64,000 nt of DNA from Antedon bifida (taxonomy: Eukaryota > Echinodermata > Crinoidea > Comatulida > Antedonidae): positions 9,264,085 to 9,328,084 of the forward strand of contig OY727103.1 in assembly GCA_963402885.1 (NCBI GenBank), in the 5' to 3' direction. Below are positions 1 to 64,000 of the stretch, in pieces. The notes below the pieces were generated by a model. The model saw only the letters and a list, made by a program, of their open reading frames with translations, was not told the origin of the DNA and did no database searches. Numbering within the stretch: the first letter of the stretch is position 1; every line of letters starts with the position of its first letter. Position numbers and translations under genes: made by a program.

Positions 1-3000
1 TACTATACTTTATTTAGGCCAACATAAAGTGCGAACGTACATTGATATAGAAACAACATATCCCACGGCAACATAAACATTGCATTAGGCCTATATATTT
101 AAGTCAACATTGGCCTATCGGTGTAAACGTATTTAGATAGAAACAAGATATTCCGCTGCAACATAAATACTTTAATACATTGCTTTTAATAAATGTAAAT
201 TGTTATACTTGCCTACTGATGTAGTCAAAATAAGCAGTTTGAACAGAACAACTTACACATAATTCTTGGACTTTTCAATGTATGCTGACGATACTGTATG
301 AAGATTTTCTAAATAATTTAGACTTTGTACTCTCTCATAGTAACTCTCTGCTTAGCTTCGTTAAAACAAACAAAAACCATTGCCATTGTGTATGTATACA
401 GACCATAATTCACCAGTATTACCCTGTTGATTTATTTAAAAGTATATGACTGTCATTGTCAATAGTACATGTATGCTGACGATGTTGTATGATGATTGTC
501 TGTCTATACATACAGTGTTCACCTTTGTGAATTTTATTTAAAATGTTGTTTCTCCTATATTACTCGTTTAACTTTTAGTTAGTTGTATCAAATAAACAGT
601 CCATTTGAACATTATACGTTTTTCGAAATAAATATTTTACTACTCATTCATAGAATAATAAATAAAGACGCATACAACATAGGTTTTGGCTTAAATAGTT
701 TAATTAGTAAATGAACATTCACCCATGTAAAACTGCAAATAAAAGTCATAAGCAAATATAAGTTATATAGCAATAATTTTCCAATTCTAAGTAAGCACAA
801 CAGGGATGCTCAGAAAAAAATAGCCCTATTGCCATAAGTAAACGTAATTAACTTTCCAAAATAGATTATTCAAAGTCTGATTTTATGAACCCTCATTTCT
901 TATGTTTTTGAGTGACAATATATGTTTATGTTGGAAGAACCAGTTGGCGGTACACACGACGACTTGTATGGATTTTACTGTTTGATTTTGTCATCTCATC
1001 TTTTAGAGAGAAACCTAATGACATAAGAACACTTCACAGCGGCTCTAAAGAACATTTCTTTGTGCGATAGTTGTCAGGCCATGTTTATCTTTTCGTACCG
1101 ACTAATGTCATTTACAAAAGATATGCTATCACCAACATGATGATTATATCACAAGCTTTGCCACTCATCATGATTTCTTATCCATGAAGTCCTATGTATG
1201 TCTAAACAATCACTGACTATCTCACTGACGTATTAATATATCTGGCGTGTTATGGCCATACGTGGCAACCTAGTTATGTGTATTGAAAGTAAGTTGTTTT
1301 ATGGAAATAATTTAATTTGAAACACACAGCCAGTGTTTTCGTTATAATGCTCTTCTTTAGGTAAGATAAATCAGAAACAAACCACGTATTTTACAGTGTG
1401 TCCTTATTCTAACGATTTTTTTTCAAGTTAAAAAAATGTTTATTTTTAAATGAAGTAAAAATAAGATTAAGAATATTTAATATCTGCATTTATCTCAAAT
1501 TTAAATTTATAAAACGTCTTTTCTCGGGATTTTATAAATTATGTAAACGATTTTACAGAAAAATGGGTAAAAATAAACGTTAACAATCGTTAGAAATCTG
1601 CAATCATTGAAGTTGAACCGAGTTTAACGTTACGATCGTTAAAACTGACGAATCAAATGGTTGAAAAAGTAGGCCTACGTCATTGCAGTTAGTGAAAAAT
1701 AGGTACGCGCTGACAATTCTTGAATTTTTACAACGCGATGATGTTTTTTACCTTTTTTGTGTTTGTCTATGGTCAACAATATAGGCTTATGTAAACATTA
1801 AAATGTAGCGATGATTGTTGCACCTTTGTAGAGTTTGCCTTAATACATTTGCAAAGAAAATAATTATGGTTTTTGAGGAACATTGCGTTAAAAAGTATGC
1901 AGACGTTGTTCATATGCTTGTGCACCTTCTTAAAAGTGTATTTAACAAAAAAAATATTTTTTTTTATTCTTTAAACGTAAAGAATATCGGAATACACTGT
2001 AACCACAACAACATCGCTAATCAATCCTTGCTTGTTGTTAGGAGTGTTTTTAAATAGAAATTATGAGAAAGTGTGACTTGCATTTGATATCACATACAGA
2101 ATTACAGATGGACACCGATGACCACACTTTATTGCTGTGAATTTTTTAAGAAAATTATAATTTGTTTACATCCTCTCCTACTTACCCTCATATATTCCTT
2201 TTTATATTGTATTTCTATAGTAACGTGCAGCTGTTCAACTTTGTTTCTGTTTTTAACATTGTTTACTCACTTTATTAGGTGACGTGATTATACGCGATTT
2301 CGTTGCATATTGTGATCAGTTTTGGAGGCAATAACTACTGTAGAAAATACATGTTTAGCAATTCGTAGATAAAAGAAATAATTCGTGTTAAATGTAGGCC
2401 TAATGTTGTATAATATTTTTGATTTGCATTTTAATTTGAATGCAATCTATTTGGAAAAACACATTATTTAAAGCTATTGAATTATTTTTTCAACATTGCG
2501 CAGATTTCACTTTAAATTCTTGAATATAGGTACATATAATTATTTTATTTATGCTATGGGTATCAGTGGCTGGATCTCAAATGGAAATACAAAATAAAAA
2601 ACTATCATGTTTGTTTTATACTTTCTTTGGCCATTCTTTTAACATACATTATTATGTGAAACCAAGGTTGTTAATGAAATCAAGTCTTTTAAAATATTTG
2701 TTGTTTAAATAGTTTTTTTTTTCTAATAACCAATATTGTATTTTCTAAAATAAAATTTACCTTACATTCCCACATACCCAAAAGATCAAGTTACTTATAC
2801 TTTTTCAATAATTTCGCCGAATTGGCATATAATTATAAGCAAAACAATACTGTAGGATCTTCTTTTTAATATTTGATTAAAAAAATCCACTGTGAAGCTG
2901 TATACATTTAGCAGACTTTTCCATGAAGGTAATAAACAAAACAAAAATAGTTTCAAGTTTTTTTTTATTTCTTAAGTTATTAAGTTTAAGTGTTCTTGCT

Positions 3001-3420
3001 TGAAATTATTTATAGTTGTACTGTCTATAACATTGTGTTCCATTTGTCTAAGAATATTGTGTCAACATAGTGTATATTAAAAAAAAACTCAAACCATTAG
3101 GAATGATTAAACACCATTCCCACTTAAGCTAAGGGAACCACACTAAAATTAAAATAATCTCCTGTCTAAGTGAATATGATTTAAGGTAAATACTTATTGA
3201 GTTAAATGAAATACTTTATATATTTAAGGGAAATCTCACTTCAGTGTGATGGGTGAATACGGCCACTGGTGTATTTAACAAATTATATATTCTAAAGATT
3301 TCTTATAGAACGCAGATATGTATTTAATTATGTTTTCATTGAATAAATAAATAAATTAGAGCGCATTATGCTAAAAGTATATGTTTTGGACATTTAGCTT
3401 TTTTCTATTTTATTCTACAG
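1..3420. other. No gene recognised
   Basis: AT-rich sequence with short scattered open frames (for example 1815-2057) that have no domain-like composition and no convincing splice context. I see no conserved protein motif. Because an FGF-like exon follows at 3421 and needs an upstream exon ending in phase 1, an unrecognised 5' exon of that gene may lie here or further left. Confidence 0.5.
3090..3262. repeat. Fragment of a GGCCACTGG-ended inverted-repeat element
   Basis: The segment ends in gtgaatacggccactgg, the same terminus found at about 36800-36816, and its interior has the same TTAAGGGAAA / CACTTAAG style words as the element at 34327-36816. Both copies are also followed by tgtattt, so the true end may lie a few bases further right. 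The left end is diverged. Confidence 0.5.
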
Positions 3421-3543
3421 GAGCATACTGGGAATTGTCAACTAACGTTCATAGCATAAAGTTGTTTTTGAGTACAGGATATTTTCTTCATATTGAACCA
3501 GAAAGACGTGTAACTGGTACACGGAATTCCAAAGACAACTATG
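3421..3543 (+). CDS. FGF-like beta-trefoil exon (partial gene)
   Basis: A 123-nt exon between a good acceptor (tattttattctacag) and a GTAAAA donor, open in phase 1 on both sides. It encodes about 40 residues, including KLFLSTGYFLHIEPERRVTG followed by TRNSKDNY. The pattern L-x-x-x-TGYFLxIxPxxRVxGTRxxxD is the first-strand block of the fibroblast growth factor core, and the exon ends where FGF genes usually have an intron. FGFs are secreted ligands of receptor tyrosine kinases. I could not find the signal-peptide exon or the downstream heparin-binding core exons. A following acceptor at about 3681 reads only 13 codons to a stop, so the copy may be broken, or the real next exon may lie outside recognition. 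Confidence 0.6.
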
Positions 3544-5784
3544 GTAAAAAAAAATAACAATATAATATTTCTAAGAATAGTAATTGTTATAGTAGATTTT
3601 TTTTTTCAAATACATGTATAACGTAATAAATTCAGACGATCACATCAATCATAACCTGAACTTCATCATAATTTTTTGCAGGTAATGATTTTGGTCACCC
3701 CGCCAATGGATGTTTTGCCAATTAAGGACAACTTATACCACCTCCATATATGGCGGTGTTACAATTATTACAATTTTCTAAACAACGGACGTTTTTTTTT
3801 TGCTCTACATTAACATTAGGCTTTGCACTACGTTTATCAGCAACGTCGACTCTTAAAAAACTAAAAGAAAATAATAAATAAAAATACAAAACCAACTTTA
3901 ATGTTTTGTATTTTTATTTTAAATGACGTATTCGTAAATTGTCGAATTATAGCGTGATATAATAGTAATGTTATGTGGTTAAATAATAAATTCAATTTTT
4001 TTAATCATATAAACATACAAAGAAAAGGTTGGTTTTGTATTATTTTAAATACATTTTCTTTTTTTCATAATCAAATCCTTCAATCCAACATAATTCATCG
4101 TCATAATTTGTGTTTTATTTGCATTGAAAAGGAGAATGGTTTATTATCTAAAAGGTATCTTCATCAATATGGTAATGTATCATAACGTAATCCTATTGTT
4201 TTACAATTTGTTTTGTTTTATAAACGTAAGCCGTTTGTGAAATAAAGATTAAGTGCCGAAATGTAACCTTGGCGTACGAATCCATATTTTTTCTAGCCAC
4301 CCTTATCTGACTATTGATGAACCACAATGTACACTGCATGCTATTCGGAGCTTTAAAGTAATGCATTGCAACATAACCAATAGAAATGTGCTTGTAAATA
4401 CGTCAGGTTAACAATAATTATTACTTAATTACCTCCATGCAGGTACACGTTAAGCTACACGTGTCCAAATCGAAATGAATGTCTAGAAGGTATGACGTCA
4501 ATGAAATCCGCCGCGGAATCAAACGTAGGTACGTTTTACTTGCCGCGCAGTCATATTTTATGGGAATAACGCCATGGTGATTCGCGTGTAGTGCTTTCAT
4601 TCTATGGGAGTCTTCTTACTTCTTTCAGTAAACACCGACAAGTATTGGACCCGTTTCCAGCTGTCACTACTAGATACGTACTAACCAACTAACAGTAATT
4701 CATCATTTTAAGTCATCTACATTAATATTATTATTTAATGCTCTTGTTTGGACAGAATAAAAATTAAACACAACGTTCATATCCTTATTTTTATTGTCAT
4801 ACATATATTTTCCTAAAAATGAGTATTTAGAACCAATAAATAGAATGATGGCATTTCATTAAAAAAAACGTATCCTGAAACTTAAAGTAGCTAGTTTGGT
4901 ACAACCTTTATACAATACACATTTTTGATAAATTTCCTTCCTGTGTCGTAGTATATTTGTACAAATAAGAGTTAAAAAAGAATGTTGTTTTACAGAAAGA
5001 TATAATCTGTGATCACCCCTACCAGAATTTATTAATTAAGGCATCAAAGTGATATCGGATAGTTATCATCTAATCTAAAACAAACATTTGTAAATAATAA
5101 TTATTGACCAGTCTAAATAGTGATCTTCTTTCGAGTTTTAATGTTTTGTTTTTAAAAGAATGTAGACCTATTACTTTTTAATACGCTCTTTATAAATAAA
5201 TTATTTTACTTTAACCCTACTAAATATTTCATAAACGATCGTGGAATGTATTTTCTGTAAGTTTATAATTTATGAAATTTAAATTGTGTTAAATAAATAT
5301 ACACTAAATCACTAACGTTGATAATAAAAATGCAATCCGAGTGATCAGTTTACCACCGGGATATGACTTTTAGTTGTTATACACTGCAAAACCTGAATGA
5401 ATCGTTTTCCATTAGTCCATTGGTAAATTTGTACTAAGTGTCGATATTAGTTATACTGCACGTAACATTTATATTCAATGGTGATATTTAATGGTTGTAT
5501 TGTACGTTTTCATTACACTGCTGTATTCAACTCACAAATATGAATTATTTGTATACTAAATAACATCAACAATTGATAGTAAAACACAAAATAATATAAA
5601 TTATGCGCTAAATAATTAGTATGAAGAAACTGACATAATTTGTTAACATAAATCATGAAAATGTACTGTATTATTTCATTTGTGTACAATTTAAACTGAC
5701 GTAAATCCTCTGAACATAAGGTCGGCAATATGAATATCATATACTATTTAAATTTCAAAAGGCACAATACTTTCACTACTACGT
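3544..5784. other. No gene recognised
   Basis: AT-rich sequence between the FGF-like exon and the 3' end of the minus-strand gene. I looked for the next FGF exon in phase 1 and did not find one. Small splice-like windows, such as about 4442-4487, open into frames with no recognisable family. Confidence 0.45.
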
Positions 5785-5985
5785 TCAAAACATATCTACA
5801 CCATTGACGTAGGTGGTTTACTACTTTTGCAGTAGTATCCACATCGTTAACTTGGTGGTCTACTATAATTGTTCCAAACTTATCTACATCATTTACTTAG
5901 GTGGTCTACTACTTTTCAAAATTACCTACAACATTGATTTAGGTGGTCTAATACTTTTAAACACTTATTTAGACCATTGATTTCT
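5785..5985. repeat. Degenerate tandem repeat, about 60-bp unit
   Basis: Three to four diverged copies of a unit containing taggtggtctactactttt and atctacatcattgac. It sits just beyond the 3' end of the Roc-COR-DED gene. Confidence 0.6.
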
Positions 5986-6006
5986 ACTGAACAGATGAAG
6001 TTTAAA

Positions 6007-6012
6007 TTTATT
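6007..6012 (-). promoter_or_regulatory. Candidate poly(A) signal AATAAA
   Basis: AATAAA on the minus strand about 100 nt beyond the stop codon of the terminal DED exon. It is the nearest canonical hexamer and would end the long isoform of the Roc-COR-DED gene. Confidence 0.5.
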
Positions 6013-6112
6013 AGGAAAATTCATTTGAATTCGATTCTGAGTATACATTTACTTGACCGACATTGAAACTATAAAATGGCCGAAGCATCGGTAATAGTGT
6101 GTGATGCTATAT

Positions 6113-6642
6113 CTAATCTTCTAACTGTTCAGCGACAACAGTCATCGCATTTGCCTTTAAATCTCCGATAAAAGACTGCAATTTATCTTCCCTAAGTACA
6201 CCAATATGCTCAAGGTTCAATATCAAAATCCACTGGTTATAACATTGTTCATAAGAAACATCGTTTAGATGACGGATCTTTTGAATATTTTCTCTCGAAA
6301 GTGCGTTGCCGAATTTAATCAGCTTCTGTCGATACAGAGAGAAGGATTTAATTGTACGATCCACTTCACCGTACTTCTTCTTTATCAGCGCGTTGGCTTC
6401 CAGAACACCATTGGTTCCAGTTACATTAATCATATCAACAATAACGTCAATGTTGGTAGAGGTAAGACGGCCAGAGGATTTCAATAAATTGAATAATTCC
6501 ATCGTGCTTTCCGTCTTTTGTAGATCACTGTAAGATGTTATTAGGTCTTTGCACAACACCTTCAATTTATCAAGGACACGACGCTTATCATACCAGCTTG
6601 ATACTTGTACCAACATTGTCTGAAATTCCTTCTCGATTAATT
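6113..6642 (-). CDS. Terminal exon: divergent pair of death-effector folds and stop
   Basis: A 530-nt exon, phase 1 in (acceptor ttctttgtacag), open to a TAG stop. The first fold has LDKLKVLCKDLITSYSDLQK and MELFNLLKSSGRLTSTNIDV; the second has YRQKLIKFGNALSRENIQKI and LILNLEHIGVLREDKLQSFI. Layout and spacing match the paired folds of the other two DED exons, but identity is low, so this is an older copy. It is preceded by Glu at the junction. A candidate poly(A) signal lies about 100 nt further on. Confidence 0.75.
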
Positions 6643-9600
6643 CTGTACAAAGAATAACAAAAAACAATTAATATTTGTTTGTATAAATTGTATTAAGCAT
6701 AGTAAATTAGGGAGTACAATTGGATAAGTTATTATCAATCAATTTAGATAATTTACCAGATAGTTTTTCAGATTATGATTAGAAAGTTATGAAACACAGT
6801 TAATGTAATAATAAATGTCTACTTCAATACAACAATATAAACTACCAATTTTATTTATTTTTATCTTTTTATTCAACAGTCTTTGTGTTAATAATGATAT
6901 AACAATTATAAATTTAAGTGTATCATCGTTATCATTATCTACTCTGACATTATAATGTCTTGTTGACCATTACCATATCATTATAATCCTTATCTAATTT
7001 AGCATACCACCTTGATTTAAACTAGATGCCACAATAACACCTGTGATAAATAAATATAAACCAAGTAGTTCCATAAAGAATAGACATTTCAGATTCGTAG
7101 TGTTACATTTTAAGATGCATCCAATGTAAGATCACCAACGAAAACATTTAATCTAATGTATTTGTGTTAGAATTATGTTTACAAGGTTGAGGTGGAAATC
7201 GTAAAATCAATGCAAATCGTAACAAATAATTTAAAATAAATCAAAATATGCGACCTAATACTAAACATCAAAAAACATAACATCAGGTGATTAATTTGTT
7301 GATCAAATATCATTGATCAAAATATCTAGGATAAATATGATACATACGGTCATATAAACATCTTTATTGGAGGTCTATTAGCAAATTTAATGAATATAAA
7401 ACTGGTCGTTACACTATGGAATACCATCATTTAGCAATTACTACTACACTTTGCACTCTACACCTTAACCACGACGAAGCTTAATAATTATAACATTTTC
7501 TTGACAAATGTTTGTTTCTAGATTGTCACTCATAAAACCTAAAAGATAGTTGTAATCACTAGAAGGCAAAGCCAAGGAACATGGTTTTGGTAGTGTTGTA
7601 TATTATTATTTAGATACACATTTGCACAAAGCGATTCAAATTTTGTTCATCATCTAAGTCATCATCACTATCATCATAATGAAAATAACCAAGTCATTAT
7701 TATCTTTATTTACTGGTAATTTACCTTCGCCTGGATTACTTTGGCGACTCATTGGTGCGGTTCACTTTCGTCACTATTGCCAAAAGTGATCAAAGGTTGA
7801 TGTCACTTTCAACATTATTGTAATTATCTAAACGTGTTCATTATTTGTACGCAATGTTGTAAAATTGTTTATACACATTCCTTTATAACAGTTCTCTGTT
7901 TTGTTATGTTGACGTGTGACAGTGAGTTCTTAATGAAGAAAGTTGTACAGTTTAATTAATATTCACTTAATATAAACCAATACAATAATATATACAACAT
8001 ACCTGTAGTTGAACTGGATGCCCCAACAACACCTGTAACAAATAAACAATACAATAACTATTTCCAAACAAAATATAAATTCCAGATTTCTTGTGTTACA
8101 TTATAATGATCATAATGATCTAAAACTATAATTTTAGGTATCCTAACTTAACTAAATAATACTAATGTCAGCGCCTTATCAAACGAGCTTTGATGGTGAA
8201 AACAAGACTTGTTGAAATTGTACTAGAATACACATTTTAGCATAATGTTTATACCAATTATTGAACATTATCGGTATTTGTAAGTGAAAGAATATATTAA
8301 CTAGAATTTAATTCGTCACTTTGACGAATTATAGGTGATCATTTTTATCGTAAGTAGTAGCTTCTTTGCACGTTCGTTAAGACGACTTGCAAATTTCTCT
8401 AGTTTGCCTGGTTCATCTTTCAATTCTTCGTTACTCTCTAATTTGAAAACTACATCCCAGATATTTGTTAATCCAAAATGTTCAAGGTTGTAGTAGGCAA
8501 TAACATGTGATAAACTGTCTCCTTCAACTTGATGTAAAGCAGCAAACAACCGTTTTCGATATGGCGACATTGGTTTTATATTAGTTTGAGTTTGTTTAAT
8601 ATTGTTATCCTGAATATAATCAAGTACAAGATGTTCAGCAACCTTAAATTCTGTCAGTTTTGTGACCTCCAGGAGTAACTTGACATTAGAAGGTTCGATA
8701 TAACCTTTTGTCTGGAGTTTATTAAACAAATTGTGTGCTGTTAAGCCACGCCCTTCAAAGTCTCCTAAGGGCAAGTGATCGTATAGGCATAGTTTTACCA
8801 AACGACAGTGATCACCAGCATAATGTTTACTAAGATTTGCTTTTAAGTCCTTGAATTTCTCATTCAAGTCTGCCATTTTATTTACTTTTTGGTTTGCTGC
8901 AAAAACAAAGTTTATACCAAATGACCTAAGTCTACGTAGGAAGTAGATTCTTCTCCGTGCCTTTCTAATAATGTTACGTGTGTTAATATGCCATTTCAGA
9001 TCATTTGAAATATAAAATTAATGTGAAGTATGTGTGAAGTCTTTTACCTATTGTCTTCTAAGGACCAAATTCATTCCATTTTGTAATTTATGACCACTTG
9101 TTGGTTATCAAACATTATTGAATAGTTTCTTAAAAGAGTGCTAAATATTCATAGATTATTTACATACCTTTTCTGTTAGCTTTGGTTTAAAATAGACTGT
9201 GTCAAAATAACAAAATATATTCAAACATCGTGACAATACCCAATATCATTATTATCTTTATCTACTGGTAATTTACCTTCACTTGGATGACTTTGGCGAC
9301 TCAGTGGTACGCCTTCGCTTTCGTCACAATTTCCTAAAATTGATCAAAGTGCGATGTTACTTTAACAATTATTGTAATTATCTAAACGTGGTCATTATTT
9401 GTACGCAATGTTTGTAAACATTGTTTTTATACGTATCGCAAATGTCCTTGTTCTGTGTGACAGTGAATAATTAAGAATTTTTTAACTTTTAATTAATATT
9501 CACTTAATCCATAACCAAAACCATAATAAATATGACGTACCTTGATTTGAACTGGATGCCTCAACTACACCTGTAAAAATTAAACAATACAATAACTATT

Positions 9601-12600
9601 TCCGTACAAATTAGAAATTCCAGATTCTTTTTGTTACATTATAATGAATACTGTGTCGTATCAAAAACTGTTTTACAATTCCGTGTGATGACAATTATGG
9701 GTAGTGAGTTATTAATGGAGGAATTAGTTACTTAACATACACTTAATCTCTAAACCGTTATTTATTTAACTCTGATAGAGAACATTGTGACAACAATAGA
9801 TAAAAACACATAAGCATATAAAAAAGCTCAACATATTCACGAAAAAAGAATAAAAAATACAATTTAGAAGGCGGATAAAACAATATAAAAGTTGAAAAAT
9901 TGAACATTTAAAGATATCAATTATAGTTGAATTTTAAATTGTTAATTAATAATTGTATATATTTAAAATTTGGGAAAATATTAATATTGCACAGAATTTA
10001 GAAAAAGACGAAGGAGTTGCGTAGCGATTTTTTTCCGTGTCAATTTGTTTTTAAATAGTCCTTAAATGATTTAGAGACACTACATTTCTAATTTTAAAAG
10101 GAAGAAAATTTAAATAAAATATAACATACCTAGATTAGAATTTGATGCCCCAACAACACCTGTAACAAAAATAGTTTTCGTTGTGTTACATTAAGATGCA
10201 AGAGTGTGTAGCGTAAAAATCATCACAAAATTATTCAAAAATCAACGGAATCTGTAATATAGGCCTATTTTTGTATGAAGAATACTTCAAAACGAGTAGA
10301 GCCCAATAGAAAACGTAAAAATAAAAACAACCCTTAGACAATAAATGTGTTGGCTGATATTATGATACATTCGATCATTACAAACATCTTCTAGATTGTA
10401 CGGTAAGTTGTTTGGCAAATGTCATGGAAAAAAATGGTCGTTACATACCAAAGCGGGTAATACATAGATTGAAATAAATATAACAGATTGAATTACAGAC
10501 TATAATTAAAAGTGTGTCAAAATAGAGTACTGTATTTAAAACTTCTGCTAGTCATAAATAATACTAATAGTATAGATACCTTGATGTCCTTGTGATGGCA
10601 CATGCACTGGTGCTACCTCTGGCACATGCACTGGTGCTACCTCTGGCACATGCAATGGTACTACCTCTGGCATATGCACTGGTGTTACTTCTGGTACATG
10701 CACTGGTACTACCTCTGACACTGGCTCAAGCTCTTCATTTGCCTGAGGTACTGAGTCTGGCTCTGACTTCGGCTCTGTCTCTGTATCAGGCACTAGCTGA
10801 TTCGCCTGGTTAACTCCTGACTCTGATTCATAAAAAAATTAGTTGGTGTTTATCAAATCGCATTTGTGAACATTACGATACATGTTTGACATTGTAAAGT
10901 TTTAAAAAGTCATTTTAGGTTTTTAAAACCATTCATCGTCTGCTGACAGTGTGCAGTCAACTGTTTACCTATTGTCTAACTAAGGACCAAAGTTTTTAAA
11001 TTTTGTAATTTAAAAACCACTTAAAAACATTATAGTTTCTTAAAAGAAAAAAGAATATTCATAGGTTATTTATTTAGTTAGTATTGGCTTAAAATAGACT
11101 GTGTCAAAATAACAAAATATATTTAAACACATCGTGACAATACCTAATATCATTATTATCTTTATCTACTGGTAATTTACCTTCACTTGGACGACTCAGT
11201 GGTGCACCTTCGCTTTCGTCACAATTTCCTAAAAGTGATCAAAGTGTGATGTTACTTTAAAAGTTATTGTAGTTATCTAAACGTGTTCATTATTTGTACG
11301 CAATGTTGTAAACAATATACGTATTACAAATGTCTTGTTCTGTGTGACAGTGAATAATTAGGGTAAGAAAGTTGAAACTTTTAATTAATATTCACTTAAT
11401 CCATAACCAAAACCATAATAAATATGATATACCTTGATTTGAACTGGATACCCCATATTTCCAAACAAAATATAAATTCCAGATTATTTGTGTTACATTA
11501 TAATTATCATAATGATCTGAAACCACAATTTTAGGTATCCTAACTTGACTAAATAATACTAATGTCAGCGCCTTATCAAACGAGCTTCGCTGGTGAAAAT
11601 AAGACTTGTTGAAATTGTACTAGAATACACATTTTAGCATAATGTTTATCCCAATTATTGAAAATTACCGGCATTTGTAAGTGAAAGAATATATTAATTA
11701 AATTACCTCTATCAAGTAGTAGCTTCTTTGCACGTTCGTTAAGAAGACTTGCAAATTTCTCTATTTTGCCTGGTTCATCTTTCAATTCTTCGTTACTCTC
11801 TAATTTGAAAACTACATCCCAGATATTTGTTAATCCAAAATGTTCAAGGTTGTAGTAAGCAATAACATTTGATAAACTGTCTCCTTCAACTTGTTGTAAA
11901 GCAGCAAACAACCGTTTTCGATATGGCGACATTAGTTTTATATAACTTTGAGTTTGTTTAATATTGTTATCCTTAATATACTCAAGTACAAGATGTTCAG
12001 CAACCTTAAATTCTGTCAGTTTTGCGATCTCCAGGAGTAACTTGACATTAGAAGGTTCGATATAACCTTTTGTCTGGAGTTTATTAAACAAATTGTGTGC
12101 TGTTAAGCCACGCCGTTCAAAGTCTCCTAAGGGCAAGTGATCGTATAGGCATAGTTTTACCAAACGACAGTGATCACCAGCATAATGTTTACTAAGATTA
12201 GCTTTTAAGTCCTTGAATTTCTCATTCAAGTCTGCCATTTTATTTACTTTTTGGTTTGCTGCAAAAACAAAGTTTTAGATGACAGTAATAATTGTACCAT
12301 CTTATTATCAGAAATTCAATTTGAATTGTTATCTCAGTTATCATCAATCAAAAGAATAATAGTTTGGCTTACTGCCATAATAAAATCATAAACATCCATT
12401 TACAAATATTTCTGCTTTCATCATTAGAATGGTACATAGTATATCTAAATAAAAAATGGCTACATTAATGTATGTCCGAGGTAATGAGCCTGGCTCTGAT
12501 TCTGGCTTTGTCTCTGTAACTGGCACTAGCTGCTTTGCCTCGTTAGCTTCTGACTCGGATTCATAAACAAAAATATTTTATTTGGTGTTTATTCATTCGC

Positions 12601-15600
12601 ATTTGTGAACATTATGATATTGAAATGAATGATGAAAATGATCATCTGTGATAGCCATTGCCTTTTTTAGAAGACGATCAGAAAATATTTTCTCCAAAGG
12701 CAATTGGGTAGATCCAATTATACGCGATGCGGTCTTGACTATTCTATTTAGGTCACGCCTTTTATTTTCGGTAGCGCTACCGAACCATACCATTAAAAAA
12801 TACGTTATGACACTCTGAATAACTGACCTATAGAAGGATGACATTATAGCAGAGTTTATGCCAAATGACATAAGTCTACATAGGAAGTAGATTCTTCTCT
12901 GGGCCTTTCTAATAATGTGTTAATATACCACTTCAGATCATTTGAAATATAAATGTGAAGTATGTGTGACGTCTTTTTACCTATTGTCTAACTAAGGACC
13001 AAAGTCATTACATTTTGTAATTTATGACCACTTGTTGGTTATCAAACATTATTGAATAGTTTCATAAAAGAGTGCTAAATAATCATAGATTATTTACATA
13101 CATTTCTGTTAGCATTGGTTTAAAATAGACTGTGTCAAAATAACAAAATATATTCAAACACATCGTGACAATACCCAATATCATTATTATCTTTATCTAC
13201 TGGTAATTTACCTTCACTTGGATGACTTTGGCGACTCAGTGGTGTGCCTTCGTTTTCGTCACAATTACCTAAAAGTAATCAAAGTGTGATGTTACTTTCA
13301 ACATTATTGCAATTATCTAAACGTGTTCTATATTTGCACGCAATGTTGTAACATTGTTTATATACGTATCAACAAATTCCTTTATTACAGTTCTCTGTTT
13401 TGTTGATGTGTGACAGTGAGTTCTTAATGAAGAAAGTTGTACATTTTAATTAATATTCACTTAATCTAAACCAATACCATAAAAAATATGACATACCTGT
13501 AGTTGAACTGGATGTCCCAACAACACCTGCAACAAATAAACAATACAATAATTATTTAAAAAAGAACGACGTTTCGAGTCGAAACGTCGTTCTTTTTTAA
13601 GCGTTATTTTTATATTATGTATTTACAATAATTATTTCCATAAAAAATAAAAATTCCAGATTATTTGTGTTACATTATAAAGATTAGGCATATAATGATC
13701 TGAAACCACAATTTTAGGTATTTTAAGTTACCTACTAAATAATACTAATGTCAGATGTCTAATGTCTTATCAGAAGAACAAAGCAATATGTGAAGGGATT
13801 CTAAACATTGATGAATGTAAGAACACGTTTGAAATGAAATCTAATAAGGATTTAGGCAGTGATGGTTTATCAAACGTTTTAGAATTCCATTGACACCCTA
13901 TGTAATGCTTTTAATTGTTATTTTAATAAATGCCAATGGTCAGTTATCGCAACAACAAAGGAACAACAGAGGAATAATCTCTTGATGTGCAAACATGGTA
14001 TTAAAACAAGTTTTAAAAAGCAGGAGATCGATAATGCTATTACTAATATATTACAATTGATAGTTTGTGACATAATAGATACTGATCAGAAATGTTATAT
14101 TAAAGGAAGCTTCGCTGGTGAAAACAGTACTTGTTGAAATTGTACTAGAATACACAGATAGTTTTAATAAATAAATTGTCATTTGGTTTAGGTCAGGACT
14201 CAATACAATGGGTTGAGACTATCGATTACAACGAGTAATGGATCATTAGAAAGGATTTTGGAAGAATATTGGTATTATACAAGGAAATGGCTATAAATGT
14301 AAGAAGTAACATGAGGTTAAAATTGCTTAGTTAGCTGACGATACAATACTTTTGGCTAGACTGAAAAAAAGTATTTAAACTTTAGACTTAAATGAAGTAG
14401 AGTTGTTTTATAAGCTAATAGCAGCATGTTGTAACAATGTATAGAATATCAATAATGATTCTGCTACAGTAGTACAGTACTTACTACTGGTAAGAGGAAT
14501 GAAGATATCACAGCTAATAGCAGCATGTTTTTGTTTTTCAGTTTCCTGTGCTGTAGGGATGAGTAAGAGTCCTTCATGAAGAAAGTAGTGTATTAATGAA
14601 AATGTACTTTAAAAAAGAGAATAAATTTAAAGATTCTTACATCCAAACTGCCGCTTGTAACATGTGACATCCATTGTAATAGACTCGCCAGTTTCTGTGC
14701 ACGTTAACTTCCTGCATTGGAAATCTTTAAGAATTTGAAAATGCTTTTTGTCTGATTGATCACTACACTGACAAGGAATGCATCTCTTGAATGGAATCCC
14801 CCTTCTACCACCATCTTTAGTTTGCTCGAATGACTTCTCAACTGTTGACAAAACCTAAAGATATAAATTTAATGTTGATTTGAATTTAATTGAATTTAAG
14901 ATATCATATCAACAAATATGAAAGCATCAATGATGCAGTAGCTCACAATGTAAGACATTTTATGAGAACTTGATTCAGAATAAATCTTTTAATAGGCAGT
15001 ACACATTAAAATTACTTACAATTCAATTCAAAAACATGGATGTAATTTGTTTACGCTGTTTACTGTTCTACTCTGTGTCCAAAGTTGGATCACCGCCTTT
15101 TTTAATGACTTAGCTTCCCGGGCCTAACATTAGTCAATGATTTACGATGGATAAATTTAATAAACAATAGGTGTGTTATAAAACAAATAATGAATGTTTT
15201 GTATTCATTGAATGGAGAGAATATGTTATTCATTGACTGCTCTATTTTCAACTTGGCTCTCTGCTTCGTTAAAAATAGTGCAGATAATTGTTCAACTCAT
15301 GAAATATTCTTACCATTCAACTCATAAACATTCATTATTATACAGGTACTATACATTGCAATGTTGGAAAATAATTTGTAATTGATTTGTAAAATCAGTA
15401 TACATTGTATATATGCAGACATTTTCAGACATCAAGCAAACCTAAGAGAAAACTTTCTACGTGTATTTCCATAAACTACCTCCAAATAGATAGATAACAT
15501 AACTGGTATAGAAACATACCAATTTACATGCTTCAGCTGAAGGTTCCTCCTTACTCGTTTTGTCAAAAGAATCTGTTCTTCTAATAGCCATCTAGAAAGT

Positions 15601-18600
15601 GAAAATAGATGTGATGTTTTGTTATCAGAATTTAGTTTTATATGCATTTAAAGTAAATTCTGACATGACAGATCAGGGAAAGACTAAGCAACAATATTTA
15701 ACTTTCATAATTTAGTGATATTTATTGAACATTAGAGATTATATATTACCTTTAACAAGAACTTTCGCTCATCATTCTTAGTAATATATTTGTCAAGAGA
15801 CAAAATCACATGATGATTTTCGTTGAGGTTAAGTTCTGCATAATTACATGACAGTATTGGGTCAACTCCTTCCTTTTGAAATTTATTAAGGAATTCAATA
15901 ATTAAATATGGAAACAACACGTCTGGCAGATATCCCTCAAAGTCGTAATAGATAGGCCTACTGATAGATTGTAAATCATCAGGTACTTGTCTCACTTGAC
16001 TTTTCTTGACAGCAAGTCGCAGTGGCACAAAAAAGGACCGTTTTCCATTTCCAGATTTCTGAAATTGTTAATTCATAACAATGCCATTTAGATTACTTTA
16101 AGCATAGTAAGCAAACTAGAGATACTCTATCATTTAGACATTTTCAGTAGAAAATGTATTCAAACAATGTCTGAGCATTAAAAATCCAAACTATTGAAAT
16201 TGATTAAACCATAATACGTTTTAACCCAAATCTTACATGCATAAAATGACAGATTAAAGAAACAAAACCCACTGTAGATGTACTTACCACATCTTGGCTG
16301 CTGGTTGTCTCCTTCTCACAAATGAAACCTAATTGAATCATCAGTGCTACAAGAAACTCAAAATTCTTTCCGCTGTCAACTTTACTATCTTTCCATAATT
16401 TACGCAACAAGTCTTCTTCTAGTATGCCTTTGTCAAGCTTATCAAAAGATGTTCTAAATTTAGCGGACTAAAAAAAACACCAACTATCAACCGTATATCG
16501 TATTTTGTGTTTATAACAGTTGTGAGGATGACGGAAATAGATACAGTAAGCATTTAGAATATAGATGAACCATGTGTTGGTATAATACAGTATTGTGGTT
16601 TAATCATTTCACTGTGCGTAACAGGTGATTTTTATTAAATTGCAAAAACCTACTGAGATAATTTTGTAAATATTTTTGTGGTGGGTAAAAGGTTGGTCTA
16701 CGGTTTGGAGTAAAACAAATGGTAATTTGCATACTAATGACATCATTACAGAAGACAATATTAAAAAATAAGGTCGCATGTAGTGCAGGAAAAATAGTTT
16801 TAATACATTGCAAATATATTTAAGTTTATCAAAAATATAGTGTGTGCTATAAATTATAGGCAAATATGATTACTGTAAATAATTGTTTTTACCATACCCA
16901 TAACCATAATGATGGTTATATGCAGTTCATATGTTTATACCCGGTAATACCGGGTACACGCAGTGAAATGATGCCTTACAGCATACTTTTATTTTATCTA
17001 TAGAAAATGTTAAGCATCTTTATAAAATATTATCAACGACAAATTCTTTGCTAAGGAATAATAAATTACACAGAACAGGAGTAATTATACTACTGTAACA
17101 CGTTTTTACAATGCAAGACATTTATGAGTCTACTCACTGGATTTTTTGGGGGAACCACAGTTACAAATTTGGTGACAATTTCAACCAGCCTCATCGGATC
17201 TAGCACGACTTGATCCCTTAATAATTTGTTGTCAGGCATGTAAACAATTTCCCCAAGATCGTACAAGAAGTTAAGCAGGACTGATTTCTCTTTTTCGTCA
17301 ACAATACCATTGGTTCTTGTCAGATGTTTGATCTAAAAGAAATAATAATTACTATTATTTAGAATTAAATTAAAAAAAATATGAAATCATATTATGTTTT
17401 TGTAACATGTGGGTATTCCATGAAAAAATAGTTTGAAATATTTAATTTCAAGGACAAAACCTTTTCTAACACACAATTTATAAATAAAACAATTGCAGTA
17501 AATATAAAAGATGAAAATATGATTTTGCATATTGTAATCTAATTAGCTATGACATTTACTTATATTTAGAAACGTTAATGTTTTTTTTTTGCTACTTCAT
17601 ATTTTCAAAAATATTCTTTTCTGAAAAAAAAAAAAAAAAAAAACAAATAAAATTTACCTCTTCTAATGGACACAAAGAAAAGGAGGGGTGTTTTTTTCCT
17701 CTTAGATCATGTAAATCACATCGAAAACGCATCCACTTTAAAGGAAAAGGCTGTTCTAAAGCTTTCATAAGTTCATCAATAACTTGTTTGAGATCACTAA
17801 AGCTCTTATCTGTAGTTGGTTGGCTGTTTTCAATGGCAAAATATTTGTGGTAGACATGATTTCCATATGGTTTTGTTTTAAGCACATCTCGAATAATTTT
17901 AAATGCCTTTTCTGCCTGTTTGTAAATAATTTTAATAACAGTTTACGCGGGTGTCTAGAAAACTCAGATCTAGAAAACTCAGATCTCAGATATATCTGAG
18001 TTTTCTAGATCTAGAAAACTCAGATATCTGAGTTTTCTAGATCTAGAAACTAGAAAACCCAGATCATCAAATGGATCGTTCCATTATTAATAGAGGGTAC
18101 CTTGTTTGAAATGCTACACTGAGTATTATACGTTTTCTTACTACTAATAATAATTATTGTAACCTGTAGAAGCAGCCTACGACTTAAATAATTAAGAAAT
18201 ACAGTATACAATACACCTTTTAAAATGTAGGCTTAGCATTTAGGCCTAGTAGCTAAGCAAACTCAATTCAAGGCTCAACATGTTTATTTATTTATTTATT
18301 TTATTTCAACAATATTTAATGAGGGTGGTCCATCCAGCCTCAGCTGATCATTAGGGACCCTCAAACAATACAAACAGTAAATACAAAAAAAACTAGACAT
18401 GAAACTCGTCACTTTGACGAGTTAGTTATCCGCACCACGACAAACGCCACGTGCACGTCATACGTTGGAATATTGCACACAGATAAAGATTATGGCATTA
18501 TGACAAGAACTGAAGAATATGACATGCTGTTAGTGCTGAATTTTGTGTCATATAGTATACATGCAAACAGTATAAGCTGTATACATATTACATACAGTGT

Positions 18601-21600
18601 AGAATAGGTGAAATTACGGGACCCGCCATTTATTCCAATTTTTAACATGGCGACGGTATCAAAATGAAACACTTAGATAGCAATTTCAGAAGGAAATTAT
18701 CTCAGGAACAACATATTAACGTGTAGAAGAAATTTGAATACGTAAAATATAGATGCGCACCCTTTTAAATGTGATGAACTATTACGCAAAATATGAAAAT
18801 ACAACTTTTTTTATTCAACTGGCCATATGATGACGTCACAACATCCGATTGGCAAAATGTTTACATGAATTCGTATCTACAATCCAATAGCTTCCAGAAA
18901 ACGTTTTAATCGTGATTATCACATTTTATTCTTACGAGCTATTACAGATTAAAATTTACTGTAAAGATGAAATTAATGACCCACGTAATTAAAATTTTTA
19001 GGCATGATGACGTCATAAAAATTAAAATATTTTTATCTCATGCTAAAGAAAGTTGATTGACCTACACAATATATAAATGTAGGAGAAAAAGGAATACAGA
19101 TAAGCGCGATGCGCTCCATTGAATGTGATGAGCAATAACGAAAGAGACAAAAATCCTATATTTTACATTCGTGTGGCCATACGATGACGTCACAATGTTT
19201 TTTTAGCCTTATTGATGCATGATCCGATATCTACAACTCATCAAATTCTAGATTTTGTAATAAAAATAAACGGTTAACGGTTTACTTTAGAAACTATGAC
19301 TGTTTAAAAAAAGACATAATTTTGACGATTTTTTAAGCTTTTTCATAAAAAATGCGCACGAATTGTCTAATTCAACGTGTTCGTATGGCGTTATTTAAAC
19401 TGGAAAAGGTCTAAATTGTTTTCAAAATCACTGGGAAAGGCTTGAAAAATATAATTCAAGAGAAAAAAATATGCTTTTAACGCTATGTGCGCACCGCGCG
19501 CATAAAAAATTGCGCGCCCGTGGGAATTTTTGACATGGTCAAAATGACAAGAAACGCGTAAAAAGTTGATTAGAAATTAATTTTGCGCATTTTGAAATTT
19601 TAAATGCGCGTGCGCGCGTAACTTCTTGTCAAACATGCCATTTTAATCCGTAGAAAGTTTGCCCCTGATATGACTTAAATTTTGTCAAAGTGTCAATACT
19701 AAATGACTTTTGGTTTTTAATCTATGATCAATCATTGAAATTCATAAAATTGCGCATAAGTCACGTTGCGCAACTATGACGTCATTCAAAAATAGGAGGT
19801 GCACAACTTCACGTAAATGCCCATATGTTGTCAAAGTTATGAAATGTTATGTTTACACATTTTAGAGGAACACGACTCACAAAAAGGAAGGAAGGAAAGA
19901 AGAATAATACAGAAAAACTAGATTTGAACTCGTCACTTTGACGAGTTCGGGTTATCCGCGCAAACGCAACATGCACATACTTTAAACTATATGAACTTCG
20001 ACAATTATTATGCCATCCTATGACATGAATTAAAAATGTTTACAGTGCTGAATTGTACCTATTTTGTAGCATACAGCATATTACAGTGTTTACAGAATAC
20101 ACTGTATGTTATATACAGAGTAGCATAGACGAAATTACGAGACCCATCTTTTAAATCCAATTATTAACACGATGACGTCATCAAATTGGCATATAAAGAT
20201 AACAATTTTAGAAGATAATTATCTAAATAAGCACATTAAAACAAATTTGAAGAATTTTGGGCACGTAAAAGTGAGATGCGCTCTCGTTTAAACGTATTGA
20301 ACTTTTACGCAAGAGATGAAAATATGACTTTTTGAATTCAACTGGCCATATGATGACGTCACAACATCTGATTGGCAAAATGTTCACATGAATTCGTATC
20401 TACAATCCAATAGCTTCCTGAAAACGTTTTAATTATGATTATCACTTTTTATTCTGACGAGCTATAACAGATTGAAATTTACTGTAAAGATGAAAATAAG
20501 TGACCCACGTTATTTACGTTTTTAGACATGATGACGTCATAAAAATTAAAATATTTTTAATTCATGCAAAAGATAGTTGATTGACGTAGACAATATTAAA
20601 AGTTTGGGGGAAATGGAATACGTAAAAGCGAGATGCGCTTTGTTGAATGTGATGAGCAATAACGAAAGAGTAAAAAATCCTATATTTTACATTCGTATGG
20701 CCATACGATGACGTCATAACATCCGAGTGGTAAAGGTTCTGCATCAATTCATATCTACAACATATCTGCTTACATATTAAATTAAAAAAATTGGGGGTCG
20801 TGGATAATCCTGAGGAGCTATAATAGATTAAAAATAGGCTTAATTTTGACAATATGTTGTCACTTTTGCAACTAAAACGCGCGCAAATGGTCTAAATCAA
20901 CGTGTTCGTATGACGTCATTTTAATTTGAACTGATGTAAATCTTTTTTAAAATGACTAAGAAAGGCTGTAAAATCATAATTCAAGAAAAAAACACATGAT
21001 TTTCATACTCCGTGCGCACCTTACGCGTAATTTTTTTTGCGCGCGTGGGAATTTTTGACATGCTCAAAATGTCATGATCAGCGTAGAAAGTTGATTAGAA
21101 ATTAATTTTGCGCATTTTTAAATTTTAAATGCGCGTGCGCGCGTAACTTCTTGTGAAACATGCTATTTTTAATCCATAGAAAGTTTTCATATGATATGAC
21201 TTAAATTTTCACCAAGTGTCAATACAAAATGACTTTTGGTTTATAATCTATGACCAATCATTGAAATTCATAAAATCGCGCGTAACTTACGCTGCGCGAC
21301 TCTAAAGTCATATAACGAAGTTTCTTGCACATCTACAGCTACAGGTCAATCTTATGACAAAGTTATACAATCTTATGTTGACAAGGATGAGAGATATGCG
21401 ACGCACAAAAATCCGGGAAAGAAAGAAGAATAAAGATGAAGAAAAAAGATATTTACAATAACAAGGGTTATCCGCAACTTACTAGTTGCGGATAACCAAA
21501 AATATTGATCTCATACAATTACAAGGAGTTATCCGCTTGGTATACCAAGCGGATAACTAATTATAAAAACACAAAATTAACATAGATATAAAAATAAATA

Positions 21601-24600
21601 TATATATATATATAAAAATATACAGTATGCCAACAATGAAAGAAGGATAAAAAGAAAAAAAAATCATAGAGAGAAACAGGTGTGGGCTCTATCGCGATGT
21701 ATCGCGAAGAGTAGGCCTGCCCCTAGTAGGCTAGAAGTGGTCAACTCATACCCAAAATAACTCGTACCTATTCCAAACTTGTCTAACTCGTACCTCAACC
21801 AACTCGTACATACCTAATTTTTAAGCCTACATTTTAACGGTAACGGGTACTGTATTTTCTTTATGATTTAAGCCGTAGGTCGCTTCTACATGTTAAAATT
21901 ATAGTAAGAAAATGTACACAGTAATCAGTTTTAATAATACTCTAGTATTTCAAATGACCTACCTTCTGATTAATAATGGAATGATCCAAATGACCTACCA
22001 ACAAATCATTTGATGATCTGAGTTTTCTAGTTTCATTCTGGAACTAGAAAACTCAGAGATATTGAGATCTGGGTTTTCTAGATCTAGAAAACTCAGATAT
22101 CCGAGTTTTCTAGATCTAGAAATCTCAGATATCTGATGTCTGATATATCTGAGATCTGAGTTTTCTAGACACCCCAGTTTACACATATCATAATAAGAAT
22201 GTGTCAATTTTGTAATTTATTTTAAGTAATATTTAAAAACATTTACGACTGCAATGGATCTTGGATTGTGGCTATTTATTATAATACAGAAACAAAAGAA
22301 GTATTAACCTCATCATTTTGCTGTTCTTCAGTCTTACCAAGCTTACCCTTATGTGTACCCACAATAAGGATAGTTGGTTTGTCAACTTCATTCTCCTCAT
22401 CTTCTTCCACAATACGACTATGAGAATAAACTGACAGGATGTAAGATAATATGAACTGGAGATTGGTCCAATGATGTTGACATGTTCTCTGAAAAAGAAT
22501 TACAGAACAATTAACAACAGTTAAACTTGAAATGCTTAGTTTTTAAAAACCCTATCTGGAGAAGGTATGAAATATTAAATCTGTTATAATAGTCAAACTG
22601 TTCTTATAAATAAGAAGACTTGTTCAATCACAATGCCTTAACACTTTGACTGCCAGAGGTTTTTCCAGTTAGAAACTGCCACCGCCAGCGTTTTTAGCCC
22701 AATTCAATGTTTTTATTAAAGCTGATCTGATTTATATGTAATTTAGACTAAAATAATCATAAAGATCTTAGCTTTACAATGGTACCAAGAACGATTTTCA
22801 AATCGCAATATGTAAATCGTAATATTAAAATAAAAGTAACCCACTTTTAGAGTTTTTCGTAGTTTCGCGCAAGAAAGTCGAGATATTCGCGATTTTGTGC
22901 AAGACATCACAATATGAAAATATCGCCCGGTGAGATCAACAATCAACGAAAAAGTTACTTACACGGTACCGATAGGCCTCAAAAAACAAGTTTCACTATC
23001 GAAAAATGTATTACATTTTATAAATCATAAATCTTACATCAATGTTTCGCCAAAATCCACATAGTAAAGACACCAGTCCTCCTAGTTAACCAGGCCTAAA
23101 GTTGGTCCGGAACCGTTTTACGACTAGGCATAGGCTAGCCTAGGCTAAGTACTACTAGCCTAGTAAACTGATGATAATATCCATACCATTTCTAAACAAG
23201 TTTGTTGCGTGAAACTCGGTCACTTACAGTGAAACACAAAAGCAATTAGGGTATACATACAATAATAAAATTAAAGACTTCATATTGAAAATGACTCCAT
23301 TATTTTTTATTCAGATAACAAACAAACATGCCAATCCACAAAAACCTTTGTAATGCTTCGGCGGCATAGCTAGCGCGCGACCGATACACAATGCGCCAAG
23401 CCATCGCTCTAAGCGCTACTGTGATACGCGGTGTATGTTATTTCGACAGGTACCATTTTGACAGTCGTTCGTAACCAGATTAGTTACTTTCAAATAATAA
23501 GTTATTGACGGTCCAGACCGAATATAGTGTCCATATTTATAGTATATACCAATAATTAACCTATCTACCGGATTTCGTAAAAAAACGCGAAACACAAAGA
23601 TCTTCGTGTTTGGCAGTCAAGCGTTGTGTTTCCAAACACGAAGATCTTCGTGTTTGGCAGTCAAACTGTTAATGCCATGCTCTAGAAATACTTACACCAG
23701 TTGAATCAAGGAAAGTAGCAAGATCATCCAAGGGTTTACTGAGATCAAACACAACAATGTATAGTGCTTGTAGTGTCATGAACATCTGCAAAAATATTTA
23801 AATTTATTTATTTAATTTATTTTATTTAATTTTGGATTTATATAGCGCTTTTCCAAGTGACCAAAGCGCTGTACAATAGAAAATACTATATACTCAACAA
23901 AACTTACAAAATACAAAAAATAGAAAATGGAATGAAAATACAAAAAAAAATATATATATAAAAACTATGAGGGCCTATACAAAAAGTTACCGTAATATCA
24001 TAAACATAAATAGTGACTGATTAATATTCTTAAAGGCCTTCTGACAACATATTAACAAATATTATTTTTAATTGTATGTGGACCTTAATATATAATACTT
24101 TCTTACTATAAGACTTTCATAAAGGTAAAAGGTAAAGGTATTAATAGTTGTCCTCAGGCTTAACTGAAAACTGAGGAAATTCGGATTAGGCCCTCCAATG
24201 ACCAACGGCAGCCAGCACTAGTGCAGCGCCTACCGGATCAGCACACCGAAAGACGACCCCTACTCTTTGCGAATAGTGTACCAAGTTATTTAACGTGTAC
24301 AAGGGACCAAAGGCTTTACATCTAATCCGAAGGACGAGGCAATGAGAGTAAAGCATCTTGCCTGATAGATTCGAACCCATGCCTATTTAATACATTCTAG
24401 TCTGATATTATCATTACACCATCACTTTCCGGTATACAGCGCCCGCTGCGATTCCTGACAGAATGCAACCGGGCCAAACATTGCTTAACTTCGGTGATCT
24501 GACATAAACCGGTGTTTCAACGCTGTTTGGCCGTATATACACATTTTTTGATTTGTGGCGAAAAAAAATGTATTCGTGAAAGATGAAATGTTCTACTTTT

Positions 24601-27600
24601 ATCACATGAAATTATTTGCCCCAGTGCACTCGTAAACATTCATTATTTGTATATTTTAACACACCTATTGTATATTCTTTTATTTGATTGGAGGATTATG
24701 GGTCACATGATATAAATAAATGTTCTATTGCTCTCCTAATGATGTCGTTATATGTGTGCGAATACTGTAATTCTGTTTTGCACATTTTTTACACAGTGAA
24801 CAACCACACACTCGTCAAGAGGCTGTTGACTGATCACGTTTCATTAACCTGTAGTGTGCACTGTAGTGTATGTGCCTAATTGTTTTACTCCCTGTCTAAA
24901 ATTAAAGTGCTGCCTTTTCAATGCCCTATACAGTATGCAATCTGACGTAAAAGTTTAATAGTATATGTCCATTGAATATCATGTGACCCACAATCCTACA
25001 ATGAAAATGACAATAATCTAATATTAAAATGTTATATACAGTATATTACTATACAGTACCATGGAAAGATATTTGCGATTACTGAATGGGGAAAAAGGCA
25101 AACTATAAGATGGCCATACAATTATGTTAGTCTATATAAAAACATACTTACTCGATGTATACCATGGTATATCAATTGTCCCCCATGATCCCAGATGTTA
25201 AATGTTTCTTCCAAAGTCTCATTATTTTCCTCAGCTTTCTTGATTACATCTTTATCTAACTGCCGTTCTGTATCAAATAAAACAGCTTCTTCAGTAGCTG
25301 TATCATCACCTGTACAGAAACAATTTTGTTGGTCATTCCACAACAGCATAACAAGCATCATTATTTTAGTCCTACAATCATCATAGTTAATCAGTCAATT
25401 AAAAAGTCATTATTATTGTCATAGTAGAGGTAGTAAAGAATTATTGTCGCCTTAATTGTTACTTTAAATTGGAAATCTGATTAATAATCCAATTATTTCA
25501 AATAACCATGACCTTAATATGACATAAATTGCAGTGTCATAATTGCAAGACATATTTATTAGTGTTTTGACTACAAAATCTAATAGATTAGAATTTAAGT
25601 GAAAGTAACATACCATCCTTGTTTTCATCATTATTGTAGTCAACAACAATACCTTCATCATCATCTGTGGGTTGTTTCATATCAATCTGACACCAAAAAT
25701 AAAAACAATACAGTAAATGGATATCCCAAAGAAATAAAAATGTTGTTTATCCAAAGTCTACAATTAATTATTATCCAAATCATTATTTAGAATAAATTGG
25801 GATTATAAAAGTATTGAAAAAGAAAAAGATAATAATAATTTAGCTGTTCATAACACCTCATTGATTTAATTAGAAAGAAAGCCTCCTGTGACTTATTTGC
25901 AATAGTAAAAAATCCTGTAGGTATACTATTTTATTCATTTATGTTTTATTACACTATTACTGACATACGTTTATAGTTTTCTTTGCTCTTAATATCATTT
26001 CACCTGTAGAGAAAAAAGACAGCGTGTACATATTATTTCAGCAGATACATTGATATGATTAATTATTTAAATTACATAATTATACAAGTACATCATCAAA
26101 AACTGTATTACACAGACAATAATGTATAGCCTATGATAATATGCTAATTTATATTTACTGTATGTTTACCACTATCAGCTTTAGCCTCTTTCCATGTTGT
26201 GCTTAATCATATAAATACAATTAAATTTCTAAACGTTTTTTAGTCAAATTGAATTTTTAAAAAAAATAATTTTTAATTAAAAAACTAATTAATTTTCAAC
26301 TAGTAAAAAATTATTGTAAAGAACAGTAACATTTTTATACAGCAGATACCTTTCAATTTGATGAATGTAAAACTGCCCCTTATAGTCATTAAAAATGTTC
26401 ATCATCAATATTACATAATTCTTATTAATAATACTATTCTTTAATAAAAACAGAATTTTCAAAGTTTTAAAAAATAATCATTACCATTGTTTTGTTTTTC
26501 ATGATTATCATCATTGCTGTGGTTGTCATCATTATCATCATTCTTGTAACTGAGATCATTGTTGTGGCTCTCATCACTATTAATATTATTTTTAATAACA
26601 TTATCATCATCTATAGGTGGTTTCTTGACAACCTAACACATGTAATGAAAACAAACTTTATAAATAGTAACAAAAGATACTACTGTTCTTTATATTTACC
26701 TTTAATATAATAGAAAATACATTTACTTTCCAAACCACATTATTTGATTGTAAAAAGAATTGAAAATCATCCACTTATAAAGTCTCATCTATTCAAAAGC
26801 CCTCAGTTTGGCTAGTAATCTATATAATAATGCTACTAAATTTTTCGCATATTTTACGTATTTCCTCCAAAACCACTGAACGGTACGTGCTCACATTTGG
26901 CACACTGAGCCGCACACAATAGCCAATGTCACTTTCTTGAATTTAAAGGATAAACACTAAAAAAAAGGCAAAAAATAGCAGTAATTCGACGTCTCTGCAA
27001 CCATGTTACGTCACTGTATAAACTACGCAATCACCTCTGTTGTGTACCACCATGGCTGGATGTACAAATACCATCCCAGGCCGCTAAAAAAAACGTCGTT
27101 AGTCAACCATATCGAATGATCACGTCCTTAAAGTTTTAATTAATTACACCTATTCTAGAAGAGAATGACCCTAAATCACAGTTTGGCTTATAAAATATAT
27201 AAAAAAACCATGAAATAAAATTGTAAATGAACCAAAAAAAAACACACAAATAAAACGAATCCAAATATGTGTCGTGTTTCCACAAAATATCAAATGTCAA
27301 TAAATGTTTTGGGTGTATTAGTTTGTTTCATTTTTTAGCTTTTTATAGGAGGTTGTTGGGTGAGGGGAGGGAGTTGGGGTCGATTTAGGGAATCACGTGG
27401 TAAAAAGGTATTTTCACACATTGTTAATTATTAAAAAATACCCAAAATGTAAAAGTTTGTGTCATCTAATTTCGTTTTTTGTGTTGATTTCAAAGTCTGT
27501 AAGCAGCTGTAGTTTTATTATATCTTAATTATATAACTTACCAATTATTTTATCATTTAACTGATTGACAGACTTCATGTGTATGTCCCTCTCATGTACG

Positions 27601-30600
27601 TTGTCACTTTCTGAGGTGCGTACCCTAGATTAATATTCACGCAGCACAGTCCCATATACAGTATTGCTTTTATTTTGTAGCTTACAGTATTTCAAAGTAA
27701 AGGAATACTTCGTGTATAACAAAATCAATAGCCGTAAATAGTTTCAAATTTTATTCTTGACAATTTGGTTTTTTTTATAATTTGTCAGGGGCTGGGAAGA
27801 GTGCGCTTTTATTTGCCATGCAAATTATTATTAAAGGCAGACAAGACGGGTTACTGCTAGACCACAATTTAATTACAAAGTGCAAATATGTTACAAATCT
27901 CCCTCACAAAAAAAGTATATAACCACATATTAAGGCAGAAAAAGACTGTGCGGAGCACGGGTTACTGCTAGTAATTATATAAATGCCCTTCATATTATTT
28001 TAATGTTTTTAATACAATGATGTTGACATACTTTTTCAGGTTTTATTGTTCTCATTTTTCCAGTGACACATTTTGTATACTGTTTTGAGGGATTACCTAA
28101 AAAAACAAAATTAAGTTATTTATTTCTCTAGGTCCTAGGTTTGATTTAAGTGAATAACTTGATAGTTTATTATTATGTTACTGTAAATTGTATGAAATAC
28201 AATCCTGAAAGAAGCAAAGCATCAAATGTTTTGCATCACAATAGATCAGGTGTAACAATTAGAATATTTATTATGAAAAAAAAATAATGCAGAAATCAGT
28301 CAGTTACAAGACTGTTCATATCAACATTAATACAGTATCCAACAATATACTACTGTATGATGGTAGTGGTATTGATCTCCAATTTATCTTTCAATAGTTT
28401 TTCATTTAATTCACTGAAAAGAGGGATGAAAAGCTAAATTTATTCATGTTTACCACTATCAGCTTTAGCCTCTGTCCATGTTTTGCTTGCAGTTCTTATC
28501 ACTGCTATTCCATCTGTAACAATATGTTCTTTCTCAAATCTGAGATATAATAATTTGAAACCAACAAATGAAAGTCAGTCATTAAAATACAAAGTTAAAA
28601 TTGTATTCTATTTTCTATAGACAATTTGATGTTGTTATATTAAATTAGGTAGTACTTCATGTATTTTGTAACTAATGTCCATTTTACTGTCGAACTAGTA
28701 CTTACTCCTTTCCAAGTAAGGCATTGATGATGCATGTTTTACCCACTCCTTCCTGTCCAATCACCTTAAGCATTCCCAGATTGACTTTGACAGATTCTCC
28801 TTTCAAAGCTTCATTGTACGCATACTGAAAATCTAATTTACGAGTTGGAATATCTGAAAATTTGAATAAGATTTTTAAAAAGTTTGGAGTAAATGAATAA
28901 AAATCAAAAAATCAAGCAAACATCAACAATCAAGCATGCCACATAAATCTACAAACTGATGTTTGATGTGAATGATGATAATGTAAAATCTAATCAGTTT
29001 TGTAAAATAATAATTTTTAATAGAAATATTCACACTAAAAAAATTACACATGCAAATTCCGGTGACCTAGATGTCCATCTTTTTAATTGTCTTACAGTAC
29101 CTCAGTCCCAACCATGGAGTCTGTTATACAGGGGTAGGTTCATTACCAACGAAAACAGTATGATCGTTTTGCTGATTGCTGCATGTGCTACATATGAAAA
29201 CTAGAATGTTTTAATATCATATGTGATGATAATAAACGTATTATATTGTAATTATTAGTTGCGAAAGAAATGACCAACTACTTTAGAGATTAAGATGGGG
29301 AGAGACTGCATAAAGCTACATACAGTACACATTTCATAATACATTAAAATGTATACAACTGTAAAATTCTCCTACATAAGATTTCTCCCGAAAATATATA
29401 TATTTTTGTTATTTTTGTGTCTAATGCTGTGTGTGATTAGGCTAATTCCACTACAAACAACCTTGTGAATGTGAGTATGTTGTAATGCCTGGTATATTCA
29501 GCCATACACAGTTGAGGTCCCTGGTTCAATTCCTAATGAGGATCTTTTTTTTTTCATCTTCATTATTATGTTTTTATATTTTACTAGATGGTACGCTCGC
29601 TTCGCTCGCGTACCATCTAGGTCGTGCCCACAGATGGTTCTCGAATACATAATAATTTCAGCGTTAAAAAACTGACGATTTCAAATGTACGTACAATAAT
29701 ACATGTCATTTAATACAGAAACGAATAAATAGACACTGATTTATGTACTCAACTAAAATTAGCACCCTGGGAATTACTTCCGAAAGAGAAACTTGTCACA
29801 AAATGAGACCAATTGTTTAAGTCAAATTTAAACAAACTTAATTTGTGTTTTGTATGTAACATTAGGGTTGAGGGATGGGGAAGAGGATGGGTGCAAAGAG
29901 GAACAATTTTTAAATATATTCTTTATCCATTTAGTAACAACATATTAATTGTTTTCATGTTTTACAAATAATATACCACTAAACACAGTAAAACATTGCG
30001 ATGTAATACTTTGTTGAAACTATCAGTATCACCGTCCTAGTAGATTGAAATAGCAGTACATGTAACGATACATCACTACGACGTGTATGTTTATATAATG
30101 TAAAACAATTTGTGAAAACCACCTCTATTCGGGGGAAAATCATAAATTCGATTCAATCGTCAATAAATATTAAATTATCTAACTCAACTTAATTAGTAGT
30201 GGTAATGGTTTTCAATTGTTTCTTAGAGCCAATTCATACTTAAGTTGGTTCCTACCCTACCCACCAAAGTTGTTTTGCGTTTAGGGCATATGATGCACCG
30301 TAGACCTATCAGGCTCTACTATGGCTTTACAACGCTACTCATGCCAGTGAGGGAAGGGTGATGATATGGGTGGTTTAACTGCAATAATAAAGATTTGTAC
30401 ATAATATACGGCGACTGAAAATGCTAGCACCAGCTCATTATCCGTTTAAAAAAAATTATATCCAACCTCTGCAGCACAGATTGAAAAAAAAATGGATCGA
30501 ATTTCTGTTATGAGTATACAGTACTTTCCTTTACGACGCCCGAGGGAATAGACACTTGTGGAACGACACAGAGATTGGAATGTTCCATTCATCGCAAATC

Positions 30601-33600
30601 AATACATTTGTATAAACGTAAATTAAATCTATCAAAATAGTATTTTTTTAAAGAAAATCGGCCTGTCTTCAACATCATGATACTGTACTCGAGCTGTTCA
30701 ACCGGTTTTCAGCTATTAAAAACAATTATCGTAGGAGGAGATAGGAAAATGCGAAGCCTCCTCAAATGTTTGTGGCGGGTATTTTTCAAGATTGACATCC
30801 ATTAGACAGTGTATACCACGATCGGAAAACACCCCTATTTGGGGCAAATTGTTGAACCTAAATTCGTTTTAATCGTCAATAACTAATTATCTAACTTAAT
30901 TTAATTAGTAAACAGGGTTACATCAGGTGGTTAAAATCAGTACTGAAAGTATGAACCAACTTTATATACCATCGAGTAAAAATTCTAAAAGTAAGGCGCG
31001 ATTTACCGAATTTTGCCTTACGTAAATTTATATATAGATTATTATTATTTTTAGGTTATTGATTCTGTCAGAATCTTTATTTATTTTTTCCTTAGCACTA
31101 TTTTGTCTGTCAATTATCTTGAGATCAATTTCATCTAGCTACGTCAATTTTTCAGAAAATATTCCTTATGGGCAGGAATCGATGTGATTATCTTTTTAGG
31201 TGCGCAATAAAAAATTACGCGGTTTACGCGTGATTTAAACGAAACCACGTTTGTAATCATATCTTCGCAAGCATGTATCATAATTAAATCAAATTTGGTA
31301 CTCATAAATTTCTGGTCATATTTCATCATATGGCAATACAATTACTTGCGTAGCGCATATAACGTATGCATACACGTGCTTAAAATGATCAAAATTTATT
31401 TTCGATAAAATTAAGAGTATGTTTTAGGCAATTTTAAGAATTAAAAAAATTGCCATGAGTGCGCAGATTTTTGCACGCGCACTGCTCGTTAAGCGGTAAT
31501 ACGCAATCTTTTTGCACGATTTCTGTTTACATTACAACCTCTCTTTAATAATTTCATCATATTTTATTAACTGTTCAACTTGAAACCAGGTTATAAGAGC
31601 ACATCAAAAGTGACAGGCTATGCACGCTACGCATTTTGTAACAAAATGGTGAAAATATGCTAAATTTTAAAATTAATATAGATCATCAGAATGCTCGGGA
31701 ACCCCTATTTCGCATTTCATTTCTTAAAGTTTGTATCACATGTATGATTTATTATAAAAATAAGAGAAAAAAAGTTGATTACGTCATCATTAATTGCATA
31801 TTTAATTTAATTTAAAAAATAATAATTTCGACAATCAAACTATGACATTTTCTTGGACCGAAATAACAAACTTAACATTAACATTCTTCTTTAAAATGTT
31901 CATATATTAATTAAAGTTAAAAGTATATACTTTGACAGTGCATAATTTTTGTTAATTTTTAAAAGATGCCATCATAGTAAAAAATTATGATTCATTGTGG
32001 TATGTAATACTCTATCTGTGCCAAAGTGGTTACTGCATATTAAATAAACAGAGGAATCTTCCTAAAACTTTTATTCAAGTGTATATATGGCTCGGTCTGT
32101 GATCCTGTCTATAGCACTCGAGGTACCGAGATCGAGTCTCACTTTTGGAATGGAAATGAAATACGGTTTTTTTTTATATATACTGTATATCTATATATAT
32201 TGTTTGTTCAATTTTATTTCTTAGTGTATAAATTATAATACGCATGATTTATAATGAAATCTAGTGAAAAAGTAAAGTCTTTATTATTATTTAAGGGTGG
32301 TTTATATTTGATCGGATTGTTTTATTCAAGTGTATATGACTCGATGTGCAGTGATACCGGCTATTGTATTTGCGTTAGCAAGATCCTATCTCTCATACTG
32401 TATATTATAAATAATAAATAATTTTGACCAAATTTATAACTCACCCATCGAAGATGGGTACTAATGCTAGGGCGGATTGCAATAAAGGTCTTAAGCCTAT
32501 AGTCTTAGACTTAAGCCCAAGATGAAACCGTTAGCAACGATGGTCTTAGATTTAAGACCATTGCAATAAGAATTGTCTAAGCCTAAGACTTTCAGCGCCA
32601 TGTTCTTAGATTTTAAGCATTCTCCAGGCAGGCTTACGCTAACCGCACGACGCGAGAGCTCAAGTTAAACTACCTAGGCTAGTAGTAGTTAGTAATATCA
32701 TGGCGAAATTAACTTCTTTCTGCTGTGCATTGATTTTATGATACTGGTGTAGAAAAGGGGTATTGAACTATAAAACATGTGTTACTACAGTATTACTATA
32801 ATTAGCGGTCCACAACCACACCAACAAGCTGTACAGCATATTCTCCATACGCGGCCTAGCGCTACACTATTTTGACCAAGAAAAGACTAGGGCCTACATA
32901 TAGTAGCCTATTTAAAATTTACTTTTTTTGAAATATTTGTTTGTATACCTCAAAAATGTATTAATTAAAACCAATATTTACTGTACTATCAAATTACATT
33001 CAATTTTGTTGCCAATATTTTTAATTTTTTGTTAAAATCTCCTAGTATTTACGTAATCTTAAATTAAATAGGCAGTGGTTTCATTCATGCATTAAAATGG
33101 CCTTGATATATCCTACTGATTGGAGGTTGTGGCTACAGTACTCCTATTTTAAGTACTCTATTTGAACTTGTTTGTATTTTGTTGGTAACTATAGGCTGGT
33201 TTGATTGTTTGAAATTCTTTACTAATATAATAAGACCGCGATATTGCAGTAGGCTTAATCGGTAGGCTTAACTGATACTTTCTCGAGGTCTTAGGTCTTA
33301 GATTAAAGTCAGGCTTAAGTCTAAGCCTAAGTCTTTATATTGCAATCCGCCCCTATTTTGTTATAATAATGCAAATCATGTTTATTTACAACCATATAAA
33401 AACTACATTTTTTTCTTCGCGGCAAGTCCGACTTGAATTACGTCTGAGAAAATCATACTTTAGGCAGCAAAATAAAAAGTTGCGGAATGCTGGTATAGAC
33501 GACCAGCCATTAAAAACTACCGTGCAAAAGAAAAAATATTTAAAATGATTTGTAACAGTGGGAAAATATATTAAAAATTAACCTTTTTTATTTAATAACT

Positions 33601-36600
33601 ATCTTCCTGACATTAATTTTTCCAAAAATCAGGTTATACCAATGATATAATGTTGATTTTGATGGCGATTCTGCAAGTACTGTAATGAGTTTGTAACGAA
33701 ACAGTTCAACCCAAAAAGGTAAAGAAAGAAAGGAACCAAGTCTTTTTGTCTCTCTTCTTACTCTTACCATGCCATGATTTCTTAATTTCCTTTATAATGA
33801 GTACACCCAGAAATATGATTACACCAATACCCATTCTTTGTAGTAGCATACATATTGTAAAGATGACTGCAGCAGCAACTACTAAAATTATCCACCAGTG
33901 CTCTGAAATGAAGAGGAAAATGTTTCAATACTCAACATGTTTTTATTTTAAATTGTTGGGAGATTTGAATGATTATGAAGTTCTTGTCTTATTATTTGAT
34001 TATTAAACATATTCTCTGCACATCCTAACACCATTGTTTCTGAATTGGCACATTATTGTGAGCGTGGCAATCACGATCTAAGGCTTCTAAGTCTGATGAC
34101 TTGCGAGCTTTGCCATCTTGTTCCCCCTACCTTTCCATTTGTTGTTTTCTAATTGCTTGTTCGTGAGTTTCTTATTGGAGGTTGGGAAAGGCACGACTTA
34201 AAGTTCAATGAACTTACTGTGACCTCCATCCACCCATAATTATATACACTGTATATATATGTTAAAACTGTTTATTTGATGAGTGGAAAATAAACGAAAT
34301 GAAACCCTCTAAATCCTGGATCTAATCCAGTGGCCATATTCACCAATCACACTTAAGTGAGATATTTCCCTTAAATCCTAAGAATTTCCCTTAAATCAAG
34401 AAAATATTAAGGGTTTTACTTAAGTGGTATTCACAAAGGGTTGAGGGTTAAGGGAAACCCTTAACTTGGTCTATTTTCCCCTTAACTTTTAAGGGACCTC
34501 AGAGGTCCCTTAAAAGTTCCCTTAACTATTCAGTACCTTGGTTGTGCTGACGATTCTGTATGTGCGAGTGCTATGCCTACTTGTTGTAGATAGCCCCGGG
34601 CTAGGCTAGGTCGGCCGTTCCAAGGCAAAACCACGTAACTCGCATTTTTGTCAATTTTGAGATTTTTACATTTGGGGAATTATTACAAATTTATGAACAA
34701 CCTGTAAAAATTTCAGGTTTCAGAGATCATTATTTTTAGAGATAGTACCACGTATCTTTAAGCAAAAAACAAATAATTCTGGTATTTTCCAAGGCAAAAC
34801 AACGTATCTACCAGATACGTTGTTCTGCCACGGAAATGCATACGATTTTCACTTTAAATTCTCACAATCAGCTAAGTTACGTAATTTTGAGACAGAAACC
34901 GCTGATGCATGATGATATGCATAGCAACGATCTTAACTAAAAGTAAAAGATATATTAAACAATACTAGGCTTATTTAGGCTAGACAACTAATTTAATGTA
35001 TTAAAATTTATTCTAAGAATTAACTATATTTACGAAAAAGTTCAGGCAAGCTTGAAACTAGGCTAGGCTATTATTTTTGACAGACCTATCTAATCTAGCC
35101 TACGCCTAGTACCCCAGTACTGTCATTGGAACTAGGCTAGGCCTAGCCTAGTAGGACGGCCGTCTTTGCATTGTTGTACATAGGCCTTCTAGTAGCAGGC
35201 TAGGGGGTAGGCTATTACATAATAATGTAAGTAAGTAAGTCTATATCATAAATAGTAGATCCAAAAGGCTAAGCCTAGCTTCAAATGCACTCTTTGTTAA
35301 GACAACCTAGTTCGTAGGCATCATTAGTGATCGCAGCCCTCCCTGTTGTTCAAAAAAGTTTCAATCCATTGTTTTTAAAATCATCACAGTTACGTTGTTT
35401 TGCCATGGAATGACCACAGTTACGTTTTTTGCCACAGAATATCACAGTTACGTTGTTTTGCCTTAGAAATGACTTTCATTCTATACACGTCATTTCCAAG
35501 GCAAAACAACGTATCTGTTAAAAGTGGTAATAACTTTTGATCAAATTGATTAAATTATTTAACATTTTGTATTTAATAATAATTATTATTTATATATACT
35601 CATGCACAATTTCACATCATTACGATAATTTGTTGTTGAAATGCAAACACTCAAACTTCAATTCAATTTTTCTCGAAAGGCAACATTTTGTAGTTACTGT
35701 ACGTTGTTTTGCCTTGGAACGGCCGAGGTAGAGATGCTAGGCCCCCTGTTGGTCTGCCCAGTAACCAGCCTAGGATGCATATGACTCAATACAGACAGGT
35801 TTAGGCCTGCACAGAATGTTGGTTTGTTAGTAGCATCTACGCTAGACCTATTTTTCTTGATCCTCATACAAATTAGTCTAGGTCTTTTCATTTACTTGTT
35901 TTTGTTTTGACTGCCATTTTCTTTTTATTGATCATCGTCACGTCCACACACTTTCTCCTCGTCCTCCGTTCCCAAATCTCCTTACTCTTTTTTTAAATAT
36001 GCAAATTATTTTTAGAGAGGAAAGTGATTGGACCATAGGGGAATTAAATCCTCTGTGATTGGACAATGGGACAACTCATGAATATTTATGATTATTTTTA
36101 CCCTTAAAGATGTATTGTCCCTTTGTCAAATTCCAAAAAAATTTAAAATAAAAGATTTCGAAAAAAAGTGGGTCATTTTGAAGTATCATAATAGTTATTA
36201 ACTTTCACCAAAAATTAGTCGAAAAAAAAATCATTTAACTGAAATACAGACATTTTTTGGTTCAAAAAATAACTTTGACTTCCAGTCAGAGTTTTCGATC
36301 AAAACATATCTCATAATGCAACGCGCTTATTTGAATACTCTGTATGCATAATCATAAAACTTCCTCGCGATCTGTGTGAAAACACCTTCTCAACCATGAC
36401 GAGTTGTAAACAATCCTAATTAGCATCATGCATAATGTATAATCATGGTTTGAAATCTTTGTTTACTTTCGCTCGCGACGATTTTCCAGACGAAATGTAA
36501 TCAAATTAATTTAGCTGTTAATTACGTAAAATTGTTGTTTTTGGCTCGAATTTTCGACTTAAAGTGAATAACTTTAATATTACTTTGATATGGCCAATTT

Positions 36601-39600
36601 AAATTTAGAATATTCTGACCTTCATTTTTGTGTGTTTCAAGGGACAATACATCTTTAAGTTTTACCCTTAAATTAAGTGTTTTCCTTAGGTAATTGTGAA
36701 TCCCTTAACTCATTTGTGAATACCCCTTAAGTGTTTCCCTTTGTTAAGGGAATTCTTAAATTTTAAGGGTAAGTATATCCCTTAGCCTAAGTGAGATTGG
36801 TGAATACGGCCACTGGTGTATTTCTACAAAAATGAGTGTGACATTAATATAATGTAGGTATAGACAAACTTACTTTTTACAATCTTCTATCATGTGAAAT
36901 ATAAAGCATTATAAGTACAGAACTAAATATTAAACCAAAAAATATATGTGTTGTGAAAATATATGTTGTCTTTGTTATACTACTGTACAATATACCACAC
37001 AAATACCCTGACTAACAGCCCTGGGGAAGCAGTGCATTTTAGTATATTAATAAATGGATCATAAAGTAAGGTAGTACAATACCCCACACAAATACCCTGA
37101 CAACAGCCCTGGGGAAGCAGTGCATTTTAGTCTAATAATAAATGGATCATAAAGTAAGGTAGTACCAGTACAATATCCCACACAAATATCCTGACTAACA
37201 GCCCTGTGGAAGCAGTGCATTCTAGTCTATTAATAAATGGATCATAAAGTAATAACAACATTTCTATAACCTTATACATGTTTCAAACAATCAGATGATT
37301 TTTACTTTATCTTTTGTTTAAATACAAAGTTAATATTAAACTGACGATAATGATTTTGATAGGATTTGTTTGCCTGTATAGGGCAACAGGCAAACACAAA
37401 GCAAGTCATTAACAATAATCAGGCCCCTTGTTTTTCTCAATGTAAGCTTGTTGACGATCTGCATATCTTTTTTCTCAAGTACAAAAACAATCCTGACTAA
37501 AAGATTCTGAGATGAAAGAAAATTCCTAATCAACTCCTAAACAATTACTTTGTTTCATATCATAAGAAAAATCTCAGACAAAAAAATTGTTTTAGCTATG
37601 AAATTGTCAAAAATTGAGTATATGTTATCTAGAGAAAAATATTAAACACATAATTTATTTTTTTTAGTTCTCTAGTTTCATATTTTTCTATTTCTTACTC
37701 AAAATGAGTTTTGTTCCTACATTTATTATCTTTATAATCTAAATATATTTTTTATATTTTGTACATATACTCTGGTCGGACAGTTTATATGATAACAAGT
37801 TCATTATCATTTATACTGAAAACCTGGGTAGAAATTGTTATTAATGATTTGTTTGTTTTGATTATTGAGTTCCTGTATTATAGAGTTCTGTGGTGTGACG
37901 TCACAACGATAGATGGCGCTGCATGGTTGCTAGCCAACCAAAAAATGCGTTCAACGCTACTACTATGTTGATAAACTGTATAGACCTGTATAATTTCTAT
38001 CAAATTATGTATCTTAGCTTGATTTTTTTTAAATTTAAACTGTATTTGAAGAATAAATAGATTATTAAAAACAAATATTTAGTGATCCTTTGAAATTTTA
38101 GTTTGTTTTTATTGAAAATTATTAAGTTTTAAATTGACTACTTCAATAAGCCTATTCCAAATCATTGGTGACCTCAGGCAGGTTGAACGCATTTTTTGGT
38201 TGGCTAGCAACCACGCAGCGCCACCTACCGTCGTGACGCCAGCAATTCAGAACTCTATACAATTTGTCCTTATGATAAAAAGTTAATGATAAACATTTAT
38301 ACTGAAAACCAGGGTAGAAATTGTATTAATGATTTGTTTGTTTTGTTTATTGAGTTCCTGTTTGTTTTCAGATAATCTTAAACCATAGATTTAATATTAA
38401 CATTGTATTCTAATGTTCAACAAAGATAATAAATAGAACACACGGCAGTTTATTTCTCTCTGTACTATTACCACTTTGGTTATATTTACACAGAGTGATA
38501 ATAAAATGAAATATGTCAATACTCTGTCATTGTACACTAATATTACCAAAGTGATAATGAATAGAATGAACTATAGTGAGTGGGTTAACAATGGCACTAC
38601 CTAGCACTAGTTTAAAATGATTAAAAGCTGATAGCAGATAGATTGTGGCGCGCCATATGATACAAATACCAAAATAAAAGGTAACCGATATCCTCTTAAA
38701 CCAATATTTAGGCCTGATGATAGTGATTTTCATCTAACTACCTACCTGGATTTCAAGACTTAAAGCATTAATGCTTACAGTATGTGGCCCTCTTGACCAG
38801 AATGTATTTTTCTTTGACTCATGTGGTGATTTCAGGTGGTCAGACACTCTTTATAGTGCGGTTTTAAATACGATCAGGAGGTACGATTCTTTAATTAAAA
38901 TGGTGTCCTGAAATCCCCTAAAAACGCATGTTATTTTTAGTAAAGAATCAGAAGAATAAGTAATCTGCAGTTTTCCCTGTCTGTAATATTGTCCATATGG
39001 TAGGACGCCGCCATAGTCAGGATGTATTATAACTTTTTATGACGGTCACACTAATCTAAGCCTGGACCACCTGTAGTGTTTTCACGATAAAACATGTTAT
39101 CAACTACATGCTAACATCATATTAAATGCTATTTGGATATTTAATTGTTTATTTTATGACATTTATTTAATAAAAACTGCTGAATAAACAGTTCACGTCA
39201 ACGACCAGGCGCCGCCAGGCATGTTGTTGTTGACATGTTTTCACGAAGGATAGTTTAATAATATATCAATTTAACTTGTTTCTAGTAGAAAAAATAAATA
39301 TTAATTAAATTTAACATTTATATCATAAAAACATTACTTAATTTACCGGGGGTAGATTATTACGCGGCAAAGAATAGACCATGCGTGAGTAACGCTAGGT
39401 AGATGTTTGTTGTTGTGGTTCGGTCTTTCTTTGTGAACTAATTTAATAAGTTTGTGTAGAAGTGAATGTACACTACACAAACTAGTAAATACATTTATAA
39501 AACATATTTAATAATATATTAAATATGTTTTATAAAATGTATTATTTATTTATTTTTATTTCAACAATATTTTAAAAATTCAGTGGAATGCATCTACTAT

Positions 39601-40492
39601 TTATGAAATACACGTTTTAAGGGATATTATTTAGATCATTGAGGTATATAACCACAGTACATCTTATGATGATGAATTTGTTGATTTGTCGAAAACTATG
39701 TACAGTAGGCTATCAACACAACAGTAACATTTTAGTTGCATTAACCTTGACAAAATATATTGAAATTGAACGTAATTTTCACCAATAGATGCATTTTTAG
39801 ACCTCTACTAGTTGCTCTTTTGGCGCTCCATAGAAACGTCAATATTGAACATGGAGTATGCGACAAAATTCACAAACCGTGTGCAAGAAACATGTCTGTA
39901 AAATTCATCAATTTAAAGGATTGAGGCTATTTGTTACCTTTTCTGTGATTCTCCATCGTAAAACTAAAAGTATAGGTCTAGGTAGGCCTAACCTATGGCC
40001 TAGCTAGGCCTAATTCTAAATAAGGTGGTATTCAGGATAAAGTTCCTTTAAACACATTGTTGGAGTTGGAGTCGTTCATAAAGACAGGTGCGAAACGGAA
40101 CGGAACTACTAACGCCCCTCTAGCCCTAGCTAGTAGTGTAGTACGTAGATGGCTGAGCCTAGATTAGACTATACTAGGCTAGGCCTAGCTAGTTAGTAGA
40201 GGCCTTAGAGACCTGCCCTATAGGGCGGTAGGCTAGCCTACTAGGCCTCTAGCCTAGGCCAGGCCTACTACTAGGCGGCCCGCTTAGCCTAGTTTGTTAG
40301 CTAGCTAGTCCGGCCTCCTAGTCCTAGGACCTAGGCTAGGGCCTTCTTAGCCTATTGTAGGGCCTATAGCCTAGGATACGAATATAAGATCCAAAAAATA
40401 CCTGCTATTAAAACAATCAATACAGTATAAAGATTCCGATTATGATATGGTATGATAATATTGTCACAAAACTTACTTCTTGTGTTTGACAT
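6113..40492 (-). CDS. Membrane-anchored Roc-COR GTPase with tandem death-effector domains (whole split gene)
   Basis: The gene is assembled from exons listed separately. Every junction keeps frame: phase 1 to exon 4, phase 1/0 alternation through the duplicated linker exons, phase 0 from exon 7 to exon 15, then phase 1 throughout the cassette tail. Domains in order: a short N-terminus with one or two hydrophobic helices, a Roc GTPase (P-loop GQEGVGKT, FNIWDHGGQ, THKG), a COR domain, Ser/Pro/Asn-rich linkers, and paired DED folds. Roc-COR proteins are Ras-like switches that dimerise through COR. DEDs are death-fold adaptors of apoptosis and innate immune signalling (FADD, caspase-8, cFLIP). 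By inference this is a membrane-bound GTP-controlled death-fold signalling platform. The ATG has an in-frame TAG 18 nt upstream and A at -3. Which cassettes are used together cannot be read from DNA. Using all but the stop-containing exon gives 3999 coding nt. Confidence 0.72.
7008..7040 (-). CDS. 30/33-nt linker microexon, copy 5
   Basis: Acceptor tttatcacag, then VIVASSLNQ. Two donors are possible three bases apart (GTGGTA or GTATGC); both keep phase 1. This is the last cassette before the terminal exon. Confidence 0.55.
7725..7780 (-). pseudogene. Decayed 57-nt linker exon
   Basis: One base shorter than the intact copies, and its acceptor TTTTAG has become TTTTGG. It would break the frame if spliced in, so it is treated as lost. 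Confidence 0.6.
8003..8032 (-). CDS. 30-nt linker microexon, copy 4
   Basis: Phase-1 symmetric, VVGASSSTT, acceptor tttgttacag, donor GTATGT. Confidence 0.65.
8301..8351 (-). mobile_element. Helitron 3'-end remnant
   Basis: On the minus strand: a hairpin (arms aattcgtca / tgacgaatt, 8310-8330), eight bases and CTAG, followed by the host T. The hairpin and terminus match the ends at 18393 and 19918. The rest of the element and the host splice donor are gone. Confidence 0.7.
8316..8896 (-). CDS. DED exon, copy 2: ends in an acquired stop codon
   Basis: Nearly identical to the 12-kb copy up to AKKLLL. The donor and the DRG codons are then replaced by TIKMITYNSSK and a stop. The added bases are a Helitron 3' end (hairpin plus CTAG). 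Both DED folds are complete. As read, this exon can only be a terminal exon, giving a shorter isoform with two DED-pair modules; skipping it keeps frame because the neighbours are phase 1. I see no strong poly(A) signal just beyond it, so it may be mostly skipped or non-functional. Confidence 0.7.
8910..8966 (-). mobile_element. LINE reverse transcriptase scrap
   Basis: Encodes RKARRRIYFLRRLRSFGIN, matching the beginning of the LINE fragment at 12596-12910, and then runs straight into the DED acceptor. The LINE was therefore present before the cassette unit duplicated and was mostly deleted here. Confidence 0.6.
9277..9333 (-). CDS. 57-nt linker exon, copy 2
   Basis: Phase-1 symmetric, NCDESEGVPLSRQSHPSE, with acceptor and donor as in copy 1. 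Confidence 0.65.
9541..9570 (-). CDS. 30-nt linker microexon, copy 3
   Basis: Phase-1 symmetric, VVEASSSNQ, acceptor aatttttacag, donor GTACGT. Confidence 0.65.
10130..10159 (-). CDS. 30-nt linker microexon, copy 2
   Basis: Phase-1 symmetric, VVGASNSNL, acceptor ttttgttacag, donor GTATGT. Confidence 0.65.
   Translation of the reverse strand: MLLGHQILI
10580..10822 (-). CDS. Pro-rich repeat exon with HVPEV octapeptides
   Basis: A 243-nt phase-1 symmetric exon (acceptor tttttttatgaatcag, donor GTATCT). It starts SGVNQANQLVPDTETEPKSE and then has five 8-residue repeats of the form V-x-P-V-H-V-P-E, each 24 nt long. This is an extended, flexible spacer between death folds, likely variable in repeat number. 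An antiparallel open frame on the plus strand is only its shadow. Confidence 0.7.
11181..11228 (-). CDS. 48-nt linker exon, shortened copy
   Basis: Same as the 57-nt exon but lacking three codons (RQSHPSE has become RPSE). Still phase-1 symmetric, with acceptor acttttag and donor GTAAAT, encoding NCDESEGAPLSRPSE. Confidence 0.62.
11433..11455 (-). pseudogene. Decayed 30-nt microexon
   Basis: The 3' part and donor of the microexon are present, but the 5' part and acceptor have been replaced by intron-like sequence that joins directly to atttccaaacaaaatataaa. Confidence 0.6.
11707..12258 (-). CDS. DED exon, copy 1: two death-effector folds
   Basis: A 552-nt phase-1 symmetric exon (acceptor tttgtttttgcag, donor GTAATT after LLLDR). 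Fold 1, about residues 10-90 of the exon product, has LVKLCLYDHLPLGDFE, then HNLFNKLQTKGYIEPSN and LLLEIAKLTEF, closely following DED1 of caspase-8-like proteins. Fold 2, about residues 105-180, has YRKRLFAALQQVEGDSLSNV and DVVFKLESNEELKD. A Met lies seven codons inside (MADLNEKF), so an internal promoter could also start here, but the frame is open to the acceptor. The exon is intact and the likely functional copy. Confidence 0.8.
12474..12556 (-). pseudogene. Decayed copy of the Pro-rich exon
   Basis: Matches the start of the exon at 10580-10822 (Q-L-V-P-x-T-E-T-x-P-x-S-E-P), but the acceptor CAG has become CCG and the repeat part and donor are missing. Confidence 0.65.
12596..12910 (-). 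mobile_element. LINE reverse transcriptase C-terminal fragment
   Basis: Reads RKAQRRIYFLCRLMSFGIN, then SFYRSVIQSVITYFLMVWFG and RIVKTASRIIGSTQL, the usual region after the palm of CR1/Jockey-type LINE ORF2. No full element is present. Confidence 0.8.
13212..13268 (-). CDS. 57-nt linker exon, copy 1
   Basis: Phase-1 symmetric, NCDENEGTPLSRQSHPSE, between an acceptor ending acttttag and donor GTAAAT. Acidic and Ser-rich linker; no fold expected. Confidence 0.65.
13497..13526 (-). CDS. 30-nt linker microexon, copy 1
   Basis: Phase-1 symmetric, VVGTSSSTT, between acceptor atttgttgcag and donor GTATGT. With exon 15 it yields Cys at the junction. It is the first of five or more copies. Confidence 0.7.
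13545..13637. mobile_element. 67-bp hairpin insertion with 13-bp target duplication
   Basis: A 21-bp perfect inverted repeat with a 3-base loop (13556-13600) followed by an A/T-rich tail, flanked by acaataattattt at 13545-13557 and 13625-13637. The paralogous introns near 8040 and 9590 read acaataactatttcc without the insert, so they are empty sites. Confidence 0.75.
13790..14400 (+). mobile_element. Decayed L1/Tx1-type LINE reverse transcriptase
   Basis: In shifting frames: CKNTFEMKSNKDLGSDGLSN, IISLLMCKHGI, ITNILQLIVCDIIDTDQKCY followed by IKG, LVEIVLEYT, and LADDTILLARL at about 14331. The order matches L1-type RT blocks. Stops and frameshifts throughout. Part of it (the GEN-x-LVEIVLEYT region) recurs at about 8190-8240 and 11580-11640 because of the cassette duplication. 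Confidence 0.7.
14641..14854 (-). CDS. Exon 15: Cys-rich end of the COR region
   Basis: A 214-nt exon, phase 0 in and phase 1 out. It has VLSTVEKSFEQT followed by a cysteine cluster (CIPCQC, then CRKLTC) and a final GC at the junction. A Cys-rich segment of this kind closes the COR region in several invertebrate Roc-COR proteins. The switch to phase 1 here opens the cassette tail. Confidence 0.78.
14860..15510. other. Intron with foldback MITE
   Basis: Intron between exons 14 and 15. Apart from the foldback repeat at 15172-15338 I see nothing of note. Confidence 0.5.
15172..15338. mobile_element. Foldback MITE (AATAATGAATGTTT family)
   Basis: Ends aataatgaatgttt and aaacattcattatt are inverted, and the interior folds on gagaatat / atattct and the gactgctctattt / aaaatagtgcagat arms. 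Other copies: 41874-42060, 47920-48064, and partial ones at 24628-24676 and 40795-40866. Confidence 0.7.
15520..15591 (-). CDS. Exon 14: COR domain small exon
   Basis: A 72-nt phase-0 exon, MAIRRTDSFDKTSKEEPSAE and then ACKL, between acceptor ttcactttctag and donor GTATGT. It continues the COR C-terminal lobe and reads directly into VLSTVEKSF of exon 15. Confidence 0.78.
15750..16058 (-). CDS. Exon 13: COR domain, C-terminal part
   Basis: A 309-nt phase-0 exon: RSFFVPLRLAV near the start, RPIYYDFEGYLPDVLFPYLI in the middle, and a C-terminal beta-rich stretch. F-x-P-x-x-L and D-F-x-G-x-LP are conserved in metazoan COR domains. Confidence 0.82.
16288..16467 (-). CDS. Exon 12: COR domain
   Basis: A 180-nt phase-0 exon with GILEEDLLRKLWKDSK and FEFLVALMIQLGFICEKET. 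The G-x-L-x-x-x-L-x-x-x-LW and LMxxLGFI patterns match the second winged helix of COR. Acceptor gtttttttag and donor GTAAGT are good. Confidence 0.85.
16468..17130. other. Intron, nothing recognised
   Basis: Intron between exons 11 and 12. Overlapping short minus frames at 16604-16863 have no family features. A small palindrome acccggtaataccgggt lies at about 16938. Confidence 0.5.
17138..17332 (-). CDS. Exon 11: COR domain, winged-helix part
   Basis: A 195-nt phase-0 exon containing LLNFLYDLGEIVYMPDNKLL followed by RDQVVLDPMRLVEIVTKF. The Leu-x-Asp-Leu-Gly-x-Ile-x-Tyr and LDPxxLV patterns are hallmarks of the COR domain, the dimerisation module of Roco proteins. Confidence 0.85.
17658..17915 (-). 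CDS. Exon 10: end of Roc and start of COR
   Basis: A 258-nt phase-0 exon, 86 codons (AEKAFKIIRDVLKTKPYGNH onward, through SFSDLKQVIDELMKALEQPF to CPLEEV). The helix-turn with an IRDxL start and a PxxWxRF-like KWMRFRCDL is typical of the Roc-COR junction. A 4.2-kb transposon lies 33 bp upstream of its acceptor. Confidence 0.82.
18281..18390 (-). mobile_element. LINE 3' tail
   Basis: TTTATTTATTTATTTTATTTC followed by the complement of the segment at 50320-50413 (gagggtccctaatgatcagc). Same LINE family as the 50-kb fragment; only the 3' UTR end is left. Confidence 0.7.
18393..19905 (-). mobile_element. Non-autonomous Helitron, tandem copy A
   Basis: The minus-strand 3' end has the hairpin aactcgtca-aag-tgacgagtt, a short spacer and CTAG before a host T. 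The 5' end is at TTCTTCTTTCC near 19905. About 1.51 kb, no coding capacity. It matches copy B along its length (for example gccatatgatgacgtcacaa in both). Confidence 0.72.
19918..21431 (-). mobile_element. Non-autonomous Helitron, tandem copy B
   Basis: Same orientation and length as copy A and 12 bp from it, with the same hairpin and CTAG end at 19918-19921 and the same TTCTTCTTTC start near 21431. Recurrent blocks include tgatgacgtcat and gcgcgtgcgcgcgtaacttc. Head-to-tail tandem insertion is known for Helitrons. Confidence 0.72.
21466..21558. repeat. Two perfect hairpins with 14-bp arms
   Basis: 21466-21497 and 21527-21558 each have 14-nt arms and a 4-nt loop. Both arms begin GTTATCCGC, the word that follows the terminal hairpin in Helitron copies A and B. 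They lie just past the 5' end of copy B and may be relics of related Helitron ends. Confidence 0.7.
22309..22488 (-). CDS. Exon 9: Roc domain G4 region
   Basis: A 180-nt phase-0 exon encoding a helix (WTNLQFILSYILSVYSHSRI), an acidic loop, and the strand PTILIVGTHKGKLGK. Roc proteins normally have THxD or NKxD at G4; here Gly replaces the Asp that reads guanine. The donor is GTTAAT, an unusual but GT-starting site; phase 0 to exon 10 supports it. Confidence 0.8.
22638..23672. mobile_element. TTAA-flanked piggyBac-like non-autonomous element
   Basis: Left end TTAACACTTTGACTGCCA, right end TGGCAGTCAAACTGTTAA. TTAA at both edges is the piggyBac target duplication. About 1 kb, no transposase frame. 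Internal copies of the right terminus (around 23585-23660) suggest an internal duplication. It lies in the intron between exons 8 and 9. Confidence 0.7.
23696..23785 (-). CDS. Exon 8: Roc domain core strand and helix
   Basis: A 90-nt phase-0 exon encoding MFMTLQALYIVVFDLSKPLD and then DLATFLDSTG. The ALYIVVFDLS strand follows switch II in Roc domains. Donor GTAAGT gives phase 0 and an in-frame junction to exon 9. Confidence 0.85.
23801..24110 (-). mobile_element. LINE/SINE-type 3' tail
   Basis: Contains ggatttatatagcgctttt and aagcgctgtacaa, a conserved 3'-end hairpin word of CR1/L2-like LINEs and of SINEs that borrow their tail. Next to it is TTTATTTAAT-rich DNA. Confidence 0.5.
24115..24440 (-). 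mobile_element. tRNA-derived SINE
   Basis: On the minus strand gggttcgaatc (around 24367-24377) matches an RNA polymerase III B box, preceded by a possible A-box region and followed by an unrelated body. No coding capacity. Confidence 0.55.
24690..25000. mobile_element. Short inverted-repeat element (MITE)
   Basis: Ends AGGATTATGGGTCACATGAT and its inverted copy ATCATGTGACCCACAATCCT about 290 bp apart. No clear target duplication. Intronic. Confidence 0.6.
25152..25309 (-). CDS. Exon 7: Roc domain switch II (G3)
   Basis: A 158-nt exon, phase 1 in and phase 0 out. It encodes an acidic helical stretch (DTERQLDKDVIKKAEENNET) and then FNIWDHGGQLIYHGIHR. The W-D-x-G-G-Q motif is the DxxG/Q switch II of the Roc family. 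Donor GTAAGTATG is strong. Confidence 0.88.
25614..25686 (-). CDS. Exon 6b: acidic linker exon, duplicate of 6a
   Basis: A 73-nt exon, phase 0 in and phase 1 out, encoding IDMKQPTDDDEGIVVDYNND and then ENKD. Donor GTATGT is good; the acceptor tgacaccaaaaataa side is weaker but ends in CAG. It joins in frame to exon 7. Confidence 0.55.
25969..26003 (-). CDS. Exon 5b: short linker exon, duplicate of 5a
   Basis: A 35-nt exon, phase 1 in and phase 0 out, with acceptor tttttctctacag and donor GTATGT, encoding EMILRAKKTIN. It occupies the same place in the second block as exon 5a in the first. Because 6a ends in phase 1 and 6b starts in phase 0, it can be used in series or as an alternative to 5a. 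Confidence 0.45.
26170..26203 (-). pseudogene. Decayed duplicate of exon 4
   Basis: The 3' end of exon 4, including its donor, is repeated here with few changes (W-K-E-A-K-A-D-S then GTAAAC). The 5' half and acceptor are missing. It marks the start of a second block of exons 4-5-6 and shows that the linker region arose by tandem duplication. Confidence 0.6.
26485..26632 (-). CDS. Exon 6a: Asn/Asp-rich linker exon
   Basis: A 148-nt exon, phase 0 in and phase 1 out. It encodes VVKKPPIDDDNVI followed by a low-complexity run rich in Asn, Asp, His and Ser. Its start resembles exon 6b (KQPTDDDEGI), with the same phases, so the two are duplicates. It would form a flexible acidic loop inserted in the Roc domain. 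Confidence 0.55.
26640..28020. other. Intron, no gene recognised
   Basis: Intron between exons 5a and 6a. It has two short similar words, gacgggttactgctag at 27846 and cacgggttactgctag at 27957, but no exon-like frame. Confidence 0.45.
28032..28096 (-). CDS. Exon 5a: linker exon between switch I and switch II
   Basis: A 65-nt exon, phase 1 in and phase 0 out, with acceptor tttgtttttttag and donor GTATGT. It encodes 21 basic residues (NPSKQYTKCVTGKMRTIKPE plus K). No domain is recognisable. It matches exon 5b in phase pattern and position within a duplicated block, which supports it as real or recently real. Confidence 0.5.
28454..28539 (-). CDS. Exon 4: Roc domain switch I region
   Basis: An 86-nt exon, phase 2 in and phase 1 out, encoding FEKEHIVTDGIAVIRT and then SKTWTEAKADS. 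The HIVTDGI block, with the Thr that contacts the magnesium ion, is the expected G2/switch I of Roc GTPases. A decayed duplicate of its 3' half lies at 26170-26203. Confidence 0.8.
28706..28853 (-). CDS. Exon 3: Roc domain P-loop (G1)
   Basis: A 148-nt exon, phase 1 in and phase 2 out. It encodes an amphipathic lead (DFQYAYNEALKGESVKVN) and then LKVIGQEGVGKT followed by CIINALLGKE. The GxxxxGKT P-loop, preceded by a helix with AYxEALKxG, is the classic start of metazoan Roc domains. Acceptor caaattttcag and donor GTAAGT are good. Confidence 0.85.
28860..29583. other. Intron with a possible Pol III-type repeat
   Basis: Part of the intron between exons 2 and 3. An 81-codon plus-strand frame at 28959-29204 has no recognised family. 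At about 29520-29555, ctggttcaattcctaatgag followed by a T run resembles a B box and Pol III terminator, perhaps a SINE relic. Confidence 0.35.
29584..31038 (-). mobile_element. Non-autonomous Helitron, family 2, copy 1
   Basis: Minus strand: starts TCTATATATAAATTTACGTA after host A; ends with a long hairpin (ggtacgcgagc-gaa-gcgagcgtacc) and CTAG before host T. 1455 bp, no coding capacity. A near-identical relative lies at 51377-52703. The A|T target without duplication is the Helitron rule. Confidence 0.85.
31039..32469. other. Intron, no gene recognised
   Basis: Low-complexity intron sequence. A word gatcgagtctc at about 32130 resembles a B box, but no A box or structure accompanies it. 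Confidence 0.4.
32470..33352. mobile_element. 883-bp terminal-inverted-repeat element
   Basis: Ends GGGCGGATTGCAATAAAG and ATTGCAATCCGCCC inverted; subterminal repeats of cttaagcctaag type on both sides; flanked by CTA on both sides (32467-32469, 33353-33355). A 3-bp duplication fits PIF/Harbinger-like elements. No transposase. Confidence 0.7.
33768..33902 (-). CDS. Exon 2: membrane-anchor exon
   Basis: A 135-nt phase-1 symmetric exon between acceptor ttcatttcag and donor GTAAGAG. It encodes 44 residues with a strong hydrophobic stretch, WWIILVVAAAVIFTICMLL, a short QRMG turn, a second shorter hydrophobic run (GVIIFLGVLII) and then basic KEIKKSWH. This reads as a signal-anchor or a hairpin membrane anchor placing the following GTPase in the cytosol. 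It splices in frame to the P-loop exon, giving Asp at the junction. Confidence 0.65.
34612..35725. mobile_element. 1.1-kb nested element with CGGCCGTTCC ends
   Basis: Left CGGCCGTTCCAAGGCAAAAC and right GTTTTGCCTTGGAACGGCCG are perfect inverted copies, flanked by AGGT on both sides (a possible 4-bp duplication). The word acgttgttttgcc recurs inside several times in both orientations. Confidence 0.7.
36104..36658. mobile_element. TTAA MITE, copy 1 (complete)
   Basis: 555 bp from TTAAAGATGTATTGTCCC to GGGACAATACATCTTTAA. Other copies: 43573-44071, 44293-46163 (split by a LINE), 54901-55257, and a 3' part at 50640-50843. Either TTAA or TA could be the target duplication. Confidence 0.75.
36986..37250. 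repeat. Three-copy tandem repeat, about 90-bp unit
   Basis: Each unit contains cacacaaataccctgac, agcagtgcatt and aataaatggatcataaagta. Units are about 90% alike. Intronic. Confidence 0.85.
37881..38257. mobile_element. TA-flanked inverted-repeat MITE
   Basis: Ends TAGAGTTCTG and CAGAACTCTA, and about 75 bp of imperfect inverted similarity (gttgctagccaaccaaaaaa against ttttttggttggctagcaac). TA termini fit a Tc1/mariner-type element. The host DNA on both sides (37790-37875 and 38285-38360) is a direct duplicate. Confidence 0.72.
39487..39544. repeat. AT-rich perfect palindrome
   Basis: Arms of about 25 nt built on aatacattt / ttttataaaacatatttaat and their complement, with almost no loop; it could form a cruciform. 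Confidence 0.75.
39970..40375. repeat. AGGCCTA-rich palindromic cluster
   Basis: Dense overlapping words aggcctag, ctaggcct and tagcctag. Similar smaller clusters lie at 35040-35290, 44150-44220, 48640-48700, 49820-50050 and 54300-54350. No period is constant. Confidence 0.7.
40477..40492 (-). CDS. Exon 1: start codon and first five residues
   Basis: Sixteen coding nucleotides, M-S-N-T-R plus one base, before the donor GTAAGT. An in-frame TAG lies 18 nt upstream of the ATG and -3 is A. The leftover base joins the AG of exon 2 to give Lys, so the phase fits. The short length makes this exon less certain than the others; the phase match, strong donor and upstream stop are the support. Confidence 0.55.
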
Positions 40493-40700
40493 TCTTCTGT
40501 ATGGCTGGTGACTACTTACTTCTTCGCGCGCAAGACGTGCAGCAAGCTAAAGTAAAATGTGTCGTCACAGCTAGCATGCAGAGTATGACTGATACAGTGG
40601 GAAAGCCACTTCGCGATAATTCTGTTAATCGAACGTTTTTCATCTATTTGTTCGATTGAGTTGTGTAGCGCCCTCATACGTTACAAAACTTGACGAAGCT
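40493..40700 (-). promoter_or_regulatory. Probable promoter/5' UTR of the Roc-COR-DED gene
   Basis: Only position supports this: it is the GC-richer stretch immediately 5' of exon 1, with gcgcgc words and an in-frame stop before the ATG. No TATA box or defined factor site is recognised. Confidence 0.3.
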
Positions 40701-43572
40701 TCACGCGAAAAAAACTCGAAAAAACAGAAGTTATAATTAGAATAATATCATGAATATTTAAATATTATAATTTTCCTAATCTGATCCGCCTTGTAAAAAA
40801 TAGAGCAGTCAATTTTTCAACTAATGAAATATTCCCACCATCCAACACAGAAACTTTTATTAATTGTATAATATTCAACCCTTTTTTTGTTTGATACTAT
40901 ATCTTCCTCAAGCATAAAAAGGCTACATTGATTCTTTCCAGGTTTTTACAATATCTCTGAGTGGGTGGTTTAATTTTATAGAAAATTGTAAAAAATATGA
41001 CGCAATATCAAACTACAACACAGTATTAATTTTTTTGTAAGACTAGTAATAGTGATCATATCAAAATTATTCTACAGTAACTACATTCTTGATTTCTATA
41101 AATGTATGATTTTAGTTTGTTTCAATGTAGAACAGTGCGTCAAATCTACAGTATAATTACCCAAAACAAACTTGCTAAATAATTAAATAAAAAGTGTTAA
41201 AGAGTACACAAAATGTACTTACTACACAAGAATAATTTTCACATGATACTTATTCAATTGTGTATGTAGGGTATTGCATGTAAATATACTATTGTTACTG
41301 TTACTATGTTTTTGCTAGTGGTTTGTTTGATTTATATAAAGTTTTTAAAAAATGTAACATTACTAAAGATTAACACTCGAGAAAGTAAACGATAGTAACC
41401 ATGAGACGTAAGGCAAACTACAGCACAGGAGTAAGAAAAACATTTGTATTGTAAAAACCTAAATTGATGCAATGTATTTTTATTATTTTTAATTAAATTG
41501 TATAATACTGTATACTGGAATACATTATAATGTATATTGTTACAATTGTAAATCCCATGCCAACGGGAGGTTTAATTTTTAGATAAATAAAAGTTTAATT
41601 CTTTAAAAAAAAAACTTTTAATGTAAACTTAAGAAATAACATTAATGAAAATAAGAAACTAGTAACTATTAGACTTAAAACATTTTTGTAAGAATTTTTT
41701 TGTAAAACTAATAATAAGTATTATAACACACCTGAATGTATTCTTAATTACGCATCACTTAGACCTAACAGAAAACTGATCCAAGTGATAATTAACATTT
41801 TTGCCATGTGACGTTAAAAATCAACTGGTTCTACTCCAGGTAAATGACTTATCCTTACAATGGATAAATTGAATAAAAGTAGGTGTGTTATAAAACAAAT
41901 AATGAATGTTTTTCATTCATTGAATGGAGAGAATATTTCATTCGTTGAAAAATTGCCTGCTCATTTTAACTCGGCCCCACCTTATTAAAAATAGAGCAGT
42001 CAATTTTTCAATTCATGAAATATTCTCGCAATCCAACTCATAAAACATTCATTATTATTACTGTATTTGTTTAAAGATTCAACTGTTGAGTTGAGAAATG
42101 CTATGTAAATTAATTATATTATAATATAACTGGAAAAAACTCTTTTGAATAAGAAAAAGAGGATTTTTTTTTATGAATGTTTGTAATGTTAAATATTTTT
42201 TTATTGACCAATGTGATTTTTGTTTTTATGAGACTCATATTTATAATTGAGATAGGTCTTAAAATACTATCTAAATGTATGTTGTGTATCACAAGTTTAA
42301 ACAAAAATAAGAAATACTGTATGCATTTTTTCAAATATTGGATGGAATATTAACAAATAACATTTAAAAAAGTATTACATTTATAGTAATAGTTGAATAA
42401 TTAATGTTGTATGTTGATGCAAGAAAAAGTTGTGTTATATAGAGTTAAAACATTAAAAATGTATTGTTTTTATTATGTGTACAAATATTTGAGATTTTGA
42501 CTATTTAGAGATTCTATTTATAAATTACATTTTAAACAGCCGGCTTCTCTTTTTCTTATTCAAAAATTGTGCTATGAATGAACATAAATTATACATTTTT
42601 TAAATTTGTGGTCATTCATTTTCACATTTACAAGGTCTACATTGCTGCAATGGTTATAGTATGGTTAGCATTTTCTAAATAAAATGATCTTCAAGATTTG
42701 CTATGGTACGAAATGTCAAGAATGCATGAAACCCAAGTTATAAATTTGCATGAAGCCAAGTTATAAATTTGCATCAGTAAAATTTTAAAAGCAACAATTC
42801 ATTATGGCATCTATGCATTGTAGATACTCTGTGTACTATTCATCTTCACCATTTTAATGAGTTGTATGATATGAAGGCTGCTTAGGGAAAGAAAAAAATG
42901 TATGCATGGTCATGGATTCAAAAAGCAGAACTATGTGGCATCACTTGAATTGAATAATGTGTTCATAAAATATTGTGCTTTAATTACACAGTATCATGAT
43001 CTTGGAATATACAGTTATGAAATGCTTATATCATGATCTTGGCATATACAGTTATACTGTAAATGAAATGCTTATTTGTTGACTCTGTATATATGAATTG
43101 ATAGATCACACTTTAAAGCAAGCTGAGCAAGTTATTTGACAATTTTTAGGTTTACATGAAATGAATGGAAGTATGATCAGCGCTGAATGTCAAGCAAAAC
43201 CTACAGGTCACAACATCAATTAATAATATCTTCATTGCGTTTTGTCATGAGAATAAGATTGTTTACCATTACAAACCATTTTCTAAAATAATGCAGTAAT
43301 AATGTAGTAATAAAACAGTAACAAGGAGCAAGTGTGTAAAATGAAATTACAAATTTTTTAAATAGAAAATTTGTGTTCATTCATAGCAAAAATTGTGAAT
43401 GTGGAAAATGAATGTTGATTGTTCAGACAGGCTAAATTATTAATTGCAACATTGAAGTTATTAATTACACTATAATTACATATAGTCCTAAATTTAAAAT
43501 GTTGTTGTAACGGCCAACCTACAGAAGGATTTACCATAAATTTGTATTTAATGATAATATAGAATTTTTAAC
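40700..43572. other. Intergenic, repeats only
   Basis: AT-rich DNA with a partial foldback MITE (40795-40866), a full one (41874-42060), and two inverted 50-bp segments at 42563-42612 and 43352-43400 sharing gctatgaatgaac. No coding signal seen. Confidence 0.5.
41874..42060. mobile_element. Foldback MITE (AATAATGAATGTTT family), full copy
   Basis: The two halves are inverted: ataatgaatgtttttcattc on the left and gaatgttttatgag complement on the right, with atagagcagtcaatttttca internal arms. Confidence 0.75.
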
Positions 43573-44071
43573 TTTCAAGATGTATTGTCCCTTTGACTAA
43601 TTAAAAAAAAATTGGGTCATTTTGAAGTATCATAATAGTAACTTTCTTCACCAAAAAATAGTCGAAAAAAAAAATTTAACCGAAATACAGACGTTTTTTT
43701 GTTCAAAAAATAACTTTGACTTCCAGTCAAAGTTTTCGATCAAAACATATCTCATAATGCAACACGCTTGTTTGGCTACTCTGTATGCATAATCATAAAA
43801 CACCTTCTCAACCGCGACGAGTTGTAAACAATCCTAATTAGCATCATGCATAATGCATACTCGTGGCTTGAAATCTTTGTTTACTTCCGCTCGTGACGAT
43901 TTTCCAGACAAAATGTAATCAAATTAATTTACCTATTAATTACGTAAACTTGTTTTTGGCTCGAATTTTCGACTTAAAGTGAATAACTTTATTATTACTT
44001 TGATATGGCTAATTTAAATTTAGAATATTTTTTTTTTATTTTTTGTGTTTCAAGGGACAATACATCTTTAA
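43573..44071. mobile_element. TTAA MITE, copy 2
   Basis: Same family and orientation as copy 1, with slightly degraded left end (tttcaagatgtattgtccc) and an intact right end. Confidence 0.75.
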
Positions 44072-44254
44072 AGTGAGTTACCTGAATATTATTATTATTA
44101 AAATATTAAAAATGTTGGCCTTGTTCTTGTGCAACAACAAACAAGGTGAGGTGCGCCTAGGCCTAGCTAGACTAGTACAGTAGTACTAGTAGTAGTTAGA
44201 ATAGATTATAGGCTAGTACATCTTGTTGTTGGAGTTTGGAGGTATAAAAAACCG

Positions 44255-44297
44255 TTAGCTTCGTGTTCTTGCGCGCCATGTGTTGTATCGCGCGCAA
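44255..44297. repeat. Hairpin with GTTCTTGCGCG arms
   Basis: gtgttcttgcgcg and cgcgcaagaacac are inverted around 15 bases. A related word, ttttcttgcgcgatgtgtt, occurs at about 46190, beyond the MITE that follows. Confidence 0.6.
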
Positions 44298-46163
44298 GAA
44301 CACCCTTGAAACACAAAAAAATGAAGGTCAAAATATTATAAATCTAAATTGGCAATATCAAAGTAATATTAAAGTTATTCACTTTAAGTCGAAAATTCGA
44401 GCCAAAAACAACAATTTTACGTAATTAACAGCTAAATTAATTTGATTACATTTCGTCTGTAAAATTGTCGCGAGCGAAAGTAAACAAATAATAATAATAA
44501 TAATAACTGGTACTTGATATAGCGCATTATGCTGAAAGCCTCAATGCGCTTTACAAAGACAGAAAATTTTGAAAAATTACAAATTAAAAAGGTGGGTTTT
44601 GAGGAGAGATTTGAAGACACTGGTGGAAGTAGCCTGACGGATTTCAATAGGCAACGCATTCCATAGAGAAACGGATGCCGAAGAAAATGAACGATTTCCA
44701 TAAAACTTAGTGGAGGGATGAAATATATGGGCAAGAAGAGACTCAGATCGAGATCTCAGAGACCGCTTAGGAACATAAGGTTGAATAAGTTCAGAAATGA
44801 ACTTAGATGAAGAATTATGAAGAGCTTTGAAAACAAAGAGCAGGATCTTGAATGTAATTCTTTGTGTTACCGGAAGCCAGTGAAGCTGTCTCAGCACAGG
44901 TGTGATATGTTGCCTTATGGGGCTTTGAACGACCAATCGGGCAGCTGTGTTCTGGACTCGCTGAATTTTAGAGATATCCTTTGCTGGTAAGCCATAAAGT
45001 AATGAGTTACAACAGTCTAGCCTTGATGTAACAAAGGCGTGAACAAGAATCTCAGTTGATCTTGAATCCAGGTACTTCCGAATGCTTCCAATTTTACGAA
45101 TAGCGTGAAGCCCAGCTTTGCAGATGTTATGTACCTGATTGGACATACAAAGCGTTGAATCCATGACAACTCCAAGGTTTCTACAGGATGACGATGGTTG
45201 AATGAAAGAATTACCAATCTTAACAGAGGCAGTCCAACACGCAGGCTTAAAACGAGAAGAAAAATGAATAAGTTCTGTTTTAGCATCATTCATAACCAGG
45301 TTGTTAGATTGACACCATGCTCTGACTTCGGCAATACAGGATTCAAGTTTACTGACAGCAGAATTACGCTGATTAGGGTTGAAAGTGACATAAAGCTGAG
45401 TGTCATCAGCGTACGCCATACACTTCACATTGTGAGATTCAATAAGGTCAAGTAGTGGGGCGGTAAATAAAATAAACAGAAGAGGACCAACCACAGACCC
45501 TTGTGGAACACCAACTGTAAGCAGAGTCGGGTTCGACAAAACATCCTTGATGACAATGGACTGGGACCTATCATTTAGATATGATGCAAACCAATTATGA
45601 CCAATTCCAGAGATACCGTAACGTGATGATAGACGATGTAATAACTGCTTATGGTTGATGGTGTCAAAAGCAGCACTGAAGTCTAAAAGGACCATAAGAA
45701 CCTCATTATGGTTGTCAAGTGCAATGCTAATATCATTATGCACAAGAAGAAGTGCAGATTCTACACTATGGTTTGGACGATAGGCGGATTGTCTAGTGGC
45801 AAATAAACAAAGATTTCAAACCATGTGTATACATTATGCATGATGCTAATTAGGATTGTTTACAACTCGTCACGGTTGAGAAGGTGTTTTCAAACAGATC
45901 GCAAAGAAGTTTTATGATTATGCATACAGAGTAGCCAAATAAGAGCGTTGCATTATGAGATATGTTTTGATCGAAAACTTTGACTGGAAGTCAAAGTTAT
46001 TTTTTAAACCAAAAAACGTCTGTATTTCAATTAAATGATTTTTTTCCGACTAATTTTTGGTGAAAGTTAATAACTATTATGATACTTCAAAATGACCCAC
46101 TTTCTTTCGAAATCTTTTTTATTTTTTTTTTTGGATTTTGACAAAGGGACAATACATCTTTAA
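44293..46163. mobile_element. TTAA MITE, copy 3, split by a LINE
   Basis: Inverted relative to copy 1. Left part 44293-44488, right part 45804-46163; the outermost left bases are missing. The two parts join on the 8-bp duplication taaacaaa. Confidence 0.75.
44489..45803 (-). mobile_element. 5'-truncated CR1/L2-type LINE with open reverse transcriptase
   Basis: Flanked by taaacaaa on both sides (44481-44488, 45804-45811). One frame is open from the 5' truncation point to the stop at 44577, about 408 codons: QSAYRPNHSVESALLLVHND, LLDFSAAFDTINHKQLLHRL, GVPQGSVVGPLLFILF, the catalytic AYADDTQLY, and the C-terminal LLYGLPAKDISKIQRVQNTA. The tail has agcgcattgaggctttc, gcgctatatcaagta and a TTATTA repeat. 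The lack of stops suggests a fairly recent insertion. Confidence 0.9.
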
Positions 46164-47915
46164 AGTAGAAAAGTGTCGAACTTTGTTTTTTGTTTTCTTG
46201 CGCGATGTGTTCAACGGTTTACCTAATTAGCATAACATTCCTTGTCCCTGATTGGTTAAGAGTCAAGTCATCTAGGTCACCTCTGTTTTGGTCATCGTTT
46301 TTGTTGTGTGGGTAAACACATGGGGACATGGCTGCTAGCGGGTCGGGGCCTACTAACTAGAGTGTAGTCGTCGCTTTTTTGTTTATTTTCACTTGTTTAT
46401 TAGGCATCTTTATAATTACGCCGTCTGCTGCTAATGTAGTTTTCATTGGTATTTCACAAGTCAGTGAGTTGATTTAGTATAAATAAAATTGTATATGCAA
46501 ACAAAAATGCCGAATAACTGGTGTGCCTCTCTCTAGCCTAGACCTGTCTATTCTGGACTGCCACCCTCCTGATGTTGTGCGTGTAGACTAAACCTTTTTT
46601 CTAGGTCTAGGCCAACTTTTTAGGTTAGGCCTATTCCGTAAGGGTAATTTGTGCCAGCCAGAGATGCATTTCATATAGGATTTAATGTGATGAATCAATA
46701 AATAATTGCCTACTTACGTTATGGGCCACTCACTTGCACTACATTTTTAGACTAGCTAGGCCTACTACCACCGTTAGGCAATTGTGGGAGAGCCCTACTG
46801 ACTGTACACAGGTCAACATCTGAGACCGACTTTTATTTTAATTTAAATAATTATATTTATATATATATATAATTATTATTTATCCAACGGCAAATTACTG
46901 AAAAAATGACAATGAGATACAAAAAAAAAAGCGAAAAGCTAAATCAAAACGATAAAGTAAAACAGCCAGAAAAAATTAGCAGAGCTTTCGGGCAACACTA
47001 GCAAGTGAAGGAATTTTATTACAGTATATCTCCCTGGATAGCCCTTAAATAAATTGTAAGATAAATTAATTTTGTTAACCCATGATTATTTTATTTTAAT
47101 ACTTGTATAATTTAAGATCTAGCCCTATTACGAGTACTGTATACGACATTGGACGACAAATAACACAAATTACATTTTGTAAAGTAATTTCTCAATATTT
47201 ATTTTCATAAATACAGTAACTATATTATATTGCACACATCATTTGTTTTTACATGCATTTACATGTACTACTGTATATGTATAAAATATTTCAGTCGTGC
47301 AATGTGCATTTTAATAATGGCAGTACTGTAGTTTTCATTAGATGTACACAAAAATCATTTACCCGAGCACTACTTATAAATTAACATGCTGCAGCAGGTC
47401 AGTGGCATTATTTTTCCAGTAGCCATATAAAATACTAGTCCAGTAAATAAACTCGACCCAGCCAGTTATTTTTAATTTTTTTTTGTAATTTGTACACATA
47501 TTTAGTCTGAACGTTAATATTTTCAACCAAATCTGATCATTCTCAAATACGTACAGGTACAAATTAGTCAACAAGATCTCATGAATAGATGTTGAATATA
47601 ACATGCATAGCTCTTAAAAATATGAGATGTCGTGTTTACTTGAATCTTTTCATAACAGCATTACTGACACAAAATATGAGAAATTTAAAAGTAATTAGTA
47701 ATAATATACACCAGTATTATATACTATACTATATATATCATTTTAAATTACGGTACTTGAAACACAAGTATGTATTTCAACATTATTTGTACTGTACTAT
47801 CATAAGAGATGGGAAGCTCAAATAATAAGTACATTTATGTAAACATTTCTTATTACAAAAGACAGGAAACTCAAGTAATAAGTACAATAATTACACATAT
47901 ATTGAATAAAAGTTT
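46164..47915. other. No gene recognised
   Basis: AT-rich DNA with an AT microsatellite at 46852-46872. Short frames at 47374-47604 and 47589-47825 look random. Confidence 0.5.
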
Positions 47916-47919
47916 ATAT

Positions 47920-48064
47920 TAATAATGAATGTATTTTTTTGGAGAGAATATTTCATTCATTTAAAGATTGACTATTTTCTATTTAACTCTCTGCCCTGTT
48001 AAATATAAGTCAATCATTCTGAAATATTAATATCTCTATTCAATTCATAAACATTAATTATTTA
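47920..48064. mobile_element. Foldback MITE (AATAATGAATGTTT family), degraded copy
   Basis: aataatgaatgta, then ggagagaatatttcattcat on the left; right arm ataaacattaattattta. Interior shorter than in the 41.9-kb copy. Confidence 0.6.
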
Positions 48065-48179
48065 CTTTACAATAAAGTATAACAGTCAACACTACATCAC
48101 CATAATAAAACTAAATAACTTGCCAATAGTTCACTGAAACCATGGTCAAGGAACTGTTTTGATAATGCATCTATGTATC

Positions 48180-48313
48180 TTAAAAATGTACACCATATTT
48201 TATGACCTTGACGTTTATGTAATTCTTCTGGCAATTTGTATGGACTACTGACCCCGCAACAGCATTGGGCTTCAATCCTCTTTGAATGCTCGCTGTATTC
48301 ACACTATCTGCTC
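48180..48313 (-). CDS. Exon of an unnamed protein with a VHxxCxxxY motif
   Basis: Acceptor ctattttag, phase 1, then ADSVNTASIQRGLKPNAVAG and SVVHTNCQKNYINVKVIK, ending at TAA. The block A-S-x-x-R, then VHxxCxxxY-x-N, is common in uncharacterised invertebrate proteins and in repeat-derived genes with a Cys/His N-terminal module. With only 44 codons it is probably the end of a broken or partial gene. Confidence 0.4.
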
Positions 48314-48449
48314 CTAAAATAGTAGTAACAAAATTTATACAGCGAAAAACAAACTTTCATTTGTTTTTTTAGTTCATTGAAGATGAAAAAGTAATTGGAA
48401 AAAAAAATTAATGATTTATAATGCCAGAGAAAAATGTAACTAAACATAC

Positions 48450-48499
48450 CTTTCTGTCTGATTGATACAGATTTATAACTCTTCTCATCAATTGTTTCT
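48450..48499 (-). CDS. Preceding small exon of the same unnamed protein
   Basis: 50 nt between acceptor aaatgatttgcag-like sequence and donor GTATGT, encoding ETIDEKSYKSVSIRQK. Joins in frame to 48313. No upstream exon recognised. Confidence 0.35.
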
Positions 48500-50050
48500 C
48501 TGCAAATGATGCAGTACAGTACTGTATTGTTTAATAGTAGTACAAGATATCTATGGTAAATGAAATAGATATCACAACAAATACATTAATAGAATATAAT
48601 CTGTAGTTTACACAGAGGAAATGTATATCGCATAAATAGGCCTAGGCCCTACTACTACTACTAGGCCTAGGTTTGATAAAAAATAAATAGGCCTAGGCCT
48701 AGTATTACTTATTAGAAGCTTCATGATTAATTAGATTTTAATGCTAATATAAATTTGTGAAAATTGTAACTAGGCCTATTATACTGTACATCCAATAATG
48801 TAATTATTTTAGAGAAAATGACCAAATAATCTAAGTTAAATATTTTTTGGAATGTGTACTTTACAGTACTTAGTACCGTTATGTTGAAAATTCTTCCAAA
48901 GCAATAACGTTCAAACCAACATTCACACAATTAAACTTTTTATGTACATATTTTAATAAAAAATGTCTTTCTTTTAATAGGTATTAACACACTTGAATGA
49001 ACAATATGAGCAAGTAGTGGAAAATGGTGACGAAATCAACACAAAATGTGGTAGCAACATTCACAATATTTATTTGAACTTTTCTTACTATGACACTTTA
49101 AAATGGATGAACAATCACAGAAGACAAGCTATTGCTGTAATCAATTATTAGTTGAAAATAAATTGTCAACAATAATGCAGAAATTCAATGAAATATACTA
49201 GTAATTAACTCATTTTTTACTGTACTGTACTGTAAATCTTCACACATTAAAATTATGGAGATTTTATCTTATGTACTGTAGTAGTATTTTTTATAGTATT
49301 ATATTTTAGTATACAAATGTTATTGCTCTAATTATGAAAACTATACAACATTTTAAAAGCTGGAAAACAACCAACACATTTGCCGAATGCTTTATGATAG
49401 TCATCCAATATTTATCTTGTGTTCCACTACCGAGTCTACTGCCAGTTGCCTTTATGCAGTATGGGTGTAACCTCTGTTCCAGTCTTCATTAGCTTAAGTC
49501 TATAAATTGAAAAACAATGATGTATAAATACAAAAGTCAAACAGAAAAGTTAAATATTTCACAATGTATTGCATACATATAATTATTATTTCTGTACATG
49601 AATCTGAAGTTTTTAATTTGGGGTACTAATGTACAGTAAGGAATACCTGAAAAGTGCATCTCCTCCCTCAAATAGGCAGACAATCTATTCTACCGTCAAC
49701 TTCTTTGGTACTGTATGCTGATCATTTTCCAAATGTTCGTTTTTTTGTCATCAGTTAGTCTTTTTTTTAGACTTTAAAATTAATTCAAGCTCCAAATGTA
49801 TATCAATGGTACATCAACATAGTAGGCCTATTTCCTGTAGCTAGTTGTGGAGTGATGGCTTAGCTAGGTGAGTACGATATATAGGACCTAGCTATAGGCC
49901 TCAAAGTGGGTTCCCGTCTACTTTTCTGACCCGATCTGCCTGCCTACAGCTGCTGCTACACTACACAGTAGTAAACTACAGTACTAACTAGGCCTAGGCC
50001 CTACTAGATAGTAGAAGTAGGCTTATATTATAGCCCTAGCCTAGATAGCT
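48500..50050. other. No gene recognised
   Basis: A plus frame at about 48981-49151 follows an AG acceptor-like site, but its protein has no recognisable family. Remaining sequence is AT-rich with AGGCCTA clusters near 48640 and 49820-50050. Confidence 0.4.
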
Positions 50051-50062
50051 AAGCTTATAACT

Positions 50063-50413
50063 ATTTCTCGTCCTTACCTTGAAATCTTTAAACTTTCTTT
50101 TAGTTTCAATGCTCCTTCTTTCTTTAATTCTCTACCTTTAAGCATCCGTAACTCTTACAATTTCTCCTCCTTTAAATCTCTTTTGAAAAAACACCTGTTT
50201 CTCTCTCTTTGATTTTATTTCTTTTTTTCCTTCTTTCATTGTTGGCATTCTGTATATTTATATATATATATTATTTTTTATATCTTTGTTAATTTTGTGT
50301 TTTTAGTTTATTTTGTATTTACTGTTTGTTTGAGGGTCCCTAATGATCAGCTGATGCTGGATGGACCACCCTCATAAAATATTGTTGAAATAAAATAAAT
50401 AAATAAAATAAAT
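50063..50413 (+). mobile_element. LINE ORF2 C-terminus and 3' tail
   Basis: 50063-50212 encodes ISRPYLEIFKLSFSFNAPSF, then FNSLPLSIRNSYNFSSFKSL and a stop: the usual last block of CR1/L2-type ORF2. The tail carries gagggtccctaatgatcagc and ends in AAATAAATAAAATAAATA. Same family as 18281-18390. Confidence 0.75.
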
Positions 50414-50639
50414 ACGCCAAAAACGTCTAGTTTGCGATATATAACTATTATAGGAGAATGTGTCATTCATCTAAAATAGAATTCTACTTACCAGCAAATT
50501 AACGGCAGAGCTTTTTACATCATACGATCAGGGAAACCCCAGAACTTTCTTCTGTTCGTCGCACATGCTTTGAACAGATCGGATCTCCCCTGTTTGGATA
50601 CTCATTAACATATCATGCATATTTATGAGCTGTTAGCTA

Positions 50640-50843
50640 ACCAACGTTATTTAGGAATTTCTGAGCTTATGAGTTCGAAAAAATGGTAAACTTATTTTTA
50701 TTTTTTATAAGCGAAATCAATATTTTTTTCGGATTTTTTTTCAGCGAAAGTGAATAACTTTATTATAACTACAAAGTGGTCTATTCAAAATTTGATTTTT
50801 TTCATCTTTATTTTTCATGTTTTGGGGGACAATACAACTTTAA
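50640..50843. mobile_element. TTAA MITE, partial copy
   Basis: The right half resembles that of the copy at 54901-55257 (gtgaataactttattataac, then gggggacaatacaactttaa). Left end not found. Confidence 0.55.
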
Positions 50844-51097
50844 TATTAAAAAATATATGAATAACATTAATTGGTGTTCAGTTCAGGAGCGGATCCAGCC
50901 GTAACATCATATAGCTACACAAACCCTAATATGTGTGAAGTGTGAGCTTAAATAATCCGGACACGTTTTATTAAAGATAATGAAAACATGCCTAAGACAC
51001 AGATATTTTACACGATTTTCTATATTAAGCATACCAAGTGTAGTGAGTTCAGAGTAGCCAACATGGGCTCTGCGTTCCAAATTTGCAATAAATCTTA

Positions 51098-53270
51098 CTA
51101 GTTTATTTTGGGTGGTTTGTAATTTTTGTTAACTCCATGAAACCTAGCTGGTGAGGCATAATCTAGTAAAGGCTGTACCAGCGCCATACCCAACAGTTTT
51201 CGTGACTGTTTGTTGATAAAAGGAGATTGACGCCAAAGATATTTTATACAGGAAGTGGCCTTTTTAAAGACTGATTGAGCAAAGTTGTTCCCAGTGACGT
51301 TATGATCAATTACAATTCCTAAATAGTTTACACTTGTTTTACATTCAATCACTTGACCTTTACAAATTATCTTAAACTAAATGGTACGCTCGCTTCGCTC
51401 GCGTACCATCTAGGTCGTGTCCACAGACGGTTCTCGAATACACAGTAATTTCAGCGTAAAAAAACTGCCAATTTCAAATGTACGTACCGCAGGACTAAAA
51501 ATACATTGTCGTTTTCAGAAACAAATAGACACGATGATTAATGTAGTCAACTAAAATTAGCACCCTGGGGATTAGGCCTACTTCCTTAGGAGAAACTTGT
51601 TTTAAAAATAAGTCCATTTTTTTTATTTGAACTCATTTAAACAAACCCAATTTGTGTTTTGTATATAACATTAGAGTTAGAGGGAAGTTAGGGAAGAGGA
51701 TGGGAAGAACAATTTTTAAATATATTCTTTATCCACTCAGTAACGAAATATTATTTTTAATGTTTTATAGGCCTATCAATAATATACCATTAAACACAGT
51801 AAAACATTTACGATTTAATATTTTTTTTAAACTGTCCCTGTTATAGTCGATTGAAATAGTAAAGTACGTGTAACGATACACCACTACGGCGTTTATATTT
51901 TTTCATAATTATTAATTAATAACGTTGAGAAGCAACTGTCAGTAATAAAGTTTTTATTTGTATATGTATAATTTATATGTCTTTATATATCCAGCAGTAG
52001 AGCCACAGTCACAGTAATAAATGTTCTTTGTATTATTATGTGTTTATATATCTAACAGTAAAAACATTCACAGTAAGACATTTTCGATTCAAATGGCGAC
52101 CAAAAATGGTTAATACGTATTTACAATATTGTCAAAGTATTGCAATACTATATCTCAGTTGTAAGTTTATTCTCCAAAGGCCCATAAATTTACCTACTTA
52201 TGTTAAACAAAGGGCTCATAAATTTACCTACAAACTGGGAGTTTGAGAGATTGGAATGTTCCATTCATCGCAAATCAATACATTTGTATAAACGCATATT
52301 ATATCTATCAAAATAGTATTTTTTTAAGAAAATCGGCCTGTTTTCAATATTATGATACTGTACTCGAGCTGTTCAACCGGTTTTCAGCTATCAAAAACAA
52401 TTATCGTTGAAAGAGATAGGAAAATGCCAAGCATCCTCATAATATTGTGTGCAGGTATTTTTCAAGAGGACATCCATTAGACAGTGTATACCACGATCGG
52501 AAAACACCCCTATTTGGGGCAAATCGTTGAACCTAAATTATCAATAACTAATTATATAACTCAATTTAATTAGTAAACAGGGTTACAACAGGTGGTTAAA
52601 ATCAGTATCGAGATTCTAACCAACTTAATATACCATCGAATAAACATTCTAGAAATAAAGCGCGATTTACCGAATTTTGCCCTTACGTAAATTTATATAT
52701 AGATGATTCAACTTTTCTTTTTGATCCAAATAATATTGCTTCTGTCTTTCCAACATGCAACGATAACCTATTATCTGCCAGCCATTCGTAACATGACGAT
52801 ATGTTTTTACTTAGAACCTCTTCGATTACCTTTTGATCATAGTGAGAATATGTAATGGCACTCATCAGCATATGGCGTAAAGTACACAGCGAATTAATAC
52901 TAATTGCCATATCATTTATATAATATACCAAAAAAAGCAGTGGCCCCAAAATACTTCCTTGTGGGACACCATGCGTAATGTCTCCAATAGAAGATTTTTC
53001 GCGGTTGATTTCAACATACTGTTTCCTTCGGGAAAGGTATGATGAAAACCAGTCTGTTTTTTCGACACCTATTGCAGATAACTTTCCATTAAATATAGCG
53101 TGGTCAACCGAATCGAACGCCTTGCGTATATCTAACAACACCATACCAGTATAAAGACCTCTAGATGTGTTCTCTTTTATACAATCAATACGGTCAATTA
53201 AACAACTGTCGGTAGAATGACCAGCGCGAAATCCAGATTGATTAACGTTAAGAAGGTTGTTGTCGTTCAA
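51098..53270 (-). mobile_element. LINE reverse transcriptase interrupted by a Helitron
   Basis: The 5' part, 52704-53270, has NQSGFRAGHSTDSCLIDRID, LLDIRKAFDSVDHAIF, WFSSYLSRRKQYVEIN, GVPQGSILGPLLFLVYYIND and LSLHVGKTEAILFGSKRK. The 3' part, 51098-51376, continues with VIECKTSVNYLGIVIDHN and LLGMALVQPLLDYASPA. Reading across the Helitron edges keeps frame exactly. The YADD block is damaged (a frameshift near the TLRHMLMSAIT stretch), so the LINE was already decaying or decayed later. Confidence 0.85.
51377..52703 (-). mobile_element. Non-autonomous Helitron, family 2, copy 2
   Basis: 1327 bp. Starts TCTATATATAAATTTACGTA after host A and ends with the same long hairpin, then TTAG (a change from CTAG) before host T. 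Inserted between the second and third bases of an A|T step in the LINE, with no target duplication. Confidence 0.88.
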
Positions 53271-53285
53271 GTATCTTTTAAATTC

Positions 53286-53875
53286 TTTTCTAAACTTTTC
53301 GGTACCACAAGGATTTGTTCTTGGGCCGCAATGGTTTACTATTTATTTACACCCGATACGGGATATCATAAGTAAATATGATCTGTGCTATCATGTTTAT
53401 GCTGATGATACTCAGCTTTATATTTCCTTTAAACCTACAATAAAACACAGTGACATTTCTTTGGAATCGCTCCAACATTGTATCTATGAATTGCGTGTCT
53501 GGATGAAAAACAACTTTCTTAAATTAAATGATGAAAAAACAGAATATATTCTCTTTGGATCAAAACAGCAGTTGGAAAAACTGCCACCAAGTTGTATTCA
53601 CATTGGTGAAACCCAAATAGACCCGGCTAGGCAGGTTTGAAATCTTGGGGTTGAAATGGATGTGAATATGACTATGATTTCTCATATCTCAAAAACTATT
53701 TCTGCGTCGTCTTTTCACTTATGAAACATCCGAAAGATCTACCGTCTGTTTTATTTTAGTTTCAGTTTCTACTTTCCATTGTTTTTGTATTAAATTTTTT
53801 AATTGGTATGGACGCACCATCTACGTATGTGTGCCACTGTTAAAAAAGTGTTGTTCCAAATAAATATTATTATTA
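53286..53875 (+). mobile_element. LINE reverse transcriptase fragment, opposite strand
   Basis: FSVPQGFVLGPQWFTIYL, then CYHVYADDTQLYISFKP and LRVWMKNNFLKLNDEKTEYI. A stop at 53640 interrupts NLGVEMD. The end has ccaaataaatattattatta. Joined back to back with the minus-strand LINE at 53270. Confidence 0.8.
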
Positions 53876-53905
53876 TATTATGTATTTCGTAAAATCATTC
53901 TAATA

Positions 53906-54065
53906 CAGTATGTTAGAGAATGATCGCTCAGACCTATAGGAACAATTCCAGATTCAATTATGTTAGTAGGTTTGTTGGTAAGTACATGGTCAATTAGAGT
54001 AGAGCTGCGTTCAGTAATACGAGTTGGTTCATTTATCAATTGTGAACTGTGAAGATCAAGACATT
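53906..54065 (-). mobile_element. LINE endonuclease fragment
   Basis: Minus strand reads ECLDLHSSQLINEPTRITER, then SSTLIDHVLTNKPTNIIESG and LSDHS. The EPTR...STLIDHxxTN...SDHS order is the C-terminal block of the LINE AP endonuclease. The 5' part is missing. Confidence 0.75.
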
Positions 54066-54413
54066 CGGAGAACCTGGTATGCGCGGCGCGCTGAACATCC
54101 GGTGATTCGGCTCGAAGAAGACGAATTATTATTTATTCGGCCTACCTGATAATAATATTATTATTATTAGTGTAGGCTTATTGATGGAAGTTCTACAGTT
54201 AATTTAAACGACCTAGGCCTAAGTGAATATTTTATTGACAAGGAATCATTAATTAATAATTATCTGTATATTATTCTTTGCAAGGTAAGGTGAATGCAAG
54301 GCCTAACTAGGCCTAGCTAGGCAGGATTATTACAAAAAGGAGGCCTAGCTACACCCGCCCCAGTAGATATTCAACTTGTTGTTGGCTATATAATATAAGA
54401 GATGTGTTCTTGT

Positions 54414-54476
54414 ATATACATACATGTGCATACATACACTGTGTTCTTGTATATACGTACATGTACATACATACAC
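54414..54476. repeat. Left remnant of the 37-bp minisatellite
   Basis: About 1.7 units of gtgttcttgtatatacgtac-type repeat. The LTR retrotransposon begins directly after it, and the array continues on its far side at 62387. Confidence 0.9.
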
Positions 54477-55877
54477 TGTAATTGGACCTGGGGAGCCGGG
54501 ACGCCCTCTATACCAATACGTATAACCAAGGAACACAAACACTTGAGTACGGGTACTTCTTTGTCTTTATTCTAAAGCGGTAAAACTGCAAACAAACATA
54601 ATCGATACATAGTCTAGTCACAAACATCATGAATAAAATGATTAATGGATTTATATAGTAAATATGTCAGAATGGTGAAATATTACATTCTCTACAAACA
54701 GAGATTATCAACTGTTTGCAAACTTCAATTTCTTACAATAAAGTTTAGCGTTACGCATAACACTTCAATTACATCAAAACCTATGAACAATCAAATGTAA
54801 GCATAATAACTGATTATTACAAATAAACTTACAGAGTGTGACTCAACATAATACGGATTCAATCTGAGCGAGCTTCGGGAAGCAAATCACTTGGATAACT
54901 TTAAAGATATATTGTCCCCCTAAAAAAATATTTTTTTAAATATTTTTTTTGAATATGTTATTTTAATGTCAAATAATAGTTATTCACTCTCACAAAAAAT
55001 TGGGTCTGAAAAAAATTTATTTACCTGAGAAAAATGTAATTTAAAGCAAAAAATGGTCAAATTGTCTGGAAGACAATGTGTTTTTGGGTAATTTAACTGT
55101 TTATTTTGTCTTTTTATAGGTGAAATAATTTTTTTTCCCCGTTTTTTTTCTTATGGAAGTGAACAACTTCATTAAAACTGCAAAATGGCCTATTCAAAGT
55201 CCGATTTTAAATTTTTTTTTTTTTTTTTCATGATTTTGGGGGACAATACATCTTTAAAATTTCTAAAAAGAAACATATTATCACTAAATAATAACGTTGG
55301 TAAACACCGCCCTCAATCTCTAAACTAACTCATAAATATTCATGACTAAGACAAATCGGCGAGTGGAGGTCCTTTAGCAGAAGCTATAAATGACCAGAAA
55401 CTAAGAAAATTATACGATTAAATTATAACCTTCTAGTGCTTAAAATATATATGGATAAACGCTAGTTGTATTTTAGGCTTAACATACGGCATACAGTGCT
55501 AACATATGGCATGCAACGATAACATATGTGTACATTCTTCGTTAACGGGAAGCTCGAAACAACGACGAGCCACACCTTGTCATCCTCGTGGTAACATGTT
55601 GGACCAAAGATCCATAAAATTCTTCTAATATAATAAGTAACAGCTAACAAAATAACAACTATCAGATTCTAAGGTAAAAACATAACTACTATATATAGGT
55701 TCCGAAACTCACCAGAAAACATAAAAACGGTGATAAACACAGGTAACTTTGCATCTTAAAGATACATCTTTCAAAGATGACTAATTTGTTAAAAAGAACA
55801 TAACCTTGCGGTAGAGCTAACCTTAGTTAACCCCAGAGGGCGCTACGATCAATAAAACTCCTCAAACGGAGACAGCA
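54477..55877 (-). mobile_element. 3' LTR of the BEL/Pao retrotransposon
   Basis: Bounded by TG...CA on the minus strand (TGCTGTCTCCGTTTGAGG to CCAATTACA). It matches the 5' LTR at 61678-62386 but is 1401 bp against 709 because of about 690 extra bases, including a TTAA MITE at 54901-55257. A purine-rich tract, actggggggattg, precedes it, as expected of a polypurine tract. Confidence 0.85.
54901..55257. mobile_element. TTAA MITE, copy 4, within the LTR
   Basis: 357 bp, TTAAAGATATATTGTCCCCC to GGGGGACAATACATCTTTAA. Shorter and diverged from copies 1-3. Confidence 0.72.
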
Positions 55878-56151
55878 CAATCCCCCCAGTGATGACCGCA
55901 TCATCACTAAAAATGGAGTGATCGTACCAAGTTACATGAGGGACAACAAAACATAAAACAAGCGCTACTGACTTAACATAAGTAGACCCTTACTTGCTAC
56001 AACCATTAATAACATGAGATATTAAGATACAATCGTATTATTATTATTAAGCTACCTTTAACTTATTTGTTGTTAAAAACCATTATTTAACTAAAACTAC
56101 AAAATATGCATTATCTGCTGTAATGCTAACAAATTCCTCCAAGCTAGTCTT

Positions 56152-57910
56152 CAGATGGAATTAATAATATCAGCTCACTTATGGGTCTCAGCATGGTCTT
56201 CTTTCTATCCTCAACACTCATTTCTACGTTCACCTTACGGATATGACCATCTTCAGCGGCTGCTGCGTTCACAACTCTACCCAACGGCCAATCATTTCAA
56301 TGAAGGTCATGTTTCCCGAGAACGATATCTCCGATCTTCAAATCACGTTTGGTAGTTTGCCACTTTGTACGTGTTTGTAACAAAGGCAGATAATCTTTGC
56401 GCCACTTTGACCAAAACATATTGGCAAGGTGTTGCACACGTCTCCACTGGCTTCGTAATAGGTCGTTTTTATTAAAGGGACCATCTGGAGCCGTCACTGG
56501 CGAAGATTTCATAGTGAGTAACATGCTGGGTGACAAATTCAATGGCAGCTCGGGAATATCACTATCTGGCAAAAGTGGTCTCGAATTAATTGTAGCAGCC
56601 ACCTCTGCCATCAATGTGACAAAGACTTCATGAGTTATCTGACTTGGCTTTACGTCTCTCATGACGCCATCCAATATGCGTCTGGCAATTCCTATCATGC
56701 GTTCCCATGCACCTCCCATATGGGATGCATGTGGTGGGTTAAAAATCCACTCACAGCCATGATCGAGAAGGAACCGTTTAACAGTATCCTTATCGTGTAG
56801 TTCATGGCCTAGCTTACTCCAAGCTCCAACAAAATTTGTTCCACAATCCGACCTGATCTGCTTTGCTGGACCACGGATGGCGAAAAATCGTCGCAGGGCA
56901 TTGATGAAGGAAGAACTATCCATTGATTCCAGAACTTCAATATGCACGCCTCGTGTGGACATGCATGTAAACATCACTGCCCACCTTTTAGCCTGGCAGC
57001 TGGCTCTGGTTTTTCCTCTACTGATTTGAAAAGGTCCGAACACATCAGCCCCTGTAAATGTAAATGGAGGTGCCACACTGACTCTTTCTTTCGGTAGATT
57101 TGCCATAATATGGGTTTCGTGTTTTCCTCGCAGTCTTTTGCATGTCACGCAACCTTGAATTACCTTTGCTACTTGCTTCTGTCCTCCTAACACCCACTAT
57201 CCTTCACTGCGCAACCTTCCAAGCGTTATGTGTCTGCCCTGATGGTTGCATTGTTGATGCAAGTGCTTGATTACGAGATCGGTTATGTGGTTGTTTTTTG
57301 GAAGAATGATAGAATTGGTTGCTCTTTCAGATAACTGAGCATGCTTTAGTCTGCCGCCAACTCTAAGTATTCCTTTTTGATCCAGGTATGGTTGGAGTGC
57401 GATCAACTTGTTATTTTTTGAAAGTTTCTCCTTCTTCACCTCCTCTATCTCTTTGCTAAAGGTTTCAATCTGAAGGCTTCTTAAAATAGTTGTTTCCGCT
57501 TCTTGGAGATCTCTAGGGGACTTTACCTGTTTATCCTTGCGGCTGGAATTATTTTTCCATGACTTAGCCACACCCTTCAGATTAGATATAGCTCTCTTAA
57601 TGGCCTTCCATGAAGAAAACCTGCTGAACCTATGGTTACCAAGCCCTCTAGAGGGTGTTACGGTCTTCTTACAACTAACGGCTGCTTCAGGATACACCTC
57701 AGGGTCGTTTGCAAGTAACTCAACATCAAATCCCATCATGTCTCCTTCCGCTGCCCGACACGTACGTAAAATCTCCGGCCCTACTATCCACATGGAAGTT
57801 TTTAGATCGGACGCTGGAATTGACCTGGATGCTTGGTCGGACGGGTTTCTCGCAGACGGTACATACCTCCATTGTCCTGAGGTTGACGTTCGGAGTATTT
57901 TGGAAACACG
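56152..57910 (-). pseudogene. BEL/Pao integrase
   Basis: The upstream connection domain includes LRVGGRLKHAQLS and HLHQQCNHQGRHIT (the zinc-binding HHCC region). The core has GADVFGPF, IRSDCGTNFVGAWSKL and HASHMGGAWERMIGIARR, giving the D-D-E triad. It is cut by TAG at about 57197 (where a Tyr is usual before W) and TGA at about 56297; the tail WPLGRVVN and LRPISELILLIP follows the last stop. Confidence 0.88.
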
Positions 57911-58278
57911 ATTACATACATACGGCGAAAGCGCCGCTTGCGATTCGTCAGATAACCTAACACTACCTTGCTATCGGTGTAGAAAATGTTGAGCTCATGT
58001 CTGACATATTCTTCGATCTCTGTAGCAAGAACTGATGCAAACAATTCGAGTCTTGGAATGGTCGTAGTTGCCTTGGGTGCAAGCTTAGCTTTTCCCATCA
58101 CTAATCTGACATAAATCTCTCCGTCAGCGCTAACAGACTTTAGGTAGCAAGCTGCACCAATTGCCGCATTAGATGCATCGCCAAAGGTATGATGTTCCCT
58201 TCTTTGTACATATTTCGAGGGGTAAGGTGTGAAAGGCCGATGTATCTGTACCCATTCCAGATCCTTCAAGGAGTAGCT
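57802..58278 (-). pseudogene. BEL/Pao RNase H region
   Basis: TFGDASNAAIGAACYLKS, TTIPRLELFASVLATEI and FYTDSKVVLGYLTNRKRRF carry the D-E-D acidic residues of the family. A frame change near 57910 moves the rest (WRYVPSARNPSDQASRS) to the next frame. Confidence 0.82.
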
Positions 58279-59330
58279 CTATGTCCTCCAGTCCTGTAAT
58301 AGGTCTTGTGGAAGTGGGTCATCCCAACCAACATTGTCCTTCGACATCTCGCGGAGTAACATTTTCCCCTTGATTATGACTGGGGCAGCTAGACCCATGG
58401 GGTCGTAAACACCATTTACTTCCGACAACACCATCCTTTTGGTACTTGAATTTGGATTCGGTTCTGCTATCCGGAACGTAAATGTGTCATCTTGTAGGTT
58501 CCAACACACTCCCAGTGTTCGCTGGATTGATTCCAGTTTGGACGTTATTTCATTTTCAACGAAAGAAGCTGCTGGAGCTAACTCTTCTGGCTTGAAAGCA
58601 GCCAGAACGTCAGGATTGGTAGACGTAAACTTGTGCAGTCGAATATTTGCGGTTGACAGGAGATCTCTTGTTCGTTTGAAAATATCAACGGCCTCCTCTA
58701 CAGTTGGTAGAGATTTGAGCAGATCATCCATGTAGAAGTCATCAATCAGTTGCTTGACATCCATACCAAAAACAGCAGCTCCTTCCATTCCCGTCTACCT
58801 TAGACCGCTGATGGCCACAGCTGGAGATGGTTTATTTCCAAATATATGGACTGACATGCAGTATGTTACGATTTCTGCATCAGGCTGATTATCTTTGAAC
58901 CACAGAAAACGTAGAAATTTCCTGTGATCTTCTCGCACTTTAAATGCGTAAAACATCTGTTCAATGTCACCCGTCACTGCTACTGGTTCTTCGCGGAATC
59001 GAATGAGTACTCCGAGTAACTGGTTCATTAGATCTGGGCCAGACAAAAGAGTGTCGTTTAGCGAAACACCGTTGAACGTAGCACTGGAGTCAAAAACCAC
59101 TCTTAACTTGTCTGGTTTTTGCGGGTGATACACGCCAAAGTGAGAAAGATACCAAGCTTCATCTTCTTCTTTCAGAAACTTATTCTCTACCCTACATGCA
59201 AGTCTTTTATCCAGTATCTTGCCCATAAAATCAAAGTAATGAGCTTTCTTTTTAGGATCTTTATTCAATGAACTGACGAGCGTCTTCGTCCTTTGTGTTG
59301 CTTGACACTTGTTGTTGGGGAGTTTTTGCC
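58279..59330 (-). pseudogene. BEL/Pao reverse transcriptase
   Basis: LRVVFDSSATFNGVSLNDTL, then VAVTGDIEQMFYAFKVREDH (first catalytic Asp), and FYMDDLLKSLPTVEEAVDIF with the catalytic DD pair. A TAG at about 58795 separates the palm halves, so it cannot act as a single polypeptide unless read through. Confidence 0.88.
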
Positions 59331-60795
59331 GACCTGTTTTGAATGGCAAGGGTGCAACCCAATTGCCAGCTGCATCTTTTACCATCTCTTGACTCATAAG
59401 ATTAGAAAACTCCAAATCTTCAGTTGAAGGGCCTAATTCTTCGTCACCTGCAGTCTGTGTAAAAATGTCTGCACCAAATTGCTTTTCGTGATTTAGGATC
59501 TGACATATTTCTACTGCATTTTCGCAGGGTCGAAAGTTGGCTGAATTACGTCCATTGGTTAGTTGCGTGTAGTACGTACTGATGGCCTCTTTCTGGTTTG
59601 TTAGATCTTGTCGAAGGTGTGCACCATTTAAACACACTTCTCCTATCACAACCCAGCCAAGATCTAGGCGATGTGCCCAGGGTTCTTGATCTTCTCCGTT
59701 TATGACTTCCCTAACTTTGTGGAATTGGGGAGCATCCCTTCCAATCAGAATTAAAACATCTGCGTCTTTCTTTAAAGGTGGTATAAGATTTGAGATTGGC
59801 TCCATATGTTTGAATGCTTCGGCAGCTTCTGGGGTAGGAATTTCCGACACGTCTCCAGGGATACCACTGCATTCGTACAAAGTAAGGGCAGGAATAGAAG
59901 ATGTTCCGTCCAGGCTTTCGATGACAAGTCCAGAAACTTTTCTTCCATCAATTTCTTGATGGCCCCCAACAGTCTTTACCATGTAAACATGAGATTCGCA
60001 TTGTAAGTTCAGGCCATCTATAAGTTTGCCACTAATGAGAGATCCATCACTTTGGTCGTCAATCAATACGTACGTTTTAATAATATTAGTAGGATTACTT
60101 GTGTGGTACACCTTCGCGAGACATATTTTTTTTTTAGGACACATTGATCCTTTCGGTGGCCCGCTTGTACTTAATTCCGTTTTTCGGGCAGTGACTGTTG
60201 GTTTACGAGAGAACTGTTCTTCTGACTTTGAAGGGTTCAAAGGAAACAGGAAACTCGGGTCATTTTGTAGTTTAGCCTGGTGTTGCACAAACTTCACAAA
60301 AACTTCAAAGGGTGGAAAACTCACGTTGTTCTTCTCCTTGTATTCTGACCCTTTCGTTCGCCATTTATCTTGGAGTCTCTCTGAAAGTTTTTGCATTAAT
60401 GGCAGTAAGCCTGTTGCCGAGTCTAGGACCAGTAGACCCGAATATTTATGTGCATCCTTCGTATACTGGGCTTCTAATAGCAGATACCCAAACTGCTCCA
60501 ATTTTAGATGATCCCGATTGTTGATTTTTGGAAATTCGTTTAATCTTCTTAGTAGGTCGTATTCAACAGCTTCACACGAACCATATTTCCCTTAAAGAAA
60601 TTCCCACATGCGGGGTAAGCCTACTTCAGGTCTGTCGGTATGGATGCCATGAATTGGTACCAGTAAAGTCCTTGGTTCGTTCTCTAGGGAATCAAGGATA
60701 AGGTCCATTTCCTGGAAGGCTTGCAGGTCTAAATCTTTTGTTGCTTGCTTGAAGCTGGCTTTCCACGCCCTTTCCCACTGAACTTCCTTATCCAA
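59330..60795 (-). pseudogene. BEL/Pao gag C-terminus and aspartic protease
   Basis: After WERAWKASFKQATKDLDLQA and a TAA at about 60592, the frame continues to a protease with YVLIDDQSDGSLIS, in which the D-D-Q-S replaces the usual D-[ST]-G style core as in other BEL/Pao proteases, and DADVLILIGRDAPQFH further on, typical of this family. Confidence 0.75.
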
Positions 60796-61636
60796 CTCCT
60801 TATTAGGTCTTTTTGCACCATCATGTTGCTTATTGAATTAAGGTTTTCTTTCAATAAAGGAGTCTCATTTGGGTTCAACTCGACCTTAGGTGGAACAGGC
60901 AATTGAACAGATGCTTGAGTGTGAGGCTGAAATTGTGTTCGAACCGGTAGCTGTGATGCTGGCTGAAACTCAGGCTGTACAGAAGGTTGCATTGTCACTT
61001 CAACTGGGGATTGTACGGGTGCTCGAAACGCTGGTTGAGACTGAGGCTGAACAGGAGGTTGCATTGTCACTTCCACTGGGATTGTATGGGTGCTCGAAAC
61101 GCTAGTTGAAACTGAGGTTCGACAGGTGATCGCATTGGTGCCTGCACAGGCAGTTGCGCTGGTGCTCCAACCGGGGATTGCACGGATGCTTGAATACTCG
61201 GTTGAAACTGTGGTTGAGCAATTGGATGGAACCTTGCCTCTAGCGGCTCAGTTGGACCATCAGCAGGAAAAAAGACATCTGCATCTGTCAAAAGGTATTC
61301 CTGCACTCTGACTGCTGGATCTGAAACCGGAATTCCAAGATCTCGAGACGAATACCAACCTATGTCTTTTTCTTCTGCAGCTGCTTCCAGAACTTCAGCT
61401 TCAGCTTCCGCCATTGCCAAATCCTTATCTGCTTCCAGGAGCAGCATGGCATTTGCAATCTGTTGTTCTTTAGCCTTTAAAGCAGCTTCTTGGTGAGCAA
61501 ACTCCCTTCTTGTCTTCAGTGCCTCGACTTTAGCACGGGCTCGTACCGCTGCTGAACTCGTACTTGACTGGTGGCTTGACCTACAGGAAGGTGCCTTGCT
61601 ACTTTTGACATCAAGAGAATCTCCTTGCATATCCAT
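60729..61636 (-). pseudogene. BEL/Pao gag region
   Basis: Begins MDMQGDSLDV, then a helical, charged segment (EALKTRREFAHQEAALKAKE and AEAEVLEAAAEE) likely to form a coiled coil, followed by Pro/Gln-rich repeats of the form P-V-Q-x-P. The Pro/Gln part crosses a frame change near 61070. Confidence 0.75.
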
Positions 61637-61677
61637 CGTAGAATCAGTACTGTGATACTCTTTTTACTGTAATTTGA

Positions 61678-62386
61678 CCTGGGGAGCCGGGACGCCCTCT
61701 ATACCAATGAGTATAACCAAGGAACACAAACACTTTGTCTTTGTCTTTATTCCAAAGCGGTAAAACTGCAAACAAACATAATCGATACATAGTCTAGTCA
61801 CAAACATCATGAATAAAATGATTAATGGATTTATATAGTAAATATGTCAGAATGGTGAAATATTACATTCTCTAAAAACAGAGATTATCAACTGTTTGCA
61901 AACTTCAATTTCTTACAATAAAGTTTAGCGTTACGCATAACACTTCAATTACATCAAAACCTATGAACAATCAAATGTAAGCATAATAACTTACAGAGTG
62001 TGACTCAACATAATACGGCTTAACATATGGCATGCAACGTTAACATATGTGTACATTCTTCGTTAACGGGAAGCTCGAAACAACGACGAGTCACACCTTG
62101 TCTTCCTCGTGGTAACATGTTGGACCAAAGATCCATAAAATTCTTCTAATATAATAAGTAACAGCTAACAAAATAACAACTATCAGATTCTAAGATAAAA
62201 ACATAACTACTATATATAGGTTCCGAAACTCACCAGAAAACATAAAAACAGGTAACTTTGCATCTTAAAGATACATCTTTCAAAGATGACTAATTTGTTA
62301 AAAAGAACATAACCTTGCGGTAGAGCTAACCTTAGTTAACCCCAGAGGGCGCTACGATCAATAAAACTCCTCAAACGGAGACAGCA
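61678..62386 (-). mobile_element. 5' LTR of the BEL/Pao retrotransposon
   Basis: 709 bp, TG...CA ends, same terminal sequences as the 3' LTR and matched on both sides of a gap. Relative to the 3' LTR it lacks 18 bp near 61990 and about 670 bp near 62018. The minisatellite resumes at once at 62387 with catacac, also the last seven bases before the 3' LTR at 54476. Confidence 0.85.
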
Positions 62387-63246
62387 CATACACTGTGTTC
62401 TTTTATATACGTACATGTGCACCCATACACTGTGTTCTTGTATATACGTACATGTGCATACATACACTGTGTTCTTGTATATACGTACATGTGCATACAT
62501 ACACTGTGTTCTTGTATATACGTACATGTGCATACATACACTGTGTTCTTGTATATACGTACATGTGCACCCATACACTGTGTTCTTGTATATACGTACA
62601 TGTGCATACATACACTGTGTTCTTGTATATACGTACATGTGCATACATACAATGTGTTCTTGTATATACGTACATGTGCATACATACAATGTGTTCTTGT
62701 ATATACGTACATGTGCATACATACAATGTGTTCTTGTATATACGTACATGTGCATACATACACTGTGTTCTTGTATATACGTACATGTGCATACATACAC
62801 TGTGTTCTTGTATATACGTACATGTGCATACATACAATGTGTTCTTGTATATACGTAAATGTGCACCCATACACTGTGTTCTTGTATATACGTACATGTG
62901 CATACATACACTGTGTTCTTGTATACGTACATGTGCATACATACACTGTGTTCTTGTATATACGTACATGTGCATACATACACTGTGTTCTTGTTTATAC
63001 GTACATGTGCATACATACACTGTGTTCTTGTATATACGTACATGTGCACCCATAAACTGTGTTCTTGTATATACGTACATGTGCATACATACACTGTGTT
63101 CTTGTTTATACGTACATGTGCATACATACACTGTGTTCTTGTATATACGTACATGTGCACCCATAAACTGTGTTCTTGTATATACGTACATGTGCATACA
63201 TACAATGTGTTCTTGTAGGCCTATATATGTACATGTGCATACATAC
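62387..63246. repeat. 37-bp minisatellite, about 23 units
   Basis: Unit: gtgttcttgtatatacgtac then atgtgcatacatacact. Variants have cacccatac for catacatac, or caatg for cactg; one unit near 62918 is 2 bp short. Because 37 is not a multiple of 3 and the unit lacks stops, long frames run in both directions in all phases; none is a gene. Confidence 0.95.
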
Positions 63247-64000
63247 GAGTGTTGACAAAGTGCGGAGAAGCGAGGTATGCGAGGCACGCCAAATAATTGT
63301 GCAAGGCATCACTTTATCAATTCCAAAAGTGGGAGGCATGCGAGGCATATAGTTTACCATTTCAAAAAGGTGCGAGGCATATCTTAATGTGCTATTGTAC
63401 TATATTATAGGACTATATTTATCAATTATTTATATTTTTATAATAGGCCTAGCGTATCTAAGCTAAATAGATTCGTGTGTGCACTCATCATGTTGTTTAT
63501 TTTTATGTAACGATTGTTTTTTTCCTTCTAGTAAAATTTTACTTTTACAAAAGTGCCCAAACTGTTCAAAAATTGTACATCCGTATGCGCCATATTTTTA
63601 AAATCTGAACGACAGTCTTCAAATGCCTGCCATGCTTGTTGGCATTTCGAACGTGTTCACTTTACGATTAATTTAACTCTCTCTCTCTCTCTCTCTCCCT
63701 CTCGAGAACATAGCATAGTGAAAATAATATGTTGTCACACCCTCGCGTCTCGATCCGGTAGACCTGAGAGATGGAAAATCCCTCTTTACTATTTAGCAGG
63801 TAGCGGAACGATTCTGCCCTGAGAGAATTTGGCCTTGTGGCGATTCCCTCCTATAGCACGTGGTTTCAGCAGCAACGCACATACTTATCTCTGGGCGGCG
63901 TGCCAAAGACATGTTTGACATTCCATTCTCTAATAAATCAACACATGTACTCGCAAATAAAGTGAACAGCGATGGCCAGGACAAGTTCAATAACTGGCGG
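63247..64000. other. No gene recognised
   Basis: Contains diverged copies of gcgaggcatgcgaggca type words at 63270-63380 and a CT microsatellite at about 63677-63703. Frames at 63553-63822 and 63793-63990 show no family features. Confidence 0.5.

Follow-up and report, generated by a model that had tools for sequence, protein, structure and literature searches.

DAPK1, a Roco group 3 protein, combines a Roc-COR unit with a death-fold domain situated C-terminal of COR. The locus described here has a comparable combination; however, the death-fold part of DAPK1 is a Death domain and not a tandem death effector domain (DED), and a kinase precedes the DAPK1 RocCOR. LRRK2 shares the Roc-COR, has a kinase and repeats, and is not known to have a DED of its own. 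It binds FADD, which leads to caspase-8 recruitment, however this contact is made in trans and was mapped to the FADD death domain (PMC5104429, partial text). Roc-COR modules dimerise mainly via COR, nucleotide-state control being under discussion for the family, and Roco group 3 is described as the group with an added death domain (PMC6337361, partial text). With caspase-8 and cFLIP the likeness is in the fold of the tandem-DED prodomain and extends across both DEDs; unlike these proteins, the 19-exon chain predicted here was found to have no protease or pseudo-protease frame, and its DEDs have no RxDL motif.

That Roc-COR proteins with death domains exist was already known, as the first-pass annotation of this DNA had said. 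Placozoan and other animal ROCO genes carry CARD or death domains, i.e. a death fold together with ROC-COR (PMC11378527, partial text), however neither DED nor death effector appears in the main text of that survey. ROCO sequences are also found in innate-immune TLR- and MyD88-like proteins of Aplysia, one of which has a TIR and a death-like domain (PMC9334734, partial text); these are TIR-based, and the word DED is absent from the main text. The DED-NACHT receptors of amphioxus, sea urchin and Nematostella join an NTPase switch to a DED (PMC2575513, partial text), but the NTPase is NACHT and not Roc-COR. The brown-algal ROCO genes are numerous, have shuffled modular exons and a proposed immune role; there the LRR exons are shuffled, whereas here it is DEDs and linkers (PMC11378527, partial text). 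A single protein having both Roc-COR and caspase-8-like tandem DEDs was not found in the PMC papers searched; the first-pass annotation knew of no described protein tying a membrane-anchored Roc-COR to serial DEDs. One paper names Roc and the COR domain as well as death effector domains and echinoderms, and the portion of its text examined contains no joining of Roc-COR with DED (PMC8195603).

The window is the whole 64,000-nucleotide stretch of Antedon bifida DNA that was analysed (C16:9264085–9328084); the assembly searched has 315.6 Mb in 27 contigs. Our main reading, with a probability of about 0.8, is that the window locus is a member of a crinoid-expanded Roco subfamily consisting of Roc-COR, short phase-1 linker exons and one or two tandem-DED modules with the caspase-8/cFLIP prodomain fold, in which the GTPase would gate DED clustering. 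On the minus strand, a chain of 19 exons extends from 28853 to 6113. It was built from minus-strand splice borders with homologous proteins as a guide. The phases agree, and the joined frame stays open over 1171 aa once a base is added to complete the first split codon. All 19 exons are preceded by AG, and GT follows each except the last. The order is Roc, COR, DED, and the part from the P-loop exon to the COR end comprises 13 exons. The tail exons all begin in phase 1; GNC1, DED A, GNC2, ESE2 and GNC3 end in phase 1, and DED C is terminal. The features are as follows; the relatives cited (P0001–P0041) are computed NCBI protein models, except for the bacterial entries.

28706..28853, minus strand: Roc exon with P-loop GQEGVGKT, phase 1 to 2, 77% identity to P0001
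28454..28539, minus strand: Roc exon, switch I region, phase 2 to 1 (borders and homology)
28032..28096, minus strand: Roc insert exon GNPSKQYTK..., phase 1 to 0 (tblastn with P0005, P0006 and P0008, E 0.017 to 1.4e-5)
25614..25686, minus strand: Roc insert exon IDMKQPTDDDEG..., phase 0 to 1 (tblastn with P0001, E 3.6e-5)
25152..25309, minus strand: Roc exon with WDHGGQ (G3) (borders and homology)
23696..23785, minus strand: Roc exon VVFDLSKPLDD (borders and homology)
22309..22488, minus strand: Roc exon, G4 region VGTHKGKLG, motif Asp absent (borders and homology)
17658..17915, minus strand: Roc end and COR exon C1 (borders and homology)
17138..17332, minus strand: COR exon C2 (borders, homology and Pfam)
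16288..16467, minus strand: COR exon C3 (borders and homology)
15750..16058, minus strand: COR exon C4 (borders and homology)
15520..15591, minus strand: COR exon C5 (borders and homology)
14641..14854, minus strand: COR C-terminal exon C6, ends in phase 1 (borders and homology)
13212..13268, minus strand: 57-nt linker exon GNC1, phase 1 to 1, resembling by eye a linker of P0002 (GSSDEDEREGTSQSHQQSE) and the counterpart of that linker in P0004
11707..12258, minus strand: tandem-DED exon A, 552 nt, phase 1 to 1 (borders, Pfam, profile and fold)
11181..11228, minus strand: linker exon GNC2, 48 nt, phase 1 to 1 (borders)
10580..10822, minus strand: Pro/Glu-rich repeat linker exon ESE2, 243 nt, phase 1 to 1 (borders)
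9277..9333, minus strand: linker exon GNC3, 57 nt, phase 1 to 1 (borders)
8316..8896, minus strand: tandem-DED copy B, a near-duplicate of A, with an in-frame stop
6113..6642, minus strand: tandem-DED exon C, terminal, stop codon inside (borders, Pfam and fold)
33768..33902, minus strand: hydrophobic (TM-like) exon, membership doubtful, the N-terminal anchor of the first-pass annotation
40477..40492, minus strand: 16-nt ATG exon, not above chance, the start exon of the first-pass annotation

The weakest donor in the chain is GTTAAT, that of the Roc G4 exon. The earlier proposal of one exon chain with agreeing phases is retained for Roc, COR and three tandem-DED exons, which lie on the minus strand in that order with AG/GT borders; the 16-nt start exon, the membrane anchor and the joining of A, B and C in a single chain are not supported. 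The earlier exon list had missed the short phase-1 linker exons between COR and DED as well as the two Roc insert exons (28096–28032 and 25686–25614), which encode the segment between Roc motifs G2 and G3. Two candidate exons were left out of the chain, i.e. ESE1 near 12553–12476, where the borders tried gave a stop in frame, and GNC4 near 7800–7640, where the acceptor was not placeable.

Other sequences in the window are a 5S rRNA-like sequence in an intron of the Roc part (24431–24538, minus strand, 49.1 bits, gathering 38), a 37-bp minisatellite of 22.5 copies with several frames open (62386–63217), and reverse-transcriptase and retrotransposon-like frames, named by eye only (44577–45815 and 56297–60591, minus strand). 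Retroelement-like remnants adjoin DED A and B.

Pfam was applied to a predicted product of 13 exons and 680 aa that includes the start and TM-like exons of the first-pass annotation and does not have the two insert exons. Roc (PF08477) scores 56.8 bits (cut-off 27, E 3.3e-15), and COR-A (PF16095), which directly follows Roc, scores 51.3 bits (cut-off 35.3, E 1.5e-13). Both are over the Pfam cut-offs. COR-B gives no match in the product at E up to 1; it is over the cut-off in P0041 (28.5 vs 27) and weak in P0033 (18.9). The Roc-COR sequence matches solved bacterial Roco structures, 4wnr (1.1e-10) and 3dpu (3.8e-10), and LRRK2 (2.4e-4), and the closest named proteins are from Antedon mediterranea (82% identity). 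The Roc domain is divided among seven exons; the window is absent among the 149 matches listed in a genome-wide Pfam Roc search in which 150 of 299 candidates were scored. An NCBIfam search gave a sub-threshold small-GTPase match only. The kinase and the Death domain that mark the DAPK family are both unmatched: neither has a match in the 680-aa product at E up to 1, and Death has none in the DED exons at E up to 10.

The established definitions of the G motifs were used for comparison. The P-loop GQEGVGKT and the WDHGGQ motif are present, but the fourth motif reads THKG and has no Asp, thus guanine selectivity may be altered. Among pattern matches, and leaving aside the first unit of P0033, none of 24 Antedon units has the Asp; six of seven Anneissia proteins have it, three of these six being isoforms of one locus. 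The earlier description of the protein as GTP-switched is weakened by the missing Asp.

For the DED exons the Pfam scores are 17.7 (A), 16.0 (B) and 32.2 bits (C), all of which are under the cut-off of 35.9, so the DED claim could not rest on sequence alone. Relatives that do exceed the DED cut-off are P0018, P0028, P0034, P0037 and P0040. A single-sequence PDB search with DED A gave no match. When an alignment of 18 DED rows was compared with PDB sequences, caspase-8 prodomains were the top match (3.9e-5) at columns 3–157, which span both DEDs. The AlphaFold2 model of DED A has a pLDDT of 93.1 and a pTM of 0.87, with 6+5 helices of at least four residues; that of DED C has a pLDDT of 90.9 and a pTM of 0.87, with 7+5 helices. 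In both models the third helix of the second bundle is a three-residue turn only. The best Foldseek matches of DED A are caspase-8/cFLIP tDED assemblies (E 5.6e-5, TM 0.71), with six matches at E up to 0.001. The best of DED C is likewise a caspase-8/cFLIP tDED assembly (E 8.7e-4, TM 0.78), the one match at E up to 0.001. On the basis of these models, exons A and C are predicted to be tandem DEDs of the caspase-8 kind, i.e. double helical bundles. The first-pass annotation had named tail exons that do not model as six-helix death folds as evidence against it, and A and C both model as death folds.

The RxDL motif of DEDs is situated near helix 6, and no R/K-x-D-L is present in exons A, B or C. 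DED B is a near-copy of A, with 97.5% identity over 562 nt. It runs into an in-frame stop (8896–8316) and no phase-1 donor was seen; A, B and C therefore do not constitute a single open chain, and A with C or A with B are the possible combinations. DED B may be either an alternative terminal exon or a decayed copy that lost its donor.

A search with the Roc-COR query returned 32 proteins, of which 29 are from A. mediterranea and Anneissia japonica, one is from the mussel Dreissena and two are bacterial or unnamed. Pfam analysis of 30 relatives (E up to 0.01) shows COR-A in 23, Roc in 22, DED in 11, Death in three and ankyrin in two. In the NCBI models of A. mediterranea, Roc-COR is followed by an A-type tandem DED in P0002, P0004, P0006 and P0009 and by a C-type DED in P0001 and P0005. 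The Anneissia protein P0018 is just over the cut-off for Roc (27.1 vs 27) and for DED (36.6 vs 35.9), and is over it for COR-A. Anneissia P0040 displays two tandem-DED pairs in series after the COR end (two Pfam stretches, the pairs assigned by eye); its COR end was placed by homology, and the protein has no Pfam Roc or COR match. In P0034, tandem-DED segments flank the Roc-COR part on either side and the C-terminus is hydrophobic (two Pfam DED stretches, the C-terminal pair by eye). DED precedes Roc in P0026, P0028 and P0034, which shows that the domain order is not fixed in the family. When the DED region of P0002 alone was the query, all seven proteins found (P0002 included) were matches of the Roc-COR query too.

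A profile search returned 38 proteins and added P0041 of the brittle star Amphiura filiformis, in which a Macro domain is fused to Roc, COR-A and COR-B; this protein shows no DED match at E 0.1. Two other A. mediterranea models are of a different make-up. P0033 has an ankyrin-like start, two Roc-COR units in series and a C-terminal hydrophobic segment. P0035 has a kinase, Roc, COR-A and Death, a DAPK-like set, and its best kinase match is PK_Tyr_Ser-Thr.

Genome searches with exon A and with exon C each gave at least 150 matches (150 scored of 648 and of 667 candidates, respectively). Some of the matches listed are fragments of one copy, and the weaker C matches (about 30–40% identity) possibly belong to other DED classes. 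A- and C-type DED exons are located on C8, C7, C15, C12, C10 and C16, and dense arrays are present at e.g. C15:2.84–3.32 Mb, C7:32–36 Mb and C8:14–17 Mb. For type-1 COR, 39 places were derived from 103 matches (70 of 1071 candidates scored). A listed A match lies within 9 kb on the same strand downstream of 15 of these places and upstream of five, with none on the other strand, both lists being partial; with 59 C places added, a DED is downstream of 16 and upstream of five of the 39 places, again with partial lists. Around the 150 A matches, a C match within 6 kb is downstream in 15 cases, upstream in two and on the opposite strand in none when all 150 C matches are used. The corresponding figures are 13, one and zero when 59 of the 150 C matches are used, 91 weaker matches or second fragments having been dropped and all 150 A matches kept. 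The window DED A and B are each counted in these A–C figures.

The order of Roc-COR followed by DED is repeated in colinear loci, i.e. P1 on C16, and P5 (two units) and P6 on C8. P1 is a near-identical segmental duplicate at C16:9118001–9158000, about 150 kb from the window locus and 97–99% alike in long aligned pieces. The duplicate region contains a run of 7500 N. The missing exon C1 of P1 falls in a run of N and does not point to a loss. Locus L039 has COR, linker, DED A, linker and DED C within 5 kb. P4, L038 and L040 have a DED exon, and no Roc-COR match in the stretch read. The first-pass claim that a Roc-COR is tied to serial DEDs is supported by the annotated models in two other crinoids, the recurring exon order in this genome and the fold prediction, and in our judgement the fusion is very probably real in the family.

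A second Roc-COR class, that of the first P0033 unit, precedes the DED exons at P2, P3, L039 and L041. At P2 and P3 the DED A exon has 93% and 91% identity, respectively, with that of the window, but the head exons that could be matched are 27–38% identical to the window over longer stretches, and belong to the different class. The tail thus appears to be a cassette common to two Roc-COR heads. At L037 (C7:9685001–9692000) a tandem-DED exon of the same module stands ahead of a 987-aa open frame with NACHT (74.8 bits, cut-off 26.7) and an LRR match, as in DED-NACHT receptors. A wider reading is that one tandem-DED cassette with phase-1 introns on either side has moved by shuffling between two Roc-COR heads and receptors of the NACHT-LRR kind. 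Crinoids would thereby have a mass-amplified repertoire for innate sensing, in which GTPase-DED and ATPase-DED receptors would converge on shared DED filaments. We hold this tentatively, at somewhat less than even odds. The amplification and the sharing of the cassette are the most unusual features. Elsewhere in the genome, C15:13.46–13.55 Mb and C15:17.2–17.33 Mb contain more than 20 long open frames (about 919–1030 aa) that are apparently intronless, in which the Roc match inside a frame is broken into two parts at least about 1 kb from each other.

It is possible, though improbable, that the Roc-COR-DED genes on C8 work and that the locus on C16 is in decay, as one of a pair of recent segmental duplicates that carry retroelement insertions and broken DEDs. 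The closeness of P1 to the window locus and the missing donor of DED B are in accord with this, and at P2 the C-type DED matches are in three overlapping frames and carry a stop. The DED A copies drift as if unconstrained: in the six C16 DED copies pooled, there are 38 nonsynonymous and nine synonymous changes, as expected without constraint (two-sided p 0.40). Comparisons with the close C16 copies, in which changes are few, give dN/dS values of 0.9 (L013) and 2.7 (L014), and A versus B gives 1.6. Diversifying selection on these copies was considered and rejected, as 38 to 9 is indistinguishable from neutral. However all 19 exons of the chain are open with canonical borders, and the dN/dS of the Roc-COR part against three paralogous units is 0.342 (9 of 11 exons compared), 0.334 and 0.387, values which average both lineages. 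DED A compared with L015, L038 and L040 shows 0.456, 0.372 and 0.207 (the value for L037 was not computable), and DED C compared with L039 shows 0.315.

Slightly less probable is the presence of two adjacent genes, a Roc-COR gene ending after C6 and linkers, and a DED gene that extends from MADLNEKF, with a non-coding first exon before it, to DED C. The DEDs would then be free proteins of caspase-8-inhibitor or adaptor type. The first-pass annotation had named a gene starting at MADLNEKF as evidence against the fusion. The Met of this sequence is kept in all six C16 DED A copies inspected, which makes a separate start possible at the window locus. In addition, the DED exons at L037 and L031 have in-frame stops just upstream and no acceptor was found before the ATG, so that the DED exon there looks like a first exon. 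The same phase-1 acceptor is however present upstream of DED A in all six C16 copies, which argues that DED A is not a first exon, and the exon head of DED C is without a start codon. For the family a separate start is not supported, since L030, L032 and L035, the three inspected C8 copies that follow a Roc-COR unit, lack the Met, and L041 (C14) has Thr in its place. The NCBI models join the parts, and P0009 has GNTMADSETLDSF internally. With the exon phases, the models in two other crinoids, the recurring order and the missing Met of the three C8 copies taken together, one gene is probable at the window locus, its splicing being predicted.

A simple scan of 45 returned proteins found hydrophobic stretches in 13. 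Such a segment is before the P-loop in none of the 14 models that extend more than 20 residues upstream of it, whereas seven models have one after COR (P0008, P0009, P0011, P0013, P0021, P0033 and P0034). Of the others, the stretches of P0015 and P0017 are within COR or Roc sequence, that of P0029 is at the end of a short model, those of P0016 and P0035 are internal by position, and P0032 is bacterial. The window TM-like exon has a weak likeness to the segment at the C-terminus of P0009 (E 0.001, four sequences being compared). The first-pass reading, an N-terminally membrane-anchored Roc-COR with three DED pairs, is therefore very improbable. In its favour, the phase (1 to 1) of the TM-like exon fits the Roc P-loop exon, and the exon also lies upstream of Roc in P1; but P1 is a recent duplicate and its copy has a 39-nt in-frame loss. 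No counterpart before Roc was found at P5 or P6, and DED B contains a stop. The start exon of 16 nt is not beyond chance: in 30,098 bases there are 12 phase-1 ATG exons of up to 60 nt that have a GTRAG donor, and five if the donor must be GTRAGT, this exon being included in both counts. P0011 and P0013 of A. mediterranea have a hydrophobic double segment directly after the COR end, and in P0013 an A-type DED region follows the hydrophobic segment, which suggests that TM exons may be tail cassettes too. The window TM-like exon may be such a tail cassette of the Roc-COR-DED family instead of an N-terminal anchor.

For a Roco subfamily member with tandem DEDs, our main reading, a mechanism can be proposed. 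By analogy with the Roco proteins that have been studied, the Roc-COR would be expected to dimerise in a nucleotide-dependent manner. Its dimerisation or nucleotide state would set the spacing or exposure of the DED pairs, and dimers or higher assemblies would nucleate DED filaments. Caspase-8 tDEDs polymerise, e.g. the tDED filament entry 5l08, which is among the Foldseek matches of DED A. The filaments might recruit DED partners, i.e. caspase-8- or FADD-like proteins or the DED-NACHT receptors of the same genome. LRRK2 acts through FADD and caspase-8 in trans, thus a version in cis is plausible (PMC5104429, partial text). The earlier picture of a platform for clustering DED partners is kept for the joining of Roc-COR to DEDs, with control by nucleotide as a proposal, and is not supported for the N-terminal anchor.

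A Roc-COR of the type found in LRRK2, the Parkinson's kinase, in one chain with a caspase-8-like tDED would make the link between Roco proteins and caspase-8 directly testable. The recurrence of these parts in large families suggests a signalling system, in cell death or immunity, that is so far unstudied. Given at least 150 matches for each DED type (648 and 667 first-look candidates) and a NACHT-LRR frame headed by the module, crinoids seem to possess a large and as yet uncharacterised repertoire for immunity or cell death.
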